Part shown: positions 1 to 64,000 of the stretch, piece after piece
How positions within the stretch are numbered: position 1 is the first letter of the stretch
How the letters are laid out: every line of letters starts with the position of its first letter
NCBI RefSeq assembly: GCF_026968045.1
Contig: NZ_JAPVBQ010000002.1
Location: forward strand, 980,933 to 1,044,932
Reading direction: 5' to 3'
Length of the DNA: 64,000 bases
From: Modestobacter sp. VKM Ac-2977
Lineage (GTDB): Bacteria; Actinomycetota; Actinomycetes; Mycobacteriales; Geodermatophilaceae
The notes under the pieces: model-generated
The model's database searches: none
Told to the model about the DNA's origin: nothing
What the model saw: the letters and a program-made list of their open reading frames with translations, nothing else
Translations under genes and position numbers: made by a program

Positions 1-770
1 GCCGTGGTCTCCTCCGGTGCGCTCAGGTGCGGGCAGTGCCCGGTCGCGGACAGCTGCGTGAAGGTCGAGCCGGGGACGTGCTCGTGCACGTACCGCCCGG
101 CCGTCTCGGGCGCGATCACGTCCTCCGAGCACTGCAGCACCAGGGTGGGCACGCCGACGCCGGGCAGGTCGGCCCGGTTGTCGGAGAGGAAGGAGACCCG
201 GGCGAACTGCCGCGCCACGTCGGGGTCGGTGCGGCAGAAGCTGTTGGTCAGCTCGGCGGCCAGCTCAGGCCGGTCCGGGTTGCCCATGATCACCGGCGCC
301 ATCGCGGCCGACCAGCCCAGGTGGTTGGCGTCCAGGTTGTCCAGCAGGTCCTTGATCTGGGCCCGGGAGAAGCCCCCGACGTACTCGCCGTCGTCGACGT
401 ACCGGGCGCTGGGCCCGACCATCACCATCGCCCCGAACAGCTCGGGGGCCTGCGCGTACGCCAGCACCCCGATCATGGCGCTGACCGAGTGCCCGACGAA
501 CACCGCGTCGGTCAGCTCCAGGTCGCGCATGACCTCGACGACGTCCGCGGCGTACCCGCGCAGGCTGTTGTACTTCACCGGGTCGTAGGCCGAGAGGTCG
601 GAGTGGCCGAACCCCACGTGGTCGAAGGTGACAGCCTGGTGGTCCACCTCGAAGTCGGGGGTGACGAACCGCCACATGTTCTGGTCACAGCCGTAGCCGT
701 GCGCGAACACCATCGGCCGGCCACCGGGTCGGCCGCTCACACGGACGTCGTGCCGCGTGCGGACGCTCAT
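1..770 (-). CDS. RsbQ-like alpha/beta hydrolase (3' end cut by window)
   Basis: Alpha/beta hydrolase of the RsbQ type, running off the left edge of the window. About 256 codons are present, close to the roughly 270 of RsbQ, so little is missing. The nucleophile elbow GHSVSAMIG puts the catalytic Ser at residue 95; an acidic SEDVIAPE segment and the GHCPHLS segment supply the expected Asp and His. An FAHGYGCDQNMW oxyanion segment lies near residues 22-33. In Bacillus, RsbQ acts with the PAS-containing phosphatase RsbP to pass energy stress to sigma B; a partner would lie outside this window if it exists. The start is ATG at 770; no good ribosome binding site precedes it. A role in stress signalling is inferred from the family and from the STAS gene 5 kb away. 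Confidence 0.85.
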   Translation of the reverse strand, partial: MSVRTRHDVRVSGRPGGRPMVFAHGYGCDQNMWRFVTPDFEVDHQAVTFDHVGFGHSDLSAYDPVKYNSLRGYAADVVEVMRDLELTDAVFVGHSVSAMIGVLAYAQAPELFGAMVMVGPSARYVDDGEYVGGFSRAQIKDLLDNLDANHLGWSAAMAPVIMGNPDRPELAAELTNSFCRTDPDVARQFARVSFLSDNRADLPGVGVPTLVLQCSEDVIAPETAGRYVHEHVPGSTFTQLSATGHCPHLSAPEETT

Positions 771-821
771 GTGGACGAACCTACGCGACCGGAGCGTTCC
801 GGTACCAGCCTGCGCACCCGG

Positions 822-2099
822 TCAACCCGGCTGGACGGCGGTGAGCACCACCCCGCTGGCCGGACGTGCCGGGATGCGCCGCAGCGAGATGTCCAGGTCC
901 TGCGGCGGCAGGGTGTACCCCAGCCGGGCCAGCCGGACGGCGAGCGCCGACAGCAGCGCGACCGTGATGTCCTCACCCGGGCAGCGGTGCCCGGTGCGCG
1001 GGTCGCCGGCCCCCTGCGGGACCAGCTCCCACGGGCCGATCCGCCGGACGGCGGCACCGGCTCCCGCGCCGTCCAGGAACCGCTCGGGCCGGAAGGCATA
1101 GGGGTCGGGGAACAGCTCGGGGTCGTGGTTCTGCCCGAAGAGGTCCAGCAGCACCATGGCCCCGGCGGGCACCGTCTCCCCCTCCCACTCGACCTCCCGC
1201 GGCGACCGGCCGCCGATGAACGGGGCGAACGGGTAGTACCGGCGCACCTCGTGGGCCACGGCCGTGGCGAACGCCGGCTCGCCGGTCCGCAGCCGCTCCC
1301 GGATGGCCGGCCAGTGGTGCAGCGCGTGCGCGGTGAAGCCGACGAACCAGCAGACGGCGACGGTCGGCCGGATGACGTTGAGCACCTCCACCGCGGCCAC
1401 CCGCGGCTCCAGCAGCTCCCCGTCGGAGTCCCGGTGGCCGGCGACCACGTCGAGCACCGACCCCGCCGGCACGCTCCGCCGGCCGCTGCGCACCTCCTCG
1501 ACGATCCCGGCCAGCCACGCCTCACGCCGCTGCCGGACCCGGCGGGCACGCCAGTGCCGGGGGGCGCCGGTGGCGAAGCCGTCGACCATCGTGGTGAGGT
1601 CGCGGGCCAGCGCCGGCAGCTCCTGCTCGCTCACCGGCACCGCCGCCCAGTCACAGACGCCGCGGGTGAGCACCTCGGCGGCGGCGTCCATCAGCACGAC
1701 CTGCGGCTGCTGCGCCCAGCGCTGGGCGGCGTCGTCCCATGCGCTGGTGACCCGGTCGACCAGGTCGCCGATGCCCTCGCCCATCAGCAGGTGCACGAAC
1801 ATCGCCTTGCGCACCCGGTGGGCCTCGCCGTCGAGGGTGTGCACGGCCCCGTGACCGAAGAGCGTGCTGACCACCGGCTCGGGCAACGCGCCGCTCCGGC
1901 GCACGTTGCGCTCGTCGTAGAGGAAACGGGCGCCGCCGACCCCCATGACGCCGAGCGCCGGGCGCACCATCAACCTGGTGCGCACGGTGTCCCGACCGGC
2001 CGCGCGGCGCAGGTCGGGCAGCCAGGCGTACCCCCTGGCCAGCATCTGGATGGACTGGTCCAGCCGGGGCATGCGGATCATGGCCTGTGGCGTGCCCAC
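822..2099 (-). CDS. CYP152-family cytochrome P450 (fatty-acid peroxygenase type)
   Basis: 425-residue P450 of the CYP152 peroxygenase type, which uses H2O2 to hydroxylate or decarboxylate fatty acids without a redox partner. The heme-ligand loop GHRCPGE places the thiolate Cys at residue 373. The K-helix ExxR is E284/R287. The I helix carries NVIRPTVAVCW with Arg244-Pro245 in place of the usual acid-alcohol pair; in CYP152 enzymes this Arg binds the substrate carboxylate and supplies the acid-base function. The FGHGAVHTLDGEAH segment near residues 81-94 also matches the family. The start shown is GTG at 2099; an ATG 18 bases further in (2081) also fits the family N-terminus, and neither has a clear ribosome binding site. 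No ferredoxin or reductase gene lies nearby, consistent with a peroxygenase. Confidence 0.9.
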   Translation of the reverse strand: MGTPQAMIRMPRLDQSIQMLARGYAWLPDLRRAAGRDTVRTRLMVRPALGVMGVGGARFLYDERNVRRSGALPEPVVSTLFGHGAVHTLDGEAHRVRKAMFVHLLMGEGIGDLVDRVTSAWDDAAQRWAQQPQVVLMDAAAEVLTRGVCDWAAVPVSEQELPALARDLTTMVDGFATGAPRHWRARRVRQRREAWLAGIVEEVRSGRRSVPAGSVLDVVAGHRDSDGELLEPRVAAVEVLNVIRPTVAVCWFVGFTAHALHHWPAIRERLRTGEPAFATAVAHEVRRYYPFAPFIGGRSPREVEWEGETVPAGAMVLLDLFGQNHDPELFPDPYAFRPERFLDGAGAGAAVRRIGPWELVPQGAGDPRTGHRCPGEDITVALLSALAVRLARLGYTLPPQDLDISLRRIPARPASGVVLTAVQPG

Positions 2100-2192
2100 G
2101 TCGTGGCCGAGGAAACCGGCGGTCAGGTCACGCCCGGGGCCGGGGCCCCTCCGAGCCGGCGCCCCGTTGCGCGCGGCTGCAGGTGCTGCTGC

Positions 2193-2294
2193 TCAGTGCC
2201 GGGTGGTACCGCAGTCGGTACAGCGCTTGCGCCCGCTGGCGTTCTTGCGTCGGCAGTTCTCGCACGTCCACAGCGTGCGTTCGATCGTGCGCAT
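2193..2294 (-). CDS. 33-residue zinc-ribbon microprotein
   Basis: Very small gene of 34 codons including the stop. The protein contains CENC near residues 11-14 and CTDC at residues 25-28, a two-pair CxxC arrangement typical of a zinc ribbon (RanBP2-like knuckle), embedded in Arg/Lys-rich sequence (CRRKNASGRKRC). The start is ATG at 2294, preceded by GAGAGG about 8 bases upstream, a good ribosome binding site. A candidate -10 box (TAGCGT) lies about 80 bases upstream on the same strand. The positive charge and four cysteines suggest nucleic-acid or protein binding through one zinc ion; the function is unknown. It lies between the P450 and the membrane gene, all on the minus strand. Confidence 0.75.
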   Translation of the reverse strand: MRTIERTLWTCENCRRKNASGRKRCTDCGTTRH

Positions 2295-2375
2295 GTCCCG
2301 TTCCTCTCGCCCGGCCGGTGTCGCCCGGCCTCCCCCTGCGGGTGGGACAGGGGTCTCCCGCCCACCTCCGGACCG

Positions 2376-2381
2376 ACGCTA
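2376..2381 (-). promoter_or_regulatory. Candidate -10 box for the zinc-ribbon gene
   Basis: The minus strand reads TAGCGT here, the same -10 sequence seen at 7598 and 5942-5947. It lies about 80 bases upstream of the ATG at 2294. The matching -35 is weak (ACCTGC), so the call rests on the -10 alone. Confidence 0.35.
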
Positions 2382-2456
2382 GGTCGCTCCGGTGACGGGC
2401 AGGTGTCCGGCGCGAGACGACTGGACGGCGCGCCGCGGCGGGACGGGACGGGGTGC

Positions 2457-3098
2457 TCAGCCGGCCGAACCGCAGCCGCCGGCACCGCAGGCACAGCCAC
2501 CGCAACCGGCCGCCGGGGCCGGCGCCGGCCGGCGGGCGATCCGGGCCATGCCGACCGCCCCGGCCAGGTTGGCCAGGCCGAGGACCCCGACCGTCCCCGC
2601 GGCGAGGACGCGCGCCGTGTCCAGCAGCGCGTCGACGCCACCGAGCACGGCGACCGCCACCGCGGCGGCCGCGACCAGCACGGCACCACCGAGGGCCAGC
2701 GGACGCCGGTCGGTGGCGGCCACGGCCAGGGCCGGCAGCGCGATGACGCCGGCGGCGACGAACAGCCAGCCGGTCGCCGTCGCCGACAGCAGCGCCATCC
2801 CCATGGCGAGCGCCCCGAGCCAGACGCCGCCCGCGCCGACCAGCGCGGTCGTGCGCTCGACGGCGCCGGTGCGGGCACGGCGCAGCAACCGCACACCCTG
2901 GACGACGCCGAACAGGCCGATCGCGCCGAGCAGCAGTCGCGAACCGACCCCGGGCCAGGTCAGGGCCAGGATCCCGAGGGCGAGCAGGACGACGCCCAGC
3001 ACCACCATCCGCGGCCAGGTGGACCGGGCCTGCTCCGGGGTGGGCGGGGTGATCGGGGAGCTCCCGGCCTGCCGGCCGGCGGTCACGGCGTTCGTCAC
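2457..3098 (-). CDS. HdeD-like multi-pass membrane protein with Cys-rich tail
   Basis: 213-residue protein with about six hydrophobic helices in pairs, resembling the HdeD/DUF308 family of small membrane proteins linked to acid or general stress. The first helix (VVLGVVLLALGILALTWPGV) begins near residue 31. After the last helix and an Arg/Pro-rich linker the protein ends in a short Gly/Ala tail with four cysteines (CGGCACGAGGC), unusual for the family and possibly a metal-binding or thiol-reactive tail. The start chosen is GTG at 3098, with GGGAG nine bases upstream; the open frame extends further 5' but has no comparable ribosome binding site. Function is inferred from the family only. Confidence 0.75.
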   Translation of the reverse strand: MTNAVTAGRQAGSSPITPPTPEQARSTWPRMVVLGVVLLALGILALTWPGVGSRLLLGAIGLFGVVQGVRLLRRARTGAVERTTALVGAGGVWLGALAMGMALLSATATGWLFVAAGVIALPALAVAATDRRPLALGGAVLVAAAAVAVAVLGGVDALLDTARVLAAGTVGVLGLANLAGAVGMARIARRPAPAPAAGCGGCACGAGGCGSAG

Positions 3099-3269
3099 GC
3101 CGCCAGTCTCCCTCACCGATCGGGATCCGTCCCGCACGCACCGGGAGGGCCGGCGCTGCTCCCCGTCACCCGATGGTGTCGCGGCCCGGCGGCGCCCCGT
3201 CTGCTGTGCCACGCTGAGCGCCGCTCGCGGCGGGGCGATCGTCGAGCACACGCAGCAGGAGGAACGGTC

Positions 3270-4106
3270 ATGGGCACCTCGGGAACGGCGGCCAGAGCCG
3301 ACCAGGCAGGCAACAGCGACGCGCTGGAGAACCTGGCGCGGGTGGGGCTGATCGCCTACGGCGTCGTCCACCTGCTGCTGGCCTGGCTGTCACTGCAGCT
3401 GGCCTGGGGTGGTGACGGCGGCTCGGCCGACCAGTCGGGGGCGATGTCCACGCTGGCGGCCCAGCCTTTCGGGAAGCCGCTGCTGTGGGTGCTGGCCCTG
3501 GGCCTGCTCGCGCTGGCCGTCTGGCAGCTGGCCGAGGTGCTGCGTCACCGGGCCGGCCTGCAGGCCTCCGGCGATGCGCGGAAGGACGCGCTCGCCACGG
3601 TCGTCAAGGCGATCGCCAAGACCGTCATCTACCTGGTCCTGGCCTACACCGCGATCCGGTTCGCCACCGGTGGCGGGCAGTCCAGCTCGGGACAGGAGGA
3701 GCAGACGGTCGCCGGGGTCCTCGGCTGGCCCGGTGGCCGCTACCTCGTCGGAGCTGCGGCACTCGCGCTGCTCGGGGTGGGTGCCTACCTGGTGCACAAG
3801 GGCATCACCAAGCGGTTCCTCAAGGAGATCGAGACCGCAGAGGCCTCGGCGACCCAGCGCCGGCTGATCGAGCGGCTGGGCCAGGTGGGCTACCCGGCGA
3901 AGGGCGTCGCCCTGGCGGTCGTCGGTGGCCTCCTCGGCTGGGCAGCGATCACCTTCGACTCCGACAAGGCCGGCGGGCTCGACGACGCGATGCAGACCAT
4001 CCTGTCGGCGCCGTTCGGTCAGGCCCTCCTCACCCTGGTCGCCCTCGGCATCGCCGCGTTCGGCGTCTTCTGCCTGTTCCGCGCCCGGTTCCCCGAGCGC
4101 ACCTGA
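3270..4106 (+). CDS. DUF1206 family membrane protein (first of a tandem pair)
   Basis: 278-residue membrane protein built from three DUF1206 repeats, each a pair of helices. They open at LARVGLIAYGVVHLLLAW (near residue 19), AIAKTVIYLVLAY (mid-protein) and LGQVGYPAKGVALAVVGGLL (near residue 206). ATG at 3270 has a strong AGGAGGAA ribosome binding site. The family is common in actinobacteria; no biochemical role is established. The next gene is a paralogue 59 bases downstream on the same strand, so the two are probably co-transcribed. The C-terminus (FCLFRARFPERT) matches the paralogue's YALVRARYPDRD, which confirms frame and length. Confidence 0.85.
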   Translation: MGTSGTAARADQAGNSDALENLARVGLIAYGVVHLLLAWLSLQLAWGGDGGSADQSGAMSTLAAQPFGKPLLWVLALGLLALAVWQLAEVLRHRAGLQASGDARKDALATVVKAIAKTVIYLVLAYTAIRFATGGGQSSSGQEEQTVAGVLGWPGGRYLVGAAALALLGVGAYLVHKGITKRFLKEIETAEASATQRRLIERLGQVGYPAKGVALAVVGGLLGWAAITFDSDKAGGLDDAMQTILSAPFGQALLTLVALGIAAFGVFCLFRARFPERT

Positions 4107-4164
4107 CCGGTCAGGGCCCGCCCCTGACCGGCGGGACCCCGGCCGGTCGGGCACCATCCCCGAG

Positions 4165-5028
4165 GTGAACGCCGTTCCGCAGCGGGTGCACGACGCCGTC
4201 GCCCGGGCCCGGGAGGTGACCGACCACCCCGTCCTGGAGCACCTCGCCCGGGTGGGGCTGGTCGCCTACGGCGTGCTGCACCTGCTCATCGGCTGGCTGG
4301 CCTTCCGGATCGCCTGGTTCGTGGAGCCCGGCACCGAGGACGCCGACCAGACCGGCGCGCTGCAGGCGGTCGCCGACTCCCCCGGCGGCCAGGTGCTGCT
4401 GTGGGTCATCGGGCTGGGCCTGTTCGCCCTGTCGTTCTGGCAGGCCGGCGAGGTGCTGCGCTGGTGGGCCGGGCTGCTCCGCCCGGGGCACCGGTTGCGC
4501 ACCGGCGTCGTCTGCACCAAGTGCGCGGCAAAGACCGTCGTCTACGCGGCGCTCGGGGTCACGGCCCTCTTCTTCGCCGTCGGCGCCGGCTACCAGGCCG
4601 ACGAGCGGTTCCAGGAGATGACCGACGGCGCGATGGAGATCCCCGGCGGGTCGGCCCTGGTGGTCGCCGTGGGGCTCGGCGTGGCCGCCGTGGGCCTCTA
4701 CCAGCTGGTGCGCGGGGTGACCGGGAAGTTCATGCGGGACATCGACGGCGATGACATCCCGGCGCACTGGGAGCGCCGACTCGAGCGGCTCGGCTCGGTC
4801 GGTTACGTGGCCAAGGGGATCGCCTTCACCGTCTCCGGTGGCCTGCTGGTGTACGCGGCAGTGACCCGGGACGTGTCGACGGCGACCGGCCTGGACGGCG
4901 CGATGAACGCGATCGGTGGCGTCCCGACCGGGCGGTGGCTGCTCACCGCGGTCGCCGTCGGCTTCATGGCGTTCGGTGTGTACGCGCTGGTCCGGGCCCG
5001 CTACCCCGACCGCGACCCCGCCACCTGA
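4165..5028 (+). CDS. DUF1206 family membrane protein (second of a tandem pair)
   Basis: 287-residue paralogue of the preceding gene with the same three-repeat DUF1206 layout (LARVGLVAYGVLHLLIGW, CAAKTVVYAALGVTALFF, LGSVGYVAKGIAFTVSGG). It differs in carrying a CTKC motif just before the second repeat, a possible metal or disulfide site absent from its neighbour. GTG at 4165 is chosen because it gives an N-terminus of the same length as the paralogue; the ribosome binding site is poor, consistent with translation coupled to the upstream gene. The function is unknown. An inverted repeat at 5034-5065 follows. Confidence 0.8.
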   Translation: MNAVPQRVHDAVARAREVTDHPVLEHLARVGLVAYGVLHLLIGWLAFRIAWFVEPGTEDADQTGALQAVADSPGGQVLLWVIGLGLFALSFWQAGEVLRWWAGLLRPGHRLRTGVVCTKCAAKTVVYAALGVTALFFAVGAGYQADERFQEMTDGAMEIPGGSALVVAVGLGVAAVGLYQLVRGVTGKFMRDIDGDDIPAHWERRLERLGSVGYVAKGIAFTVSGGLLVYAAVTRDVSTATGLDGAMNAIGGVPTGRWLLTAVAVGFMAFGVYALVRARYPDRDPAT

Positions 5029-5033
5029 CCCAC

Positions 5034-5065
5034 CTGGCCACCACAATGGCCATCGTGGTGGTCAG
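5034..5065. terminator. Bidirectional terminator between the DUF1206 and GNAT genes
   Basis: Arms 5034-5044 and 5055-5065 pair over 11 bases with one G-T wobble and enclose a 10-base loop. The stem sits exactly between two convergent genes (stops at 5028 and 5075). There is no U tract, which is usual in high-GC actinobacteria. Confidence 0.65.
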
Positions 5066-5074
5066 CTCTGGTGG

Positions 5075-5470
5075 TCAGCGGAGTCGGACGAGGCCGGCGC
5101 CGGTCGGGGTGAAGCCGCACTCGTCCAGGTAGAAGCCGCGCAGGTGCTCGTCGAAGTCGACGTGCAACCACTCGCAGCCCGCCGCCTGCGCCCCGGCCAC
5201 CGCCGTCTCGACCAGCGCCCGGCCGATCCCGGCCCGGCGCCGGTCGGCCCGCACCATCGTGTCCAGCAGGAAGGCGTGCACCCCGCCGTCCCAGGCGACG
5301 TTGACGAAGCCGACCAGTTCGCCGCCCTGCACGGCGGTCACCCAGCCGAGGCTGTGCCGCTCCAGCTGGGCACCCCAGGCGTCGGCGAGCACCGGGTGCC
5401 CGAAGCCCTCGGCGTGCAGCGCGTTGACGTCGGCGTCGGTGAACGGACCGCGCCACGTGTACTCGTACAT
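5075..5470 (-). CDS. GNAT family N-acetyltransferase
   Basis: 131-residue single-domain GNAT enzyme. The acetyl-CoA pyrophosphate loop is RADRRRAGIGRALVETAV (motif A, Q/RxxGxG/A type) near residues 74-91, preceded by the beta strand HAFLLDTMV. The C-terminal FDEHLRGFYLDECGF segment is the typical motif B region. The start is ATG at 5470; a longer open frame exists upstream but begins inside unrelated sequence. It should transfer an acetyl group to an amine, but the substrate cannot be read from sequence. It is convergent with the DUF1206 pair and lies downstream of the STAS gene on the same strand, only 20 bases after it, so the two may be co-transcribed. Confidence 0.85.
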   Translation of the reverse strand: MYEYTWRGPFTDADVNALHAEGFGHPVLADAWGAQLERHSLGWVTAVQGGELVGFVNVAWDGGVHAFLLDTMVRADRRRAGIGRALVETAVAGAQAAGCEWLHVDFDEHLRGFYLDECGFTPTGAGLVRLR

Positions 5471-5490
5471 CGCGCCGTGCCCGGTGTCAG

Positions 5491-5838
5491 TCAGTCGATG
5501 ATGGTGAAGACGTCCCACAGGCCGGTGATCTGCAGCGGCCGGGCGACGGCGCGCGTGGTGCCGCACCGCATCCGCAGGTCGCGGCCACCGGCCTGAGCCG
5601 ACCGGTGTGCAGTCGCCAGGGCAGAGAGCCCGGCGGAGTCGAGGAAGGTGACCCCGCGCAGGTCCACCTCCACGGTCGTGGTCCCCGGGCGGGCGAGGAC
5701 CTCGAGGAGGCAGCCGCGCAGCCCCGGGGCGGTGGCGGAGTCGACCTCACCGCTGACGGAGACGGTGCAGCCGGCCGACGAGGTGGCGGCGTGCACGTCG
5801 ATGCGGGTGGGGTCGACGTCGACGTCGAGTGCGGTCAT
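5491..5838 (-). CDS. STAS domain anti-sigma factor antagonist
   Basis: 115-residue STAS domain protein of the SpoIIAA/RsbV type. These proteins bind an anti-sigma kinase and release a sigma factor, and are switched off by phosphorylation of a conserved Ser. The phosphorylation motif FLDSAGL is intact, with the Ser at residue 68. The N-terminal strand (CTVSVSGEVDSATAPGL) and C-terminal helix fit the fold. ATG at 5838 has GGAGG seven bases upstream. A good promoter (-35 TTGTGC, 17-base spacer, -10 TAGCGT) lies at 5942-5970. No anti-sigma kinase gene is adjacent, so its partner is encoded elsewhere. Together with the RsbQ-like gene it points to a partner-switching stress pathway. Confidence 0.9.
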   Translation of the reverse strand: MTALDVDVDPTRIDVHAATSSAGCTVSVSGEVDSATAPGLRGCLLEVLARPGTTTVEVDLRGVTFLDSAGLSALATAHRSAQAGGRDLRMRCGTTRAVARPLQITGLWDVFTIID

Positions 5839-5941
5839 TCGGACCTCCGGCGTAGCTCGCGTGACCGGCGGCGTCGGCGGCCGGTCTCGTGCGCCGAGCG
5901 ATGGTGACTCGGTCGCGGCTGGTGGTTGAACCGCACCGCGA

Positions 5942-5970
5942 ACGCTAGGGAAGAGGTCGGTTGGGCACAA
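5942..5970 (-). promoter_or_regulatory. Promoter of the STAS gene
   Basis: On the minus strand -35 is TTGTGC (5970-5965), the spacer is 17 bases and -10 is TAGCGT (5947-5942). Transcription would start near 5935, giving a leader of about 95 bases before the ATG at 5838. Confidence 0.55.
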
Positions 5971-5974
5971 GGGG

Positions 5975-6007
5975 CCCTCGGCGTGGCGCGCGCCGCCACG
6001 CCGAGGG
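5975..6007 (-). terminator. Terminator of the MetE-like gene
   Basis: Perfect 14-bp stem (5975-5988 with 5994-6007) with a 5-base loop (CGCGC). It starts 24 bases after the stop of the MetE-like gene (6031) and just upstream of the STAS promoter, separating the two units. Confidence 0.7.
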
Positions 6008-6030
6008 ACCGGTCCCACGGACCGGGCGTG

Positions 6031-7152
6031 TCAGCCCCAGACCTCCTGCGCCGTCTCCACCACCAGGGCGAGCTTCGCGATCTGCTCGTCGCGGGTCAGG
6101 GCGTTCCCCTCCACGGTCGAGGAGAAGCCGCACTGTGGCGAGAGGGCCAGCTGCTCCAGCGGCACGTGCTGCGCAGCCTCGTCGATCCGGCGCTTGAGGT
6201 CGTCCTTGCGCTCCAGCTCCGGCCGCTTGCTGGTGACCAGCCCCAGGACGACGCGCTTCCCCGGCGGCACGAACCGCAGCGGCTCGAAGCCACCGGAGCG
6301 TGCGTCGTCGTACTCCAGGAAGAAGCCGTCGACCTCCAGCCCGCCGAACAGCGCCTCGGCGACGAAGTCGTACCCGCCCTCGGCGACCCAGGAGGACCGG
6401 AAGTTGCCGCGGCACATGTGCGTGGTGACCGTCAGACCGTCAGGTCGACCGGCGAGGGCCGCGTTGATCTGCCGGATGTACCGCTCGTGCTGGTGTTCGG
6501 CGTCGCGGCCCTGGTCGGCGAGCTCCGCACGCTGCGCCGGGTCGTTGAGGTAGGCGAGGCTGGTGTCGTCGAGCTGCAGGTACGTGCACCCCTGGGCGCC
6601 GACCGCCTGCACCTGCTGGCGGTAGGCGGCCGACAGGGCGTCCCAGAAGGAGTCCTCGTCGGCGTAGACGGCCGGGTCGATCGCCGCGGCACCGCCCCGG
6701 TAGTGGACCATCGACGGCGACGGGATGGTCAGCTTCGCCGTCTGCCCGGGCTGCACCTGCGACTGCAGGAAGGCCAGGTCGGGGCCGAAGATCGGCTCGT
6801 CGATCGACAGCGGCCCGTCCACCCGCAGGCCGGCCGGGGTGAAGTCGATCGTGCCGTCGGCGTTCTTGAAGTGGACCTCGATGTTCTCGCGGACCTTGCT
6901 GATGCCGTCGATCGCGTAGATGAAGTCCATGTGCCAGGACGCCCGGCGGAACTCCCCGTCGGTGGCGGTCGCCAGGCCGACGTCGGCCTGCATGCGGACC
7001 ACGTCGGCGATCGCCTCGTCCTCGATCCCGCGCAGCTCGGCGGCGTCGATCGCCCCGGCGGCGAACCGCTCCCGGGCGTCGAGCAGCGCCGGGGGGCGCA
7101 GCAGGCTGCCGACGTGGTCGGCACGGAACGGTGGGCCGGATCGGTCGGACAT
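6031..7152 (-). CDS. MetE C-terminal-like (cobalamin-independent) methyltransferase
   Basis: 373-residue protein equivalent to the C-terminal catalytic half of cobalamin-independent methionine synthase, of the stand-alone YxjG/YxjH type. Candidate zinc ligands are visible: His245 and Cys247 in THMCRGN, Cys341 in SPQCGF, and a Glu in the FFLEYD segment near residue 280. These enzymes move a methyl group from a folate or other donor to a thiol such as homocysteine. The N-terminal (folate-binding) half of MetE is absent, as is normal for this subfamily. The start chosen is ATG at 7152 rather than an in-frame ATG 48 bases upstream, because FRADHVGSLLRP is the family N-terminus. The true methyl donor and acceptor are not known. 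Confidence 0.8.
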   Translation of the reverse strand: MSDRSGPPFRADHVGSLLRPPALLDARERFAAGAIDAAELRGIEDEAIADVVRMQADVGLATATDGEFRRASWHMDFIYAIDGISKVRENIEVHFKNADGTIDFTPAGLRVDGPLSIDEPIFGPDLAFLQSQVQPGQTAKLTIPSPSMVHYRGGAAAIDPAVYADEDSFWDALSAAYRQQVQAVGAQGCTYLQLDDTSLAYLNDPAQRAELADQGRDAEHQHERYIRQINAALAGRPDGLTVTTHMCRGNFRSSWVAEGGYDFVAEALFGGLEVDGFFLEYDDARSGGFEPLRFVPPGKRVVLGLVTSKRPELERKDDLKRRIDEAAQHVPLEQLALSPQCGFSSTVEGNALTRDEQIAKLALVVETAQEVWG

Positions 7153-7253
7153 GTCCTCAGCATGCTCGGTCCACCGGGCCCCGGCCTCTCCGAACGGCAC
7201 CGGATCGGCCCGGCCGCGCCGGGCGCACAGCCGGCAGGCGGATACTGGCCCGC

Positions 7254-7562
7254 ATGTCGAAGCGGACCGTCGTCGCCGGCACCGTCTGGGTGGCCCTCAC
7301 CGTGCTGGCCTTCGGCACCGACGTGATCCTGGGTGCCGTCGTGCTGATCTTCGGTGGCGCGGCGGTCGTCGTCGTCCAGCTGTCCAGCACCTGGTCGCAG
7401 CACCCGGACTTCGAGGCGCGCGAGGTCGCCCGCGCCCGACGGCGCAAGGTCAAGTGGGAGAAGAACGCCCCGCGCCGGGAGAAGGACGCCGCCCGCTACG
7501 CCGCCCACCAGGCGCGGCAGGCGGCCAAGGCGCGCGCCGCCCAGGACCGCACGACCTCCTGA
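7254..7562 (+). CDS. Small membrane-anchored protein, unknown function
   Basis: 102 residues. Two hydrophobic stretches (VVAGTVWVALTVLAFGTDV and ILGAVVLIFGGAAVVVVQL) span residues 5-43, followed by a strongly basic helical tail (ARRRKVKWEKNAPRREKDAARY) rich in Arg, Lys and Ala. The shape suggests a membrane hairpin with a cytoplasmic, possibly nucleic-acid- or lipid-binding tail. ATG at 7254 begins 101 bases from the divergent MetE-like start. I do not recognise a named family. Confidence 0.65.
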   Translation: MSKRTVVAGTVWVALTVLAFGTDVILGAVVLIFGGAAVVVVQLSSTWSQHPDFEAREVARARRRKVKWEKNAPRREKDAARYAAHQARQAAKARAAQDRTTS

Positions 7563-7574
7563 CCCGAAAAGCGG

Positions 7575-7603
7575 TGGACGGCGCCGGAGGCCGTCCCTAG
7601 CGT
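7575..7603 (+). promoter_or_regulatory. Promoter of the leaderless 13-residue ORF
   Basis: -35 TGGACG (7575-7580), 17-base spacer and -10 TAGCGT (7598-7603). The -10 ends seven bases before the ATG at 7611, the geometry of a leaderless transcript. Confidence 0.5.
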
Positions 7604-7610
7604 CCTCGAC

Positions 7611-7652
7611 ATGGGCGACACCTCGCTGCGGCTGCGGCTGCACACCTCCTGA
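7611..7652 (+). CDS. Candidate leaderless upstream ORF, 13 residues
   Basis: ATG to TGA encodes a 13-residue peptide rich in Leu, Arg and His (LRLRLHTS) whose codons repeat CTG-CGG. The TAGCGT -10 box ends seven bases upstream, so translation would start on the first base of the RNA. It lies 132 bases before the GTG of the next gene, the position expected of a regulatory leader peptide. It could be an attenuation leader or a chance ORF; only the promoter geometry supports it. Confidence 0.35.
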   Translation: MGDTSLRLRLHTS

Positions 7653-7784
7653 GCTGATCCGCGGGCGCTGTCACGCAGCCCCGCCGTCCGCCGGTCCAGC
7701 GACCGGCTGCGACCGCTCCTCCCCCGTTCCCGGCGAGCCCGCGCCGATGTCGCGGGCTGCCCGCTGCCCTCCCGGAGGTCCTCC

Positions 7785-8165
7785 GTGTCACGACCCACCC
7801 CTGCCCTCGACGGCCCGGCCGGCGCGGCCCGCGGCCGGCTCACCGACGACGCCCACGACGGCTTCGACCGGCTGACGCACGCGGTGCTCGCCGCACCCGG
7901 CGCCGGCCGGCAGCCCGCGCTCGGCGCGGTGCTGCGCGGCCTGCTGCCCGGCACCGCCGGGGTCCGCTGGCTGCACGCCGAGGGCCTGTCGCCGACCTCG
8001 CGAGCCGCGGACCTCACGGCCGCGCAGTGGCTCTCCCTGCACGAGGCGTGGCTGGCCCACCAGCGGGCACCGCGCGCCGGGGGCCGGGCGACCGGGCACG
8101 GCCCGCGCCCGGACAGCCGGCACGGCCACGCCCCCGGCGCCCAGGCCATCCCGCGCTACTACTGA
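7785..8165 (+). CDS. Hypothetical 126-residue protein
   Basis: 126-residue soluble protein. GTG at 7785 has GGAGG eight bases upstream. The first 90 residues look folded (GFDRLTHAVLAAPG, LGAVLRGLLPGTAGVRWLHAEGL, LTAAQWLSLHEAWLAHQ); the last 35 are Gly/His/Arg-rich and probably disordered, ending in PRYY. I do not recognise the family. It follows a candidate leader ORF and ends at a strong bidirectional terminator (8171-8213), so it is probably a single-gene unit. Confidence 0.6.
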   Translation: MSRPTPALDGPAGAARGRLTDDAHDGFDRLTHAVLAAPGAGRQPALGAVLRGLLPGTAGVRWLHAEGLSPTSRAADLTAAQWLSLHEAWLAHQRAPRAGGRATGHGPRPDSRHGHAPGAQAIPRYY

Positions 8166-8170
8166 GAGAG

Positions 8171-8213
8171 GACCCTCCTGCCGCACGCTCGCGACGGTTC
8201 CTGCAGGAGGGTC
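8171..8213. terminator. Bidirectional terminator
   Basis: Perfect 11-bp stem (8171-8181 with 8203-8213) with a 21-base loop, between convergent genes ending at 8165 and 8216. Confidence 0.7.
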
Positions 8214-8215
8214 GC

Positions 8216-11179
8216 TCAACCAGCGGGTGAGGGTGCGACGGCGTCCTCGGCGGCGAGCTCGGTCGCGCGGTGCGGCTGGGCGAACGCCTCGGCCAGCGCC
8301 TGCCGCAGCGGCCAGGCACCGGCCCGCCAGGCCAGCGCCCGGCCGAGGGCGGCCGGGGTCCCGTCCACCGCGTCGACGTCGGCACCGGGCCACCAGGCCA
8401 CCTCGACCCCACCGGTCACGGTCAGGGTCGGGTGGACGGCGACCGACCCCGTGAGCGCCGTCAGCCCCAGCCGGGCGGCGGCCAGCCCGGCACCGGGCAC
8501 CTCCGCCCAGCCGACGGTCCGGGCCGGGCGGCTGGTCACCCGGGCGGCGACCTGCTCGCTGGCCAGCGGCACGTCCAGGAGGTCGGCGACTGCGACGGGG
8601 CGGCCACCGGCGGGCACCACGGCCGGTGAGACCAGTGGCTGTAACCACGGTGCGTCCAGCACGACCGCCGCGGCGCTGACCTGGTCCGGAGCGATCCGCA
8701 CCCGCGCCGGCGGGTCGACGTCCACGCCGTCCAGCGCCTCGGCGAGCTGGGCGTACACGGTGCGCAGCACCGCCGGGGAGACCGTGCGCGCCGGGTCCTC
8801 GAGCCGGTCGAGGAGGTCGATCGCGTCGTCGACGTCGGCCAGCACGTCGGCCACCGTGGCCGGGGCGCCGAGCAGGTCGAGCACGGCGCCGGGGAGGTCG
8901 CCGATCGGTTCGTACAGTCCCTGTAACTCGGCGGCGTCCGCGGCGCGGAGCCGGGCCGGCCGCGCCCCGCCGAGGACCGGCGACGTACGCAGCCACCAGC
9001 GCAGGTAGCCGGGGACGACGGTGCCGCCGAGGTCGAGGTCGGCCCGGGCGGCCGGCGGCAGGGCCGCCAGGAGCGGCAGCGCGGCGTCCCAGTCGCGCAC
9101 CAGCTCCAGGTCCCGCACCGCGGTGAGCACCGGCCACTCCGGCGGCGGCGCGTCGGCCGGCAGGCGGTCGAGCACGGCGTCCACCCACTCCTCGACCCGG
9201 TCGACGTCCAGGTCGCCGGGGTCCTCGGCGATCAGCAGCGCGAAGGTGTCCAGCACGCCGACCGCGCGCAGCGCGTCGACGTCCTGACCGCGGGCGAACT
9301 CCGGGTCGAGCGTGCCGAGCGCCCCGGGCGCGAGCACGTCGGCCAGCGGCGACCCCGGGAGCACCAGCTCCCCGGCGGGCGCCCAGCCGCCGGCGTCGTC
9401 GGGCAGCGCGAGTTCCGCCAGCCACGACAGCTCCCCGGGGGCGGGTGCGGCCGCGGCGACGAGGGTGAGGACGGCGACGGCCAACGGCTCGACGTCCTCC
9501 TCGTCGTCGACCCGGTCCAGCGAGCTCTGCACCGCCGCGCGCACGTCCGGGTCGGCGAGCACGGCGGCCGCGGTCGCCGGCCGCGCACCCAGTCGCTCCA
9601 GCACCCGCCGGGCCGGACCGGCCGCCACGGCGGGGTCGGCGATCCGCAGTCCGAGCGGAGCGAGCCGCGCGGCGGGCAACGACTCGTCGGCGAGCAGCAC
9701 GGCGGCCGGGGTCTGCGCCGTCCGCCCGTCGGCCAGCGGCACCGGCAGGGCGGCCAGCTCGTCCCGATCGGCGCCGTCCAGTGCGCCGTAGAGCCGGGCC
9801 CACCACTCCCCTGGCCGCCGCACCCCGCGCACCGCCTCGACCACGTCGGCCCACCCGGCGCGCCGCACGCCGAGGGCGGCCAGCACCCGGGCGTCGGCGC
9901 GCCGGGACCAGCCGGCGGGCAGCAGGCCGGGGAGCACGCCGACCAGGGCGGCGACCCGGTCGTCGGTCGGGTCGTCCAGCGCCACGGCCCGGTCCGGGCG
10001 CAGCGGCGGCTCCTCCGGGTCGGCGGCCGGCAGCCACGAGGTCGCGGTGACCCGGTCGAGCACCGCCCGGCACACCGCGGCGTCCAGGTCGGCTGCCGCG
10101 AGCCCGACGGCCGGCACCAGCTGCAGCAGCACCGGGTCGGCGGGCAGCGTGGCGAGCAGGTCGGCGTAGCCGTCGGCCGCCACCTCGACGAGCGCGTCGG
10201 TGACCGGACCGGGGGCCACGTGCCGCCGGTCCGGACCCAGGGGGAAGGGGGCGATCAGCCGGGCCGGCAGCGACAGAGGCTCGTCGCTGGGGGTCGGCGC
10301 GTGCAGCACCTGCCGGCCGGCCATCGGGACCGGCACCCCGTCGTCGTCGACCGGGACGGCCCAGGTGACGGCGTACCGGCGGCGCTCACGCTCCTCGACG
10401 GGCCGGTCGGCGAACAGCGCCGCCGGCAGGTCACCGGTGCGCCGCAGCAACTGCCAGGTCGTCGCTGTGTCGCCGTCGGCCAGCCGGACCTGCGGGCCGT
10501 CGTCCTCGCGGCTGAGTTTGCGGACCCGGCCGTCGAGCACCACGTCGACCCGGCTCAGCGCGGGCAGCGCCAGCAGCAGCTCTGGCTCCAGTGACTGCAA
10601 CGACGCCCGCAGCGCCGCGACGGCGTCCGGCCGCAGCGGCAGCACGACCTCGGTGGCGAACCCGGCCGCGGGCCGGCCGTCGACCTCGAACGGCAACCGC
10701 AGCACCGGGACGGCACCGCCCCGGCGGGCCAGCTCGGGCCCGAGCGAGGGGACGGCAGCGACCGCCGCGCGCGTGCCGGCAGCGCTGAACCGGACGGACC
10801 GGTCGGTGGAGAGGACGGCCGGCTCGTCGGTCACCGCGAGCACGGCCGCGAAGCCGACGCCGAAGCGGCCGACGGTGTCGCCGGCGTCCCGCTTGGCCGA
10901 CGCCCGCAGGGTCGCCAGCGCCTGGACGCCGTCGTCGTCCAGCGGTGCGCCGGTGTTGGCGGCGCGGAGGACGCCGCCGGTCAGGTCGAGGCGGAGGTGG
11001 CCCGGCACACCGGCCCGACTCGCCGCGTCGGCGGCGTTCTGGGCGAGCTCGACCAGGACCCGGTCGCGGTACCCGCCGCGGACCAGGTCCTCCTCGGCGT
11101 TGGCGTCCTCCCGGAACCGGGCCGGGGAGCCGGTCCAGGCAGCCAGCACCAGGCGGCGGATTCCGGCGAGGGTGGACAC
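8216..11179 (-). CDS. Large sacsin/Hsp90-type ATPase-domain protein
   Basis: 987-residue protein with an N-terminal GHKL (Hsp90/sacsin-like) ATP-binding domain. The N-box ELAQNAADAA near residues 43-52, the NTGAPLDDDGVQAL strand-loop and the GRFGVGF glycine motif (near residues 104-110) cover all three parts of the Bergerat fold. The remaining roughly 700 residues are Ala/Leu/Asp-rich, without transmembrane segments or recognised motifs. Similar actinobacterial proteins are usually labelled 'molecular chaperone Hsp90' or 'sacsin N-terminal ATPase-like'; they lack the Hsp90 middle and C-terminal domains. The start is GTG at 11179. No partner gene lies beside it: glsB upstream is separately transcribed, and the hypothetical gene downstream is convergent. 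A chaperone role is inferred from the ATPase fold only. Confidence 0.75.
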   Translation of the reverse strand: MSTLAGIRRLVLAAWTGSPARFREDANAEEDLVRGGYRDRVLVELAQNAADAASRAGVPGHLRLDLTGGVLRAANTGAPLDDDGVQALATLRASAKRDAGDTVGRFGVGFAAVLAVTDEPAVLSTDRSVRFSAAGTRAAVAAVPSLGPELARRGGAVPVLRLPFEVDGRPAAGFATEVVLPLRPDAVAALRASLQSLEPELLLALPALSRVDVVLDGRVRKLSREDDGPQVRLADGDTATTWQLLRRTGDLPAALFADRPVEERERRRYAVTWAVPVDDDGVPVPMAGRQVLHAPTPSDEPLSLPARLIAPFPLGPDRRHVAPGPVTDALVEVAADGYADLLATLPADPVLLQLVPAVGLAAADLDAAVCRAVLDRVTATSWLPAADPEEPPLRPDRAVALDDPTDDRVAALVGVLPGLLPAGWSRRADARVLAALGVRRAGWADVVEAVRGVRRPGEWWARLYGALDGADRDELAALPVPLADGRTAQTPAAVLLADESLPAARLAPLGLRIADPAVAAGPARRVLERLGARPATAAAVLADPDVRAAVQSSLDRVDDEEDVEPLAVAVLTLVAAAAPAPGELSWLAELALPDDAGGWAPAGELVLPGSPLADVLAPGALGTLDPEFARGQDVDALRAVGVLDTFALLIAEDPGDLDVDRVEEWVDAVLDRLPADAPPPEWPVLTAVRDLELVRDWDAALPLLAALPPAARADLDLGGTVVPGYLRWWLRTSPVLGGARPARLRAADAAELQGLYEPIGDLPGAVLDLLGAPATVADVLADVDDAIDLLDRLEDPARTVSPAVLRTVYAQLAEALDGVDVDPPARVRIAPDQVSAAAVVLDAPWLQPLVSPAVVPAGGRPVAVADLLDVPLASEQVAARVTSRPARTVGWAEVPGAGLAAARLGLTALTGSVAVHPTLTVTGGVEVAWWPGADVDAVDGTPAALGRALAWRAGAWPLRQALAEAFAQPHRATELAAEDAVAPSPAG

Positions 11180-11275
11180 CCGGGCAGCATGCCGGAGGAG
11201 TGGGTCCGGACAGCCGTCGAGGGCCCGGCCGGTGCGGCCGAGCCCTCGACGTGCGTCAGGGAGTGCAGACCCCCG

Positions 11276-11551
11276 TCAGCGGGAGATGTGCTTGCGCCCC
11301 GTGGCCATGACGTAGATCCCGAGCACGATGATCGCACCGATGATCGAGCCGATGATGCCGGCGGTGCCCAGCTCGAAGCCGTCGCCGGTGAAGAGACCAC
11401 CGAGGAAGTTGCCGACCAGCGAGCCGATGATCCCCAGCACGATCGTGAGCCCGATGCCGATGTCCTGCTTGCCGGGGATGACGGCGCGGGCGATGAGCCC
11501 GGCGATCAGACCGACCACGATCAGGACGATGATGTTCCAGATGATGTCCAT
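11276..11551 (-). CDS. GlsB/YeaQ/YmgE family stress membrane protein
   Basis: 91-residue, glycine-rich membrane protein of the GlsB/YeaQ/YmgE (transglycosylase-associated) family. Three helices are visible (IIWNIIVLIVVGLIAGLIARAVI; LTIVLGIIGSLVGNFLGGLF; GTAGIIGSIIGAIIVLGIYV). The conserved PGKQDIGIGLTIVLGIIGSL loop identifies the family. ATG at 11551 has AGGAGG ten bases upstream. These proteins are induced by general or envelope stress in many bacteria. A sigma-B-like promoter (GTTT, 16 bases, GGGGAC) can be drawn at 11619-11644, which would fit such control. Confidence 0.9.
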   Translation of the reverse strand: MDIIWNIIVLIVVGLIAGLIARAVIPGKQDIGIGLTIVLGIIGSLVGNFLGGLFTGDGFELGTAGIIGSIIGAIIVLGIYVMATGRKHISR

Positions 11552-12027
11552 GGATGTGCCTCCTCGTGTCGACGGCGGACCGTCGTGCGTCCTGGCGTCT
11601 CCAGAAGCAGATGATCTTGTCCCCCGCGCCGGGGGCACCCAAACGCCGAGTTGATCAACGTTCATCACATCGGGTGACCGAACGCCGGACCAGCCGCGCC
11701 ACATCGGCCTGAGCCGACCGTCTCCTCACGCTCAGTGACGGGAACACGGACGCCCACGCGACGCCGATCACCCGGCAGAGCCGCCACCCCGATGTGACCA
11801 GTCCCTCCCCCGCCTGCGCCCGGTGACCGACCAGGTCTGGCAGAGTGAGGGGCACCGGCGCCGCCCCCCGCTCATCCGAGAGCAGGTGGACTCGACGTCG
11901 GCGCGAGGCTGCGCCACCGAGGCGCGCCGGCGACCCGACGTCCGACCCGGACCAGCGATGCGGCCCCCTGCGGTGGCCCCGCCCCCGGTGGACGAACGGT
12001 GGCCACCGGAGTGTTGAGGAACCCCAG
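11552..12027. other. 476-base gap between glsB and the helicase gene
   Basis: No convincing coding gene in the gap. On the minus strand it holds the glsB ribosome binding site and a candidate sigma-B-like promoter. On the plus strand it is the upstream region of the DEAD-box gene, with GAGGAA before its ATG at 12028 but no clear -35/-10 pair, so a long helicase leader is possible. Small open frames here have no ribosome binding site. Confidence 0.5.
11619..11644 (-). promoter_or_regulatory. Candidate sigma-B/sigma-F type promoter for glsB
   Basis: On the minus strand GTTT (11644-11641) is followed after 16 bases by GGGGAC (11624-11619). This matches the actinobacterial general-stress sigma pattern GTTT-N14-16-GGGTAC with one mismatch. 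The spacer contains a CCCCCG/CGGGGG inverted repeat. Confidence 0.35.
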
Positions 12028-13704
12028 ATGACCAACTCGTCCCCCCCTGCCCAGAACGACAGCGCTGACCGCCCGCGCCGTCGCGCCACCCGTCCGTCCG
12101 CCGCCCCCACGGCGAGCAGCAGCTCCCCCGCCTCCCGCACCCCCGCCGGCCCGCCGGCCGAGGGCAGCGGTCGCCGTCGTGGCGGCCGTGGCCGTGGCGC
12201 CGGTCCCCGCCCGGAGGGCCAGCCGACCGCCCCCCACGCCGACGAGCGCGTGCCGGCCGCCCCGGTCGTGCCGACCGGCGACGTCCCCACCGTGCTGCCC
12301 ACCGACACCACCTTCGCCGAGCTCGGCGTGCCCGCTCCCCTCGTCGAGGTGCTCACCGCCAGCGGCATCACCGCGCCGTTCCCGATCCAGGTCGCCACGC
12401 TGCCGGACACCCTGGCCGGCCGGGACGTGCTCGGCCGCGGTCGCACCGGCTCGGGCAAGACGCTGGCCTTCAGCATCCCGCTGGTCGCCCGACTGGCCGG
12501 CTCCACCACCAAGCGCCAGCCCAAGCGGCCCCGCGCGCTGATCCTGGTGCCGACCCGCGAGCTGGCCAACCAGGTCGCCGCCGTCGTCGACCCGCTGGCC
12601 CGCGCGCTGGGCATGCGGTCGACCGTCGTCTTCGGTGGCGTCGGGCAGAACCCGCAGGTGCAGGCGCTGGCCGGCGGGGTCGACGTGCTCATCGCCTGCC
12701 CCGGCCGGCTGGAGGACCTCATCGGCCAGGGTCACTGCGACCTCGGCGCCGTCGAGATCACCATCCTCGACGAGGCCGACCACATGGCCGACCTGGGCTT
12801 CCTCCCCGGCGTCAAGCGCCTGCTGGACCGCACCCCCAAGATCGGCCAGCGGCTGCTCTTCTCCGCCACCCTGGACAACGGCGTCGACGTCCTGGTCAAG
12901 CGCTACCTGGACCGGCCGACCACGCACTCGGTCGACCCGGCCGTGGCGCCGGTCTCGACGATGACCCACCACGTGTTCCGGGTCGACGCCGCCGACAAGG
13001 GCCAGATCGTCCAGGAGCTCGCCTCCGGGCTGGGCCGCAGCGTGCTGTTCACCCGCACCAAGCACCAGGCCAAGAAGCTTGCCAAGCAGCTGACCGCTGC
13101 CGGGGTCCCTGCCGTCGACCTGCACGGCAACCTCAGCCAGAACGCCCGCGAGCGCAACCTCGAGGCGTTCAGCAACGGCGACACCCGGGTGCTGTGCGCG
13201 ACGGACATCGCCGCCCGCGGCATCCACGTCGACGACGTCGCGCTGGTCGTGCACGTCGACCCGCCGTCGGAGCACAAGGCCTACCTGCACCGCTCGGGCC
13301 GCACCGCCCGGGCCGGCGCCGGCGGCATCGTGGTCACCATCGCCACGCCCGACCAGGCCGGCGAGGTCCGCACCCTGGCCCGGCAGGCCGGGATCACCCC
13401 CGACGTGTCGGCGATCAAGCCCGGCGCCCGGGAGATCACCGCGCTGACCGGCCCGGCCGCGCCGTACGTCGAGCCCGCCCCCGCACCGGCCCCGCAGCCG
13501 CAGGGCCCCGGTGGTGGCGGCAACGGCGGTCGCCGCCGCCGCTCCGGTGGCGGTGGCGGCGCGGCACCGGCGGCGTCGTCCGGCGGCGGCCGCGGCGGGC
13601 AGACCCGCTCGGCCGGCCCGGCGCGCACCCGCGCCGAGCTCGCCGCCCGGGCCGGTCAGGCCCCCAGCGGGGCCGGCCGCGGCCGAGGGCGCACCGGCCG
13701 TTGA
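12028..13704 (+). CDS. DEAD-box RNA helicase
   Basis: 558-residue ATP-dependent RNA helicase. Motifs in order: FAELGVPAPL and PFPIQ (Q motif), GRTGSGKT (Walker A), PTRELANQ (Ia), LDEADHM (DEAD, Walker B), SAT (III), the FTRTKHQAKKLAKQL segment, and HRSGRTARAG (VI). The N-terminal 90 residues and the C-terminal 80 are disordered, with Arg/Gly runs (RRRGGRGRGAG; RGRGRTGR) that bind RNA in cold-shock and ribosome-assembly helicases. The start is ATG at 12028 with GAGGAA upstream; the frame is open further 5' but that part is not helicase-like. It probably resolves rRNA or mRNA structure. A terminator follows at 13717-13749. Confidence 0.93.
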   Translation: MTNSSPPAQNDSADRPRRRATRPSAAPTASSSSPASRTPAGPPAEGSGRRRGGRGRGAGPRPEGQPTAPHADERVPAAPVVPTGDVPTVLPTDTTFAELGVPAPLVEVLTASGITAPFPIQVATLPDTLAGRDVLGRGRTGSGKTLAFSIPLVARLAGSTTKRQPKRPRALILVPTRELANQVAAVVDPLARALGMRSTVVFGGVGQNPQVQALAGGVDVLIACPGRLEDLIGQGHCDLGAVEITILDEADHMADLGFLPGVKRLLDRTPKIGQRLLFSATLDNGVDVLVKRYLDRPTTHSVDPAVAPVSTMTHHVFRVDAADKGQIVQELASGLGRSVLFTRTKHQAKKLAKQLTAAGVPAVDLHGNLSQNARERNLEAFSNGDTRVLCATDIAARGIHVDDVALVVHVDPPSEHKAYLHRSGRTARAGAGGIVVTIATPDQAGEVRTLARQAGITPDVSAIKPGAREITALTGPAAPYVEPAPAPAPQPQGPGGGGNGGRRRRSGGGGGAAPAASSGGGRGGQTRSAGPARTRAELAARAGQAPSGAGRGRGRTGR

Positions 13705-13716
13705 TCATCCCGGGTC

Positions 13717-13749
13717 GGGGGCGGTCTCAGCACTGCTGAGGCCGCCCCC
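13717..13749 (+). terminator. Terminator of the helicase gene
   Basis: 15-bp stem (13717-13731 with 13735-13749, one G-T pair) closed by a 3-base loop, 13 bases after the helicase stop. Confidence 0.75.
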
Positions 13750-13847
13750 GGCCCGTTCTGGTGGCCGACCCCGGGTCGCGCGACCGCCCGGCGACCGCGA
13801 CGATGATGTTGAGCACTTCAGCAACCCGTAGACGAGTAGAGGTCGCC

Positions 13848-14318
13848 ATGCGCCTGCCCATCACCCCCAGCGAGATCGCCCCGCGCATCGCCACCGGGGC
13901 GTTCATCCTCAACTCCGGCCTCGGCAAGCGCGCCGCCGACGAGGCCACCGCAACCGGGCTGCACGGCTTCGCCGCCGGCACCTACCCGGTGCTGAAGAAG
14001 GTCCCGGCGACCACCTTCGCCAAGGGGCTGTCGACCGCCGAGATCACCATCGGCGCGCTGCTGCTCACCCCGTTCGTGCCCACGGCGGTCGCCGGCGCCG
14101 CGCTCACCGGCTTCTCCGCCGGACTGCTGGGGCTCTACCTGCGCACCCCGGGGATGACCAAGCCCGGCGCGAGCGTGGCCCCCACCCAGGACGGGCTGCC
14201 GATCGCCAAGGACGTCTGGATGTTCGGCATCGGCATCGGTCTGCTCACCCAGGCCCTCACCGGCCGGGAGGCCCGGGTCGCCGCGCGGCGGAAGCCGTCC
14301 CGCTCCCGCCGCGGGTAG
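13848..14318 (+). CDS. DoxX-like membrane protein
   Basis: 156-residue membrane protein with about four helices (ATGAFILNSGLGKR; GLSTAEITIGALLLTPFVPTAVAGAAL; LTGFSAGLLGLYL; VWMFGIGIGLLTQAL). The layout resembles DoxX/DoxD-type four-helix proteins, often linked to thiosulfate or redox chemistry, but the assignment is by shape. ATG at 13848 has AGAGGT upstream. The basic tail (ARRKPSRSRRG) faces the cytoplasm. It stands alone between the helicase terminator and a convergent hydrolase gene. Confidence 0.65.
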   Translation: MRLPITPSEIAPRIATGAFILNSGLGKRAADEATATGLHGFAAGTYPVLKKVPATTFAKGLSTAEITIGALLLTPFVPTAVAGAALTGFSAGLLGLYLRTPGMTKPGASVAPTQDGLPIAKDVWMFGIGIGLLTQALTGREARVAARRKPSRSRRG

Positions 14319-14331
14319 TCGCCGACGGACG

Positions 14332-15012
14332 TCAGCCGGCCTGCTCCTCGTGCACCTCGGCGAGCAGGCCGGCCAGCAGGTCGGCGACCTGGTCCGGTCG
14401 GGTCTGCGGCGTCATGTGCGCCGCACCCGGCAGCTCGACGAACCGGCCGCGGGAGGCCGATCCGGCGAGGCGCACCGCCCAGTCCCGGGGGCAGAGCGCG
14501 TCGCGCTCCCCACGGACGACGACCACCGGCACGCCCACCCGGCGCAACCGCTCGTCGATGGGGTCCGGCGCGGTCCGCCGCCACAGCGCAGTCATGTCCC
14601 GGGGCCCGGTCCGCAGCCACTGCGCGACGATGAACGGCACCTGCCACCACTGCTCCCGCACCGCCGTGCGCACCCAGCGACCGGCCAGCACCGGCATCCG
14701 GCGCATCCGCGGGTCGGTGGTCGGGCCGAGCAGCAGCAGGCCGACCACCCGGGCGTCCCACGCGGCGGCAGCCGCCACGACCTGACAGCTCTGCGAGTGC
14801 GCGACCAGCACACAGCGGCCCGGTCCGAGCGCCGCCAGCAGCTGCTCGGTCAGCTCCGGCAGGGTGCCGACCGGCCCCCGGACACCCATGCCCGGCAGCC
14901 GCACCACGACCCCGCGGGTCCGCCGCAGCACCCGTGCCCAGGACCGTTCGTCCAGACCGAGACCTGGGACGCACACCGCGACGGGAACACCGTTCGCCTC
15001 CAGGCTGCTCAT
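14332..15012 (-). CDS. Alpha/beta hydrolase
   Basis: 226-residue alpha/beta hydrolase. Nucleophile elbow AHSQSC with Ser73; oxyanion segment VPGLGLDERSW near residues 15-25; acid residue in RGERDALCPRD; catalytic His in GAAHMTPQT. The small size and lack of signal peptide suggest a cytoplasmic esterase or lipase-like enzyme of unknown substrate. The start is ATG at 15012. It diverges from the NADH dehydrogenase gene with 87 bases between the two starts. Confidence 0.8.
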   Translation of the reverse strand: MSSLEANGVPVAVCVPGLGLDERSWARVLRRTRGVVVRLPGMGVRGPVGTLPELTEQLLAALGPGRCVLVAHSQSCQVVAAAAAWDARVVGLLLLGPTTDPRMRRMPVLAGRWVRTAVREQWWQVPFIVAQWLRTGPRDMTALWRRTAPDPIDERLRRVGVPVVVVRGERDALCPRDWAVRLAGSASRGRFVELPGAAHMTPQTRPDQVADLLAGLLAEVHEEQAG

Positions 15013-15099
15013 CTGGATGCCGACTGTGTCCGGGACGACGGCGCCCCGTAGCGGAGGGCGCCCGCACGTTCCAGAGCAGTAGTGGGAGGATCAGTCATC

Positions 15100-16524
15100 A
15101 TGACGACATCAGGAGCCAGTGTGACCACCGTGAGCCAGCCGACCGGACGTCGCCCCAGGGTCGTCATCGTCGGATCAGGTTTCGGCGGTCTCTTCGCCGC
15201 CAAGCAGCTGAAGAAGGCCCCGGTCGACATCACGCTCGTGGCCAAGACGAGCCACCACCTCTTCCAGCCGCTGCTCTACCAGGTGGCGACCGGCATCCTC
15301 TCCGAAGGAGAGATCGCGCCGGCCACCCGGGAGATCCTCCGGGACCAGGCCAACGCCCGCGTCGTGCTCGGTGAGGTCACCGACATCGACCTCGCCGCCC
15401 GCACCGTCACCTCCACCGTGCTCGGCCGCACCACGGTGCACGAGTACGACGAGCTGATCGTGGCCGCCGGCGCCGGGCAGTCCTACTTCGGCAACGACCA
15501 GTTCGCCGAGTTCGCCCCCGGCATGAAGAGCATCGACGACGCCCTGGAGCTCCGCGGCCGCATCTTCGGCGCCTTCGAGCTCGCCGAGCTGGCCACCGAC
15601 CCGGCCGAGATCGACCGGCTGCTGACCTTCGTCGTCGTCGGCGCCGGCCCGACCGGGGTGGAGATGGCCGGGCAGATCGCCGAGCTGGCCCGCCGCACGC
15701 TGCGCAAGGACTTCCGCCGGATCGACCCGACCAGCGCCCGGGTGATCCTGCTGGACGCGGCACCGAAGGTGCTGCCGCCGTTCGTCGACAAGCTCGGGCA
15801 GAAGGCGCACAAGCAGCTCAACGAGATCGGTGTCGAGGTCCAGCTGGGCGCGATGGTCACCGACGTCGACGCCGACGGCATCGTGGTCAAGGACGGCGAC
15901 GGCCACCAGCGCCGCATCCACGCCGCCACCAAGATCTGGGCCGCGGGCGTGCAGGCCAGCCCGCTGGGCAAGGTCCTCGGCGAGCAGTCCGGTGCCGCGG
16001 TCGACCGCGCCGGCCGGATCTCGGTGCAGGACGACCTCACCCTGCCGGGCCACCCCGAGGTGCACGTGGTCGGCGACATGATCTCGCTCAAGCGGCTCCC
16101 CGGCGTCGCCCAGGTCGCCATCCAGGGCGGCAAGTTCGCCGCGGACGCCGTCAAGGCCCGGCTCGCCGGCCGGCCCACCGCGCCGGAGTTCACGTACTTC
16201 GACAAGGGCAGCATGGCGACCATCTCGCGGTTCCACGCGGTGGCCGACACCTGGAAGTTCCAGTTCGGCGGCTTCCTCGCCTGGGTGCTGTGGCTCGCGG
16301 TGCACATCATGTACCAGGTGGGCTTCAAGAACCGGTTCACGACGGTGATCCACTGGGCGGTCAGCTTCCTGGGCCGCGGCCGCTCGCAGCGGACCGCCAC
16401 CCAGCAGCAGGTGTACGGCCGGCTGGCCCTGGAGGAGCTCGGCGCGGACTTCGAGGTCTCCAAGACCGGTGGTCGTCGGCACCTGGGCGAGCCGGTCGAC
16501 GTGACCGGGCGCGACTCCGCCTGA
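15100..16524 (+). CDS. ndh: Type II NADH dehydrogenase (NDH-2)
   Basis: 474-residue single-subunit, non-proton-pumping NADH:quinone oxidoreductase. The FAD-binding GSGFGG motif lies near residue 26, the NADH-binding VVGAGPTGVEMAG motif near residue 185 and the second FAD motif HVVGDM near residue 325. The C-terminal part (FGGFLAWVLWLAVHIMYQVG) is the amphipathic membrane-anchoring region typical of NDH-2. ATG at 15100 has GGGAGGA nine bases upstream. It feeds electrons from NADH to quinone at the inner face of the membrane. Other NAD(P)H oxidoreductases of this fold exist, but length and C-terminus fit NDH-2. Confidence 0.88.
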   Translation: MTTSGASVTTVSQPTGRRPRVVIVGSGFGGLFAAKQLKKAPVDITLVAKTSHHLFQPLLYQVATGILSEGEIAPATREILRDQANARVVLGEVTDIDLAARTVTSTVLGRTTVHEYDELIVAAGAGQSYFGNDQFAEFAPGMKSIDDALELRGRIFGAFELAELATDPAEIDRLLTFVVVGAGPTGVEMAGQIAELARRTLRKDFRRIDPTSARVILLDAAPKVLPPFVDKLGQKAHKQLNEIGVEVQLGAMVTDVDADGIVVKDGDGHQRRIHAATKIWAAGVQASPLGKVLGEQSGAAVDRAGRISVQDDLTLPGHPEVHVVGDMISLKRLPGVAQVAIQGGKFAADAVKARLAGRPTAPEFTYFDKGSMATISRFHAVADTWKFQFGGFLAWVLWLAVHIMYQVGFKNRFTTVIHWAVSFLGRGRSQRTATQQQVYGRLALEELGADFEVSKTGGRRHLGEPVDVTGRDSA

Positions 16525-16539
16525 CCTGCACCTCGCCTG

Positions 16540-16587
16540 ACGACGACGGCCCCGGTCCCGCTGCTGCGGGACCGGGGCCGTCGTCGT
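16540..16587. terminator. Bidirectional terminator, 21-bp perfect stem
   Basis: Arms 16540-16560 and 16567-16587 are perfectly complementary over 21 bases with a 6-base loop. The stem lies between the convergent ndh (stop 16524) and aldehyde dehydrogenase (stop 16597) genes. Confidence 0.85.
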
Positions 16588-16596
16588 GCAGGACGG

Positions 16597-18057
16597 TCAG
16601 AACGGGTAGGCCGGCAGGTCCCCGCGCAGCGTGACCCACTGGGTCTCGGTGAACGCCTCGATGTTGGCCTGCGGGCCGCCGTGCCGGGAGCCGGTGCCGG
16701 AGGCGCCCACCCCACCGAACGGGGCCACCGCCTCGTCGTTCACCGTCTGGTCGTTGATGTGCACCAGTCCGGACGGGATCCGCTCGGCCAGCTGCAGGCC
16801 GGCGTAGACGTCGCGGGTCAGGATGCCGAGCGACAGCCCGTACTCGGTGCCGGCCGCCATCGCCGCCACCTCGTCCAGCGAGGAGAACGGCGTCACCGGT
16901 GCCACCGGGCCGAAGATCTCCTCCTGGTAGGCCGGGGAGTCGACGGGCACGTCGCCGAGCACGGTCGGCCGGTAGAACAGCCCCTCGTAGGTGCCACCGG
17001 TGCGCACCGTGGCCCCGCTGTCGATGCTGGCGGTGACCAGCCCGTGCACCCGGTCGCGCTGGCCGGCGTCGATGATCGGGCCGAGCGCCACCTGGTCCCG
17101 CCAGGTGTCCCCCACCGGCAGGTTCTCGACCTTGCTGGTGAGGATGGCGGTGTACTCCTCGGCGATCGACTCGTGCACCAGGTGCCGGCTGGTCGCCATG
17201 CAGATCTGCCCCTGGTGGGCGAAGGTGCCCCACGCGCCGACCGAGGCCGCGGCGGTCACGTCGACGTCGCCCATCACGATGAGCGCGGAGTTGCCGCCCA
17301 GCTCCAGGTGCGCCCGCTTCAGGTGCTGACCGGCGAGCGCGCCGACCGAGCGCCCGGCCTTGGTGGAGCCGGTGAAGGCGATGACCCGGACGGCGGGGTC
17401 GGTGACCAGCGCCTGCCCGACGTCGGCACCGCCCGGCAGGACCTGGAACACCCCGGCGGGCACCCCGGCCTCCTCGAACACCCGGGCGAACACCGCCCCG
17501 CCGCAGATGGCGGTGCGCGGGTCGGGCTTGAGGACCACCGCGTTGCCCAGCGCCAGCGCCGGGGCGATCGCCCGGATGGCCAGGATGGTCGGCACGTTGA
17601 ACGGCGCGATCACCCCGACGACGCCGGCCGGCACCCGCCGGGCGAACGACAACCGGGGTGAGCCGCTGCGCAGCAGTTCGCCGTAGGGGTGGCTGGGCAG
17701 GGCGGAGGCCTCGTAGCACTCCTGGGCGCTGGTGTGCACCTGGAAGTCGCCGAAGGGCTGGATGGCGCCGGACTCCCGGGCCAGCCACTCCTTGATCTCC
17801 GCGGCGTGCTCGGTCAGCAGGTCACCGGCCCGGCGGAGCACCGCGGCGCGCTGCTCGAACGGCAGCGCAGCCCACTCCCGCTGAGCCTGGGCGGCGCGGG
17901 CGCCGGCCTTCTCCACGTCGGCGGGGGTCGCCTTGCCGACCTCACCGAGCTCGGCACCGGTGGCCGGTTCGACCGCGGTGTAGGTGCCACCGCTCCCGTC
18001 GGTCCAGGAACCGGTCCAGATCTTGCCGCGCCACGCGCCGTCCTCGAGCAGTGCCAT
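16597..18057 (-). CDS. Aldehyde dehydrogenase, benzaldehyde-dehydrogenase-like
   Basis: 486-residue NAD(P)+-dependent aldehyde dehydrogenase. Catalytic Cys286 (HQGQICMATS), general base Glu252 (LELGGNS), Asn153 in PFNVP and the FTGSTKAG cofactor loop near residue 228 are all present. The HQGQICM form and the APFGGVGASGTGSRHGG C-terminal motif resemble benzaldehyde/vanillin dehydrogenases (XylC-like), so an aromatic aldehyde is a likely but unproven substrate. ATG at 18057 has GAGG upstream. An inverted repeat (CTTCCG-N5-CGGAAG, 18126-18142) in its upstream region may be an operator. The DsbA-fold gene upstream is on the same strand 125 bases away. Confidence 0.88.
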   Translation of the reverse strand: MALLEDGAWRGKIWTGSWTDGSGGTYTAVEPATGAELGEVGKATPADVEKAGARAAQAQREWAALPFEQRAAVLRRAGDLLTEHAAEIKEWLARESGAIQPFGDFQVHTSAQECYEASALPSHPYGELLRSGSPRLSFARRVPAGVVGVIAPFNVPTILAIRAIAPALALGNAVVLKPDPRTAICGGAVFARVFEEAGVPAGVFQVLPGGADVGQALVTDPAVRVIAFTGSTKAGRSVGALAGQHLKRAHLELGGNSALIVMGDVDVTAAASVGAWGTFAHQGQICMATSRHLVHESIAEEYTAILTSKVENLPVGDTWRDQVALGPIIDAGQRDRVHGLVTASIDSGATVRTGGTYEGLFYRPTVLGDVPVDSPAYQEEIFGPVAPVTPFSSLDEVAAMAAGTEYGLSLGILTRDVYAGLQLAERIPSGLVHINDQTVNDEAVAPFGGVGASGTGSRHGGPQANIEAFTETQWVTLRGDLPAYPF

Positions 18058-18125
18058 GTGTGCCTCGTCTCGTCGGTGAGTCGTCGTGCCGGTTGTGTCA
18101 TCTGCGCGCCCGGCTGTCACCCCGA

Positions 18126-18142
18126 CTTCCGTTCGGCGGAAG
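18126..18142. promoter_or_regulatory. Candidate operator upstream of the aldehyde dehydrogenase gene
   Basis: Inverted repeat CTTCCG-TTCGG-CGGAAG, about 70 bases upstream of the aldehyde dehydrogenase start. It could be a regulator site or a weak hairpin after the DsbA-fold gene. Confidence 0.3.
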
Positions 18143-18182
18143 CCAGACGTCCGGACCAGCGTGGCAGGGTCGTCGCGCCGGC

Positions 18183-18899
18183 TCAGCGGTGCTGCCGGCG
18201 ACTGCCCCCGTGCCAGTCCTCCTGCTGGCCGGCCTCGCCGGGGGTCACGCCGAAGGCCGGCAGCTGGGGCCGCTCCCGCAGGCTGCGCTTGAGCTCGGCG
18301 AAGCCGGGGAAGCTCGCCAGGCCGACCACGTGGTCCCACAGCGCGACGGCCTCCTCCTCCGACGGCAGCCGGCTGATCACCGGGCCGAAGAAGGCCACGC
18401 CCTCCGGCGGCTGGAAGTGCAGGATCGGGGTGCCGACGTCCTTGCCGGTCAGCGCCAGCGCCTCGTCGGTCTCGGCGCGGATCGTCGCGTCCCAGGACTC
18501 GTCGTCCAACGCGTCGGCCAGCTCGGCCGGCAGGCCGACCTCGGCGAGCACCGGGGCGAGGAACTCGGCCGTGCCCCGCTGCCCCCGGTCCGCGTCCTCC
18601 ACCGGGGCGGACTCGAAGACCCGCCGGCCCAGGGCCTCGTACAGGTCGCCCACCACGTCCGGGCCGTGCTCGACCCGGACCCTGGCCGCGACGCGCAGCA
18701 ACCGCAGCCCGGCGGTGTGCCCGGCCTCGTACTCCGGCGGGAACTGGGCCGCGTAGTCGACGTGTGCGTTGAGCAGCCGCAGCGAGATGAACCGCCACTC
18801 GACCCGGTGGTCGCGCTGGGCGCTGACCATCCGGACCCACTTGCTGGTCATCCAGGCGAAGGGACACACCGGGTCGAAGTAGAAGCGCAGGTCGGCCAT
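18183..18899 (-). CDS. DsbA-fold protein, Rv2466c (mycothiol nitroreductase) family
   Basis: 238-residue thioredoxin/DsbA-fold protein related to M. tuberculosis Rv2466c, a mycothiol-dependent nitroreductase-type oxidoreductase. Shared segments include FYFDPVCPFAWMTSKW (residues 7-22), PAELADA, GKDVGTPILHF and GVAFFGPVISRLP. The active site reads CPFA where Rv2466c has CPWC: Cys12 remains but the resolving Cys is Ala15, so the protein could only work through a single thiol. ATG at 18899 is preceded directly by an in-frame GTG, so the start may be one codon longer. The C-terminal 20 residues are polar and extra to the family. Confidence 0.82.
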   Translation of the reverse strand: MADLRFYFDPVCPFAWMTSKWVRMVSAQRDHRVEWRFISLRLLNAHVDYAAQFPPEYEAGHTAGLRLLRVAARVRVEHGPDVVGDLYEALGRRVFESAPVEDADRGQRGTAEFLAPVLAEVGLPAELADALDDESWDATIRAETDEALALTGKDVGTPILHFQPPEGVAFFGPVISRLPSEEEAVALWDHVVGLASFPGFAELKRSLRERPQLPAFGVTPGEAGQQEDWHGGSRRQHR

Positions 18900-19041
18900 C
18901 ACCCGACCGTAGTCCCGCAGCAGCGCCACCACCCGGGGACGGCGACCACCGCCGGGTCACTCCGACGGGTCGGTCCACCGGGCCGGTGGTGCAAGCTCCT
19001 GCCCGGATCGCCGATGGACGCGGCGACATGGAGAACGGCAG

Positions 19042-20001
19042 GTGGACGAGGTGACGGCGGACCGACGGGTCTCGGCCCGGGTCGGGCTGTTGGCGCTGCT
19101 GTACGGGTCGGGTGGCCTGTTCTGTCTGGCGGGGGCCCTCTGGCCGATGCACCCCGACACCCCGGTGGCGCTGACCCGCGCCCTCGCCGTCGTCGGGATC
19201 GGCGGTGCGGCCGCGATCCTGGCGCGCGGCGACCGGCTGTCGCCCGCCGGCGGGCACGCCGCCCTGGCCGGGGTCTCGCTGCTCGTCGCCTTCCTCGCCT
19301 CCCAGTCGGTCACCGCCGTCGGCGTCGTCGGACTGGGCCCGGTGCTCATCGCGGTCGGGCTGTACGCGGCGCACTTCTGCTCCCTGCCCGCGGCCCGGGC
19401 CCATGCCGGGCTGGCGGTCGGGACGGCGAGCATCGGCGCCGCCGTCAGCCTCCCGCGCAGCGCGGCACTCCCGTGGGTGATGACCGCGATCAGCGCCCTC
19501 CTCCTCGCCGAGGCCCACGCCCGGCTCAGTCGGGGCCTGCGGACCGACGCGGCCACCGATCCGCTCACCGGCCTGGCCAACCGCCGGGCCTGGGAGGCCG
19601 AGGCCGGCCGGAGCCTGGCGCGTGCGCTGCGCAGCGAGGAACCGCTGACGGTCGCCGTCCTCGACCTGGACGACTTCAAGGTGGTGAACGACCGCGACGG
19701 GCACGGCGCCGGCGACCGGTTGTTGCAGCAGGTGGCCGAGCACTGGCAGGCCCGGCTGCGCACCGCCGACCTGCTCGGCCGCTACGGCGGCGACGAGTTC
19801 GTGCTGTGCCTGCCCGCCACCGGCGGGCCGGGCGCACAGGAACTGCTCCAGCGGCTGGACGGCGGCCCGATCAGCTGGTCCGTGGGGACGGCGACCGCCC
19901 GCGCCGGCGACTCGCTGGCCGCGCTGCTGCAGCGCGCGGACGCCGAGCTGTACGCCGGCAAGCGACAGCGGACGACGGGCCGCACCGACGGCGGCAGCTG
20001 A
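19042..20001 (+). CDS. Membrane-bound diguanylate cyclase (GGDEF)
   Basis: 319-residue membrane protein that should make cyclic di-GMP from two GTP. The N-terminal 150 residues form about six helices (an uncharacterised membrane sensor). The GGDEF domain starts near DPLTGLANRRAWEAE (residue 173). The catalytic GGDEF is intact at residues 249-253 and is preceded at the correct distance by RTAD, the RxxD inhibitory I-site, so product feedback is expected. GTG at 19042 has GGAG ten bases upstream. No phosphodiesterase (EAL/HD-GYP) lies nearby. It converges with the coiled-coil gene with only 7 bases between the stops. Confidence 0.9.
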   Translation: MDEVTADRRVSARVGLLALLYGSGGLFCLAGALWPMHPDTPVALTRALAVVGIGGAAAILARGDRLSPAGGHAALAGVSLLVAFLASQSVTAVGVVGLGPVLIAVGLYAAHFCSLPAARAHAGLAVGTASIGAAVSLPRSAALPWVMTAISALLLAEAHARLSRGLRTDAATDPLTGLANRRAWEAEAGRSLARALRSEEPLTVAVLDLDDFKVVNDRDGHGAGDRLLQQVAEHWQARLRTADLLGRYGGDEFVLCLPATGGPGAQELLQRLDGGPISWSVGTATARAGDSLAALLQRADAELYAGKRQRTTGRTDGGS

Positions 20002-20008
20002 CCGGCGC

Positions 20009-20980
20009 TCACCCGTCGGCGTCCGCCAGCTCCTCCACCCGCGCCGCGGCGCGGTCCCGGATCGCGGCGGCGGTGTGCGCGCGGCGGACCGCGGCGTCCC
20101 GCCGGTGCTCGGCCTCCCCGACCGCGCCGACCGCCTCGCCGGCCCTCCCCTCGGCCTTGCGGAGCTCCTCGGCCAGCCGGGCAGCCCGCTCCTGGAGCTC
20201 GTCGCGTCGCTCCGCTGCCTCGACCACCTGCTGCTCCGCCGCCGCGACGGCGGCGTCGGCGTCCCGGGCCACCCCGGCGGCCTCCTCGGCGTCCCGCCGG
20301 GCCTGCGCCAGCTCACGAGCGCGGAGCTCCTCAGCCTCCCGGCGGCGCTCCTCGGCCTCCCGGCGGCGCTCCTCGGCCTGACTCTGCTCGGCTGCCTCGG
20401 TGTCCGGCGCCGCGCCCGCTCCTGTCCGGGCCTCCTGACCGCGGGCCGGGACCGGGGCCGCCCCGCCGGCGCGGATCGGGGTCGCCACGGCGCCACCGAG
20501 GTCGACCGGCCCCAGGCCGCTGTAGGACAGGGCGGTGGTCAGCCGGCCGGCCCGCAGCGCCGTCCCGGCGTCGGGATCGGCGATCGCCGCCCGCAGGGTG
20601 CTCTCCACCTGGTCGGCGACCGCACTGCTGACGTCGTGCCCCTCCCGGTGCGCGACCGCACGCGCCTGCCGGGCCAGGGCGGCGACCACCTGGTTCCGCT
20701 GCCGGCCCAGCGCGCGCAGCTGGTCGGCGGAGAGGTCGACCTGGGCCTGCCGCAGCAGCTCCCCGAGCTCGAGCAGCTGGTCGACCTCCTCGGCCTGGCG
20801 GCGGACCAGCAGGTTGCAGACCCAGGCCGCCGTCGTGGGCTTGGGCAGTGCGGCGACCGCCTTCGCCAGCTCCTTGTCCCCGGCCGCGCGGGCGCGGTCC
20901 CGGGCGGCGGTGCGGGCAGCGACGAACTCCTCGGGGGCGACGGCGTAGAGCTCCTCGGCGATCGTGTCCAGCTCGGTCAC
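20009..20980 (-). CDS. Coiled-coil protein of unknown function
   Basis: 323-residue protein in two parts. Residues 1-160 are helical and conserved-looking (FVAARTAARDRARAAGDKEL, KPTTAAWVCNLLVRRQ), with a Trp-Val-Cys-Asn-Leu segment near residue 53. Residues 195-320 form a long Ala/Glu/Arg coiled coil that contains a short internal repeat (EERRREA twice). No transmembrane or catalytic motif is seen. GTG at 20980 has GAGGAGG upstream. Similar proteins occur in actinobacteria as uncharacterised open frames; no function can be given. It is convergent with the diguanylate cyclase. Confidence 0.75.
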   Translation of the reverse strand: MTELDTIAEELYAVAPEEFVAARTAARDRARAAGDKELAKAVAALPKPTTAAWVCNLLVRRQAEEVDQLLELGELLRQAQVDLSADQLRALGRQRNQVVAALARQARAVAHREGHDVSSAVADQVESTLRAAIADPDAGTALRAGRLTTALSYSGLGPVDLGGAVATPIRAGGAAPVPARGQEARTGAGAAPDTEAAEQSQAEERRREAEERRREAEELRARELAQARRDAEEAAGVARDADAAVAAAEQQVVEAAERRDELQERAARLAEELRKAEGRAGEAVGAVGEAEHRRDAAVRRAHTAAAIRDRAAARVEELADADG

Positions 20981-21091
20981 CGGCGCCCCTCCTCGTGTCG
21001 CGCGTCCGTCCGCCGACCTGCGTGCGAGCCGGTCGGCGAACCCCGCTGCATCATGCCGCCGACGCCGACAGCCGCCCGGAACAGGTGGCAC

Positions 21092-21121
21092 TTGTTCTAG
21101 TCCGCATAGAACAGTTAGATT
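21092..21121 (+). promoter_or_regulatory. Promoter with embedded operator for the GntR gene
   Basis: -35 TTGTTC (21092-21097), 18-base spacer, -10 TAGATT (21116-21121). A perfect inverted repeat TGTTCTA-N7-TAGAACA (21093-21113) covers the -35 and spacer, where a bound repressor would block RNA polymerase. The -10 ends six bases before the GTG start, so the message should be leaderless. Confidence 0.75.
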
Positions 21122-21127
21122 GCCGAC

Positions 21128-21481
21128 GTGCTGGTGCGCATCGACCCCGACTCCCCTGCGCCGCTGCACGCGCAGATCTCCGCGGCCGTGCGGCGGGGCA
21201 TCGCCGTGGGCGAGATCGCCCCGGGCGAGCGCCTCCCCGGCGCCCGCGACCTGGCGGCCGCGCTGGGGGTCAACCTGCACACCGTGCTGCGCGGCTACCA
21301 GGAGCTGCGGGCCGAGGGCCTGGTCGAACTCCGCCGCGGCCGCGGCGCCCAGGTGCGCACCGACGCCGCACCGGCGGTCGCCGCGCTGCGCCAGGCAGTG
21401 CACGCACTGGTCGAGGAGGCGCGGCGCCTGGGGCTCAGCGCCACCGAGGTCACCGAGATGGTCAGAGAGGCGATGGCATGA
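21128..21481 (+). CDS. GntR family regulator, YtrA-type (short)
   Basis: 117-residue GntR winged-helix regulator of the short YtrA subfamily, which has a DNA-binding domain and only a small C-terminal helix. The helix-turn-helix is visible in LPGARDLAAALGVNLHTVLRGYQELRAEGLVELRRGRGAQV (pattern spans residues 37-77). The start is GTG at 21128, leaderless by promoter geometry. A perfect 7-7 inverted repeat over its promoter strongly suggests autorepression. The stop overlaps the next start by four bases (ATGA), so regulator and DUF1648 protein are translationally coupled. In this subfamily the regulator normally controls the adjacent membrane or transport gene. Confidence 0.92.
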   Translation: MLVRIDPDSPAPLHAQISAAVRRGIAVGEIAPGERLPGARDLAAALGVNLHTVLRGYQELRAEGLVELRRGRGAQVRTDAAPAVAALRQAVHALVEEARRLGLSATEVTEMVREAMA

Positions 21482-22485
21482 ACGACGGACACGACACGGA
21501 GCTCACCGCAGGACGGAGCCCGTTCCGCCGGGTCCGGGAGATCGCCGCCGCCGCGCTGCCGCTGGCGTTCTGGGCCGCCGGCGCTGCACTCGTGGCGTCC
21601 TGGCGGCCGGAGCTGCCGATGCCGGTCGCGATCCACTGGGGCACCGACGGCGCCGACGGGTTCGCCGCCCCGCTGCGCACGGTGCTGCTCACCGGCGTCG
21701 TCCCCGCACTGGGGTCGCTGGGCACGGCGCTGGTCCTGCGGGCCCGGCGCGTCGCCGCCCCCGAGCGCCGGCTGGCCGCCGGCTCGGCGACCGGGATCTC
21801 GGTCTTCTGCGTCGGGCTGGTCGTCGGCAGCATCGCCGGGCAGCGCGGCCTGGCCGACCCCGCGACGGCCCCCTCCCCCACCCTGGCCGTGATCGTCGCC
21901 GGCCTGCTCGCCGTCCTCGCCGGCACGGCCGCCGCCCGGCTGTTGCCGGGCACGCCGCCCGGAGCGGCACGCGCCTCCAGCGCCCCGCCCGAGACGGCGC
22001 CCCGGCTGTCCGTCGCCCCCGGCGAGCGGGCCGTCTGGTCCGGCCGGGCGACCATGGAGCCGGTCGGCCTCGCCGTGCTCGGCACCGGTGGCCTCGTGCT
22101 CGGCGGGCTGGTGCTCCTCGGCATCGCCCCGGCGCCGCTGTTGCTGGCCCTCGCGTTGCTGCTCGTCCTCGGCCTGTTGTTCGGCTCCGCCCGCGTCTGG
22201 GTCGACGAGCGTGGGCTGACCGTGCGCTCCCCGCTGGGCCGCCCCGCCTGGCAGGTGCCGCTCGCCGACATCGCCGAGGCCACCGTGGTCGACGTCCGGC
22301 CGCTGCGGGAGTTCGGCGGCTGGGGCTACCGGGTGGGCCGGGACGGGCGCCGGGCCGTCGTGCTGCGCGGGGGTGCGGCGGTCGAGGTGGTCCAGGGCGA
22401 CGGACGACGCTTCGCCGTCACCGTGCCGGGCGCCCGGCAGGCCGCGGCGCTGCTCAACACCCTGGCCGCCCGGCAGCGGACCTGA
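21478..22485 (+). CDS. DUF1648 (SdpI-like) membrane protein
   Basis: 335-residue membrane protein. The N-terminal DUF1648 motif (PMPVAIHWGTDGADGF, near residues 46-61) is the signature of SdpI-like immunity and signal proteins. Helices follow near residues 65-85, 105-125 and 137-155, and a further pair (GLAVLGTGGLVLGGLVLLGI; LLLALALLLVLGLLFG) lies near residues 198-238. The C-terminal 100 residues form a soluble PH-like beta domain (LADIAEATVVDVRPLREFGGWGYRVG). It overlaps the GntR gene by four bases and is presumably controlled by it. The signal sensed is unknown. Confidence 0.82.
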   Translation: MNDGHDTELTAGRSPFRRVREIAAAALPLAFWAAGAALVASWRPELPMPVAIHWGTDGADGFAAPLRTVLLTGVVPALGSLGTALVLRARRVAAPERRLAAGSATGISVFCVGLVVGSIAGQRGLADPATAPSPTLAVIVAGLLAVLAGTAAARLLPGTPPGAARASSAPPETAPRLSVAPGERAVWSGRATMEPVGLAVLGTGGLVLGGLVLLGIAPAPLLLALALLLVLGLLFGSARVWVDERGLTVRSPLGRPAWQVPLADIAEATVVDVRPLREFGGWGYRVGRDGRRAVVLRGGAAVEVVQGDGRRFAVTVPGARQAAALLNTLAARQRT

Positions 22486-22523
22486 CCCGGCGCTCGTCGC
22501 AGCCACCAGCACGCCCGGCAGCG

Positions 22524-22543
22524 CTTCGTCGCCTCGTACGAAG
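22524..22543. promoter_or_regulatory. Shared palindrome upstream of the S9-S12 operon
   Basis: CTTCGTCGCCTCGTACGAAG, 33 bases before the ATG at 22576. It shares the TTCGT-N8-ACGA core with sites at 29234, 38389 and 39901, each in the intergenic region before an operon of the same locus. Candidate operator for the PucR-type regulator. Confidence 0.6.
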
Positions 22544-22575
22544 AGCATCCAGAACTCGGGCAGCAGGCTCGCCCC

Positions 22576-25500
22576 ATGGGTCGACCACTCGCTCTCGAGG
22601 ACGTGCACGCCCTGCAGCTGCCGGGCGAGCCCACCGTCTCCCCCGACGGGCGCGCCGTCGTCTACGTGCTGCGCACCACCGACACCGCGGCCGACGCCGA
22701 CCGGTACGCGCTCTGGCGGGTCCGCGCCGCGGCCGACGGCTGGGGCGCGCCGGCGCCGCTGACCCGGGGCACCGCCGACACCAGCCCGGCCTTCTCCCCC
22801 GCCGGCGACCGGGTCGCCTTCCTCCGCCGCGGCGACGGACCAGCGCAGCTGCACCTGCTGGCGGTCGACGGTGGCGAGGCCGAGCAGGTGACCGACCTGC
22901 CCGCCGGCGCCGGCGCCCCGGTCTGGAGCCCGGACGGGGACCGCATCGCCTTCACCGCGCCGGTCCCCCCGGCCGACCCGGACGAGCACGCGCCGCTCAG
23001 CACCACCCGGATCGGCTACAAGGCCGACGGCGCCGGGCTGCTACGCGGGGTACGCCAGCACCTGCACGTGCTGGACCTGGCGAACGGCGAGGTGCGGCAG
23101 CTGACCTCCGGCGACTGGCACGCCGGCCGGCCGGCCTGGTCCCCCGACGGCACCCGGCTGGCGTTCGCCGCCGCGACCGACCCCGACGCCGACCTCACCC
23201 ACCGCACCCCGGCGCACGTGGTCGACGTCGCCGGTGGCCCACCCCGCCGGGTCGGTGACGGCCTGGGCCTGACCGGCCCGATGGTGTGGACCGCCGACGG
23301 CGAGGCGCTGCTCGTCACCGGCCAGCCCACGGTCGCCGTCGACCACACCGGCCTGCTCCTCCAGCCGCTGGACGCCGTCCCCGCCGAGCGCGACCTGGCC
23401 GCGCCGCTGGACCGCAACGTCATGCCGGGCGGCCCCGGCTACCCGGGCGGGCTGCCGCAGCTGACCCGGGACGGCGCCGAGGTCGTCTTCTGCGTCCGCG
23501 ACCGGGGCTGCTCACACGTCTACGCGACCTCCGTCGACGGATCGGGCACGCCCCGTCCGGTGCTGACCGGCGCGGACGTCGTCGTCTCCGGGCTGTCGGT
23601 GGCCGGCGAGGCCGATGTCGCCGCCGTCGTCCTGGCCGACCCGGCCAGCTACGGCGAGGTCGGCGTGGTCGACCTGCGCTCGGGCACCGTCACCCGGCTC
23701 ACCACGTACACGGCGGCCTCGCTCCCCGAGGTGGCGCTGGTGCAGCCGCAGCCCCGGACGTTCACCGTGCATGACGGCACGCCGGTGCACGGCTGGCTGC
23801 TGGTCGACCCGGCGACCCCGCAGCCGGCGCCGCTGCTGGTCGACGTGCACGGCGGCCCGCACAACGCCTGGTCCCCGGTGGCCGATGCCGCGCACCCGTA
23901 CCACCAGGCGCTGGTCGCGGCAGGCTGGGCGGTGCTGCTGGTCAACCCGCGCGGCAGCGACGGGTACGGGCGGGCGTTCCTCACCGGCGCCGTCGGCGGC
24001 TGGGGCACCGCCGACGAACGCGACTTCCTGGACCCGGTCGACCAGCTGGTCGCCGAGGGCGTGGCCGACCCGGCGCGGCTGGTGCTCACCGGCTACAGCT
24101 ACGGCGGCTTCATGACCTGCTGGCTGACCGGCCGCACCGACCGGTTCGCGGCTGCGATCGCCGGCGGCGTGGTCGCCGACCTGACCAGCATGACCGGCAC
24201 CAGCGACGCCGGGGAGGTGCTCGCGCTGGAGTACGGCGACCCAGTGACCGACCCCGCCGCCGTCCGGGCGCTCTCGCCGATCACGAACGTGCACCGGGTC
24301 CGCACGCCGACGCTGGTGCTGCACGGCGGTGCGGACGAGCGCTGCCCGGTCGGCCAGGCCGAGCAGTGGTTCACCGCGCTGCGCACCCAGCGCGTGCCCA
24401 CCGAGCTGGTCCTCTTCCCGGGCGGCTCACACCTGTTCATCCTGGACGGCCGCCCCTCGCACCGGGTCGGCTACAGCCGGCGGCTGATCGCCTGGGCGCA
24501 GCAGCACGGGAACAGCCGCCCCGTCCTGGACGCCGCGCACTGGCAGCGGCGGCTGGACGAGCTCGCCACGGCGCACCGCATCCCAGGAGCGGTGCTGGCG
24601 ATCCGGCGGGTGACCCCGGGTGCCGACGACGAACTGGTGGAGGCCGCCACCGGCGTGCTCAACAAGGCCACCGGCGTCGAGGTGACCACCGACTCGGTGT
24701 TCCAGATCGGCTCCATCACCAAGGTCTGGACGACGACGCTGGTGATGCAGCTGGTCGACGAGGGCAAGCTGGACCTCGACGCCCCGCTGGTCGAGGTGCT
24801 CCCGGAGCTCCAGCTGGGCGACCCCGACGTCGCCAAGCAGGTCACCATGCGCCACCTGCTCACCCACACCAGCGGCATCGACGGCGACGTCTTCACCGAC
24901 ACCGGCCGCGGCGACGACTGCATCGAGCGGTACGTGGCCGCGCTGGGCGACGTGGCGCAGAGCCACCCGCTGGGCGCCACCTTCTCCTACTGCAACTCCG
25001 GCTTCACGCTGGTCGGCCGGGTGGTCGAGGTGCTCACCGGCACCACCTGGGACGCCGCCCTGCGGGAGCGGGTCATCGAGCCGCTCGGGCTGACGCACAC
25101 CTCCACGCTGCCGGAGGAGGCGATCCTGCACCGCGCCGCGGTCGGGCACATCGCCACCGAGCCCGGTACCGAGCCGCAGCCGTCGCCGACCTGGCTGCTG
25201 CCCCGCTCGCTCGGCCCGGCCGGCCTGGTCAACGCCACCGCCCGGGACGTCACCGCCTTCGCCGCCGCACACCTGCGCGGAGGCGTGGCCGCCGACGGCA
25301 GCCGGCTGCTGTCCGCGGAGTCGGCGGCGGCGATGACCACCGCGCAGACCGCCCTCCCGGACACCTGGTCGCTCGGCGACTCCTGGGGGCTGGGCTGGAT
25401 CCGGTTCGACTGGCACGGGGCACGGCTGCACGGCCACGACGGCGGCACCCTGGGCCAGGGGGCGTTCCTGCGCGTGCTGCCCGGCGAGCGCCCGGGCGAG

Positions 25501-25917
25501 GGCCTGGTGGTGTCACTGCTGACCAACGGCGGGGACATGCTGGACGTCTACGCCGACCTCTACCGCGAGGTGTTCGCCGAGCTGGCCGGGGTGACCATGG
25601 CCGACCGCCTGCAGCCGCCCGCCGAACCGCCGGCCGTGGACCTCGCCCGCCACGTGGGCTGCTACGAGCGGAGCTCGGTGCAGACGGAGGTGTTCGAGCG
25701 TGACGGCGGGCTGGTGCTGCGCCAGACCGCGGTCGGCGCCGTGGCCGAGGCGACCGGGCAGCCGGTGCAGGAGCACGAGCTCGTGCCGGTGTCCGACGGA
25801 CTGTTCGCGATGCGCGCCCCGGGTACCCAGGGCTGGACGGCGGTCACGTTCTACCAACTGGCCGACGGCAGCGCGTACGTGCACTCCGGCGGCCGCGCCA
25901 ACCCGAGGAAGGGCTGA
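22576..25917 (+). CDS. S9 prolyl-oligopeptidase fused to S12 beta-lactamase-fold domain
   Basis: 1113-residue two-enzyme fusion. Residues 1-390 are a TolB/WD40-like propeller with SPDG repeats; residues 400-650 are an S9 alpha/beta hydrolase with Ser508 (GYSYGGF), Asp587 (HGGADERCP) and His619 (GGSHLF). From residue 655 a complete S12 serine hydrolase follows: Ser713-x-x-Lys716 (SITK), Tyr805-Cys-Asn807 and an HDG motif at 954-956. S9 enzymes remove short peptides or acyl-amino acids; S12 relatives include D-aminopeptidases and D-stereospecific peptide hydrolases. No signal peptide is present, so it should act in the cytoplasm on imported peptides. A 204-base stretch is identical to the stand-alone S12 gene at 39996. 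First gene of an operon with the M20, GNAT and racemase genes (6-base gap to the next). Confidence 0.9.
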   Translation: MGRPLALEDVHALQLPGEPTVSPDGRAVVYVLRTTDTAADADRYALWRVRAAADGWGAPAPLTRGTADTSPAFSPAGDRVAFLRRGDGPAQLHLLAVDGGEAEQVTDLPAGAGAPVWSPDGDRIAFTAPVPPADPDEHAPLSTTRIGYKADGAGLLRGVRQHLHVLDLANGEVRQLTSGDWHAGRPAWSPDGTRLAFAAATDPDADLTHRTPAHVVDVAGGPPRRVGDGLGLTGPMVWTADGEALLVTGQPTVAVDHTGLLLQPLDAVPAERDLAAPLDRNVMPGGPGYPGGLPQLTRDGAEVVFCVRDRGCSHVYATSVDGSGTPRPVLTGADVVVSGLSVAGEADVAAVVLADPASYGEVGVVDLRSGTVTRLTTYTAASLPEVALVQPQPRTFTVHDGTPVHGWLLVDPATPQPAPLLVDVHGGPHNAWSPVADAAHPYHQALVAAGWAVLLVNPRGSDGYGRAFLTGAVGGWGTADERDFLDPVDQLVAEGVADPARLVLTGYSYGGFMTCWLTGRTDRFAAAIAGGVVADLTSMTGTSDAGEVLALEYGDPVTDPAAVRALSPITNVHRVRTPTLVLHGGADERCPVGQAEQWFTALRTQRVPTELVLFPGGSHLFILDGRPSHRVGYSRRLIAWAQQHGNSRPVLDAAHWQRRLDELATAHRIPGAVLAIRRVTPGADDELVEAATGVLNKATGVEVTTDSVFQIGSITKVWTTTLVMQLVDEGKLDLDAPLVEVLPELQLGDPDVAKQVTMRHLLTHTSGIDGDVFTDTGRGDDCIERYVAALGDVAQSHPLGATFSYCNSGFTLVGRVVEVLTGTTWDAALRERVIEPLGLTHTSTLPEEAILHRAAVGHIATEPGTEPQPSPTWLLPRSLGPAGLVNATARDVTAFAAAHLRGGVAADGSRLLSAESAAAMTTAQTALPDTWSLGDSWGLGWIRFDWHGARLHGHDGGTLGQGAFLRVLPGERPGEGLVVSLLTNGGDMLDVYADLYREVFAELAGVTMADRLQPPAEPPAVDLARHVGCYERSSVQTEVFERDGGLVLRQTAVGAVAEATGQPVQEHELVPVSDGLFAMRAPGTQGWTAVTFYQLADGSAYVHSGGRANPRKG

Positions 25918-25923
25918 ACACCG

Positions 25924-27114
25924 GTGACCCACCTGCTCCCGCACGACGTCCGACCCACCGAGTTCGACGCGCTGCTGCCGGCGATGCTGGCCGACCTCGA
26001 GGAGCTGGTGACCGTCGAGTCGCCCTCGGCCGACCCGGCCGCGGTGGCCGCCGGTGCGGCCCGGGTGGCCCGGCTGGGCGCGCAGGCGCTGGGGGCGGAG
26101 CCGGAGGTGCTCCTGCACGAGGGCTGCACGCACCTGCGCTGGCGGCTCGGTGCGGGCCCCCGCCGGGTGCTGCTGCTCTGTCACCAGGACACGGTCTGGC
26201 CACTGGGCACCCTGGCGGAGATCCCGTGGTCGGTGACCGACGGGGTGGTGCGCGGCCCGGGCTGCTTCGACATGAAGGCCGGCATCGTGCTGGCCTTCAC
26301 CGCGCTGGCCGGCCTGCAGGCCGCGGGCGAGGACCTGGACGGGGTGACCGTGCTGGTCACCGGGGACGAGGAGATCGGCTCCCCGACGTCGGCCGACCTG
26401 ATCCGGGCCGAGGCCGCCGGCTGCGCCGCGGTGCTGGTACTGGAGGCCAGCGCCGACGGCGGTGCGCTCAAGACCGGCCGGAAGGGCGCCTCGATGTACG
26501 ACCTGCAGGTGACCGGTCGGGCCGCCCACGCCGGGCTGGAACCGGAGAAGGGCATCAGCAGCACCGTCGAGCTCGCCCACCAGGTGCTGGCGATCGCCGA
26601 CCTGGCCGACCCGGCGCTGGGCACCACGGTCACCCCGACGGTGCTCACCTCGGGCACCACCACGAACACCGTCCCGGCCACCGGCCGGCTCAGCGTCGAC
26701 GTCCGGGCACTCACCGCCGCCGAGCAGGAACGGGTCGACGCCGGGATGCGCGCGCTGACACCGCAGCTGCCCGGTGCGGTCCTCGAGCTGCGCGGCGGGA
26801 TCAACCGGCCGCCGCTGGAGGAGACCGCCTCGGCCGGGCTGTTCGCGCTGGCCACGGCGGTGTCGGCCCGGCTGGGCCTGCCGGCGCCGGCCGGGGTCAC
26901 CGTCGGGGGCGCCTCCGACGGGAACTTCACCGCCGGCATCGGGGTGCCCACGCTGGACGGGCTCGGTGCGGTCGGCGGCGGGGCGCACGCCGTCGACGAG
27001 CACGTGCTGGCCGACCAGCTCCCCGGCCGGGCCGCGCTCCTCGCCGGCCTGGTGCGGGCGGTGCTGGACGGCGGGGGCCTTGGCGTCCCGGACGAAGAGC
27101 GCCCCGGTGAATGA
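25924..27114 (+). CDS. M20 family metallohydrolase (CPG2-like)
   Basis: 396-residue M20 zinc hydrolase. The binuclear site is complete: His87 with Asp89 (CHQDTVW), Asp116 (CFDMKAG), Glu149-Glu150 (GDEEIGS; the first is the catalytic base), Glu174 (LEASADG) and His355 (GGGAHAVDEH). The dimerisation lid domain lies at about residues 185-295. M20 enzymes of this type remove acyl groups or C-terminal residues; in the Geobacillus D- to L-amino-acid pathway an M20 enzyme hydrolyses N-succinyl-L-amino acids. The position next to a GNAT and a racemase supports that role here. GTG at 25924 follows the upstream stop by six bases. Confidence 0.88.
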   Translation: MTHLLPHDVRPTEFDALLPAMLADLEELVTVESPSADPAAVAAGAARVARLGAQALGAEPEVLLHEGCTHLRWRLGAGPRRVLLLCHQDTVWPLGTLAEIPWSVTDGVVRGPGCFDMKAGIVLAFTALAGLQAAGEDLDGVTVLVTGDEEIGSPTSADLIRAEAAGCAAVLVLEASADGGALKTGRKGASMYDLQVTGRAAHAGLEPEKGISSTVELAHQVLAIADLADPALGTTVTPTVLTSGTTTNTVPATGRLSVDVRALTAAEQERVDAGMRALTPQLPGAVLELRGGINRPPLEETASAGLFALATAVSARLGLPAPAGVTVGGASDGNFTAGIGVPTLDGLGAVGGGAHAVDEHVLADQLPGRAALLAGLVRAVLDGGGLGVPDEERPGE

Positions 27115-27154
27115 GCACCCCGCACCAAGCCCGGCCGGGTCCACCGCACCGACC

Positions 27155-28123
27155 ATGGGCGGTGTGACCGACCTGATCGCCGGGACCCCGCTGCCCCTGC
27201 CCGCCGCCGGGCCGGGTGGTCAGGGTGCGGCCCGCGCCGGCGCCGACGCCGCCTCGGTCGTCGCCGCGGAGGCCGCCGCCGCCTCGGGGGTGCGGGTCGC
27301 CGCGCTCACCGACCTGGCCGACCTGCGGGCCGTCCAGGCGCTCTTCGACTCCATCTGGCACCCGGCCCCGGACAACCCGCCGGTGACCGTCGAGCTGATG
27401 CGGGCGCTGACCAAGGCCGGCAACCCGCTGTTCGGTGCGTACGCCGACGGCCAGCTGGTCGGGGCCTGCGTGGCCTTCTTCGCCGCCCCGTCGGGCAGCG
27501 CCCTGCACAGTCACGTCACCGGGGTCGCGCCATCGGCGCAGCGACGCAGCGTCGGCCGGGCGCTGAAGCTGCACCAGCGGGCGTGGGCACTGCAGCACGG
27601 CCTCGACCGGATCAGCTGGACCTTCGACCCGCTCGTCCGGCGCAACGCCTGGTTCAACCTGGGCCGGCTGGCCGCCACCCCCGTGGAGTACCTGCCGGAC
27701 TTCTACGGCCCGATGGCCGACACGATCAACGCCTCCGACCAGTCCGACCGGCTGCTCACCTGTTGGTCGTTGGAGGCCCCCGCGGTGGTGCGGGCGGTCG
27801 CCGGCCAGCCGGTGGACGTCGACCTGCCCGCCCTGCTGGCCGCCGGCGCGGCCGCCGTCCTGACCGTGGGCCCCGGCGGGCGCCCGGAGGCCCGGCCCGG
27901 GACGCCGGGGGTGCCCGCGCTGATCGCCGTCCCGGCCGACGTCGAGACACTGCGTGCCCGCGATGCCGCGCTGGCCGCGGAGTGGCGCGTGGCCGTGCGC
28001 GCCGCCCTCGGCGGTGCGCTGACCGCAGGAGCCCGCGTGCGGGGGTTCGCCCGCGAGGGCTGGTACGTCGTCGACGGCCCGGGTCTGCCCGGCGCCCCTG
28101 AGGCCGGGAGGGCCACACCGTGA
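27155..28123 (+). CDS. COG3375-type GNAT, candidate D-amino-acid N-succinyltransferase
   Basis: 322-residue GNAT protein of the larger COG3375 type. The core runs from VRVAALTDLADLRAVQALFDSIW (near residue 47) through GAYADGQLVGACVAFF to HSHVTGVAPSAQRRSVGRALKLHQ, the acyl-CoA loop. ISWTFDPLVRRNAWFNLGRL is a strong signature of the COG3375 group. Genes of this group sit beside N-succinylamino-acid racemases in several bacteria and can succinylate D-amino acids from succinyl-CoA. Here it overlaps the racemase gene by four bases (GTGA), so the two are translationally coupled. ATG at 27155 is used; a GTG nine bases later is possible. Acyl donor and acceptor are inferred from context. Confidence 0.8.
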   Translation: MGGVTDLIAGTPLPLPAAGPGGQGAARAGADAASVVAAEAAAASGVRVAALTDLADLRAVQALFDSIWHPAPDNPPVTVELMRALTKAGNPLFGAYADGQLVGACVAFFAAPSGSALHSHVTGVAPSAQRRSVGRALKLHQRAWALQHGLDRISWTFDPLVRRNAWFNLGRLAATPVEYLPDFYGPMADTINASDQSDRLLTCWSLEAPAVVRAVAGQPVDVDLPALLAAGAAAVLTVGPGGRPEARPGTPGVPALIAVPADVETLRARDAALAAEWRVAVRAALGGALTAGARVRGFAREGWYVVDGPGLPGAPEAGRATP

Positions 28124-29226
28124 AGCTCGAGGCCGTGGAACTGCGCCGGATCCGGATGCCGTTGGTCGCACCGTTCCGCACGTCGTTCGGCAGTCAGACC
28201 GCCCGCGACATCCTGCTGGTGCGGGCGCGGACCGACGTGGCGGAGGGCTGGGGCGAGTGCGCCGCGCTGCCGGACCCGCGTTACTCCGCCGAGTACGTCG
28301 ACGGCGTCGCCGACGTGCTGCGCCGGTTCTTCCTGCCGGCCGTCGCCGCGGCGACGGACCTCGACGCCAACGCCGTCGGCCGGGTGCTGTCGCCGTTCCT
28401 GGGTCACTTCATGGCCAAGGCTGCGTTGGAGACCGCCGTCCTGGACGCCGAGCTGCGTGCGGACGGGCGCTCCTTCGGCTCGTTCCTGGGCGCAGCGGTC
28501 GACCGGGTGCCCTGTGGGGTCTCGGTCGGGATCATGGACTCGATCCCGGAGCTGCTCGACGCGGTCGGTGGCTACCTGGACCAGGGCTACCTGCGGATCA
28601 AGCTCAAGATCGAGCCGGGCTGGGACGTCGAGCCGGTCCGCGCGGTCCGGGAGCGCTTCGGCGACGTGGCGCTGCAGGTCGACGCCAACACCGCCTACGC
28701 CGTCTCCGATGCCCGACACCTGGCCCGACTGGACCCCTTCGAGCTGCTGCTGATCGAGCAGCCGCTGGACGAGGACGACGTGCTCGGCCACGCCGAGCTG
28801 GCCCGCACGGTGCGCACGCCGATCTGCCTGGACGAGTCGATCACCTCGGCCCGCTCGGCCGCGGCGGCGATCCGGCTGGGCGCCTGCTCGATCGTGAACG
28901 TGAAGCCCGCCCGGGTCGGCGGGTACCTGGAGGCCCGGCGGGTCCACGACGTGTGCGCCGCGCACGGCGTGCCGGTGTGGTGCGGCGGGATGCTGGAGAC
29001 CGGGCTGGGCCGGGCCGCCAACGTGGCACTGGCCGCGCTGCCGAACTTCACGCTGCCCGGGGACACCTCGGCCTCCGACCGGTACTACGCCACCGACATC
29101 ACCCCGCCGTTCCGGCTCGACGACGGGCACCTGCGGGTGCCCACCGGCCCCGGCCTCGGGGTGGAACCCGACGCCGCGCTGCTGGAGGAGGTCACCACCT
29201 CGGTGGAGGAGATCGACCTGCGCTGA
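28120..29226 (+). CDS. Enolase-superfamily N-acylamino-acid racemase / OSBS-like
   Basis: 368-residue enolase-superfamily enzyme of the MenC/N-succinylamino-acid racemase group. The full catalytic set is present: the Lys161-x-Lys163 pair (RIKLKI), metal ligands Asp188 (QVDAN), Glu213 (LIEQP) and Asp238 (CLDES), and Lys262 (VNVKPARVGG). Numbering and spacing match the Amycolatopsis racemase almost exactly. The family can act as o-succinylbenzoate synthase or as racemase; no other menaquinone gene is nearby, while a GNAT and an M20 hydrolase are, so racemisation of N-acyl amino acids is the better call. GTG at 28120 overlaps the GNAT stop. A perfect palindrome begins eight bases after its stop. 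Confidence 0.88.
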   Translation: MKLEAVELRRIRMPLVAPFRTSFGSQTARDILLVRARTDVAEGWGECAALPDPRYSAEYVDGVADVLRRFFLPAVAAATDLDANAVGRVLSPFLGHFMAKAALETAVLDAELRADGRSFGSFLGAAVDRVPCGVSVGIMDSIPELLDAVGGYLDQGYLRIKLKIEPGWDVEPVRAVRERFGDVALQVDANTAYAVSDARHLARLDPFELLLIEQPLDEDDVLGHAELARTVRTPICLDESITSARSAAAAIRLGACSIVNVKPARVGGYLEARRVHDVCAAHGVPVWCGGMLETGLGRAANVALAALPNFTLPGDTSASDRYYATDITPPFRLDDGHLRVPTGPGLGVEPDAALLEEVTTSVEEIDLR

Positions 29227-29233
29227 CCGCACC

Positions 29234-29253
29234 GTTCGTCCGGCCGGACGAAC
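29234..29253. promoter_or_regulatory. Shared palindrome upstream of the pucR-type gene
   Basis: GTTCGTCCGGCCGGACGAAC is a perfect 20-bp palindrome with no loop, between the racemase stop and the regulator's promoter (-10 at 29306). The absence of a loop favours an operator over a terminator. It shares its core with sites at 22524, 38389 and 39901. Confidence 0.65.
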
Positions 29254-29305
29254 CGGGCACCCCCGGGTCGTGCGGGAGGACTGTCCAGGCGACTGCCGCC
29301 GCCCC

Positions 29306-29311
29306 TAGGGT
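29306..29311 (+). promoter_or_regulatory. -10 box of the leaderless pucR-type gene
   Basis: TAGGGT ends seven bases before the GTG at 29319, the spacing of a leaderless transcript. The -35 is weak. The box supports both the start choice and independent transcription of the regulator. Confidence 0.5.
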
Positions 29312-29318
29312 CGGCCCG

Positions 29319-31013
29319 GTGAGCCTGCCTGCGAGCTCGGTCCCGGGTCTGTCCACGCTCGCCGCTGCCCCGGCGGCGGCGCACCGGGCCAGCCTCGGTC
29401 ACGTCCTGGACCACCTGGGCACCACCCTGCTCGAGGTGGCGGCCGGCGACCCGACGGCCGATCTGGCCGAGCAGGGCGTCGGCGGGCTGGTCATCCACGA
29501 CCCGGTCGACCCCCCGGCGCTGCCCTCCCGGGCGCTGGTGCTGGGCGTCGGCGTGCACGAGCCGGACGCCGTCCTGGACCTGCTGGAGCAGACCGCCGCC
29601 GCCGGCGGGGCCGGGCTGGTCGTGCGGGCGCCGGCGCCGGCCGACCCACGGATCTCCGCGGTCGCCGAGCGCACCGGCACCGTGCTGCTCGCACTGACCC
29701 GCGGCGCCAGCTGGAACCAGCTGGCCACCCTGGTCCGCTCGCTGCTCGGCGAGGGCGGGGTGGGGACCGCGGGGTCGGAGTCGCTGGGCGGGGTGCCGGG
29801 CGGGGACCTGTTCGCCCTCGCCAACGCGATCGCCTCGCTGCTGGACGCGCCGGTGACCATCGAGGACCGCAGCTCGCACATCCTCGCCTTCTCCGGCCGC
29901 CAGGACGAGGCCGACGAGTCGCGCATCCAGACCATCCTCGGCCGCCAGGTGCCCGACCGGTTCACCCGCCGGCTCGAGGCTCACGGGGTGTTCCGGCAGC
30001 TGTACGCCACCGACCGCCCGGTGTGGATGGCGCCGGAGGTGCTCGGGATGCCGGAGGTGACCATCGCCCGGGTGGCGGTCGCGGTGCGGGCCGGCGACGA
30101 GATCCTCGGCACCATCTGGGCCGCCGTCGACGAGCCGCTGGACCCCTCGCGCGAGCGCAGCCTGGTCGACGCGGCGAAGCTGGTCGCCCTGCACCTGTTG
30201 CGGATGCGGGCCGGTGCCGACGTGGAGCGGCGGCTGGCCAGCGAGCTGGTCGCCACGGCGCTGGAGGGCGGGCCGGGCACGGTGGACGCGCTGAGCCGGC
30301 TGGGGCTGGCCGACCGGCCGCTGATCGTGCTGGCGATGGGGCTGACCGAGAACACCGACGAGCACGGCACCCTGACCCTGGCCCGGCGCGAGGCCGAGCG
30401 GCAGCGCTCTGCGGACGCGCTGGCCGTGCACCTGACCGCGCTGCACCCCGGCTCCGTCGTCGCCCTGGTCGGCGGGGTCTGCTACGGCGTCCTGCCGGTC
30501 GGGGCGGACGCACCGACGGCGGACGTGCGGGCCGCCGCGGTGGCCACCGAGTTCCTGCAGCGCACCGGTGGCCGGGTGCCCGGGATGATCGGCGTGGGCA
30601 CCGTCGCCCTCGACGTCTCGGCGCTGACCCGCTCCCGGGACGCCGCCGACCGGGCTCTGCGGGTGCTGCGCAACGGCACCACCTCGCGCCGGGTGGCCCG
30701 CGCCAGCGACGTGCACATCGAGTCGCTGATGCTGCAGCTGGCCGACCTGGCCGCCGCTGAGGGGCACCAGGCCTCGGGGCCGGTCGCCCGGCTCGCCGAG
30801 TACGACGCCGCGCACCGCGCCCAGCTGGTGGAGACGCTGCGCGCCTGGCTGGACGCCTTCGGGGACGCGATCGCCGCCTCCGCGAAGGTGCACGTGCACC
30901 CCAACACCTTCCGCTACCGACTGCGCCGGATCGCCGAGGTCGGCGGGATCGACCTGGGCGACGCCGACTCCCGGTTCGCCGCGATGCTGGAGCTGCGGCT
31001 GCTGCGCTGGTGA
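29319..31013 (+). CDS. PucR/CdaR-type transcriptional regulator
   Basis: 564-residue regulator of the PucR family. Residues 1-150 form the N-terminal PucR ligand domain (LGHVLDHLGTTLLEVAAGD, VGGLVIHDP). A GAF-like middle part (LFALANAIASLLDAPVTIEDRSS) and a long linker follow. The C-terminal HTH_30 domain is clear (LVETLRAWLDAFGDAIAASA; HVHPNTFRYRLRRIAEVGGI; ending ELRLLRW). Such proteins respond to nitrogen compounds or catabolic substrates and often activate neighbouring operons. The start is GTG at 29319, fixed by a leaderless -10. A palindrome 66 bases upstream recurs before the other operons of this locus, so this protein is the natural candidate for its regulator. Confidence 0.88.
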   Translation: MSLPASSVPGLSTLAAAPAAAHRASLGHVLDHLGTTLLEVAAGDPTADLAEQGVGGLVIHDPVDPPALPSRALVLGVGVHEPDAVLDLLEQTAAAGGAGLVVRAPAPADPRISAVAERTGTVLLALTRGASWNQLATLVRSLLGEGGVGTAGSESLGGVPGGDLFALANAIASLLDAPVTIEDRSSHILAFSGRQDEADESRIQTILGRQVPDRFTRRLEAHGVFRQLYATDRPVWMAPEVLGMPEVTIARVAVAVRAGDEILGTIWAAVDEPLDPSRERSLVDAAKLVALHLLRMRAGADVERRLASELVATALEGGPGTVDALSRLGLADRPLIVLAMGLTENTDEHGTLTLARREAERQRSADALAVHLTALHPGSVVALVGGVCYGVLPVGADAPTADVRAAAVATEFLQRTGGRVPGMIGVGTVALDVSALTRSRDAADRALRVLRNGTTSRRVARASDVHIESLMLQLADLAAAEGHQASGPVARLAEYDAAHRAQLVETLRAWLDAFGDAIAASAKVHVHPNTFRYRLRRIAEVGGIDLGDADSRFAAMLELRLLRW

Positions 31014-31034
31014 CCGGCGCCTGGTGACGGGGGC

Positions 31035-31997
31035 TCAGCCGGCCACCGCGCGGGCGAAGCGCGCCGACCACTCCGCGAGCCGCTCCCGCAGCTCGTCCGG
31101 GGCGACCACGCTGAACTCCGCCCGGGTGGCACCGAGCACCAGGGCCGGCCAGTCCAGGTCGTCGGTCTCCAGGTGCAGCCGGCAGCGGTCCGGGCCCTCG
31201 TCGGTGACCCGCACCCACCGACCGACCCGGTCGCGGACGACCGCCGCCGGGGCCTCGACCACCGCCTCCACGACGGTCGGCGTCCGGAACTGGTCCATGC
31301 CCGCCCGGACGAATGCGGCGGCGTCCTCGGCCGGTAGCGGTCGCGGGGCGAACCGGGCCCCGGTGCCCCGCAGCCCGGACATCCGGTCCAGCCGGAAGGT
31401 GCGCCAGTCACCACGGGACGGGTCGTAGGCGACGAGGTACCAGCGGCGGCCCAGCGGCACGAGCCGGTGCGGCTCCACCAGCCGGTCCGCCGGTGGTCTC
31501 CCTGCCGCGGTGTAGGTGAACTCCAGCCGCTCGGTCTCCCGGCAGGCCTGGGCGGCCGCCACCAGCACGCCCGGGTCGACCGCGGGGCCGCCGTCGGACC
31601 AGGGTGGGGCGGGCACGGTCATCGCCCGCAGCGCCTCCACCCGGCGGCGCAGCCGGGCGGGCAGCACCGGCAGCACCTTCGTCAGGGCCCGCACCGAGGG
31701 CTCGGCCATCCCGGCACCCGCCCCGGCCGCCGCGGCCTGCAGCCCCACGGTGAGCGCCATGGCCTCGTCGTCGTCGAGCACCAGCGGCGGCAGCGCGGCC
31801 CCGGCGGCCAGCCGGTAGCCGCCGTCCACCCCGGGACGGGCCTCCACCGGGTAGCCGAGCTCACGCAGCCGGTCCACGTCCCGGCGCAGCGTCCGCAGCG
31901 AGACGCCCAACCGGCCGGCCAGCTCGGCGCCGGCCCAGTCACGGCGGCCCTGCATCAGCGAGAGCAGGCGCAACGCACGGGAGGTGGGGTCGACCAT
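31035..31997 (-). CDS. WYL-domain transcriptional regulator (YafY-like)
   Basis: 320-residue regulator with an N-terminal HTH_11 winged helix (LGVSLRTLRRDVDRLRELGYPVEARPG pattern, residues 30-56), a linker, a WYL domain (RLEFTYTAAGRP, PHRLVPLGRRWYLVAYD near residues 160-200) and a C-terminal extension (WCX) domain. WYL domains bind nucleotides, nucleic acids or other small ligands. The start is ATG at 31997. It diverges from the DinB gene with 93 bases between the starts, a common arrangement in which the WYL protein controls the divergent gene. It does not look functionally tied to the surrounding peptide locus. Confidence 0.9.
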   Translation of the reverse strand: MVDPTSRALRLLSLMQGRRDWAGAELAGRLGVSLRTLRRDVDRLRELGYPVEARPGVDGGYRLAAGAALPPLVLDDDEAMALTVGLQAAAAGAGAGMAEPSVRALTKVLPVLPARLRRRVEALRAMTVPAPPWSDGGPAVDPGVLVAAAQACRETERLEFTYTAAGRPPADRLVEPHRLVPLGRRWYLVAYDPSRGDWRTFRLDRMSGLRGTGARFAPRPLPAEDAAAFVRAGMDQFRTPTVVEAVVEAPAAVVRDRVGRWVRVTDEGPDRCRLHLETDDLDWPALVLGATRAEFSVVAPDELRERLAEWSARFARAVAG

Positions 31998-32090
31998 GCG
32001 CTGAGACTGCCATCCATCGCGGACAGGATCTGGCACCGATGCCCGGCAGCCTCGTCGGTACGAGATCCCATCGACGAGAGGGCACACCCG

Positions 32091-32624
32091 ATGACCACCA
32101 CCCGAATCACCACCCCCACGCCTGTCACCGGCGAGCGGGCCGACCTGCTCGAGTCGCTCGCCAAGCACCGCTGGTTCCTGGCGTACACGGTGCAGGGGCT
32201 GACCGACGAGCAGGCCCGGCTGCGGCCCACCGCCAGCGAGCTGACCCTGGGCGGCCTGCTGAAGCACGTCACCGCCATGGAACGGATGTGGGCGGAGTTC
32301 ATGGTGACCGGCCCGGCCACCTTCCCGGCGTTCGACGAGTCGTCGGCGGAGGAGTGGGCCCAGGAGTTCGTGATGGGCCCGGACGAGACGCTGGCCGGGC
32401 TGCTCGCCGACGCCGCCGCGGTCGCCCAGCGCACCGACGAGCTGGTCCGGACCCTGCCGAGCCTGGACGTCGCACACGAACTGCCGCCGGCGCCGTGGTT
32501 CGACCCGGGCGCCCGGTGGTCCGCCCGCCGGGTGGTGCTCCACCTGATCGCCGAGACCGCGCAGCACGCCGGCCACGCCGACGTCCTGCGCGAGACCATC
32601 GACGGCCAGAAGTCGATGGGCTGA
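32091..32624 (+). CDS. DinB family protein
   Basis: 177-residue four-helix-bundle DinB/YfiT-like protein. The metal-binding His residues are visible in GGLLKHVTAMERMW (near residues 51-64) and HLIAETAQHAGHADVLRE (near residues 151-168). Members are thiol-dependent transferases or metal-dependent hydrolases; in actinobacteria many use mycothiol. ATG at 32091 has GAGAGGG upstream. It is probably controlled by the divergent WYL regulator. The substrate is unknown. Confidence 0.88.
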   Translation: MTTTRITTPTPVTGERADLLESLAKHRWFLAYTVQGLTDEQARLRPTASELTLGGLLKHVTAMERMWAEFMVTGPATFPAFDESSAEEWAQEFVMGPDETLAGLLADAAAVAQRTDELVRTLPSLDVAHELPPAPWFDPGARWSARRVVLHLIAETAQHAGHADVLRETIDGQKSMG

Positions 32625-32645
32625 CCGAGGGCCGGCGCACGCCGG

Positions 32646-33623
32646 TCAGCTGGTGCGACCGGCCACTGGCTCGTGCGCCGGCGCGAAGTGGCAGGCGGTG
32701 GCGTGCCGGTGGTCGGCCGTCGGCTCGGTGGTCCGGCACACCTCCCGCTCCGGGTGGACGAGCGGCCCGATCGGGCAGCGCGGGTGGTACCGGCACCCCG
32801 GTGGCGGGGCGTGCGGGTCGGCGGGCTCCGCGGCCGCCACCGCCGCCGGCGTCGGGTCGGGGGCGGGCCGGTCCGACCGGGCGTGCGCGGAGTCGGGCAC
32901 GGCTGCGAGCAGGTCCCGGGTGTAGGGGTGCTGCGGGTCGGCGAGCACCTGCTCGGCCGGCCCGTGCTCCACGATGCGGCCCAGGTACATCACGGCGATC
33001 TCGCTGGCCACGTACCGGACGACGGCCAGGTTGTGCGAGATGAACAACATCGAGGTGCCCAGTTCCCGCTGCAGCCGGCGCACCAGGTTCAGCACCGTGC
33101 CCTGGATGGAGACGTCGAGCGCGGAGGTGATCTCGTCGGCGACGACCACCGCGGGCCGGGCGGCCAGCGCGCGGGCCAGCGCCACCCGCTGCCGCTGACC
33201 GCCGGACAGCTGGCCGGGGTAGGCGCCGGCCCGGGCCGGGTCCAGCTCGACCAGGTCCAGCAGCCGGGCCACCTCACGCCGCCGCTCGGCCGAGCGGACC
33301 CCGCGCGGCACCGCCTCGGCGACGCTGTCCCCGATCGTCATCCGCGGGTCGAGCGAGGAGTACGGGTCCTGGAAGACCATCTGCACCGGCCGGGGGCCCG
33401 ATCCGTGCCGCAGCGGCTCCCCGTCGAGCAGGATCCGGCCCCCGGACAGCGGCGTGAGGCCCACGGCGGCCCGCGCCAGCGTCGACTTGCCCGAGCCGGA
33501 CTCCCCCACCAGCCCGACGACGGCGCCGTCCGGCACGGTGAGGCTGACCCGGTCGACGGCGGTCATCGCCCGCTGCCGGGAGCCGTACCGGACGCTCACG
33601 TCGTCGAACCGCAGCTCGCTCAT
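32646..33623 (-). CDS. Peptide ABC transporter ATP-binding protein (DppF/OppF type)
   Basis: 325-residue ABC ATPase. Walker A GESGSGKST (near residues 39-47), Q loop VFQDPYSSLDP, signature LSGGQRQR, Walker B VVVADEI and switch His in FISHNL are all intact. The C-terminal oligopeptide-transporter domain carries the expected cysteines (CRYHPRCP, CRTTEP), which in some members bind an iron-sulfur cluster. It is the last gene of the importer operon and overlaps the permease-ATPase fusion by four bases. It pairs with the fused ATPase to drive uptake. Confidence 0.93.
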   Translation of the reverse strand: MSELRFDDVSVRYGSRQRAMTAVDRVSLTVPDGAVVGLVGESGSGKSTLARAAVGLTPLSGGRILLDGEPLRHGSGPRPVQMVFQDPYSSLDPRMTIGDSVAEAVPRGVRSAERRREVARLLDLVELDPARAGAYPGQLSGGQRQRVALARALAARPAVVVADEITSALDVSIQGTVLNLVRRLQRELGTSMLFISHNLAVVRYVASEIAVMYLGRIVEHGPAEQVLADPQHPYTRDLLAAVPDSAHARSDRPAPDPTPAAVAAAEPADPHAPPPGCRYHPRCPIGPLVHPEREVCRTTEPTADHRHATACHFAPAHEPVAGRTS

Positions 33624-35644
33624 GCCCGCTCCCCCAGAGAGACCGCCACCGGCGCAGCACCGGGGACGGCGCGGTCGGTGACCTCACCGGCGTGCCAGCA
33701 GGCCACCCGCCAGCCGGCCCCGTCGTCGGCGAGGACCGGGTCCTCGTCGGTGCACCGCGCCGACGCCAGCGGGCACCGGGGCGCGTAGGCGCAGCCCGGC
33801 GGCTGGTGCGCCGGGTCGACCGGCCGGCCGGGGATGACCGGCAGCGGCGCATCCAGGTCGACGTCCATGTCGGGCACCGCGGCCACCAGCGCCCGCGTGT
33901 AGGGATGGCGGGCTCCGGTGTCGAGCTCGGCCGCCGGCAGGTCCTCCACCACGCGGCCGGCGTACATCACCAGCACCCGGTCACACACCTGCCCGACGAC
34001 GGCGACGTCGTGGCTGATCAGCAGCAGCGCCACGCCGTCGGCGGCCCGCACCGCGGCCAGCAGGTCCAGCACCTGCCGCTGCACGGTCACGTCCAGCGCT
34101 GTGGTCGGCTCGTCGGCGACGATCAGCGTCGGCTCGCCCATCAGGCCCATGCCGATCATCGCCCGCTGCCGCATCCCGCCGGAGAACTCGTGCGGGTACT
34201 GGTGCGCGCGGCGCTCGGCCGCGGGCACCCGGACACTGCGGAGCCGGTCGACGGCGCGGTCCAGCGCCTGCCGCCGGTTCATCCCCTGGTGCTCCTGGGC
34301 CACCTCGGCCAGCTGACGTCCGATCCGGCGGGTCGGGTTGAACGAGGTCATCGGGTCCTGGAACACCATCGCGAAGGAGGTGCCCAACAGCCGGCGGTGG
34401 GCCCGCTCGGGCCCGGTCAGCAGGTCGGCGCCCTGGAACTCCAGCCGGTCCGCGGTGACCTCGCCCGGCTGCTCGACCAGCCGGGCGACCGCGAGCGCGG
34501 TGAGCGACTTCCCCGAGCCGGACTCCCCCACCACGCCGACCGCCTCGCCCCGGCCGATCCGGAAGCTCACCCCGCGGACCGGGCGCACCGGGCCGCCGGG
34601 CCCCGGGAAGGTGACCGAGAGGTCCTGCACGTCGAGCACCGGCCGGTCGGCAGCCGGGCCGGGATCGGTGGAGGGCGTGCCCTGGTCGGCGGGGACGGCG
34701 CGGACGGCGTCCGGCCCGGTGACCTCGCGCCGGGCGGCGCGGCCCGGGGAGAAGCCCCCGCCCAGCGTGGTGGTGAGTCCGATGCCCTTGGCGACCGCCT
34801 CACCGAAGAGGTTGAAGGCCAGCCCGGCCACCACGATCGCGACACCGGGGGCGAGCGCGGCCACCGGGTGGATGTAGATGCCCGACAGCCCGTCCTGCAG
34901 CAGCCGCCCCCAGTCGTAACTCGGCGCCTGCACCCCCAGCCCGAGGAAGGACAGGCCGGCGAAGGCCAGCAGCGCGCCACCGGCACCGATCGTCGCGTTC
35001 ACCACCAGCGGCTCACCGATGTTGGGCAGCACGTGCCGCAGCAGCACCCGGAACCGGCCGACGCCGGCGATCCGCGCAGCGGACACGAAGTCCCGGTCGG
35101 CGACCCCCGCGGCCAGGGTGTGGGAGAGCCGGGCGAACGCCGGGGCGCCGGCGAAACCGATCGCCAGCACCGCCCCGGTCATGCCGACGCCGAACACCAC
35201 GGCGAAGAACAGCGCCAGGAGCAGCCCGGGGAAGGCGACGGCGATGTTCACCCCCGCGGTCACCAGCCGGCCGCCGCGGCGGCCCAGCAACAGCGGCGCG
35301 CATCCCAGCAACAGGCCGAGCACGACCGCGATCGAGGTGGCGGCGAGCGCCAGCCCGATGGACAGCCGGGTGGCCACCAGCACCCGGGCGAAGATGTCCC
35401 GCCCCAGGGCGTCGGTGCCGACCCAGTGGTCGGCGGAGGCGCCCTGCAGCACCGCGGAGGTGTCGATCCGATCGGCTTCCTCGGACCACAGCAGCGGCGC
35501 GATGACGGCGAGGAGGAGCACGAGTGCCAGCAGCAGGCCCGCGCCGGCCCCGACCGGGGTGCGCAGCACGGCGAGCCAGCGGGCCCGGGCCGCGGAGCGC
35601 CGCGGGGCCTCGGCCGGTGCGTCGAACGTCGCGGAGGTCGTCAT
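33620..35644 (-). CDS. Peptide ABC permease-ATPase fusion (DppC-DppD)
   Basis: 674-residue fusion. Residues 1-300 are a DppC-type permease: N-terminal helix, HWVGTDALGRDIFARVL, about six helices and the EAA loop (ADRDFVSAARIAGVGRFRVLLRHVLPN). After a linker of about 40 residues an ATPase begins near residue 340: Walker A GESGSGKS, Q loop VFQDPMTSFNP, signature FSGGMRQR, Walker B LIVADEPT, switch His ISHDV, and the oligopeptide-type cysteine tail (CAYAPRCP). In most genomes these are separate genes. ATG at 35644 lies three bases after the DppB stop. Confidence 0.93.
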   Translation of the reverse strand: MTTSATFDAPAEAPRRSAARARWLAVLRTPVGAGAGLLLALVLLLAVIAPLLWSEEADRIDTSAVLQGASADHWVGTDALGRDIFARVLVATRLSIGLALAATSIAVVLGLLLGCAPLLLGRRGGRLVTAGVNIAVAFPGLLLALFFAVVFGVGMTGAVLAIGFAGAPAFARLSHTLAAGVADRDFVSAARIAGVGRFRVLLRHVLPNIGEPLVVNATIGAGGALLAFAGLSFLGLGVQAPSYDWGRLLQDGLSGIYIHPVAALAPGVAIVVAGLAFNLFGEAVAKGIGLTTTLGGGFSPGRAARREVTGPDAVRAVPADQGTPSTDPGPAADRPVLDVQDLSVTFPGPGGPVRPVRGVSFRIGRGEAVGVVGESGSGKSLTALAVARLVEQPGEVTADRLEFQGADLLTGPERAHRRLLGTSFAMVFQDPMTSFNPTRRIGRQLAEVAQEHQGMNRRQALDRAVDRLRSVRVPAAERRAHQYPHEFSGGMRQRAMIGMGLMGEPTLIVADEPTTALDVTVQRQVLDLLAAVRAADGVALLLISHDVAVVGQVCDRVLVMYAGRVVEDLPAAELDTGARHPYTRALVAAVPDMDVDLDAPLPVIPGRPVDPAHQPPGCAYAPRCPLASARCTDEDPVLADDGAGWRVACWHAGEVTDRAVPGAAPVAVSLGERA

Positions 35645-35647
35645 CGA

Positions 35648-36658
35648 TCAGCTCTCCCGGATCGCCGAGCGTGGGTCCAGCAGGGCGAGCACCACGTCCA
35701 CGGTCAGGTTCACCAGCAGCACGCCCGCGCCGTAGACGAGCACGATCCCCTGCACCACCGGGTAGTCCTTGAGCAGGATCGAGGACGCGATGGTGCTGCC
35801 CAGTCCCGGCCAGGCGAAGACGTTCTCCACCAGCACGGTGCCGGCGACCAGGGCGGTGAGCAGCAGCCCGCCGAGGGTGATGGTGGCGGTCAGTGCGTTG
35901 GGCAGCGCGTCGCGCAGGTAGATCCGGCGCCGGGGCAGCCGCTTGGCCCGGGCGGTGCGCAGGTAGTCGGCCTGCAGCACCGACACCATCTCCACCCGCA
36001 TGATCCGGGCCAGCGCCGCGCCCGGGCCGAGCGCCAGCGAGAGGACCGGGAGCACGTAGGACTCCGGGCCACCCCGCCCGGCCACCGGCAGCAGGCCCCA
36101 CTGCACGCCGAACAGGTAGACCAGGCCGACGCCGAGCAGGAACTCCGGGATCGCGCTCAGCGCCACGCTGGTCGAGGAGAACGCCAGCTCCCCGCCGCGG
36201 CGCCGGCCGCCGCGGGTGAGCACGCCCATCAGCACCCCGAGCGGGACGGCGATGGCCAGCGCCACCACGAAGGCCAGCAACGCCAGCTGGACCGTGGCCG
36301 GCAGCCGCTGGGAGATCACCTGCGAGACCGGCAGCCGCGAGGTGAGGGACGTGCCCAGGTCACCGCTGAACAGTCCGCCCAGGAAGTGCACGTACTGCAG
36401 CCAGAGCGGGTCGTCCAGGCCGAGGGACTCCCGCCGGGCGGCCACCAGCGCCGCCGGTGCGGTGGGGCCCAGGGCGCTGCGCACCGGGTCCCCGGGGATC
36501 AGGTGGATCATCAGGAACGAGGCGGTCACCAGCACCCACATGGAGACCAGCAGCTGGCCTCCGCGCCGCAGAGCGAAGCGGGCCCAGGGACCGTCCAGGA
36601 CGGCGGTGCCCCGTCGGTCCGTGGCGGTGGCGGGGTGCGCCCCCGTCGTGCTGGTCAC
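35648..36658 (-). CDS. Peptide ABC transporter permease (DppB type)
   Basis: 336-residue inner-membrane permease. It has an N-terminal helix (LLVSMWVLVTASFLMIHLIPGDP), the family's conserved LGLDDPLWLQYVHFLGGLFSGDLGTS pattern (residues 79-104), and further helices that include the EAA coupling loop (ADYLRTARAKRLPRRRIYLRDALPNAL pattern). GTG at 36658 has AGGAGGGG upstream. It forms the channel with the permease half of the fused protein encoded directly downstream. Confidence 0.93.
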   Translation of the reverse strand: MTSTTGAHPATATDRRGTAVLDGPWARFALRRGGQLLVSMWVLVTASFLMIHLIPGDPVRSALGPTAPAALVAARRESLGLDDPLWLQYVHFLGGLFSGDLGTSLTSRLPVSQVISQRLPATVQLALLAFVVALAIAVPLGVLMGVLTRGGRRRGGELAFSSTSVALSAIPEFLLGVGLVYLFGVQWGLLPVAGRGGPESYVLPVLSLALGPGAALARIMRVEMVSVLQADYLRTARAKRLPRRRIYLRDALPNALTATITLGGLLLTALVAGTVLVENVFAWPGLGSTIASSILLKDYPVVQGIVLVYGAGVLLVNLTVDVVLALLDPRSAIRES

Positions 36659-36724
36659 CCGCGCCCCCTCCTGCTCGTGCCCACCCGGGTCACCGCCCGC
36701 TGCCTCCGCCCCCTACCGGCGTGC

Positions 36725-38314
36725 TCAGCCGGCCGTCATCCGGATGCTGGTCGGGACGACGGCGACCGCGCCGGACTCGAAGCGGGCTCCGCTGCCGAAG
36801 GTGTTGACGGTCTGGTTGGCGAAGGGGACCACGTCGGCGTCGCGCACCAGGGCCGACTCCGCGGCCAGCCAGGTGTCGCAGCCCTCGGTGCCGACCATCG
36901 TCATCGCCTCGGCCACGCCGGCCGCGTAGTCGGCGTTGTCGATGGAGGCGAAGTTGTTGCCCTCCGGGGCCGCCGGGCCCGACACGAACGGGACGAGCTG
37001 GTCGGGGCTGCTGACGTTGAGCGGCAGCCAGGTCACGTCCCAGTTGCCGCTGCCGAACACGGTCTCCAGCAGTGCGGTGTCGTCCTGGCCGCTCATGCTC
37101 ACCTCGGCGCCCAGCTCCTGCCAGGTGGACGAGGCGAGCTCGGCCGCGGCCGCGCCGCCGGTGCCCAGGCCGCTGTTGTAGATGAAGGTCAGCTCCAGCG
37201 GCGTCCCGTCCTTGGACCGGGTGCCGTCGGGGCCGGCCGTCCACCCGGCGGCGTCCAGGGTCTCCCGGGCTGCCTCCAGGCCGCCGGTGGGCAGCGCGCC
37301 GGAGACCGAGTCGCCGGGGCAGGCGACCGGCGCGGACGTCGCGAACGTGCTGCCGGGAGAGCCGGTGCCCCCGGTGAGCACCTCCCGCAGCTCGTCCAGG
37401 TCCAGGGCCTGGGTCAGCGCCGTCCGGACGGCGGGGTCGGCGCCGGGCCGACCGGCTGCGTGGTTGAACCACATCTCGCCCAGCACCGCGTCCAGGGTGC
37501 TGGCGAACAGGCCGGCGCCGGTCAGCCGCTGGGCGTCCGGGCCGAGCACCGTGGCCGCGTTCAGGCCACCGGAGAGCAGCAGGTTCGCCGAGGTCGTCTC
37601 GTTGGGCACGACCTGGACGACGACCTCGTCGGGCATGCCCTCCTCGTCGGTGCCCGCCCCGTCCGGCCCCCAGGTGTAGCCCTCGCGCAGGCTGTAGGTG
37701 ACGTGGTCGGTGGGCACGACCTCGGTCAGCTCGTAGGGCCCGGTGCCCCGGCTCTCGCTCGCCAGCAGCGACCGGTCGGCCAGCCCGCTCGCGCAGACCA
37801 TCGGGAGGCTGGTCAGGCCCTCGAGCACGAACGGCGCCGGGGTCTCCAGGGTGATGGTGAGCGTCGAGCCGTCGGCGGTGGCAGCGGCCCCGGGAGGCAG
37901 GAAGGTGCCCAGCAGCGGGCTCTCGTTGGCCGGGTCGGCCACGTAGTTGATGTTGTCGGCGGCGTCGGCCGCGGTGAACGGCTCACCGTCGGCGCAGGTG
38001 ATGTCGTCGGCGATGGTCAGGGTGACCTCCTGGCCGTCGACCTGCCAGTCGCTGGCCAGGCCGCTGATCAGCTGCCCGTCGCTGTCCAGGTGCAGCAGCG
38101 GGTCATAGGCGAACTGGCTCAGCTGCAGCACGTTGGAGGACACCGACTGCTGCGGGTCCAGGCTGCCGGGGTCGGCGTCCATCGCCATGGTGAACGTGCC
38201 GCCGTCGACGACCTCGCCGCCGCCGGCGTCCCCGCCGCCGTCGTCACCACCGCCGCACCCGGCGAGGACGGTCACGGCAACGCACGCACCGACGCCGGTC
38301 CGGATGAGCCTCAT
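36725..38314 (-). CDS. Peptide-binding lipoprotein (SBP family 5)
   Basis: 529-residue extracytoplasmic solute-binding protein of family 5 (DppA/OppA type). A lipoprotein signal (VAVTVLAGC, lipid-anchored Cys near residue 20) is followed by a Gly/Asp-rich linker. The family motif MDADPGSLDPQQSVSSNVL and the YDPLLHLDSDGQLISGLASDW segment identify it. It captures peptides at the cell surface for the permeases encoded downstream. ATG at 38314 has GGGAGAGG upstream. A shared regulatory palindrome lies at 38389-38408, 75 bases upstream, so this is the first gene of the importer operon. Confidence 0.92.
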   Translation of the reverse strand: MRLIRTGVGACVAVTVLAGCGGGDDGGGDAGGGEVVDGGTFTMAMDADPGSLDPQQSVSSNVLQLSQFAYDPLLHLDSDGQLISGLASDWQVDGQEVTLTIADDITCADGEPFTAADAADNINYVADPANESPLLGTFLPPGAAATADGSTLTITLETPAPFVLEGLTSLPMVCASGLADRSLLASESRGTGPYELTEVVPTDHVTYSLREGYTWGPDGAGTDEEGMPDEVVVQVVPNETTSANLLLSGGLNAATVLGPDAQRLTGAGLFASTLDAVLGEMWFNHAAGRPGADPAVRTALTQALDLDELREVLTGGTGSPGSTFATSAPVACPGDSVSGALPTGGLEAARETLDAAGWTAGPDGTRSKDGTPLELTFIYNSGLGTGGAAAAELASSTWQELGAEVSMSGQDDTALLETVFGSGNWDVTWLPLNVSSPDQLVPFVSGPAAPEGNNFASIDNADYAAGVAEAMTMVGTEGCDTWLAAESALVRDADVVPFANQTVNTFGSGARFESGAVAVVPTSIRMTAG

Positions 38315-38388
38315 GGTGTGTCCTCTCCCTGGAACGCGAGCACCTGCAGTGCGATTGTGAGAAGGCTGCCCCGGACGGGGCGGGGGGT

Positions 38389-38408
38389 CTTCGTGCGACC
38401 GGACGAGG
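38389..38408. promoter_or_regulatory. Shared palindrome upstream of the peptide importer operon
   Basis: CTTCGTGCGACCGGACGAGG, an imperfect copy of the 20-bp motif. Ten of the last eleven core bases equal the pucR site (CG[A/G]CCGGACGA). It lies 75 bases before the binding-protein start. Confidence 0.55.
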
Positions 38409-38447
38409 TGGCCTGCCCCCGCTCGTCGCACGTGACCAGGCGGAGGG

Positions 38448-39836
38448 TCATGCACCGGCCCGGGGCACGGCACGGCCGATGTGCATGAACCGCGCACGAC
38501 CGGCGCCGTCGTCGCCGAGGAAGGCGAAGGGCACGTGCAGGCCGGACTGGGCCTGCACCGGGATCAGCGTGTCCGGGGCGAAGGAGACCAGCTCGCTGCG
38601 CTCGGGCTGCTCGCCCATCTCCAGGGCGATGTCCTTGGGGCGCATCTCCAGCCAGATCCGGCCGTCGTCGTCCTGGCTGACGACCAGGTCGGCCACCCGG
38701 CTGCTGTACGTGCCGGCGTACCGCGTCGCGTCGACCCGGGGCGGGTCGACCGGCGGCACCGGCAGCGCCCGCAGCTGCACGTCGGCCAGCTCCCGCAGCA
38801 CGTGGCCCACGACGTCCCGGTACAGCCCGTAGGGGTCCCCGCCGTTGGTGAGCAGCACGACGGCGATGCCTCGCTCGGGCAGGACCCGCAGGAACGAGGC
38901 CTGGCCGATGGTGTTGCCGTCGTGCCCGATGACCGGGGTGCCCTGGCCGTCGAACACCTCCCAGCCCAGTCCCCAGGCGTCGCCCATCACCCGGATGTCG
39001 GGGAGGTCCACCTGGCGTTCCTGCATCGCCGCGACCGTGCCGGCGTCCAGGACGCTCGACCCGTCGGCCGCCTTGCCCGCCTCCAGGTGCATCCGGGCGA
39101 AAGCGAGCAGGTCCCGCGCCCGCATCGACAGCATCGAGCCGGCCGGGGCGTTGGACCGGGCCATGGCCCACATCGGTGCCGGCACCTCCGCGGCGTCCGG
39201 CTCGGGGCGCACGTGGCCGACCGCGACCCGGTGGACGATCGCCTCGTACGGGCTGGCCGCGGCGTGGGTGAGGCCGAGGGGTGCGAACAGGCGCTCCGCC
39301 AGGCACTCGTCGAACGGCTTGCCGCGCAGCACCTCCACCAGCCGGCCGAGGACGCAGTAGCCGGCGTTGTTGTAGGAGAACTGCTCGCCGGGTGGGAAGA
39401 GCTGTGCCACGTCGCCGAGCCCGGCGACGTAACGCTCCAGGGCGTCGTCGCCGCGGCCGGTGTCGGTGAACACGTCGCCCTCGAAGCCGGCGGTGTGGCT
39501 CAGCAACTGGCGCACGGTGAGGGTGCGTGCCGCCGACTCGTCGGCCAGCGTCAGGCCGGGCAGGTGCCGGCTGACCGGGTCCTCCAGGGCGACCAGGCCC
39601 TCGTCGACCAGCTGCATCACCAGGGTCGCCGTCCAGACCTTGGTGATCGAGCCGATCTGGAACAGCGAGTCCGGTGTTGCGGCCACCTCGGTCGCGGTGC
39701 TGAGCACCCCGGCAGCGGCGTCGACCACCTCACCCTCGGCGAGCACCGCCACCCCGGCGGCCGGCACCCCGTGCTCGGCCAGCAGCGTCGGCAGTCGGTC
39801 GCGGATCCAGGCTCCGACCTCGTCCAGCTTCGTCAT
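38448..39836 (-). CDS. S12 beta-lactamase-fold serine hydrolase, stand-alone
   Basis: 462-residue serine hydrolase of the S12 (class C beta-lactamase/D-aminopeptidase) fold. Ser63-x-x-Lys66 (SITK), Tyr155-Asn-Asn157 (FSYNNAGY) and a C-terminal HDGNTIGQ motif form the active site. A C-terminal lipocalin-like part (residues 370-462) is typical of D-aminopeptidase-type enzymes. It is a diverged paralogue of the gene at 39996 and of the second half of the fusion at 22576. There is no signal peptide, so it is probably cytoplasmic. It diverges from the 39996 gene across a 159-base region with a perfect palindrome. True beta-lactamase activity is unlikely without export. Confidence 0.88.
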   Translation of the reverse strand: MTKLDEVGAWIRDRLPTLLAEHGVPAAGVAVLAEGEVVDAAAGVLSTATEVAATPDSLFQIGSITKVWTATLVMQLVDEGLVALEDPVSRHLPGLTLADESAARTLTVRQLLSHTAGFEGDVFTDTGRGDDALERYVAGLGDVAQLFPPGEQFSYNNAGYCVLGRLVEVLRGKPFDECLAERLFAPLGLTHAAASPYEAIVHRVAVGHVRPEPDAAEVPAPMWAMARSNAPAGSMLSMRARDLLAFARMHLEAGKAADGSSVLDAGTVAAMQERQVDLPDIRVMGDAWGLGWEVFDGQGTPVIGHDGNTIGQASFLRVLPERGIAVVLLTNGGDPYGLYRDVVGHVLRELADVQLRALPVPPVDPPRVDATRYAGTYSSRVADLVVSQDDDGRIWLEMRPKDIALEMGEQPERSELVSFAPDTLIPVQAQSGLHVPFAFLGDDGAGRARFMHIGRAVPRAGA

Positions 39837-39850
39837 GCGGGAACCGTAGG

Positions 39851-39890
39851 AGCGCTGGTCAGCTGGTTGTTCGTGGTCGCGGCCAGCGCT
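39851..39890. repeat. Inverted repeat in the divergent S12 promoter region
   Basis: AGCGCTGG (39851-39858) and CCAGCGCT (39883-39890) are exact inverted copies 24 bases apart, next to the 20-bp palindrome at 39901. They may be a second regulator site or form an RNA hairpin in the leader of either gene. Confidence 0.4.
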
Positions 39891-39900
39891 GCGGGGGCGC

Positions 39901-39920
39901 CTTCGTCGGCGCCGACGAAG
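39901..39920. promoter_or_regulatory. Shared palindrome between divergent S12 genes
   Basis: CTTCGTCGGCGCCGACGAAG is a perfect 20-bp palindrome, 64 and 75 bases from the two divergent starts. It shares the TTCGT-N8-ACGA core with the other three sites of the locus. Confidence 0.65.
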
Positions 39921-39995
39921 ATCCGTGGCGGCCGGCGCGGCAGGCTGCGCCCGTGGGTCGGACCGGCCCCGGACGACGACCGGACGGAGCAGCAG

Positions 39996-41402
39996 ATGAC
40001 CACGGCCACACGCCCTGCGATCGACCAGCAGCACTGGCAGCAGCGACTGGACGAGCTGGCCCGGCGACACGGGGTGCCCGGCGCGACCCTCGCCGTCCTG
40101 CGGCTGGGCGCGGACGGCGGCGCGGACGAACTGGTGGAGGCCGCCACCGGTGTGCTGAACCTGAGCACCGGCGTGGAGGTGACCACCGACTCGGTGTTCC
40201 AGATCGGCTCGATCACCAAGGTCTGGACGACGACGCTGGTGATGCAGCTGGTCGACGAGGGCAAGCTGGACCTCGACGCCCCGCTGGTCGAGGTGCTCCC
40301 GGAGCTCCAGCTGGGCGACCCCGACGTCGCCAAGCAGGTCACCATGCGCCACCTGCTCACCCACACCAGCGGCATCGACGGCGACGTCTTCACCGACACC
40401 GGCCGCGGCGACGACGTGCTGGAGAAGTACGTCGCCGCTCTCGCCGACGTCGCGCAGAACCACCCGCTGGGCGCCACCTTCTCCTACTGCAACTCCGGGT
40501 TCAACCTCGCCGGGCGGGTGGTCGAGGTGCTCACCGGCAAGACCTGGGACGCCGCCCTGCGCGAGCGGGTCATCGAGCCGCTCGGGCTCACCCACACCTC
40601 CACGCTCCCGGAAGAGGCGATCTTGCACCGCGCCGCCGTCGGGCACATCGAGCCGGGCGAGGACGCCGACCTGCAGCCGACGACCACCTGGCTGCTGCCC
40701 CGCTCGCTGGGCCCGGCCGGCCTGGTCAACGCCACCGCCCGGGACGTCACTGCCTTCGCCCGGCTGCACCTGCGCGACGGCCGCGGCCCGGACGGCGACG
40801 TGCTGCTGTCCGCGGCCGCCACGGCCCGGATGCAGGAGCTGCAGACCGACCTGCCGGACAAGTACTCCCTCGGTGACTCGTGGGGGCTGGGCTGGATCCG
40901 GTTCGACTGGGACGGCGAACGGCTCTACGGCCACGACGGGACGACGATCGGGCAGAACGCCTTCCTGCGGGTGCTGCCGTCCCAGGGCTTCGCGGTGGCG
41001 CTGCTGACCAACGGCGGCCACCCCCGCGACCTGTACAGCGACCTGTACCGCGAGCTGTTCGCCGAGCTCGCCGGGGTGCAGATGGCCGCGCAGCTGGAGC
41101 CGCCGGCCACGGCGCCCGACGTGGACCACTCCGGCTACGTGGGCACCTACGAGCGCAGCTCGATCACCACCGAGGTGTTCGAGCGCGAGGGCGGGCTGGT
41201 GCTGCGGATCATCCCGACCGGGGAGGTCGCCCTGTCCACCGGCGCGACCGTGGAGGAGCTGGAGCTGCACCCGGTCGAGCAGGGCCTGTACGCCACCCGG
41301 GCGCCGGGCGAGGAGACCTGGATGGCGGCGGTCTTCTACTCGCTGCCCGACGGCAGCGAGTACCTGCACTACGGCGCCCGCGCGCAACCGCGGAAGGCCT
41401 GA
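39996..41402 (+). CDS. S12 beta-lactamase-fold serine hydrolase (paralogue of the fused domain)
   Basis: 468-residue S12 serine hydrolase with Ser72-x-x-Lys75, Tyr164-Cys-Asn166 and HDG at 313-315. It aligns along its whole length with residues 650-1113 of the S9-S12 fusion, and 204 bases (40212-40415) are identical to 24715-24918. The C-terminal lipocalin-like part (YVGTYERSSITTEVFEREGG) matches as well. A D-aminopeptidase or D-peptidase function is inferred from the family and from the neighbouring deacylase. ATG at 39996 has GGAG upstream. Its stop overlaps the next start by one base (TGATG). Confidence 0.9.
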   Translation: MTTATRPAIDQQHWQQRLDELARRHGVPGATLAVLRLGADGGADELVEAATGVLNLSTGVEVTTDSVFQIGSITKVWTTTLVMQLVDEGKLDLDAPLVEVLPELQLGDPDVAKQVTMRHLLTHTSGIDGDVFTDTGRGDDVLEKYVAALADVAQNHPLGATFSYCNSGFNLAGRVVEVLTGKTWDAALRERVIEPLGLTHTSTLPEEAILHRAAVGHIEPGEDADLQPTTTWLLPRSLGPAGLVNATARDVTAFARLHLRDGRGPDGDVLLSAAATARMQELQTDLPDKYSLGDSWGLGWIRFDWDGERLYGHDGTTIGQNAFLRVLPSQGFAVALLTNGGHPRDLYSDLYRELFAELAGVQMAAQLEPPATAPDVDHSGYVGTYERSSITTEVFEREGGLVLRIIPTGEVALSTGATVEELELHPVEQGLYATRAPGEETWMAAVFYSLPDGSEYLHYGARAQPRKA

Positions 41403-42889
41403 TGCCCGCACCGGTGGCCGACCTCGTCCTGACCGGCGCCCGGGTCATCGACCCGGAGACCGGCCTGGACGGGGTGCGGGCGGTGGGGATCACCGGCGGC
41501 GCGATCACCTCGGTCGGCGAGGCGGCGCCGCCGGCCCGGGAGGTGTGGGACGTCGCCGGGCAGGTGCTGGCGCCCGGCTTCATCGACCTGCACAGCCACG
41601 CGCAGAGCACCACCGGCCTGCGGCTGCAGGCCCTCGACGGCGTGACCACCGCGCTGGAGCTGGAGGCCGGGGTGCTGCCGGTCGCCGGCGCCTACGCCCG
41701 GGCCGAGGCAGAGGGCCGGCCGGTGAACTTCGGGTTCTCCGCGTCCTGGACCGACGCCCGGATGCACGTGCTCGACGGGGTGCCGTTGGTGGCCGACGCC
41801 TCGCTGGACCTGTTCGCCACCCACCAGTCGCTGCCGAACTGGCGCGGTCCGGCGAGCGACCGGGACGTCGGCCGCATCCTGGACCTGCTGGCCGACGCCG
41901 TCGGCGAGGGCGCGCTGGGCATCGGGGTGCTGGTCGGCTACGCCCCGGACAGCGGTCGGGCCGAGTACTTCCGGCTGGCCGGTCTCGCCGCCCGGCTGGG
42001 CGTACCGACCTTCACCCACACGCGCTTCATCTCCACCGCCGAGCCCGGCACCTCACTGGAAGGTGCCCTGGAGGTGATCGCCGCCGCGGCCGGCACCGGG
42101 GCCCACATGCACATGTGCCACGTCAACAGCACCTCCACCCGGATGATCGACGAGGTCGCCGGCGCGATCGACGCCGCCCGCGGCCGCGGCGTCCGGGTGA
42201 GCACGGAGGCCTATCCCTACGGCGCCGGGTCCACGGTCATCGGCGCGGCGTTCCTCTCCCCCGAGCAGCTGCCCCGGCTGGGGATCGGCCCGCAGCAGCT
42301 GACCTACCTGCCCACCGGGGAGCGGATCGCCGACGGCCGCCGGCTGGCCGAGCTGCGCGCGACCGACCCGGGCGGCGGCGTGGTGGTGCACTTCCTGGAC
42401 GAGGACGACCCGGCCGACCTCGCCGTCCTGGAGCGGTCGTTCACGCTGGCCGACACCGCGATCGCCACCGACGCGATGCCTCTGGTCGCCCCGGGCGGAG
42501 GCCCCGCACCGGATTCCTGGCCACCCCGACCGGACATGGTCACCCACCCCCGCTCGGCCGGGTCCTACGGACGCACGCTGCGCTGGCTGGTGCGGGAACG
42601 GGACCTGCTCACCCTCACCGAGGCGCTGCGCCGCTCGTCGCTGCTGCCGGCACAGCTCCTGGAGGGCGCCGTCCCGGCGATGGGCCGCAAGGGCCGGGTA
42701 CAGGTCGGCACGGACGCCGACCTCGTGGTCTTCGACCCGGACACGGTCACCGACCACGCGACGTACACCCGGGTCGCGCCGTCCAGCGGCTTCCGGCACG
42801 TGCTGGTCGCCGGGACGCCGGTGGTCCGCGACGGGGAGCTGCGCACCGACGTGCTGCCCGGCCGGGCGGTGCGCTCGGGCGCGGTCTGA
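41402..42889 (+). CDS. N-acyl-D-amino-acid deacylase-type amidohydrolase
   Basis: 495-residue amidohydrolase of the D-aminoacylase/dihydroorotase-like group. Metal-binding His64 and His66 (LHSHAQ), Glu in ALELEAG (residues 86-88), His206 (THTRF), His240 (MCHVNS) and Asp in ATDAMP near residue 358 make a complete site. The LQALDGVTTALELEAG segment is characteristic of N-acyl-D-amino-acid (D-glutamate type) deacylases. It should cleave N-acyl groups from D-amino acids. Its start overlaps the S12 gene's stop, so the two are co-translated, and it fits the D-amino-acid theme of the locus. The exact acyl substrate is not known. Confidence 0.85.
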   Translation: MPAPVADLVLTGARVIDPETGLDGVRAVGITGGAITSVGEAAPPAREVWDVAGQVLAPGFIDLHSHAQSTTGLRLQALDGVTTALELEAGVLPVAGAYARAEAEGRPVNFGFSASWTDARMHVLDGVPLVADASLDLFATHQSLPNWRGPASDRDVGRILDLLADAVGEGALGIGVLVGYAPDSGRAEYFRLAGLAARLGVPTFTHTRFISTAEPGTSLEGALEVIAAAAGTGAHMHMCHVNSTSTRMIDEVAGAIDAARGRGVRVSTEAYPYGAGSTVIGAAFLSPEQLPRLGIGPQQLTYLPTGERIADGRRLAELRATDPGGGVVVHFLDEDDPADLAVLERSFTLADTAIATDAMPLVAPGGGPAPDSWPPRPDMVTHPRSAGSYGRTLRWLVRERDLLTLTEALRRSSLLPAQLLEGAVPAMGRKGRVQVGTDADLVVFDPDTVTDHATYTRVAPSSGFRHVLVAGTPVVRDGELRTDVLPGRAVRSGAV

Positions 42890-43016
42890 CCGGTCTGCCG
42901 CGGCGGCAGTGGCCTGCGCCGCCTGGGCGACGGACCGGACCGGGGACCGGGTCACGGATCGGCCGCGATCGAGCCCGGTGGGGGCTGCGCCACACGCGAC
43001 CGGGTACGCCTGGTCG

Positions 43017-43637
43017 GTGATCCGCATCCGCCCGGCGCTCGTCGCCGGTGCCCTGGCCGTGCTGCTCGGCTCCACCGGGTGCGTCGTCGCCTCGTCCTCC
43101 GGGTCCGACGCCCTGGTCGCGTCCGGCCCGGCACCGCAGTCGGCACCCGTCGGGGATGCGGCGGCGCCGGCCGAGGAGCAGATCGCCCGGGCGGTGTTCG
43201 ACCGGGTGAACGACGAGCGGGAGGCCCGCGGGCTGGAACCGGTGGCCTGGAACGACGCGCTGGCCACGGTCGCCCGCGACTGGAGCACGGAGATGGCCGA
43301 CACCGGGCAGTTCGAGCACCAGGACATCCGCGCGCTGTTGCAGGGCGCCGAGCTGTCCGGGTTCCGGGCGGTGGGCGAGAACATCTTCTCCGCGACCGGC
43401 CCGGTGCCGGCCGGGACGATCCACGCGGGCTGGATGCGCTCGGACGGCCACCGGGCCAACGTGCTCAACCCCGGTTGGGACCGGCTCGGGGTGGGCGTCT
43501 TCTGCGGCCCCGACGGGTCGGTGTGGGCGACCCAGGAGTTCGGCCGGACGGCAGGTGCCGACCAACCGGCGGTGGCCAGCACCACGCCGCCGGTCGAGCC
43601 GATCACCCGTCCCGCCGACGACGGCCCGACCTGCTGA
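43017..43637 (+). CDS. CAP (SCP/PR-1) domain lipoprotein
   Basis: 206-residue exported protein with a CAP domain. An N-terminal hydrophobic segment ending LLGSTGC looks like a lipobox with Cys near residue 22. The domain contains IARAVFDRVNDEREARGLEPVAWN, ARDWSTEMADTGQFEHQD, VGENIF and MRSDGHRANVLNPGWDRLGVG patterns, including the two conserved His and the Glu of CAP proteins. Bacterial CAP proteins are secreted and poorly understood. The start is GTG at 43017; a TACGCC element six bases upstream would allow leaderless expression, but it is weak. The C-terminus is Pro/Thr-rich. Confidence 0.82.
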   Translation: MIRIRPALVAGALAVLLGSTGCVVASSSGSDALVASGPAPQSAPVGDAAAPAEEQIARAVFDRVNDEREARGLEPVAWNDALATVARDWSTEMADTGQFEHQDIRALLQGAELSGFRAVGENIFSATGPVPAGTIHAGWMRSDGHRANVLNPGWDRLGVGVFCGPDGSVWATQEFGRTAGADQPAVASTTPPVEPITRPADDGPTC

Positions 43638-43649
43638 GGCCACCGCGGG

Positions 43650-43682
43650 CCCGGGCGGGATTGACCGGGCCCTCCGCCCGGG
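43650..43682 (+). terminator. Inverted repeat after the CAP gene (possible terminator)
   Basis: 9-bp stem (43650-43658 with 43674-43682) with a 15-base loop, 13 bases after the CAP stop. The loop holds TTGACC, which with TACGTG (43683-43688) could instead be a promoter with a 16-base spacer for the AI-2E-type gene. The two readings compete. Confidence 0.35.
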
Positions 43683-43820
43683 TACGTGCACACCCGATGA
43701 CCCGAGCCCGCCCCGCCGCAGGGCCGAGGGCAGTCCGATCGGCTCCTGCTGCCAGCAGTGCCCGGCCGGCCGCGAACGGAGGGACGTGATCGTGCCGAGC
43801 ACGGGACGCAGGAGCGCACG

Positions 43821-45164
43821 ATGATCCGCCGGCCCAGGAGCATCGCCCCTCGGGCCGACCCGCCGGAGGGGCGTGGCGGACAACCGCCGGAGGCGCCCCG
43901 AGCCCAGCCGCCGGAGGCGCCCCGAGCCCAGCCGCCGGCGCCCCCCGGGACCCAGGGCGGGTCAGCGATCGGCGACGCCGGCGGTCCGTCGGCACCGACG
44001 CCGCCGCGAGCACCCGCCGCCGACCTCGACTCCGTCCGCCCCACCCCCGCCGCGCCCGCCGCGGTACCGCCGTCGCCTGCCTTGGTGCAGGCGTCCGCGG
44101 TGCCGAGCTGGGTGCTGCGGGTCGTGACCACGAGCGCGGCGACCCTGGCCTTCGCCGGCGTCGTCTGGCTGGGCTTCTGGCTGCTGTTCCGGCTGCCGAT
44201 GGTCACCTTCGCCGTGGCCGTGGCCGTCCTGCTCACCGCGCTGACCGCGCCCATCGCCACACGGCTGCGCCGGGCCGGCGCACCGGCGGCGCTGGCCGCC
44301 CTCGGCGGGGTCCTGGTCCTGCTCGCGGCGCTCGGCGGGATCGTCTCCTTGGTCGGCTTCCGGGCCGCGAGCACCTTGCAGGACCTGACCCGGCCGCTGG
44401 CTGCCGGCATCGACCGGATCCGGGTCTGGGCGATCGAGGGCCCGCTGTCCCTGGACGCGCAGCAGGTCGCCGAGGTGCGCAACCAGATCGTCGGCCGCCT
44501 CTACGACGCCGCCCCCACCCCCGGCGCCGGCGCCCAGCTGGCGCTGCTCGTGCTGGCCGCGCTGGTGCTGATCGTCTTCCTGGTCTTCTTCCTGCTGAAG
44601 GACGGCGACCGGATGTGGCGCTGGCTGCTGGAACGGGTGCCGGCCCGGCAGCGCGCCCGGGTCGACGGCGCCGGCCGGGCCGCGTGGGGAACGCTGACCA
44701 GTTACGTCCGCGGCGTCATCGTGGTGGCGCTGATCGACGCGATCGGCATCGGCGCAGCACTGCTCCTGCTGGACGTGCCGCTGTGGCTGTCGCTGACCCT
44801 GCTGACCTTCCTCGGCGCTTTCGTGCCGATCGTCGGCGCCACCGTCAGCGGGGTCGTCGCCGTCCTGGTCACGCTGGTCACCAACGGGGTGGCCGACGCC
44901 GTGATCGTGGCGATCGTGGTGCTGGTGGTGCAGCAGCTGGAGGGCAACGTCCTGCAGCCGCTGATCATGGGGCGGGCCCTGAGCCTGCACCCGATCGTCA
45001 TCCTGCTCGGGGTGACCGCCGGCGGCCTGGCGGCCGGGGTGGCCGGCGCGCTGCTGGCCGTGCCGATGCTGGCCGTGGCCTACCGCATCATCGAGTACCT
45101 GCGAACCCATCCGGCCACGCCGGAGGAGGTCGAAGCGCCCGCAGTCCCGGTCGCCGCCGGCTGA
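43821..45164 (+). CDS. AI-2E family transporter (PerM-like)
   Basis: 447-residue membrane protein of the AI-2E exporter/PerM family. After a 95-residue Pro/Ala-rich N-terminal region come about eight helices. The family's characteristic central part is present: LLKDGDRMWRWLLERVPARQRARV, GVIVVALIDAIGIGAALLLLDVPLWLSL pattern, GAFVPIVGATVSG, and QQLEGNVLQPLIMGRALSLHP. The N-terminal region contains an exact 24-base tandem repeat (43884-43931, encoding PPEAPRAQ twice). ATG at 43821 has AGGAG upstream. The substrate in actinobacteria is unknown; autoinducer-2 export is only the family name. The last codons form one arm of a bidirectional terminator. Confidence 0.88.
   Translation: MIRRPRSIAPRADPPEGRGGQPPEAPRAQPPEAPRAQPPAPPGTQGGSAIGDAGGPSAPTPPRAPAADLDSVRPTPAAPAAVPPSPALVQASAVPSWVLRVVTTSAATLAFAGVVWLGFWLLFRLPMVTFAVAVAVLLTALTAPIATRLRRAGAPAALAALGGVLVLLAALGGIVSLVGFRAASTLQDLTRPLAAGIDRIRVWAIEGPLSLDAQQVAEVRNQIVGRLYDAAPTPGAGAQLALLVLAALVLIVFLVFFLLKDGDRMWRWLLERVPARQRARVDGAGRAAWGTLTSYVRGVIVVALIDAIGIGAALLLLDVPLWLSLTLLTFLGAFVPIVGATVSGVVAVLVTLVTNGVADAVIVAIVVLVVQQLEGNVLQPLIMGRALSLHPIVILLGVTAGGLAAGVAGALLAVPMLAVAYRIIEYLRTHPATPEEVEAPAVPVAAG
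43884..43931 (+). repeat. 24-base tandem repeat within the AI-2E-type gene
   Basis: Two exact 24-base copies encode PPEAPRAQ twice, and a third partial copy follows. Such in-frame repeats can change copy number without shifting the frame. Confidence 0.8.
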
Positions 45165-45182
45165 GTGCGACTCAGCCGGCGG
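45154..45182. terminator. Bidirectional terminator containing both stop codons
   Basis: Perfect 13-bp inverted repeat (45154-45166 with 45170-45182) and a 3-base loop. The left arm contains the AI-2E-type stop (45162-45164) and the right arm the lipoprotein stop (45172-45174), so both coding regions end inside the hairpin. Confidence 0.75.
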
Positions 45183-45795
45183 TCTCCTGCTGCACGTCGT
45201 CGGCGGCGACGGCCAGCTGGCCGGTCTGCTCGGCCAAGAAGGCGTCCGGCTCGTCGAGGAGGACGGCGGCGGCGATGCCGAAGTCACGCTCGAAGCTGCT
45301 GGGCTCGACCGAGGTCGCGGTGCCCGACACCTGGACGACCTCGCCCGGCTCCAACCCGTCGACCGGGGTGGCGGAGACCACCGTCACCGCCGCGCCCGAG
45401 TCGGTGGTCACCCGGAACGCGCTGCCGATGGCGGTCGTGGCGATGAGACCGGCGACCTGCCCGCCGAAGGACACGTCCTCCCCGGCACTGAAGGGCACGG
45501 TGGGCTCCGCCGGCGTAGCGCTGGGCGTCGGGCTGGGCGGTGCCGACGTCTCCCCCGTCGACGGCGGAGCCGACGACTGCGCCGCTTCCAGGTCCGCGAC
45601 CCGCTCCTCCAGGGCGGCCACGTCGTCCTCCACGGCCTGGAGCTCCTCGGCCGTGACGTCCGGCGTCAGGGCAGGAGGGTCCTCCCCGCACCCGGCGAGC
45701 CCGGCAGACGTGACCAGCACCAGGCCGAGAGGCAGGACCCGACGTCGCCAGCCAGGACCGGGCTCGGTCAGCAGCCGACGGTTGTCTCTGGTCAT
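45172..45795 (-). CDS. Lipoprotein with coiled-coil and C-terminal beta domain
   Basis: 207-residue predicted lipoprotein. An Arg-rich N-terminus precedes LVLVTSAGLAGC (lipid-anchored Cys near residue 36). Next come a short coiled coil (LQAVEDDVAALEERVADLEAAQ), a Ser/Thr/Pro linker, and a beta domain (GEDVSFGGQVAGLIATTAIGSAF; VVQVSGTATSVEPSSFERDFG) that looks like a small OB-fold. ATG at 45795 has AGAGGAG upstream. No known family is recognised; it should sit on the outer face of the membrane. Confidence 0.75.
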   Translation of the reverse strand: MTRDNRRLLTEPGPGWRRRVLPLGLVLVTSAGLAGCGEDPPALTPDVTAEELQAVEDDVAALEERVADLEAAQSSAPPSTGETSAPPSPTPSATPAEPTVPFSAGEDVSFGGQVAGLIATTAIGSAFRVTTDSGAAVTVVSATPVDGLEPGEVVQVSGTATSVEPSSFERDFGIAAAVLLDEPDAFLAEQTGQLAVAADDVQQETAG

Positions 45796-45993
45796 CTCGC
45801 TCCTCTGCTCGCGGCGTGGCCGGCCGGGCCGACCGGGTGTGGTCGCCCTCGCCGGGGCCCTACCCGGTCGGGGCAGCGGCTAGGCGGCCGGACGGACCCC
45901 AAGCCTGCCGCCCGTCGGGTCAACGGAGGACAGCGGGCTGCCGCGAGCGCCTGTCGGCCTCGACCTCGGCGCGGACTGGCCGGTCGGGGCTGG

Positions 45994-46569
45994 TCAGAGC
46001 AGGTCGCGCCGCATGACCAGACGGGGCATCCTGCTCGCCACGGCGTCGGTGGTGCCGACGACCCGAAAGCCGGCCCGTTCGAACATCGACCGGGTGCCGA
46101 CGAAGGCCATGGTCAGGTCCATCCGCCCCGGGGGATCGACCGGATGTGCCTCGACCGCAGGCGCGCCGTGGGCGGCCGCGAAGCCGACCGCCCCCTCGAT
46201 CAACGGAGCCGTCACCCCCTGACGACGACGGCCCGAGCGGACCACGACGCAGACGATGCTCCACACCGGCAGGTCGTCGACCGGCCGGATGAGACGCGAG
46301 CCGGTCAGACGGGTGATCTCGGCGCGCGGGCCGATGTTGCACCAACCGACCGGTTCACCGTCCCGGTAGGTGACCACCCCCGGAGGGTGGTCACGCTCGC
46401 ACAACCGCCGCATGGCCTGCTCCCGGCTCCCACCACCGAGCTCGTCGATCTCGGCGGCACGCAGCCGGTGGGACAGGCACCAACAGTGGTTGGCGCGGCG
46501 GGTGCGGTTGACGATGTCGGCGAAGTCCTCGAAGCGGTCCGGGGTCACGGGGTGCGTCTCCCAGGTCAT
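45994..46569 (-). CDS. GNAT family acetyltransferase
   Basis: 191-residue GNAT. The acyl-CoA site is visible in VWSIVCVVVRSGRRRQGVTAPLIEGAV (pattern, residues 102-128). The N-terminus has a WCLSHR segment seen in a GNAT subgroup annotated in actinobacteria as acetyltransferases of unknown substrate. The C-terminus (FVGTRSMFERAGFRVV) is the usual motif B strand-helix. ATG at 46569 is chosen because the longer frame upstream is not GNAT-like. No partner gene is adjacent. Confidence 0.82.
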   Translation of the reverse strand: MTWETHPVTPDRFEDFADIVNRTRRANHCWCLSHRLRAAEIDELGGGSREQAMRRLCERDHPPGVVTYRDGEPVGWCNIGPRAEITRLTGSRLIRPVDDLPVWSIVCVVVRSGRRRQGVTAPLIEGAVGFAAAHGAPAVEAHPVDPPGRMDLTMAFVGTRSMFERAGFRVVGTTDAVASRMPRLVMRRDLL

Positions 46570-46726
46570 GGACGCACTCCACCACGACCTGCCGACGATC
46601 CGCGTCGCCCGGCCGCGGTCTTCCGTCGGAGCCGTGCCGGCGGCTGACACCCCGAGCCCCGCCCCAGGAACCGCCCGGACACCACTGGGACACCGGGTGT
46701 GCTCGACGCCGCCGGTGCCTGACCGG

Positions 46727-47143
46727 TCAGGGCAGCGTGTAGGCGGCTGGACGGACCTCCAGCCTGCCGTCGGTCGGGTCCTCGGAGAACAGCAGGGCCC
46801 CCGACTGCCGGCTGTTCGGAGCCAGGTAGGAGAACGTGGCAGTCGCCCGCTGCACATCGCGGCCGTCGCGGGTCAGCACACCGACCACCTCGACCTGCTC
46901 GGCCGTGCCGCCACCCTCGTTGACCACCTCGACGGGCACCACCCAGCCCTCGCCGACCTGTTCTGCCACCGCCGCGGTGACCGCCAGCCGGGGGGCACCG
47001 TCGCGCACCACCACCGCCTGGTACCCGAGGAAGGCGAGCACGAGCAGGACGACCACGGCCCCGACGGCGCCGAGCAGGTACTCGCCCCGACTCGTGTCGC
47101 CGTCCGCGGTCCCGGACTCGTCCCGGTCGTCGCCGTCGCTCAC
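46727..47143 (-). CDS. TIGR02588-type membrane protein
   Basis: 138-residue protein with one N-terminal transmembrane helix (YLLGAVGAVVVLLVLAFLGYQAVVV, residues 22-46) after an acidic 20-residue leader. An extracytoplasmic beta-sandwich-like domain follows (VPVEVVNEGGGTAEQVEVVGVL, ATATFSYLAPNSRQSGALLF). It matches the TIGR02588 family, which is encoded next to TIGR02587 proteins, as here (7-base gap). GTG at 47143. The function of the pair is not known. Confidence 0.75.
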   Translation of the reverse strand: MSDGDDRDESGTADGDTSRGEYLLGAVGAVVVLLVLAFLGYQAVVVRDGAPRLAVTAAVAEQVGEGWVVPVEVVNEGGGTAEQVEVVGVLTRDGRDVQRATATFSYLAPNSRQSGALLFSEDPTDGRLEVRPAAYTLP

Positions 47144-47150
47144 GTCGTCC

Positions 47151-47987
47151 TCACAAGATCAGCCGGGCGGCCGCCGCGCCCAGGCTCGCCGGTAGCGCGA
47201 GAACGACGGCCTGGGTGACGGCCATCGCCGGACCCACCCCGTCGAACCGGCCGAAGGTCCACAGCAGGTAGGCCGACATGGCCAGCGCGATTGCGTAGCC
47301 GACGACGGTCAGGGTGAGGAACGAGCGCAGCACCCCGCCGACGGCCGGCTCCTGGCCCCGGAACCCGACCCAGTACACGAAGCCGTGCATGAGGAGCAGG
47401 CAGAGGACGACGAGGACGACCGGGTGCCAGGGGTCGATCCCTGCTGCGAGGAGCACGACCTCCTCGGTGGGGGCGATGTTGGCCGCGAAGACGACCGCCC
47501 CGGCCGCCATGAGCAGCAGCTCCCCGCCATAGGTGGTGGTCGGGGTCCGCCGGCCCCCCATGCCCAGTTGGCTGCGCGCGAAGGACGCGCCCACAGCAGC
47601 CGGGAGCATCGCGAGGCCGGTGATCGACAAGGCGTCCTGCCAGTCCTGCAGGGGCTCGATCACGGTGAGCACCCCGAGGACCAACGCCGCCGCCACGGCG
47701 GCCATCACGAACGCCACCCCGGCGTCGGCGAGGTACCCGGGCCAGCCGACGCCGGGCATCCCGGCGCCGAAGTGCTGGGACAGGAAGACGACGAGCAGGA
47801 CGGTGGCCACCAGGAGCAGGGCGAGGCGGTACCGAGGGATGGACAGGCCGAGGCCCCAGATCTCCATGGTCATCAACAGCGGCAGCGCGAACAGCAGAGC
47901 ACCGCCGAAGGCACGACCGCTGCTCTGGGCGAGGAGGTGCCGGGACTCGGGCCGAGGTTGCTCCTGCTGGTCACCCCGATCCGCCAC
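47151..47987 (-). CDS. TIGR02587-type integral membrane protein
   Basis: 278-residue protein with about eight helices. Family-like segments include GRAFGGALLFALPLLMTMEIW, DALSITGLAMLPAAVGASFARSQLG and ANIAPTEEVVLLAAGI, the last with conserved acidic residues between helices. GTG at 47987 is chosen because TACGTT lies six bases upstream on the same strand (47999-47994), giving a leaderless start. It is first in a two-gene unit with the TIGR02588 gene. The role is unknown. Confidence 0.78.
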   Translation of the reverse strand: MADRGDQQEQPRPESRHLLAQSSGRAFGGALLFALPLLMTMEIWGLGLSIPRYRLALLLVATVLLVVFLSQHFGAGMPGVGWPGYLADAGVAFVMAAVAAALVLGVLTVIEPLQDWQDALSITGLAMLPAAVGASFARSQLGMGGRRTPTTTYGGELLLMAAGAVVFAANIAPTEEVVLLAAGIDPWHPVVLVVLCLLLMHGFVYWVGFRGQEPAVGGVLRSFLTLTVVGYAIALAMSAYLLWTFGRFDGVGPAMAVTQAVVLALPASLGAAAARLIL

Positions 47988-47993
47988 CCGGCC

Positions 47994-47999
47994 AACGTA
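47994..47999 (-). promoter_or_regulatory. -10 box of the leaderless TIGR02587 gene
   Basis: TACGTT on the minus strand, six bases before the GTG at 47987. The -35 is weak. Confidence 0.45.
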
Positions 48000-48054
48000 G
48001 ACGGCGAGGAACCGAGCACGGCCCCGGGGGCAACCGGCCGGGGCGTGGAGACGG

Positions 48055-48090
48055 GGAGACCCCGCACGGATCACTCCGTGCGGGGTCTCC
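48055..48090 (-). terminator. Terminator of the nrdRJ operon, 16-bp perfect stem
   Basis: Arms 48055-48070 and 48075-48090 are perfectly complementary with a 4-base loop (TCAC), 54 bases after the nrdJ stop and before the TIGR02587 promoter. Confidence 0.8.
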
Positions 48091-48144
48091 TCTGCCGTCA
48101 CCCGGACCAGGCACTCCCGTGAGCAGGACCGCCCGGGTCAGGCA

Positions 48145-51030
48145 TCAGCTGCAGCCGCTGGTGGAGCCGCAGCCCTCGCAGACGTAGCAGCTGCCGGCGG
48201 GGCGCATCTTCGTGCCGCAGGTCATGCACAGCGGTGCGTCGGTGGCGGTGCCGGTGACCAGCTCGAGCAGCTCGGCCGAGGAGTGGGCCTCCTTGACCGA
48301 GGTCGGGCCGGCCGGGGTGACCTTCTCCTCCACCTTGGCGGTCTCGATCGGCGCGGAGCCGCGCAGCTGCTCCAGGTCGACGTCGTCCTCCTCGACCGCC
48401 GGGGTCGAAGCCGAGGTGCCGTAGGAGCCGGCGACCTGGGCCGAACGCTCCTCGGCGGTGAAGATGCCCAGGTTGGCGCGCTTCTCCACCGGCAGGTGGT
48501 CCAGCGCCAGGCGACGGAAGATGTAGTCCATCACCGACTGGGCGATCCGGATGTCCGGGTCGTCGGTCATGCCGGCCGGCTCGAACCGCATGTTGGTGAA
48601 CTTCTGGATGTAGGTCTCCAGCGGCACCCCGTGCTGCAGGGCCAGGGAGATCCCGATCGAGAAGGCGTCCATCACACCGGCCAGAGTCGAACCCTGCTTG
48701 CCCAGCTTGAGGAAGACCTCGCCCAGGCTGCCGTCCTCGTACATCCCGGCGGTCATGTAGCCCTCGGCGCCGGCGACGCTGAACGACGTGGTGACGCTGG
48801 TCCGCTTCTTCGGCAGCCGCTTGCGCACCGGGTGCGCCAGCGCGGTGGCCGGGGCGGCCTCCGCGACCGGGGCCTCGTCCTTGGTGCCGTCGTTCTTTCC
48901 CTTGCCACCGGACAGCGGCTGGCCGACCTTGCAGTTGTCGCGGTAGATGGCCAGCGCCTTGATGCCCATCTTCCAGCCCTGGAAGTAGATGTCCGCGACC
49001 TCCTCGACGGTCGCCGACTCCGGCATGTTCACCGTCTTGCTGATCGCGCCGGAGATGAACGGCTGCACCGCGGCCATCATGCGCACGTGGCCCATCGGGG
49101 AGATGGACCGCTCGCCCATCGCGCAGTCGAACACCTCGTAGTGCTCCGGGCGCAGGCTCGGGGCGTCGACGACGTGGCCGTGCTCGGCGATGTACTCGAC
49201 GATCGCCTCGACCTGCTCGTCCTGGTAGCCCAGGCTCTTCAGCGCCCGCGGGACCGTCTGGTTGACGATCTGCATCGAGCCACCGCCGACCAGCTTCTTG
49301 AACTTGACCAGCGAGAAGTCCGGCTCGATGCCGGTCGTGTCGCAGTCCATCATGAAGCCGATCGTGCCGGTGGGGGCCAGCACGGAGGCCTGCGCGTTGC
49401 GCCAGCCGTTCTCGGTGCCGATCGCCAGGCACTCCTGCCACTCGGCTGTCGCGGCCTTGAGCACGTCGGCGTCGTCGGCGCCGACCGGGCGGATCGCGTC
49501 GTTGGCGGCAGAGTGCTTGCGCATGACCCGGGCGTGGGCATCGGCGTTGCGGGCGTAGCCGTCGTAGGCCCCGACGACCCCGGCCAGCTCGGCCGAGCGA
49601 CGGTAGGCGGTACCGGTCATCAGCGAGGTGATGGCGGCGGCCAGGGACTGCCCGCCCCGGGAGTCGTAGGCGTGGCCGGTGGCCATGAGCATCGCGCCGA
49701 GGTTGGCGTAGCCGATGCCCAGCTGGCGGTAGGCGCGGGTGGTCTCGCCGATCGGAGCGGTCGGGAAGTCGGCGAAGCAGATCGAGATGTCCATCGCGGT
49801 GATGATCAGCTCGACGGCCTTCACGAAGTTCTTGGAGTCGAACGTGCCGTCGTCCTTGAGGAACTTCATGAGGTTCAGCGACGCCAGGTTGCACGAGCTG
49901 TTGTCCAGGCTCATGTACTCCGAGCAGGGGTTCGAGGCGTTGATCCGCCCCGTCTCGGGGTTGGTGTGCCAGTCGTTGATGGTGTCGTCGTACTGGATGC
50001 CCGGGTCGGCGCACTCCCAGGCCGCCTTGGTGACCTTGCCGAACAGCTCACGGGCGTCGACGGTCTCGATCACCGAGCCGTCGCCGCGGGCCCGCAGCCC
50101 GAAGTCGGCGCCCTCCTCGACCGCACGCATGAACTCGTCGTTGACCCGGACGGAGTTGTTGGCGTTCTGGTACTGGACGCTGGTGATGTCCCGGCCGCCG
50201 AGGTCCATGTCGTACCCGGCGTCCCGCAGCGCGCGGATCTTGTCCTCCTCGCGCGCCTTGGTGTCGATGAACTCCTCGATGTCGGGGTGGTCGATGTCGA
50301 GGACGACCATCTTCGCCGCACGGCGGGTGGCGCCACCGGACTTGATGGTGCCCGCCGAGGCGTCGGCCCCACGCATGAAGGAGACCGGCCCGGACGCGGT
50401 GCCACCGGAGGAGAGCAGCTCCTTGGAGGAGCGGATGCGGGAGAGGTTCAGGCCGGCGCCGGAGCCGCCCTTGAAGATCAGGCCCTCTTCCCGGTACCAG
50501 TTCAGGATCGAGTCCATCGTGTCGTCGACGGCGAGGATGAAGCAGGCGCTGACCTGCTGCGGGGAGGCCGTGCCCACGTTGAACCACACCGGCGAGTTGA
50601 AGCTGAACACCTGGTGCAGCAGCATCCAGGTCAGCTCGTGCTCGAAGACCTCGGCGTCGCCCTCGCTGGCGAAGTAGTCGTGCTCACGGCCGGCCGCGCC
50701 GTAGGTCAGGACGACCCGGTCGATGAGCTGACGCAGGCTCGTCTCGCGCTGCGAGCTGCCGACCGCACCCCGGAAGTACTTGGTGGTGACGATGTTGGTG
50801 GCGTTGATGCTCCACTCGGCCGGGAACTCGACCCCGCGCTGCTCGAAGTTGATCGAGCCGTCCCGCCAGTTGGTCATGACGACGTCGCGGCGCTCCCACA
50901 CGACCTCGTCGTAGGGGTGCACCCCCGCGGTGGTGAACACACGCTTGACCTTCAGGCCCTTCCCCCGGCTGGGGGCCTTGGCGGTGCGGCGGTTCCGGCT
51001 GGTGGTGAGGCGGTCGGCTGTCTCGGTCAT
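48145..51030 (-). CDS. nrdJ: Class II (B12-dependent) ribonucleotide reductase
   Basis: 961-residue adenosylcobalamin-dependent ribonucleotide reductase that makes deoxyribonucleotides with or without oxygen. Typical segments: FNSPVWFNVG and QVSACFILAVDD near residues 145-170, KGGSGAGLNLS, NPCSEYMSLDNSSCNLASLNL (active-site Cys and acidic residues, pattern near 370-390), and APTGTIGFMMDCDTTGIEP. The C-terminus ends in a zinc-ribbon-like CMTCGTKM...CYVCEGCGSTSGC region that shuttles reducing equivalents. ATG at 51030 has GGGAG upstream. It is the second gene after nrdR (130-base gap) and should be repressed by NrdR. No class I genes are in the window. Confidence 0.95.
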   Translation of the reverse strand: MTETADRLTTSRNRRTAKAPSRGKGLKVKRVFTTAGVHPYDEVVWERRDVVMTNWRDGSINFEQRGVEFPAEWSINATNIVTTKYFRGAVGSSQRETSLRQLIDRVVLTYGAAGREHDYFASEGDAEVFEHELTWMLLHQVFSFNSPVWFNVGTASPQQVSACFILAVDDTMDSILNWYREEGLIFKGGSGAGLNLSRIRSSKELLSSGGTASGPVSFMRGADASAGTIKSGGATRRAAKMVVLDIDHPDIEEFIDTKAREEDKIRALRDAGYDMDLGGRDITSVQYQNANNSVRVNDEFMRAVEEGADFGLRARGDGSVIETVDARELFGKVTKAAWECADPGIQYDDTINDWHTNPETGRINASNPCSEYMSLDNSSCNLASLNLMKFLKDDGTFDSKNFVKAVELIITAMDISICFADFPTAPIGETTRAYRQLGIGYANLGAMLMATGHAYDSRGGQSLAAAITSLMTGTAYRRSAELAGVVGAYDGYARNADAHARVMRKHSAANDAIRPVGADDADVLKAATAEWQECLAIGTENGWRNAQASVLAPTGTIGFMMDCDTTGIEPDFSLVKFKKLVGGGSMQIVNQTVPRALKSLGYQDEQVEAIVEYIAEHGHVVDAPSLRPEHYEVFDCAMGERSISPMGHVRMMAAVQPFISGAISKTVNMPESATVEEVADIYFQGWKMGIKALAIYRDNCKVGQPLSGGKGKNDGTKDEAPVAEAAPATALAHPVRKRLPKKRTSVTTSFSVAGAEGYMTAGMYEDGSLGEVFLKLGKQGSTLAGVMDAFSIGISLALQHGVPLETYIQKFTNMRFEPAGMTDDPDIRIAQSVMDYIFRRLALDHLPVEKRANLGIFTAEERSAQVAGSYGTSASTPAVEEDDVDLEQLRGSAPIETAKVEEKVTPAGPTSVKEAHSSAELLELVTGTATDAPLCMTCGTKMRPAGSCYVCEGCGSTSGCS

Positions 51031-51160
51031 CGTGCGAGGGCTCCCTGGGTCGGACTGGTGCGGTGGTGCAGGCGGAGCGGCTGGGGAAGCCGGCGGGTGC
51101 CGGAGCCGGGTGGTGCGGTCTCCTCGTCGAGACCTGTCTAGCGGAGGGGTCGGACAGTTC

Positions 51161-51802
51161 TCACGGGCCGGCGGCGCTGCCGGTGTCAGCCGGTCGCGGC
51201 CGCTCGGTGGCTCGCCGGCGGGTGGTGGTCCCGGTCGCGGGGCTCTGGGTCGCGGGGCTCTGGGTCGCGGGGCTCTGGGTCGCGGGGGTCTCCTGGTCGC
51301 TGTCGACCGTGTCGCGCTCGACGGGTGGCGCGTCACCGGCGCGGGGAGTGCTCCGGGCCGGTGCGGCGCGCAGCTCGGCGATCTCCTTCTCGAAGTCGGC
51401 GACCGAGGAGAAACTGCGATAGACGCTGGCGAAGCGCAGGTAGGCGACCTCGTCGAGGTCGCGCAGCGGCCCGAGGATGGCCAGGCCGACCTCGTGGCTG
51501 GGGATCTCGGCGCAGCCGGTGGCCCGCACCGCGTCCTCGACCTGCTGGGCGAGCAGGGCCAGCTGGTGCTCGTCGACCGGCCGCCCCTGGCACGCCCGCC
51601 GCACCCCTGCGACGACCTTGCCCCGAGCGAAGGGCTCGCTCACGCCACTGCGCTTGACGACGGCGAGGACGGCCTCCTCCACGGTGGTGAAGCGGCGCCC
51701 ACAGCCCGGGCAGGAGCGTCGACGGCGGGTGGTCGCCCCCTCGTCGGTCTCCCTCGAGTCGATGACCCTGCTGTCGGGGTTGTGGCAGAAGGGACAACGC
51801 AT
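51161..51802 (-). CDS. nrdR: Transcriptional repressor NrdR
   Basis: 213-residue repressor of ribonucleotide reductase genes. The zinc ribbon is complete (Cys3, Cys6, Cys31, Cys34: [16 protein letters not shown]) and followed by the ATP-cone ([24 protein letters not shown] pattern), which senses ATP/dATP. Usual NrdR length is about 150; here 60 extra C-terminal residues are low-complexity and include SPATQ repeats from an exact 15-base tandem repeat. ATG at 51802 has a strong AAGGAGGAG. The promoter and candidate NrdR boxes at 51969-52017 imply autoregulation. Confidence 0.95.
51236..51280 (-). repeat. 15-base tandem repeat within nrdR
   Basis: Three exact 15-base copies encode QSPAT-type units in the C-terminal extension of NrdR. 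A partial fourth copy follows. Confidence 0.85.
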
Positions 51803-51968
51803 GTCGATCTCCTCCTTCCCGAGGTGTCGCGCGGGGTCTCGCCGCGGCGCCGTGACACCGTGACCGGGCCCCGACCCGATGGCCGTGCTGTGGACTGGGC
51901 CGGGGACATCCGGTGGATGCGCCGGGGACAACGTGTGGAACGGCTGTGGATGGCTTACAGCTCTGTAA

Positions 51969-51984
51969 CTACTAGATGTTGTGG
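51969..51984 (-). promoter_or_regulatory. Candidate NrdR box 1
   Basis: CTACTAGATGTTGTGG (plus strand) agrees with the NrdR-box consensus acaCwAtATaTwGtgt at the key C, A, AT, T and Gtg positions. It overlaps the predicted transcription start (about 51982). Confidence 0.6.
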
Positions 51985-51988
51985 TGGA

Positions 51989-52017
51989 ACCGTACGACCA
52001 CCCCTACAGGTGTGCAA
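51989..52017 (-). promoter_or_regulatory. nrdR promoter
   Basis: On the minus strand -35 is TTGCAC (52017-52012), spacer 17 bases, -10 TACGGT (51994-51989). The same -10 sequence is used by lexA. Confidence 0.65.
52001..52016 (-). promoter_or_regulatory. Candidate NrdR box 2 (degenerate)
   Basis: CCCCTACAGGTGTGCA keeps the CTA half of the consensus. Its centre is 32 bases from box 1, about three helical turns, the usual NrdR spacing. It covers the -35 and spacer of the nrdR promoter. Confidence 0.35.
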
Positions 52018-52138
52018 GCCCTGGCGAGCGTGTCGTCTTCCGCATCTGACCCGGGCGTCCCTCGGAGCCCCTCCCGCCACAGCCACCGGCGCCTCGGCCG
52101 GGCCGTTCGCACCGAGGTGGGCGCGAGCGCGCCGCCGG

Positions 52139-52708
52139 TCAGGGCAGCTCGAGCACCTGGCCGGGGACGAGGTCGACGCCGGAGAGGCCGTTCACGTCCA
52201 GGAGCGCGTCGACGATCGCGCGACGGTCCTCCTCCGGGGCGATCTCGCCGGCGATCGACCACAGGGTGTCCCCGGACTGGACGACGACCGTCGTCGAGCC
52301 GGCCAGCTCGAGGCCGCCGCCGGGGCCGCCGGACTCGGCGGCGAACGTCGCCGCGGCGACGGACACCCCGAAGGCGATGGACAGCCCGGCGACCACTCGC
52401 CGCCCGCGCCGGGTCAGCCGCAACGGCGCCTGTGCACCCGAGGCGACCCCACCGCCACCCCCTCCCGTGCGCCTCGCGCAGCCGGCGCCGCCCCCGCCCG
52501 CGACGCCGACCGGCCGACCAGGGCGCACGTCGGGATGCCCGGGACCCCGCCGGGCCGCCGCAAGGCGAGCCGCCCGGGGCGGGGGCGCAGGCCGACCGCG
52601 CACCACGGACCGGGGCGAGTGCGCCACCTGACGCGCCCCCGGGAACGGGAGCACGACCGCCATCGAGGCCGGGGCGGCCACGGGGAACTCGAGCTGCGGA
52701 CTGGCCAT
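52139..52708 (-). CDS. LysM-domain membrane protein, SOS division-inhibitor type
   Basis: 189-residue protein divergent from lexA. A Pro/Gly-rich cytoplasmic region (residues 1-100) is followed by one transmembrane helix (VVAGLSIAFGVSVAAATFAA) and a C-terminal LysM domain (VVVQSGDTLWSIAGEIAP pattern, then LVPGQVLELP). The same layout and position beside lexA are seen in YneA of Bacillus, ChiZ (Rv2719c) of Mycobacterium and DivS of Corynebacterium, which delay cell division during the SOS response. A perfect SOS box lies 35 bases before its ATG (52708), so LexA control is expected. The sequence is diverged, so function is inferred from position and architecture. Confidence 0.8.
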   Translation of the reverse strand: MASPQLEFPVAAPASMAVVLPFPGARQVAHSPRSVVRGRPAPPPRAARLAAARRGPGHPDVRPGRPVGVAGGGGAGCARRTGGGGGGVASGAQAPLRLTRRGRRVVAGLSIAFGVSVAAATFAAESGGPGGGLELAGSTTVVVQSGDTLWSIAGEIAPEEDRRAIVDALLDVNGLSGVDLVPGQVLELP

Positions 52709-52742
52709 CGGGGTGCTCCAGAGGTCTCGCGGTACGGAGTGG

Positions 52743-52758
52743 TCGAACAGGCGTTCGA
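52743..52758. promoter_or_regulatory. SOS box 1 (LysM gene side)
   Basis: TCGAACAGGCGTTCGA is a perfect actinobacterial LexA operator (TCGAAC-N4-GTTCGA), 35 bases upstream of the LysM gene start. Confidence 0.9.
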
Positions 52759-52822
52759 ACGGAACGTCTGGGCGATGTCTACCGCACGCCCCCGACAGGA
52801 ACACGCCGACACGACGACTTCT

Positions 52823-52838
52823 TCGAACACCTGTTTGA
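52823..52838. promoter_or_regulatory. SOS box 2 (lexA side)
   Basis: TCGAACACCTGTTTGA matches the LexA operator with one change. It overlaps the -35 of the lexA promoter, so it should give autorepression. Confidence 0.88.
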
Positions 52839-52863
52839 ACGGAGCGGCCTGAGGCGATACGGT
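52835..52863 (+). promoter_or_regulatory. lexA promoter
   Basis: -35 TTGAAC (52835-52840), 17-base spacer, -10 TACGGT (52858-52863). Leader of about 105 bases to the ATG at 52978. Confidence 0.7.
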
Positions 52864-52977
52864 TCCGAGGCGATCGAGGACGGCGTCCGCGGTCCCGGCT
52901 CGCCGTGGTGACACGGCCGTCGGTACGGCAGGACGCCACCGGGAACTGCTGCCGAGGCAGCCGGACGAGGAGGACAC

Positions 52978-53805
52978 ATGGCGGTCGACGGCCCGAAGGC
53001 GCGCGGCGGCAAGAGCCCTTCGCGGCGTGGAGCGTCCAGCCCGGCACCCGCCGACGGCGCAGCGCCCACGGCCGCAGCGGGTGCAGGAGCAGCGGTGCGG
53101 GAGTTCCCCGACCGGGCCGCCGACGGCGACGGCCTGACCCAGCGGCAGCGCCGGGTGCTCGAGGTCATCCGTGACTCGATCGAGCGCCGCGGCTACCCGC
53201 CCTCGGTCCGCGAGATCGGTGAGGCGGTCGGTCTCTCCTCCGCCTCGTCCGTGGCCCACCAGTTGTCGGTGCTGCAGCGCAAGGGCTGGCTGCGCCGTGA
53301 TCCGAACCGGCCGCGCGCGCTCGACGTGCGCCTCCCCGGCGACGGCACCGGTACGACGACGAACGAGGCCACAGCCGAGGCGCTGGCCGGTTCCGGCGCA
53401 GCCAGTGGCGTCGACGACGCCTCTGCCCCCCGACCCACGTACGTGCCCCTGGTCGGCCGGATCGCCGCCGGTGGTCCGGTGCTGGCCGAGCAGGCGGTCG
53501 AGGACGTCTTCCCCCTCCCCCGCGAACTGGTCGGCGAGGGCACCCTGTTCATGCTGAAGGTCGCGGGTGACTCGATGGTCGACGCGGCGATCTGCGACGG
53601 CGACTGGGTCGTCGTCCGGCAGCAGCCGACCGCGGAGAACGGCGAGATCGTCGCCGCGATGATCGACGGCGAGGCGACGGTGAAGACCTACAAGCGCCGT
53701 GACGGGCACGTGTGGCTGATGCCGCACAACGCCGCGTACGAGCCCATCCCGGGCGACGACGCGACGGTCCTCGGCCGGGTCGTCACCGTGCTCCGCCGGG
53801 TCTGA
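52978..53805 (+). CDS. lexA: SOS repressor LexA
   Basis: 275-residue SOS repressor/autopeptidase. The winged helix ([32 protein letters not shown] pattern, residues 54-85) binds SOS boxes. The cleavage site is Ala164-Gly165 (GRIAAGGP), the nucleophile Ser199 (GDSMVD) and the general base Lys236 (ATVKTYKR). The N-terminus has about 50 extra disordered residues before the helix-turn-helix, common in actinobacteria. ATG at 52978 has GAGGAGGA. On DNA damage RecA triggers self-cleavage, freeing lexA and the divergent LysM gene. Convergent with the next gene; a terminator overlaps that gene's stop. Confidence 0.97.
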
Positions 53806-53809
53806 CCTC

Positions 53810-53834
53810 GGGCACGGGCGCCGGGCCCGTGCTC
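53810..53834. terminator. Bidirectional terminator after lexA
   Basis: 10-bp stem (53810-53819 with 53825-53834, one G-T pair) with a 5-base loop between convergent lexA (stop 53805) and the propeller-like gene; the right arm runs into the latter's stop (53833-53835). Confidence 0.65.
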
Positions 53835-54903
53835 AGGCCGGGCTGCGCCGGAGCTTGCCGCCGGCCCACACGAGCACGGTCGCGACGGCCGCGGCGATGA
53901 GGCCGGCGGTCAGCGGCTCGACCCCACCGGCGGTTGCCAGCGACCCGTCGGCGGCCTCGGTGGGCTCCGCCGGGGCCGTCCCCGTCAGGTCACCGGCGGC
54001 TGGCACCTGGGTGACCACCGCAGGGAGTCCCTCGCCGGCGACGAGCAGGTCCCGGTCGTTCGCCGCGAAGGCGATGGCCTCGCCCTGTGGGGCCTCCGGC
54101 AACGCCACCCGCACCGGCGGCCCGGCCAACGCCCCGACGACGTCGGAGCCGCTCAGCGGCCAGACATAGGCGTCGGTGTAGGTCCGCAGGGCGATCCGCG
54201 AGCCGTCCGACGACACGGCGCCGCCGGTGACCAGCAGCTGGCCGGCCCGGCCCACCGGGCCGCCCGGTGTGCCGGTCAACGTGAGTCCGAGCGCCGCCAC
54301 CTTGCTCATCGGCACGGTGGCTCCGTCGGCGAGGGGCGCATCCGGGCGGTACACGGAGCTGGCGCCCAGCACCTCCTTGGTCACCAGGTACGGGGTGCCG
54401 TCGGGCGCGAGCAGGAGGGCCTCCGCGTCGTGCGGACCGTCGGGGTAGGTGAGCCTGGTCAGCACGGTGGTCCCGTCGGGGCGCAGACCGATCAGCGCCA
54501 CCGTCTCCCGGCTCTGCGCGTTGTCCCCGATGTCGGCGAGCCAGATCGTCCCGTCGGCGGCGAGGGCGAGGTCCTCGGGGTCGTACGGGTCGACCTCCGC
54601 CGTGCGCACCTCACCCACCGCACAGGCTCCGTCGAGCACCAGCACCTCGGCGCGGTCGCCGCCGTCGTTCATCGCGAGCATCGACTCCCCGGCGCTGGCC
54701 AGGCCGGAGAGCTCCGGGAGCCGCGGGTCGGTGATCTCGCACCGGGTGGTCGGCTCGCCGTAGGGAGCGGTCCCGTCGTCGGCGGCCGCCGACCCGGCAG
54801 GCAGCAGCGCGACCAGCAGGCCGACGGGCGCGCAGAGGACGGCGCCGGCCGTCGTCCTGCGGCGAGGGGCGCGGCTACGCCTGGGATCGGCCGACTCTGG
54901 CAC
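53833..54903 (-). CDS. Secreted, membrane-anchored beta-propeller-like protein
   Basis: 356-residue exported protein. An Arg-rich N-terminus and hydrophobic segment (TTAGAVLCAPVGLLVALLPAGSAAA) form a signal peptide with likely cleavage after AAA. The middle has repeated strand-loop units (LSGLASAGESMLAMNDGGD, EDLALAADGTIWLADIGDN, AEALLLAPDGTPYLVTKE, EAIAFAANDRDLLVAGEG) that suggest a beta-propeller. A Pro/Thr linker and C-terminal helix (AGLIAAAVATVLVWAGGKLRR) with a basic tail anchor it in the membrane. GTG at 54903 overlaps the PAP2 gene by 29 bases, so the two are probably co-transcribed. The function is unknown. Confidence 0.7.
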   Translation of the reverse strand: MPESADPRRSRAPRRRTTAGAVLCAPVGLLVALLPAGSAAADDGTAPYGEPTTRCEITDPRLPELSGLASAGESMLAMNDGGDRAEVLVLDGACAVGEVRTAEVDPYDPEDLALAADGTIWLADIGDNAQSRETVALIGLRPDGTTVLTRLTYPDGPHDAEALLLAPDGTPYLVTKEVLGASSVYRPDAPLADGATVPMSKVAALGLTLTGTPGGPVGRAGQLLVTGGAVSSDGSRIALRTYTDAYVWPLSGSDVVGALAGPPVRVALPEAPQGEAIAFAANDRDLLVAGEGLPAVVTQVPAAGDLTGTAPAEPTEAADGSLATAGGVEPLTAGLIAAAVATVLVWAGGKLRRSPA

Positions 54904-55603
54904 GAACCCAGCGTGACACCGCGACAGCGTCCAGTGCGTGAACCACGCCCAACAGCAGCAGTCCGACCGAGAGCCCGACCACCGCGTCGGTGACCCAGTG
55001 GAAGTCCAGCGCCACCATGGCCACACCCGTCGCCACCGGCCCCAGCACGCTGAGCAGCCAGGTGGCCCGCTGCACGCCCGCGGGCAGGCCGAACTCGACG
55101 GCCTGCCACCGGGCCACCCCCCACATGAGGACGGCGTTCGCCACGTGCCCCGAGGGGTAGCTGGCCCCGTCCGCGTGGAAGAACGACCCGGGGAAGGCCG
55201 GGGCCGTACGACCGGTGCCCCACTTGAACGCATAGACCACGGTGGTGAGCAGGGCCAGCGCGACGACCACCCGGACCAGCGGCACCAGCGTCCGCTGCCG
55301 CACGGCGAGCCACCCGACCAGCACGGCCAGCACGACCAGGATCGTCACCCGCCCGCCGATCTGGGTGACGACCCAGATCGGCCAGTAGGCCCACGAGTCC
55401 CGCAGTGCCCACACACTGGTCACCTCGGAGACCCGCAGGTCCATCCGTTCCAGCCACCCGCGGCTGAGCAGGTTGACGGTGACCCCGACCGTGACGAGGG
55501 CGGCGAGGACGAGCAGCCACCACGGCGGCCGGCCCACCCCGACCACCGGTGCGACCGATCGATCGGCAGCGGGCGCCGTCCGGTCCACCGCTCCCCTGGT
55601 CAC
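54875..55603 (-). CDS. PAP2-type membrane phosphatase
   Basis: 242-residue membrane phosphatase of the PAP2 family. Active-site motifs: KWGTGRTAPAF (motif 1), YPSGHVANA (motif 2, catalytic His) and LDFHWVTDAVVG (motif 3, His and Asp). The Arg that normally starts motif 3 is not obvious, which may reduce activity. About six helices surround these. Members dephosphorylate undecaprenyl-pyrophosphate or phosphatidic acid. GTG at 55603 is supported by TACCGT six bases upstream (55615-55610), a leaderless arrangement. Confidence 0.83.
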   Translation of the reverse strand: MTRGAVDRTAPAADRSVAPVVGVGRPPWWLLVLAALVTVGVTVNLLSRGWLERMDLRVSEVTSVWALRDSWAYWPIWVVTQIGGRVTILVVLAVLVGWLAVRQRTLVPLVRVVVALALLTTVVYAFKWGTGRTAPAFPGSFFHADGASYPSGHVANAVLMWGVARWQAVEFGLPAGVQRATWLLSVLGPVATGVAMVALDFHWVTDAVVGLSVGLLLLGVVHALDAVAVSRWVRARVGRSQA

Positions 55604-55609
55604 CGCGTC

Positions 55610-55615
55610 ACGGTA
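55610..55615 (-). promoter_or_regulatory. -10 box of the leaderless PAP2 gene
   Basis: TACCGT on the minus strand, six bases before the GTG at 55603. No strong -35. Confidence 0.45.
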
Positions 55616-55709
55616 CCGGGGCCGTGACCTGCTCGTGATCCGCCGGGCTGTCCGCTGGCCCCGCTGCCGGAGCCCGGCACGATCGTGCGAGCGGCAGCGG
55701 GACCCTTCG

Positions 55710-57206
55710 TCAGTCCTCGGTGGCCGGCGCGGTGAAACCGTCGAGCTGGGCCGCCAGGCCGGCGTCGACGCGCGCGGTCAGCCGGGTCCCGGTGGCCTCG
55801 TGCGCCTCCTCGACGACCTCGCCGTCCCGGTGGACCCGGGCGACCAGGTCGCCCCGGTCGTAGGGCACGAGCACCTCGACGTCGATGTGCGGGTGCGGCA
55901 GCCGCTGGGCGATCACGTCGCGCAGCGCCTCGATGCCCTCGCCCGTCCGGGCCGAGACCCACATCGCCCCGGGGAGGGCCTGGCGCAGCGCCAGCATGTC
56001 CTCCTCGGTCATGGCATCGACCTTGTTCACGACGATCAGCTCCGGGACGGCGGACGCGTCGATCTCGTTGAGCACCGTGTGCACCGCGTCGATCTGGCCC
56101 AGCGGGTCGGAGTCGGAACCGTCGACGACGTGCACGAGCAGGTCGGCGTCGGCCACCTCCTCCAGGGTGGAGCGGAACGCGTCGACCAGCTGGTGCGGCA
56201 GGTGGCGCACGAAGCCGACCGTGTCGGTCATCGTGTACTCGCGCCCTTCGGGCGTGTGCGCGCGGCGGACCGTCGGGTCCAGGGTGGCGAACAGCGCGTC
56301 CTGGACCAGCACGCCGGCCCCGGTGAGCTGGTTGAGCAGGCTGGACTTGCCGGCGTTCGTGTAGCCGGCGATCGCCACGCTCGGCGTCGCGTTGCGGTCG
56401 CGGGAGTTGCGCTGCGTCGTCCGGGCGGTCGCCATCCCGGCGATCTCCTTGCGGAGCTTGCTCACCCGGGAGCGGATCCGGCGGCGGTCGGTCTCGATCT
56501 TCGTCTCACCCGGACCACGGGTGCCGATGCCGCCACCGCCGGCGACCCGGCCACCGGCCTGCCGGCTCAGCGACTCACCCCAGCCACGCAGCCGGGGCAG
56601 CATGTACTGCATCTGGGCCAGCTCGACCTGGGCCTTGCCCTCCCGGCTGGTGGCGTGCTGGGCGAAGATGTCCAGGATCAGGGCGGTCCGGTCGACCACC
56701 TTGACCTTGAGCACCTTCTCCAGCTGGTTGAGCTGGCCCGGGGCCAGCTCCCCGTCGCAGATCACGGTGTCCGCGCCGGTGGCGGCGACGACCTCGCGCA
56801 GCTCGGCGGCCTTGCCCGAGCCGACATAGGTGGCCGGGTCCGGCTTGTCCCGGCGCTGCATCAGCGCGTCGAGCACCTGGGAGCCGGCGGTCTCGGCGAG
56901 CGCGGCGAGCTCGGTCAGCGAACGCTGCGCGTCGGCCGCCGTCCCCTCGGTCCAGACGCCGACCAGGACGACCCGCTCCAGGCGGAGCTGCCGGTACTCG
57001 ACCTCGGTGACGTCGGTGAGCTCGGTGCCGAGCCCCGCGACCCGACGGAGTGCGCCGCGCTCCTCCTTGACGTAGGAGCCGGTGGTGTCGTCGTCGGCGT
57101 CCCACTGACCCGCCGGTGCCGGCTTGGTGTCGGACATGCTGGCGCGCGCCTTGTCGACGCGGGCTTCGGCTCCGTCGAGGATCGCGCGGTTCTGGGCTGT
57201 CGTCAT
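55710..57206 (-). CDS. hflX: Ribosome-associated GTPase HflX
   Basis: 498-residue GTPase that splits or rescues stalled ribosomes. The HflX N-terminal domain (RLERVVLVGVWTEG, DPATYVGSGKAAELR, VICDGELAPGQLNQLE) is followed by the coiled linker (GPGETKIETDRRRIRSRVSKLRKE pattern) and the G domain: G1 GYTNAGKS, G3 DTVGF, G4 NKVD, G5 SARTG. Start taken as ATG at 57206 (GGAG just upstream); an ATG 63 bases earlier would overlap the ArsR gene's end and is less likely. It lies on the same strand as the ArsR gene, 49 bases after it. Confidence 0.95.
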   Translation of the reverse strand: MTTAQNRAILDGAEARVDKARASMSDTKPAPAGQWDADDDTTGSYVKEERGALRRVAGLGTELTDVTEVEYRQLRLERVVLVGVWTEGTAADAQRSLTELAALAETAGSQVLDALMQRRDKPDPATYVGSGKAAELREVVAATGADTVICDGELAPGQLNQLEKVLKVKVVDRTALILDIFAQHATSREGKAQVELAQMQYMLPRLRGWGESLSRQAGGRVAGGGGIGTRGPGETKIETDRRRIRSRVSKLRKEIAGMATARTTQRNSRDRNATPSVAIAGYTNAGKSSLLNQLTGAGVLVQDALFATLDPTVRRAHTPEGREYTMTDTVGFVRHLPHQLVDAFRSTLEEVADADLLVHVVDGSDSDPLGQIDAVHTVLNEIDASAVPELIVVNKVDAMTEEDMLALRQALPGAMWVSARTGEGIEALRDVIAQRLPHPHIDVEVLVPYDRGDLVARVHRDGEVVEEAHEATGTRLTARVDAGLAAQLDGFTAPATED

Positions 57207-57255
57207 CGTCTCCAGCGTGGCATGCCCCTGGTCCTGGGGCGACCGACTTGTCACA

Positions 57256-57846
57256 TCACCTGTTGTCATCGCCCGGTACAACACCTCGGGCCTCCGGATG
57301 CATCCCGAGGTACAGCGACCAGCGCTCTGCCCCCGGGTCCGCCGGCCGGGTGGCGTACTCGTCCAGCAACCGGTGCAGCCGTTCGCGGAACTCGGCCAGG
57401 TCCGCCGCACCCAGCCGCAGCCCCAACCGGGTGCTCTCCAGGTGGCTCTCCCCCACCGCGGCGACCTCCTCGAGGAAGGCGGCGAGCGCGGCGTCCCGGG
57501 CGGCGCCCGAGGCGCCGGCGCCGTCCATCAGCCAGCTCTTCCCGGTCGCCCGGTAGGGCACCTCGCGGGCGCCCCGCGCGCCCCGCCGCGCGCTCTCGGC
57601 GACCAGGAAGCCGGTGTCGACGAGGGTGCGGACGTGGTGCAGCACGGTCGCCGGGTTGCGGCCCAGCCGCGCGGCGAGCTCCTTGTTGGTCAGCGCCTCG
57701 TCCAGGCACAGCCGCAGGATCCGCAGCCGGACGGCGGAGGCCAGGGCGCGCGCCTCGGCGTCGGTGGCCGGCCGGCGCTCCCCGACGAAGCGCCGCTCAC
57801 CCGGACCGACCACCGCCTCGCCCGCACCGGCCTCCGGCTCGTCCAT
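57256..57846 (-). CDS. ArsR-like winged-helix regulator
   Basis: 196-residue regulator. The winged helix spans ALASAVRLRILRLCLDEALTNKELAARLGRNPATVLHHVRTLVDTGFL (pattern, residues 34-81), ArsR-like, followed by a wing with RRGARGAREVPYRATG. The C-terminal 90 residues are helical and may bind a ligand or dimerise. ATG at 57846 is chosen over a GTG 24 bases upstream because TACGCT lies six bases before it, giving a leaderless start. It diverges from the MFS transporter gene (70 bases between starts) and probably controls it. TCAGTG occurs twice, 15 bases apart, between them. Confidence 0.82.
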   Translation of the reverse strand: MDEPEAGAGEAVVGPGERRFVGERRPATDAEARALASAVRLRILRLCLDEALTNKELAARLGRNPATVLHHVRTLVDTGFLVAESARRGARGAREVPYRATGKSWLMDGAGASGAARDAALAAFLEEVAAVGESHLESTRLGLRLGAADLAEFRERLHRLLDEYATRPADPGAERWSLYLGMHPEARGVVPGDDNR

Positions 57847-57852
57847 CCCGGC

Positions 57853-57858
57853 AGCGTA
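57853..57858 (-). promoter_or_regulatory. -10 box of the leaderless ArsR-like gene
   Basis: TACGCT on the minus strand, six bases before the ATG at 57846. Confidence 0.45.
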
Positions 57859-57916
57859 GGACGTCGACACGGCTCAGTGATTGACTTCCCCCGATCAGTG
57901 GCGGGAGGCTGCGCCG

Positions 57917-59230
57917 GTGACCCGCGACCGGAGCCTGCTGCGGCACCACGACTTCCGTCAGCTCTGGGCCGCGGAGACGGTCAGCCAGGTGGGCACCCAG
58001 GTGACCCTGCTGGCCCTGCCGGTGCTGGCGGTCTCGCTCCTGGAGGCGACGCCGCTGGAGATGGGCGTCCTGACGGCCCTGGAGACCGCCGCCTTCCTGC
58101 TCATCGGACTCCCGGCCGGTGCCTGGGTCGACCGCTGGCGGCGCCGTCGGGTGCTGGTCACCGCCGACCTGGTGCGCGCGGCGGTGCTGGCGACCCTGCC
58201 GATCGCGTACCTCCTCGACGTCCTCACCCTCGGGCAGCTGTTCGTCGTCGCGGCGGCGACCGGCACGGCGACCGTCTTCTTCGACGTCGCCTACCAGAGC
58301 TACCTGCCCGCCCTGGTCGACCGCGACCAGCTGGTCGACGGCAACGGCAAGCTGGAGGCCAGCCGGGCCGTCGCCCAGGTGGCCGGGCCCGGCATCACCG
58401 GCGTGCTGCTCCGGGTGCTCAGCGCGCCGATGGTCATCGCCCTGGACGCGGCGTCCTTCCTGCTCTCCGCGTTCTTCCTCAGCCGGGTCCAGCGACCGGA
58501 CACCGTCCCCGACCGGGCCGCACGGCGACCGCTGCGCACCGAGATCGCCGAGGGGCTGTCCTTCGTCGTCCGCCAGCCGCTGCTCCGCCGGATCGTCGCC
58601 TGCACCGGCACGTCGAACCTGTTCTCCACGATCACCACGACCCTGCTGGTGCTCTACGCGCTCCGCCGGCTCGAGCTGTCCGAGAGCGTGCTGGGCCTGG
58701 TCTTCTCCGCCGGCGCGGTGGGCGGCCTGGTCGGCGCGGCGACGGCCGCGCGCTTCGCCCGCACCGTCGGCGAGGGTCGGGCGATCCCGCTGGCGATCAT
58801 GGTGATGGTGCCGTTCACCGCGCTCACGCCGCTGGCCGCCACCGGTGCTCCGCTGGTCCTTCTGCCCCTCGGCCAGTTCGGCTTCAGCTGGGCGGTGGTG
58901 GTCTACAACATCACCCAGGTCAGCTTCCGGCAGCGGCTGTGCCCGCCGGCGCTGCTGGGCCGGATGAACGCGTCGGTGCGCTTCCTGGTCTTCGGCACCA
59001 TGCCGCTGGGCGGGCTGCTCGGCGGCGTCCTGGGCACCTGGCTCGGCGTGCTGCCGACGCTGTGGATCGCCGCGGCCGGTCAGCTGCTCGCGGCCGGCTG
59101 GGTGGTGGCCAGCCCCCTGCTGCGGATGCGTGACCTGCCCGACGGCCCGGACACCCCGGCCGGCGGGGTGACGACCGTGCCCGAGGCACGGGCACCGACC
59201 GCCGGCAGCGATCCCGAGCGGTCCGGCTGA
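57917..59230 (+). CDS. MFS transporter
   Basis: 437-residue major facilitator with 12 predicted helices. Segments such as LRHHDFRQLWAAETVSQVGTQVTLLALPVL (pattern, N-terminus), GLPAGAWVDRWRRRRVLVTADL (MFS loop 2-3 motif) and a second-half GAATAARFARTVGEGRAIPL fit the macrolide-efflux/MefA-like MFS_3 group. GTG at 57917 has GGGAGG eight bases upstream; a TTG 36 bases earlier is possible but has no ribosome binding site. The divergent ArsR-like gene suggests inducible drug or metabolite efflux. The substrate is unknown. Confidence 0.88.
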   Translation: MTRDRSLLRHHDFRQLWAAETVSQVGTQVTLLALPVLAVSLLEATPLEMGVLTALETAAFLLIGLPAGAWVDRWRRRRVLVTADLVRAAVLATLPIAYLLDVLTLGQLFVVAAATGTATVFFDVAYQSYLPALVDRDQLVDGNGKLEASRAVAQVAGPGITGVLLRVLSAPMVIALDAASFLLSAFFLSRVQRPDTVPDRAARRPLRTEIAEGLSFVVRQPLLRRIVACTGTSNLFSTITTTLLVLYALRRLELSESVLGLVFSAGAVGGLVGAATAARFARTVGEGRAIPLAIMVMVPFTALTPLAATGAPLVLLPLGQFGFSWAVVVYNITQVSFRQRLCPPALLGRMNASVRFLVFGTMPLGGLLGGVLGTWLGVLPTLWIAAAGQLLAAGWVVASPLLRMRDLPDGPDTPAGGVTTVPEARAPTAGSDPERSG

Positions 59231-59302
59231 GCAGCCGACGGGTTGGCCGGCCGGGCGCCGGGTAGGGCGGCGGAGCACGGTCCACCGCTCGAGAGGACGA
59301 CG

Positions 59303-59503
59303 ATGACCAGCCCTGACGAGGAGCTCGACGACCCAGGCCGCGACCCCGCCGGCCTCGACCCGCCGCGCAACGTCTTCGGTGGCGCGGACCAGGACACCGG
59401 CCGCGGCGAACCACGCGGCACCGGGAACGTCGGGCCCGGCGACAAGCCCGAGGCGCCCACCGACGACCCGGAGACGCGGGCCGACGAGCCCGACCGTCCC
59501 TGA
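59303..59503 (+). CDS. Small acidic disordered protein
   Basis: 66-residue protein rich in Asp, Glu, Gly and Pro (MTSPDEELDDPGRDPAG...), without hydrophobic core or cysteines and probably unfolded alone. ATG at 59303 has GAGAGG eight bases upstream, which argues for real translation. It lies between the MFS and dapF genes. No family is recognised. Confidence 0.55.
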   Translation: MTSPDEELDDPGRDPAGLDPPRNVFGGADQDTGRGEPRGTGNVGPGDKPEAPTDDPETRADEPDRP

Positions 59504-59527
59504 CCCGCGGTTGCGCAGCCAGGACCC

Positions 59528-60415
59528 TCAGCCGGCGAGCCACTCCCGGCTGAGGGTCCCGGTGGCGACGACGACGGCCGGGCCGGAGAGCAGCGTCGTC
59601 GTCCCGTCGAACTGCACCGACAGCCGGCCGCCCGGCACGTCGACGAGGACCGTCCCGGTGTCGCGTCCGCCGTCCGCCAGCGCGGCGAACGCCGCAGCGC
59701 AGGCGCCGGTGCCACAGGAGCGGGTCTCCCCCACGCCGCGCTCGTGGACCCGCAGCCGGACGTGCGCGCAGGCGCCCTCGGGCGGGAGCACGTTCACGAG
59801 CTCGACGTTGACCCCCTCGGGGAACATCGCGTCGTCGACCCCGGGCAGCACCGACAGGTCCAGGGTGTCGACCTCGACGCCGGTCAGGCAGACCAGGTGC
59901 GGGTTGCCCATCGACACCCCGAGCCCCGGGTACAGCGTCCCCGCGACCTGCGCCTCGCTGTAGCCCAGTGACACGGCCGGGCCCATGTCGACCCAGTAGC
60001 CGCCGTCGGGCCGGGCGCCCACCCGGCGGGGACCGCCCCGGGTGCCGACCAGGACACCGGCCTCGGCCACTGCCCGCTCCAGCAGCCCCTCGGCCAGCAG
60101 CACGTGCAGGAACAGCCGGATGCCGTTGCCGCACATCTCCGCGTACGAGCCGTCGGCGTTGCGGTGGTCCATGAACCACTCGCAGTCGGCCAGCGCCGCG
60201 CCGAGCACGCCGGGGGCGTCGGGCACCTGCCGGCTCCGGACCACCCGCAGCACGCCGTCCCCGCCCAGGCCCGCGCGGCGGTCGCAGAGCCGGCGCACCA
60301 GGTCGGCGTCCAGGCGCGTCTCCGGCCACACGTCCCCATCAGGGTCGGGCAGGACGACGAAGTCGTTCTCGGTGCCGTGGCCGAGGAGGACCCGCGGGCC
60401 GGAGCTGTCGATCAC
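59528..60415 (-). CDS. dapF: Diaminopimelate epimerase
   Basis: 295-residue PLP-independent epimerase that interconverts LL- and meso-diaminopimelate for lysine and peptidoglycan. The two catalytic cysteines are Cys95 (EMCGNGIR) and Cys234 (RSCGTGAC), each in its half of the pseudo-symmetric fold. GHGTENDFVVL near residues 12-22 and the GNPH segment at 170-173 are substrate-binding motifs. GTG at 60415 overlaps the miaA stop (GTGA), so the two are translationally coupled. Confidence 0.96.
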   Translation of the reverse strand: MIDSSGPRVLLGHGTENDFVVLPDPDGDVWPETRLDADLVRRLCDRRAGLGGDGVLRVVRSRQVPDAPGVLGAALADCEWFMDHRNADGSYAEMCGNGIRLFLHVLLAEGLLERAVAEAGVLVGTRGGPRRVGARPDGGYWVDMGPAVSLGYSEAQVAGTLYPGLGVSMGNPHLVCLTGVEVDTLDLSVLPGVDDAMFPEGVNVELVNVLPPEGACAHVRLRVHERGVGETRSCGTGACAAAFAALADGGRDTGTVLVDVPGGRLSVQFDGTTTLLSGPAVVVATGTLSREWLAG

Positions 60416-61362
60416 CGGTCGATCGTACGGTCGGCGACCAGGGCGAGGACGACGTCGAGCAGGTCCGGCCGGGCCGCGTCGAACCAGACCGTGCCGGCGT
60501 CGCGGCGGAACCAGGACCGCTGCCGGCGGACGAACCGGCGGGTGGTGGTGACCGTCCGCTCGCGCGCCTGCTGCGCGGTGAGCACCCCGTCGAACTGCTG
60601 GAGCACCTGCGCGTACCCGAGGGCACGGGACGCCGTCGGCCCCTCGCGCAACCCGTCGTCGGCGAGCGCAGCGACCTCCTCGACGAAGCCGGCGGTCCAC
60701 ATCGCGTCGACCCGGCGGGACACCCGGTCGTCGAGCTCGTCGGGCGCCCGGTCCAGCCCGACCGTGATCGCCGGGTAGTGCGGTCGCGGGGCGGGCAGCG
60801 TCGCGGTGAACGGCTGCCCGGTCAGCTCGATGACCTCCAGCGCCCGGACCACCCGCCGGCCGTTGCTGGGCAGGATCGCGGTCGCGGCGGCCGGGTCCAG
60901 CGCCGCCAGCCGGGCGTGCAGCACCGCCGCGCCCTGGTCCTCCAGCTCGCCGGTCAGCCGGGCCCGCACCACCGGGTCGGTGCCGGGGAAGTCCAGCTCG
61001 TCCAGCACCGCGCGCACGTACAGCCCGGAGCCCCCGACCAGCAGCGGGACGACGCCCGCGGCGCGGAGCCGGTCGACCTCGGCGCGGGCGCGCTGCCGGT
61101 ACTCGGCCACCGAGGCCGGCTCCCGCACGTGCCACAGGTCCAGCAGGTGGTGCGGCACGCCGTCGCGTTCGGCCTCGGTCGGCTTGGCGGTGCCGATGTC
61201 CATGCCCCGGTAGAGCTGCATGGAGTCGGCGTTGACCACCTCGCCCCCGGCGCCGGACCGGGCCAGCCGGTGCGCCAGCGCGACGGCCAGCGCGGTCTTG
61301 CCGGTGGCGGTCGGGCCGACGACGGCGATGACGGCCGGCCCGCCGCCGTCCACGGCGCTCAC
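60412..61362 (-). CDS. miaA: tRNA dimethylallyltransferase
   Basis: 316-residue enzyme that adds a dimethylallyl group to A37 of tRNAs reading UNN codons. P-loop GPTATGKTALA near residues 14-24, the DSMQLYRGMDIGTAKP motif, and the Arg-rich tRNA-binding C-terminus (RRFVRRQRSWFRRD) are intact. GTG at 61362 overlaps the upstream stop by four bases (GTGA), and its own stop overlaps dapF in the same way, so three genes are chained by overlapping stops and starts. Confidence 0.96.
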   Translation of the reverse strand: MSAVDGGGPAVIAVVGPTATGKTALAVALAHRLARSGAGGEVVNADSMQLYRGMDIGTAKPTEAERDGVPHHLLDLWHVREPASVAEYRQRARAEVDRLRAAGVVPLLVGGSGLYVRAVLDELDFPGTDPVVRARLTGELEDQGAAVLHARLAALDPAAATAILPSNGRRVVRALEVIELTGQPFTATLPAPRPHYPAITVGLDRAPDELDDRVSRRVDAMWTAGFVEEVAALADDGLREGPTASRALGYAQVLQQFDGVLTAQQARERTVTTTRRFVRRQRSWFRRDAGTVWFDAARPDLLDVVLALVADRTIDR

Positions 61363-62051
61363 CGGGCCTGCCAGGTGGCAACGGGGTAGCCCACACCGAA
61401 CGGGGCGTCGTCGTGGTGCAGCTCGGCGGTGACGACGCGCCCGCTCAGCGCGGCGCCGACCGCCCGCCACACCGGGGTCCCGGCGGCGAGCAGTCGCCGT
61501 GCCGCGGCGGGGTCCAGGGCGGCCAGGGCGGTGGTGTCCCCGGTCCGGAGCGCAGCGGCGACCGCGGCGTCGAACGGGCCAGCAGCGGCGTCGAACGCAC
61601 CGGGTGCCTTCTCGGTGCGCCGGGCCGACCCGTCCCCCATCGCCAGCACCCCCACGGGACCGGGCAGGTCGGCCAGTGCAGCGGCGAGGTCGGCGGGCCC
61701 CACCCCGAGCCGGCCGCCGGTGTGCCCTGCGCGGTCCAGCAGCCAGGCGGCCACCAGGTGCGGCAGCGGGACGCGGTGCCCGCCGGGCCGCACCCGGCCG
61801 GCGAACGGGACCTCCAGGTCGATGCCGAACCCGCGCAGGTCACCGGCGTCACCGGGACCGAACCGGAGGCCGTCGGCGCCCTCCCCCACGACCACCACCA
61901 CCTCCGGCTGGTGCTCCAGGACGGTCTGCACGGCAGTGGAGACGGCGGCGCGCAGCACCGACAGTGCGTAGCTCGGGGCACCGGCGACCGCGGGGAGCAA
62001 CAGGGGTGACTGCGGGCAGAAGGCCACGGTCACCGGAGGAGGAGGTCTCAC
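61359..62051 (-). CDS. Class III extradiol dioxygenase-fold protein (Rv2728c-like)
   Basis: 230-residue protein conserved next to miaA in actinobacteria (Rv2728c in M. tuberculosis). It has the class III extradiol dioxygenase/MEMO-like fold pattern: FCPQSPLLLPAVAG at the start, PEVVVVVGEGADG, GVLAMGDGSARR and a late GTPVWRAVGAALSG-ELHHDDAPFGVGY region with paired His. The function is unknown. GTG at 62051 is used; a second GTG six codons in is possible. It diverges from the DUF349 gene, with 40 bases between the starts. Confidence 0.8.
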   Translation of the reverse strand: MRPPPPVTVAFCPQSPLLLPAVAGAPSYALSVLRAAVSTAVQTVLEHQPEVVVVVGEGADGLRFGPGDAGDLRGFGIDLEVPFAGRVRPGGHRVPLPHLVAAWLLDRAGHTGGRLGVGPADLAAALADLPGPVGVLAMGDGSARRTEKAPGAFDAAAGPFDAAVAAALRTGDTTALAALDPAAARRLLAAGTPVWRAVGAALSGRVVTAELHHDDAPFGVGYPVATWQAR

Positions 62052-62091
62052 GCCAGGGAGTGTCGCGGATGCATCGTGGGAGACTGCTCAC

Positions 62092-63786
62092 GTGTCGAGC
62101 ACGGAGAACACCGGAGACCGGACCCAGCAGGCCACCGCCGCCCCCGAGGAGCGCCCTGAGGGTGCGGTCGTCGAGGTGACGTCGGCCGACGAGGGGCCAC
62201 TGGCCGCGACCCCGGGCGCCGCCGTCCCGGCGGACGCGCAGCCCGACGGCAGCGGCCCCGTCGTCGACGAACCCGGGACCGCAGAGCCCCCGGCTGCGCA
62301 GCCCGATGACACCGCCTCCGCGGCCGTCACCCCCGAGGCGGGCACCCCGGCAGCAGCCTCCCCGGCCGATGCCGCGGTCGCCGACCCGACCAGCGACGCC
62401 CCCACCACCGACCTCTCCACCGACCTCCCGGCCACCGACGCGCCGACCGGCGACGCACCGACCGGCGACGACCCTGCGTCCGCCCCACGGCCGACCCCCT
62501 CCCCCTCCCCCGCGCCGTCCAGCACCGCCAGCAGCCCGGCGCCGGCCGACGTCCCGACCGTCATCCCGGCCATGCCCGCCTCCGACCCGTCCGCCTGGGG
62601 CCGGGTCGACGAGGAGGGCACGGTCTACGTGCGCACCGCCACCGGCGAGCGCACCGTCGGCTCCTGGCAGGCCGGCGCCCCGGCCGAGGGCCTGGCCCAC
62701 TACGGCCGCCGCTTCGACGACCTGGCCACCGAGGTCACCCTGCTCGAGGCGCGGCTGGCCGCGCACACGGGCAACCCGGGGGAGATCCGCACCAAGGCCC
62801 AGGAGCTCGCCGACTCGATCCCGCTCGCCCAGGCGGTCGGCGACCTGGACAGCCTGTCCGCCCGCGCCCGGGCGATGGTCAGCATGGCCGACACCGCCGT
62901 GGCGGCGAACCGGGCCGAGAAGGCCGCACAGCGCGCGGTGCAGGTCCAGCGCAAGGAGGCGCTCGCCGCCGAGGCGGAGCAGATCGCCGCGGACTCCACC
63001 CAGTGGAAGGCCGCCGGCGACCGGCTCAAGGCGATCGTCGAGGAGTGGAAGAAGATCAAGGGCATCGACCGCAAGACCGACGAGGCGCTGTGGCAGCGCT
63101 TCGCGGCCGCGCGGGACGCCTTCGGTCGCCGCCGTGGCGCCCACTTCGCGGAGCTGGACAAGCAGCGTGGTGAGTCGCGGGCGGCCAAGAGCGAGCTGAT
63201 CGCCGAGGCCGAGCGGCTGTCCAGCTCCACCGAGTGGGGCCCCACCAGCGCGGCGATGCGCGGGCTGATGGACCGCTGGAAGGCCGTGCCGCGGGTCGGC
63301 CGGGACACCGACGACGACCTGTGGAAGAAGTTCCGCGCCGCCCAGGACGTGTTCTTCGCCGCCCGTACCGCCAACGACCAGGCACGCAGCAGCGACGAGG
63401 TGGCGAACCAGAAGGCCAAGGAGGAGCTGCTCGCCGAGGCGGAGAAGCTCGACCCGGCCAACAAGGGCAACCAGAACGCACTGCGCAAGATCCAGGAGCG
63501 CTACGACGCCATCGGGCACGTGCCCCGCGGCGCCATGCGCGACCTCGAGGACCGGATGCGCACCGTCGAGGAGAAGTTCCGCGGCGCGAGTGAGTCCACC
63601 CGTCCCCGGGTCCAGCCGGAGAACCCGCTGTTGACCTCGATGCGGGCGGCGGTGACCAAGGCCGAGGACCAGCTGGCGAAGGCCCAGGCCGCCGGCAACG
63701 CGAAGCGCATCGGCGAGGCCGAGGCCGCCCTGGCCACCCGCCGGGAGTGGCTGGCCGAGGCGGAGAAGGCCTCCTCCCGCCGTTGA
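62092..63786 (+). CDS. DUF349 repeat protein (Rv2731-like)
   Basis: 564-residue protein. Residues 1-165 are an acidic Pro/Ala/Thr/Asp-rich disordered region. From about residue 170 come three to four DUF349 repeats (helical, about 75 residues each) with WKAAGDRLKAIVEEWKKIKGIDRKTDEALWQRFAAARDAFGRRR and RWKAVPRVGRDTDDDLWKKFRAAQDVFF patterns, then a coiled-coil C-terminus. It corresponds in position to the DUF349 protein Rv2731. GTG at 62092 has GGGAG nine bases upstream. DUF349 proteins are poorly characterised; a scaffold or nucleic-acid role is only a guess. A 20-bp terminator stem follows. Confidence 0.85.
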   Translation: MSSTENTGDRTQQATAAPEERPEGAVVEVTSADEGPLAATPGAAVPADAQPDGSGPVVDEPGTAEPPAAQPDDTASAAVTPEAGTPAAASPADAAVADPTSDAPTTDLSTDLPATDAPTGDAPTGDDPASAPRPTPSPSPAPSSTASSPAPADVPTVIPAMPASDPSAWGRVDEEGTVYVRTATGERTVGSWQAGAPAEGLAHYGRRFDDLATEVTLLEARLAAHTGNPGEIRTKAQELADSIPLAQAVGDLDSLSARARAMVSMADTAVAANRAEKAAQRAVQVQRKEALAAEAEQIAADSTQWKAAGDRLKAIVEEWKKIKGIDRKTDEALWQRFAAARDAFGRRRGAHFAELDKQRGESRAAKSELIAEAERLSSSTEWGPTSAAMRGLMDRWKAVPRVGRDTDDDLWKKFRAAQDVFFAARTANDQARSSDEVANQKAKEELLAEAEKLDPANKGNQNALRKIQERYDAIGHVPRGAMRDLEDRMRTVEEKFRGASESTRPRVQPENPLLTSMRAAVTKAEDQLAKAQAAGNAKRIGEAEAALATRREWLAEAEKASSRR

Positions 63787-63810
63787 GCGAGGGCCCCGCC
63801 CGGGGCCAGG

Positions 63811-63857
63811 TACGAGACAGGGCCCGTCCGATCGTTCCGGACGGGCCCTGTCTCGTA
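63811..63857 (+). terminator. Terminator of the DUF349 gene, 20-bp perfect stem
   Basis: Arms 63811-63830 and 63838-63857 are perfectly complementary with a 7-base loop, 24 bases after the DUF349 stop. The last 140 bases of the window (63860-64000) hold nothing I can assign. Confidence 0.85.
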
Positions 63858-64000
63858 TCGCGTTGCGTGCATTCGTGTAGCGCCCGATCGGTCGGGTAGG
63901 TGTGTCCTCGACCGGGTCCTGCCCGTGACGGCGGCACCGCCAGCCCTGCTCGCGAGCCGCCGTCCCTCCCCCGGGGCCGCCATCCGCGCCCCCGCCGGCC

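Follow-up and report, generated by a model that had tools for sequence, protein, structure and literature searches.

A probable PucR-controlled gene cluster for the utilization of peptides with D-residues in Modestobacter sp. VKM Ac-2977 and related actinobacteria

In this work we asked whether a group of peptidase, transporter and racemase genes in Modestobacter sp. VKM Ac-2977 forms one system for the use of peptides containing D-amino acids, or whether its enolase is an enzyme of menaquinone synthesis with unrelated neighbors. The window, by which we mean the whole analyzed stretch of 64,000 nt, comprises positions 980,933 to 1,044,932 of contig NZ_JAPVBQ010000002.1 (assembly GCF_026968045.1). 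A preliminary description had listed an S9-S12 fusion, an M20 hydrolase, a GNAT, an enolase resembling N-succinylamino-acid racemase (NSAR), a PucR regulator, a complete peptide ABC importer and two more S12 hydrolases; gene calls and HMM scans confirmed this set, and all named components lie between about 22,576 and 42,889 of the window:

22525..22542, + strand: operator-like inverted repeat TTCGTC-N6-TACGAA, one mismatch, 5' of the S9-S12 operon
22576..25917, + strand: S9-S12 fusion, a beta-propeller and prolyl-oligopeptidase domain followed by S12 (PF00326, PF07676, PF00144)
25924..27114, + strand: M20 hydrolase, carboxypeptidase G2-like (PF01546; carboxypeptidase G2 1cg2, 5e-34; metal-site motif strings)
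27155..28123, + strand: GNAT (PF00583, PF13480)
28120..29226, + strand: N-succinylamino-acid racemase, NSAR/OSBS subfamily (TIGR01928, 1sja)
29235..29252, + strand: exact copy of the operator-like inverted repeat, between the NSAR and PucR genes, PWM 26.1
29319..31013, + strand: PucR-type regulator (PF13556, PF17853)
32646..33623, - strand: ABC importer ATPase (F) (PF00005, PF08352)
33620..35644, - strand: ABC importer permease (C) fused to ATPase (D) (PF00528, PF00005, PF08352)
35648..36658, - strand: ABC importer permease (B) (PF00528, PF19300)
36725..38314, - strand: peptide-type solute-binding lipoprotein (SBP_bac_5; PF00496, 160 bits)
38390..38407, - strand: weaker operator-like repeat (palindrome), two mismatches, 75 bp 5' of the SBP gene
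38448..39836, - strand: S12 hydrolase b (PF00144, 232 bits; SITK, YNN and HDG motifs)
39902..39919, + strand: exact copy of the operator-like inverted repeat (palindrome), within the divergent promoter region of S12b and S12a
39996..41402, + strand: S12 hydrolase a (PF00144, 225 bits; structure matches)
41402..42889, + strand: amidohydrolase related to N-acyl-D-amino-acid deacylases (NF006560; 3gip, 5e-32)

The host genome of 4.31 Mb has 9 S12 and 7 SBP_bac_5 genes, so that three S12 genes and an SBP gene inside 20 kb are not expected from gene density. The component set exceeds chance and is found again in many further actinobacteria. Within the cluster span, at 31,035-32,624, there are also a WYL regulator and a mycothiol-transferase-like gene, and we rejected them as parts of the system because they are lineage-specific and common to close relatives only.

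At the center of the cluster stand the M20, GNAT and NSAR genes, arranged as one operon with a gap of 40 bp between M20 and GNAT and an overlap of 4 bp between GNAT and NSAR. The NSAR protein scored 298 bits against TIGR01928 (cut-off 201), and its best PDB match was the N-acylamino acid racemase 1sja (8e-175). K161, K163, D188, E213, D238 and K262, which include the catalytic lysine pair and the three metal ligands, are invariant across 10 orthologues. The motif strings of M20 place His87, Asp116, Glu149/150, Glu174 and His355, presumably its metal ligands and catalytic glutamate, and the GNAT matches PF00583 at 29 bits (cut-off 20.7). Judged by their families, the GNAT may be a succinyl-CoA:D-amino-acid N-succinyltransferase and M20 an N-succinyl-L-amino-acid desuccinylase. 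GNAT, NSAR and M20 are reportedly also the three enzymes of the NSAR pathway of Geobacillus kaustophilus; the core is identical, with the order M20-GNAT-NSAR in the present cluster.

Could the enolase nevertheless be the o-succinylbenzoate synthase (OSBS) MenC, with neighbors that have nothing to do with it? The protein exceeds the curated cut-off of TIGR01928, a "menC" model, and public records annotate its relatives as menC. Moreover, the accessible part of one study gives OSBS as the biologically relevant function found for the Amycolatopsis enzyme and states that related enzymes catalyze both reactions (PMC4215206). The genomes themselves argue otherwise. In the host, a canonical menC (430 bits) immediately precedes a menD match, and a separate canonical menC above the cut-off is present in 29 of 38 racemase genomes, all 8 of Amycolatopsis included (3 of the 29 matches contain one internal stop codon). 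In 9 of 22 tested racemase genomes neither MenC nor MenD exceeded its cut-off and futalosine-pathway genes were present; because no MenD over its cut-off is present and each of these 9 carries two PF02621 (MqnA/MqnD) genes, no OSBS substrate is expected there. The racemase was found neither as the sole OSBS alongside MenD nor linked to men genes, and we rejected a role for it in menaquinone synthesis, which we regard as very nearly out of the question. The preliminary description had asked that the enzyme not be merely an OSBS, and the menC beside menD in the host and the 9 genomes lacking both proteins answer this point.

The neighborhood of the racemase was surveyed in the 80 nearest named racemase loci, 15 of which have short flanks. 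In 75 of them GNAT immediately precedes NSAR (median gap between matches 18 bp), and the order M20-GNAT-NSAR is kept in 62. The core together with at least three importer genes and S9/S12 was found in 37 loci, or, at 40% identity and with M19 counted as a peptidase, core, importer and peptidase in 34. By comparison, GNAT, M20, S9, S12, SBP and PucR were all absent from the 20 menC control loci of racemase-bearing genomes (taken from the 29 canonical menC loci; 4 are shorter than 18 kb). Of 59 genomes, the host included, one and the same set of 10 carries both S9 and SBP of at least 55% identity, and each of the 10 also has NSAR and GNAT. An NSAR with 65% identity or more is present in 16 of these genomes; GNAT accompanies it in 15 and is found in 0 of the 43 others. 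The co-occurrence of these families in related genomes, proposed earlier as a check, is therefore observed.

Some loci count against a complete and constant system. The full set is missing from 43 of the 80 loci (the 15 with short flanks belong to these 80); within the flanks, 5 lack GNAT and 18 lack M20, and at 40% S9, S12 and M19 are all missing from 11 of the 62 loci with the core. A Nitratireductor homologue (39%) lies in a sugar-acid context with no annotated GNAT or M20, and the core is also absent from the Limosilactobacillus locus. Other findings speak in favor of the system. Outside Actinobacteria, the order in Lysinibacillus is peptide:H+ symporter-M20-GNAT-NSAR, and in Pseudosulfitobacter NSAR-GNAT stands beside a divergent five-gene ABC importer. 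An M19 dipeptidase was found in 12 of the 80 loci versus 0 of the 20 menC controls, and in 6 of 23 loci without S9, S12 or importer it immediately precedes M20; the seven same-strand genes scanned at this position in such loci were six M19 and one SBP_bac_5 (L104), and altogether 20 of 135 unlabelled neighbor genes were scanned. M19 enzymes such as Sco3058 have L,D-dipeptidase activity.

What do the peptidases of the cluster cleave? The fusion, which starts at 22576 or 22603, is one open frame scoring 145 bits for PF00326 and 212 bits for PF00144, and its active-site residues S508, D587, H619, S713, K716, Y805, N807, H954 and G956 are invariant in 21 fused proteins; at locus L100 the S9 frame has 1061 aa. 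We rejected a lasso-peptide isopeptidase as the identity of the S9 part (NF033523, 134 bits, cut-off 400). All three S12 domains carry the SxxK, YxN and HxG motifs, and the NCBIfam equivalog matches shown for the S12 proteins were all far under cut-off. The nearest S12 structures are a mixture of esterase and D-peptide enzymes: S12 hydrolase a matched IS11 (presumably an esterase; 4e-60), 6ksu (which we take to be SurE; 4e-43), Ulm16 (9e-34) and alkaline D-peptidase (1.5e-24). The S12 family also includes esterases and beta-lactamases, and S9 enzymes are usually L-specific. It may be that the cluster scavenges oligopeptides in general, taking up L-peptides or N-acylated amino acids with S12 and S9 enzymes that are not D-specific, while NSAR, GNAT and M20 recycle an occasional D-amino acid. 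IS11 is indeed the closest solved relative of S12 hydrolase a, and S9, M20 and SBP_bac_5 are mostly families of L-peptide enzymes and transporters. Against this, the core accompanies S12 or M19 peptidases, two families with known activity on D-residues, and S9 and SBP of at least 55% are confined to core-bearing genomes; we consider general scavenging unlikely. We give still less credence to a defense or detoxification cluster which destroys D-residue peptide antibiotics and does not feed on them. Many hosts are soil actinobacteria living amid such peptides, and S12 hydrolase a resembles the nonribosomal-peptide cyclases 6ksu and Ulm16, but the presence of a complete importer together with an irreversible D-to-L route favors use as a nutrient. 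The genes scanned included no efflux transporter, and models of class C beta-lactamases matched only far under their cut-offs.

The importer comprises an SBP, two permeases and two ATPases with oligo_HPY, permease C and ATPase D forming a single protein of 674 aa. The SBP begins with a hydrophobic segment and a LAGC lipobox. Nine proteins were inspected, and of those that belong to the system no other has a signal-like segment at its N-terminus; import before cleavage therefore fits. The other inspected protein with such a segment is a neighboring CAP protein.

The amidohydrolase belongs to subfamily NF006560 (624 bits, cut-off 340). The phmmer alignment has Ala opposite the Cys metal ligand of the deacylases (presumably Cys96 of D-aminoacylase), and the neighboring Glu88 is invariant in 13 orthologues. 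It had been described as a deacylase of the N-acyl-D-amino-acid type; the relationship holds, but without the cysteine ligand of that family the identity is doubtful. The earlier reading of a D-peptide salvage locus is partly supported, by the co-occurrence and by the arguments against a mere OSBS.

An operator-like repeat, TTCGTC-N6-GACGAA, appears to be new and is absent from the preliminary description. The cluster carries it in four of its intergenic regions, and 24 related loci together contain 35 unique sites. As a common element, it links the separate operons. In 299 upstream regions it has 37 matches versus at most 1 for any other half-site-permuted palindrome, and spacers other than 6 give 0-2. 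In the window the site at 39902..39919 scores highest (PWM 26.7), those at 22525..22542 (21.8) and 38390..38407 (16.5) are third and fourth, and the next reaches 9.6; in about 236 kb scanned outside the window, a two-mismatch site elsewhere in the host scored 20.1, above the fourth site. Of the 80 loci, 23 or 24 have the repeat, with at most one mismatch, ahead of genes of the cluster. The likely binder is the PucR protein, whose C-terminal HTH scored 69.5 bits (PF13556) and which stays under the cut-off of the AdeR model (123 bits, cut-off 700). The pairing is imperfect: 7 of 23 operator loci have no PucR of at least 45% inside the flanks, 38 PucR-bearing loci have no site with at most one mismatch, and in G015 and G046 PucR is present and no operator match was found. 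The accessible part of PMC7652997 describes the PucR-type GabR, AdeR and PutR as activators of amino-acid catabolism with inverted-repeat sites of 17-24 bp. The present site differs in that it was found only in silico and is spread over several intergenic regions within a single cluster.

We consider it probable that these genes form a PucR-controlled regulon for the utilization of D-residue peptides by import, cleavage and irreversible D-to-L conversion, in which all substrates, and PucR as the binder, are assigned from protein families. According to this model, the ABC importer would carry small peptides into the cell, where the S9-S12 fusion and both S12 hydrolases, all apparently cytoplasmic, would cleave them to D- and L-amino acids; in some other lineages the M19 dipeptidase may join or replace these enzymes. 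GNAT would then N-succinylate the D-amino acid, NSAR would equilibrate the N-succinyl-D and N-succinyl-L forms, and M20 would strip succinate off the L-form, which would make the conversion irreversible. PucR would bind TTCGTC-N6-GACGAA ahead of the cluster operons. A bolder version, which we put forward tentatively and think somewhat less likely to hold than to fail, is an actinobacterial regulon, so far without a name, that is dedicated to D-residue peptides, nonribosomal ones above all. Here the signal for PucR might be a D-amino acid or that amino acid in N-succinyl form, import might be coordinated by TTCGTC-N6-GACGAA, the S9-S12 protease with its two active sites might open and trim possibly cyclic peptides, and the racemase route might recover L-amino acids.

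What sets the present cluster apart from the Geobacillus pathway is the company of the core: an ABC peptide importer, an S9-S12 fusion, more S12 enzymes, a PucR and a conserved operator-like repeat. The murein-peptide operon dpp-ykf of Bacillus follows a similar logic of peptide importer, peptidases and an enolase-family epimerase, and E. coli has ddp, a D-Ala-D-Ala operon. The present cluster differs from both in its peptidases, and from dpp-ykf in that free amino acids would be inverted through N-succinyl intermediates, not by dipeptide epimerization. Inversion as such is a known step; the kit as a whole, with its shared DNA switch, appears to be new, and a literature search, with subscription papers mostly outside its reach, found no account of the whole assembly. 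Orthologues in 8 Amycolatopsis genomes, presumably the source genus of 1sja, are 72-75% identical to the NSAR of the window, and 7 of the 8 loci hold core, importer and S12, the eighth being truncated. The Amycolatopsis enzyme is described as OSBS in the accessible part of PMC4215206, whereas the present genome content favors a racemase in D-peptide use. If true, our reading would explain what the actinobacterial N-acylamino-acid racemases, a well-known case of contested function still listed as menC in public records, do in the cell, and by what means soil bacteria recover D-amino acids from peptides; the operator-like motif could be used for finding further members of the regulon. A regulon dedicated to D-residue peptides, if true, would give the archetypal "N-acylamino acid racemase" of Amycolatopsis its true role.

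The window lies on contig C9 of the 4.31-Mb host genome and has a G+C content of about 75%. Gene calling and Pfam/NCBIfam scans bore out the parts that the preliminary description had listed for a D-peptide salvage locus, and these genes form three operons:

Operon 1, (+) strand: S9-S12 peptidase fusion (22576..25917), M20 hydrolase, GNAT, N-succinylamino-acid racemase (NSAR, 28120..29226) and the regulator PucR (29319..31013), in that order
Operon 2, (-) strand: S12 gene S12b (38448..39836) and the importer, consisting of SBP, permease B, a permease C-ATPase D fusion and ATPase F
Operon 3, (+) strand, divergent from operon 2: S12 gene S12a (39996..41402) and an amidohydrolase (41402..42889)

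The called genes of operon 1 follow each other at 6 bp, at 40 bp, with a 4-bp overlap and at 92 bp. On inspection, SBP has a lipobox-type N-terminus and no signal-like or lipobox segment was seen at the N-termini of the enzymes, so that peptides would most naturally be cleaved once imported. An insertion common to close relatives only (31035-32624) separates the cluster's two arms; it holds a WYL regulator and a mycothiol-transferase-like gene. Elsewhere in the window, ARAGORN called a tRNA-like gene whose anticodon is undefined (3037-3112); it overlaps a called gene on the opposite strand and may be false.

The core of M20, GNAT and NSAR recurs far beyond this host. A scan of an 84,980-species collection gave at least 594 pattern matches to the racemase, at least 590 of them confirmed, and we retained the best 80, which we take from their genus names to be actinobacteria. 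In 75 of these 80 loci, GNAT is the immediate 5' neighbour of NSAR and shares its strand (median gap between matches 18 bp), and the order M20-GNAT-NSAR is found in 62. The set of M20, GNAT, three or more importer genes and either S9 or S12 is found together in 37 of the 80, in 33 of the 65 whose 10-kb flanks are complete, and in 34 of the 80 at 40% identity with M19 included as a peptidase. A common order, all on one strand, is SBP-B-C-D-F-S9-S12-M20-GNAT-NSAR-PucR. The same gene set is present on a Streptomyces plasmid, with an annotated 1,127-aa serine hydrolase where the S9-S12 fusion would be. As a control we used the neighbourhoods of 20 canonical menC genes, out of 29 identified, and these 20 held no matches to GNAT, M20, S9, S12, SBP, PucR or the amidohydrolase. 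The matches within them were to ATPase F in three, D in two (30-35% identity) and GGDEF in one, and menC itself was matched by NSAR in four.

The genes also appear to be inherited together, as judged from raw counts, kinship ignored, over 59 genomes including the host. NSAR is present at 65% identity or more in 16 of them. Of those 16, 15 also have GNAT (E up to 1e-10), which none of the other 43 has. At 55% identity or more, S9 and SBP each occur in ten genomes; these are the identical ten, all within the 16 with NSAR. An eleventh genome has only a 42% match to S9, and three further genomes have only 38-40% matches to SBP.

Could the racemase instead be MenC, the o-succinylbenzoate synthase (OSBS) of the menaquinone pathway? 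In the NCBIfam scan, NSAR passes the cut-off set for TIGR01928, the 'menC' model, and its relatives are named menC in public records. The host has a separate canonical MenC match (430 bits, C10:764542-765468), followed after 24 bp on the same strand by the start of a MenD match. We tested 38 racemase-bearing genomes, representing 38 of the 80 loci, and MenC is over the cut-off in 29 of them, including 8/8 Amycolatopsis; three of these 29 matches carry one internal stop codon. We tested 22 racemase genomes for MenD and MqnA/D: MenD exceeds the cut-off in all 13 that have MenC; in the nine that lack MenC it does not, and each of these nine carries two PF02621 genes. These nine are Streptomyces (five), Streptacidiphilus, Jidongwangia, Virgisporangium and Dactylosporangium. 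PF02621 MqnA/D genes belong to the futalosine route of menaquinone synthesis. The nine genomes thus appear to use that route, which should leave an OSBS without substrate, yet they retain the racemase. Together with the host's own menC-menD pair, this argues strongly against the racemase being the menaquinone MenC.

For 36 S9 matches of at least 45% identity, S9 and S12 form one open frame in 22, are adjacent genes in five, and no S12 is adjacent in nine; in the 59-genome set, G009, G017, G018 and G033 have S9 without an adjacent S12 domain. Across 21 fused proteins, the active-site residues of both domains show no variation. The nearest match of S12a is IS11; then come 6ksu (which we take to be the peptide cyclase SurE), Ulm16, 1cef (a D-Ala-D-Ala carboxypeptidase) and alkaline D-peptidase. 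Overall identity between S12a and the fusion's S12 domain (24523-25917) is 74%, and an identical run of about 80 residues makes gene conversion between them look likely. M19 occurs in 12 of the 80 racemase loci versus none of the 20 menC controls. In the 23 loci that have no S9/S12 and no importer at 35% identity, we scanned seven genes directly 5' of M20; six are M19 and the seventh is SBP_bac_5. One M19 protein finds its best PDB match in 3id7, which is named dipeptidase / renal dipeptidase and is presumably Sco3058, an enzyme that acts on L,D-dipeptides. The amidohydrolase is an NF006560 member (624 bits) related to N-acyl-D-glutamate deacylase; an alanine aligns to the Cys metal ligand, and the nearby Glu88 is invariant in 13 orthologues.

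A candidate operator links the three operons. The palindrome TTCGTC-N6-GACGAA lies in three intergenic regions of the window, twice exactly and once with one mismatch; at up to two mismatches the window has six matches versus 1.5 expected, a number attained in none of 100 shuffles. A PWM built from 35 unique sites and the window's three, and therefore partly circular here, scored the window's top four sites at 26.7, 26.1, 21.8 and 16.5 (next 9.6); the fourth, outside the training set, is 75 bp 5' of SBP. In the 299 upstream regions (43 kb) of the 80 loci there are 37 matches in 23 loci at up to one mismatch, compared with at most one for other palindromes permuted from the half-site and none to two for other spacers. 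These sites lie upstream of S12b, the amidohydrolase, S9, GNAT, PucR and SBP, and in single cases upstream of S12a, S12c and M20. When all positions are counted, also those within coding sequence, the racemase loci have 70 matches in 1.91 Mb and the menC loci three in 0.38 Mb. In the 236 kb scanned from the rest of the host genome, the best PWM score was 20.1, for a two-mismatch site at position 3756 of locus L167, some 3.4 kb away from a further S12 gene. PucR is likely to bind the repeat, by analogy with PucR-type regulators, which, according to PMC7652997, bind inverted repeats of 17-24 bp and control amino-acid catabolism. Within the flanks examined, PucR is missing from seven of the 23 site-bearing loci, and 38 loci that do have PucR lack a site at up to one mismatch.

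Ten plasmid loci, two actinobacterial and eight labelled as other phyla, extend the comparison. Lysinibacillus has an oligopeptide:H+ symporter (TIGR00924, 437 bits, cut-off 130) followed by M20-GNAT-NSAR. A plasmid record labelled Stenotrophomonas rhizophila (pair L163/L164) has nearly the gene order of a Lysinibacillus fusiformis plasmid, comX included, and is probably mislabelled or contaminated. Priestia has an amidohydrolase (by annotation alone), a gap, GNAT and NSAR, and Cytobacillus has M20-NSAR with no annotated GNAT. On the plasmid of the roseobacter Pseudosulfitobacter (L139), NSAR-GNAT adjoins a divergent five-gene ABC importer, its class given by annotation, and beside both lies an M81 peptidase (4106-5611) related to the microcystinase MlrC (220 bits, cut-off 999). 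In Deinococcus radiodurans MP1 (L136, 11977-14815), a menC-annotated NSAR homologue is followed by an SBP of amino-acid type, which the record splits into two short pieces, and then by GNAT; no M20 or S12 is annotated at this locus. The core is not seen in the Limosilactobacillus and Nitratireductor loci. Nitratireductor pOM-1 (L165) carries a 39% NSAR homologue annotated menC (9995-11110), probably a sugar-acid enzyme, which is flanked by genes for mannonate dehydratase and aldehyde dehydrogenase. From these loci, an importer beside the core recurs with unrelated transporters, although not everywhere.

The inversion route itself is already known. In the literature searched we found no description of it stably joined to a peptide importer, to an S9-S12 protease or M19 dipeptidase, and to a shared operator-like repeat. 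The best-supported explanation is that the cluster serves D-peptide use, with putative substrates, and we consider this probable in view of the core, the joint inheritance of the genes and the outcome of the menaquinone test; the M19 count does not alter that estimate. D-Ala and D-Glu are normally handled by Alr and MurI, and for this reason other D-amino acids, such as those in nonribosomal peptides, would be the likelier target.
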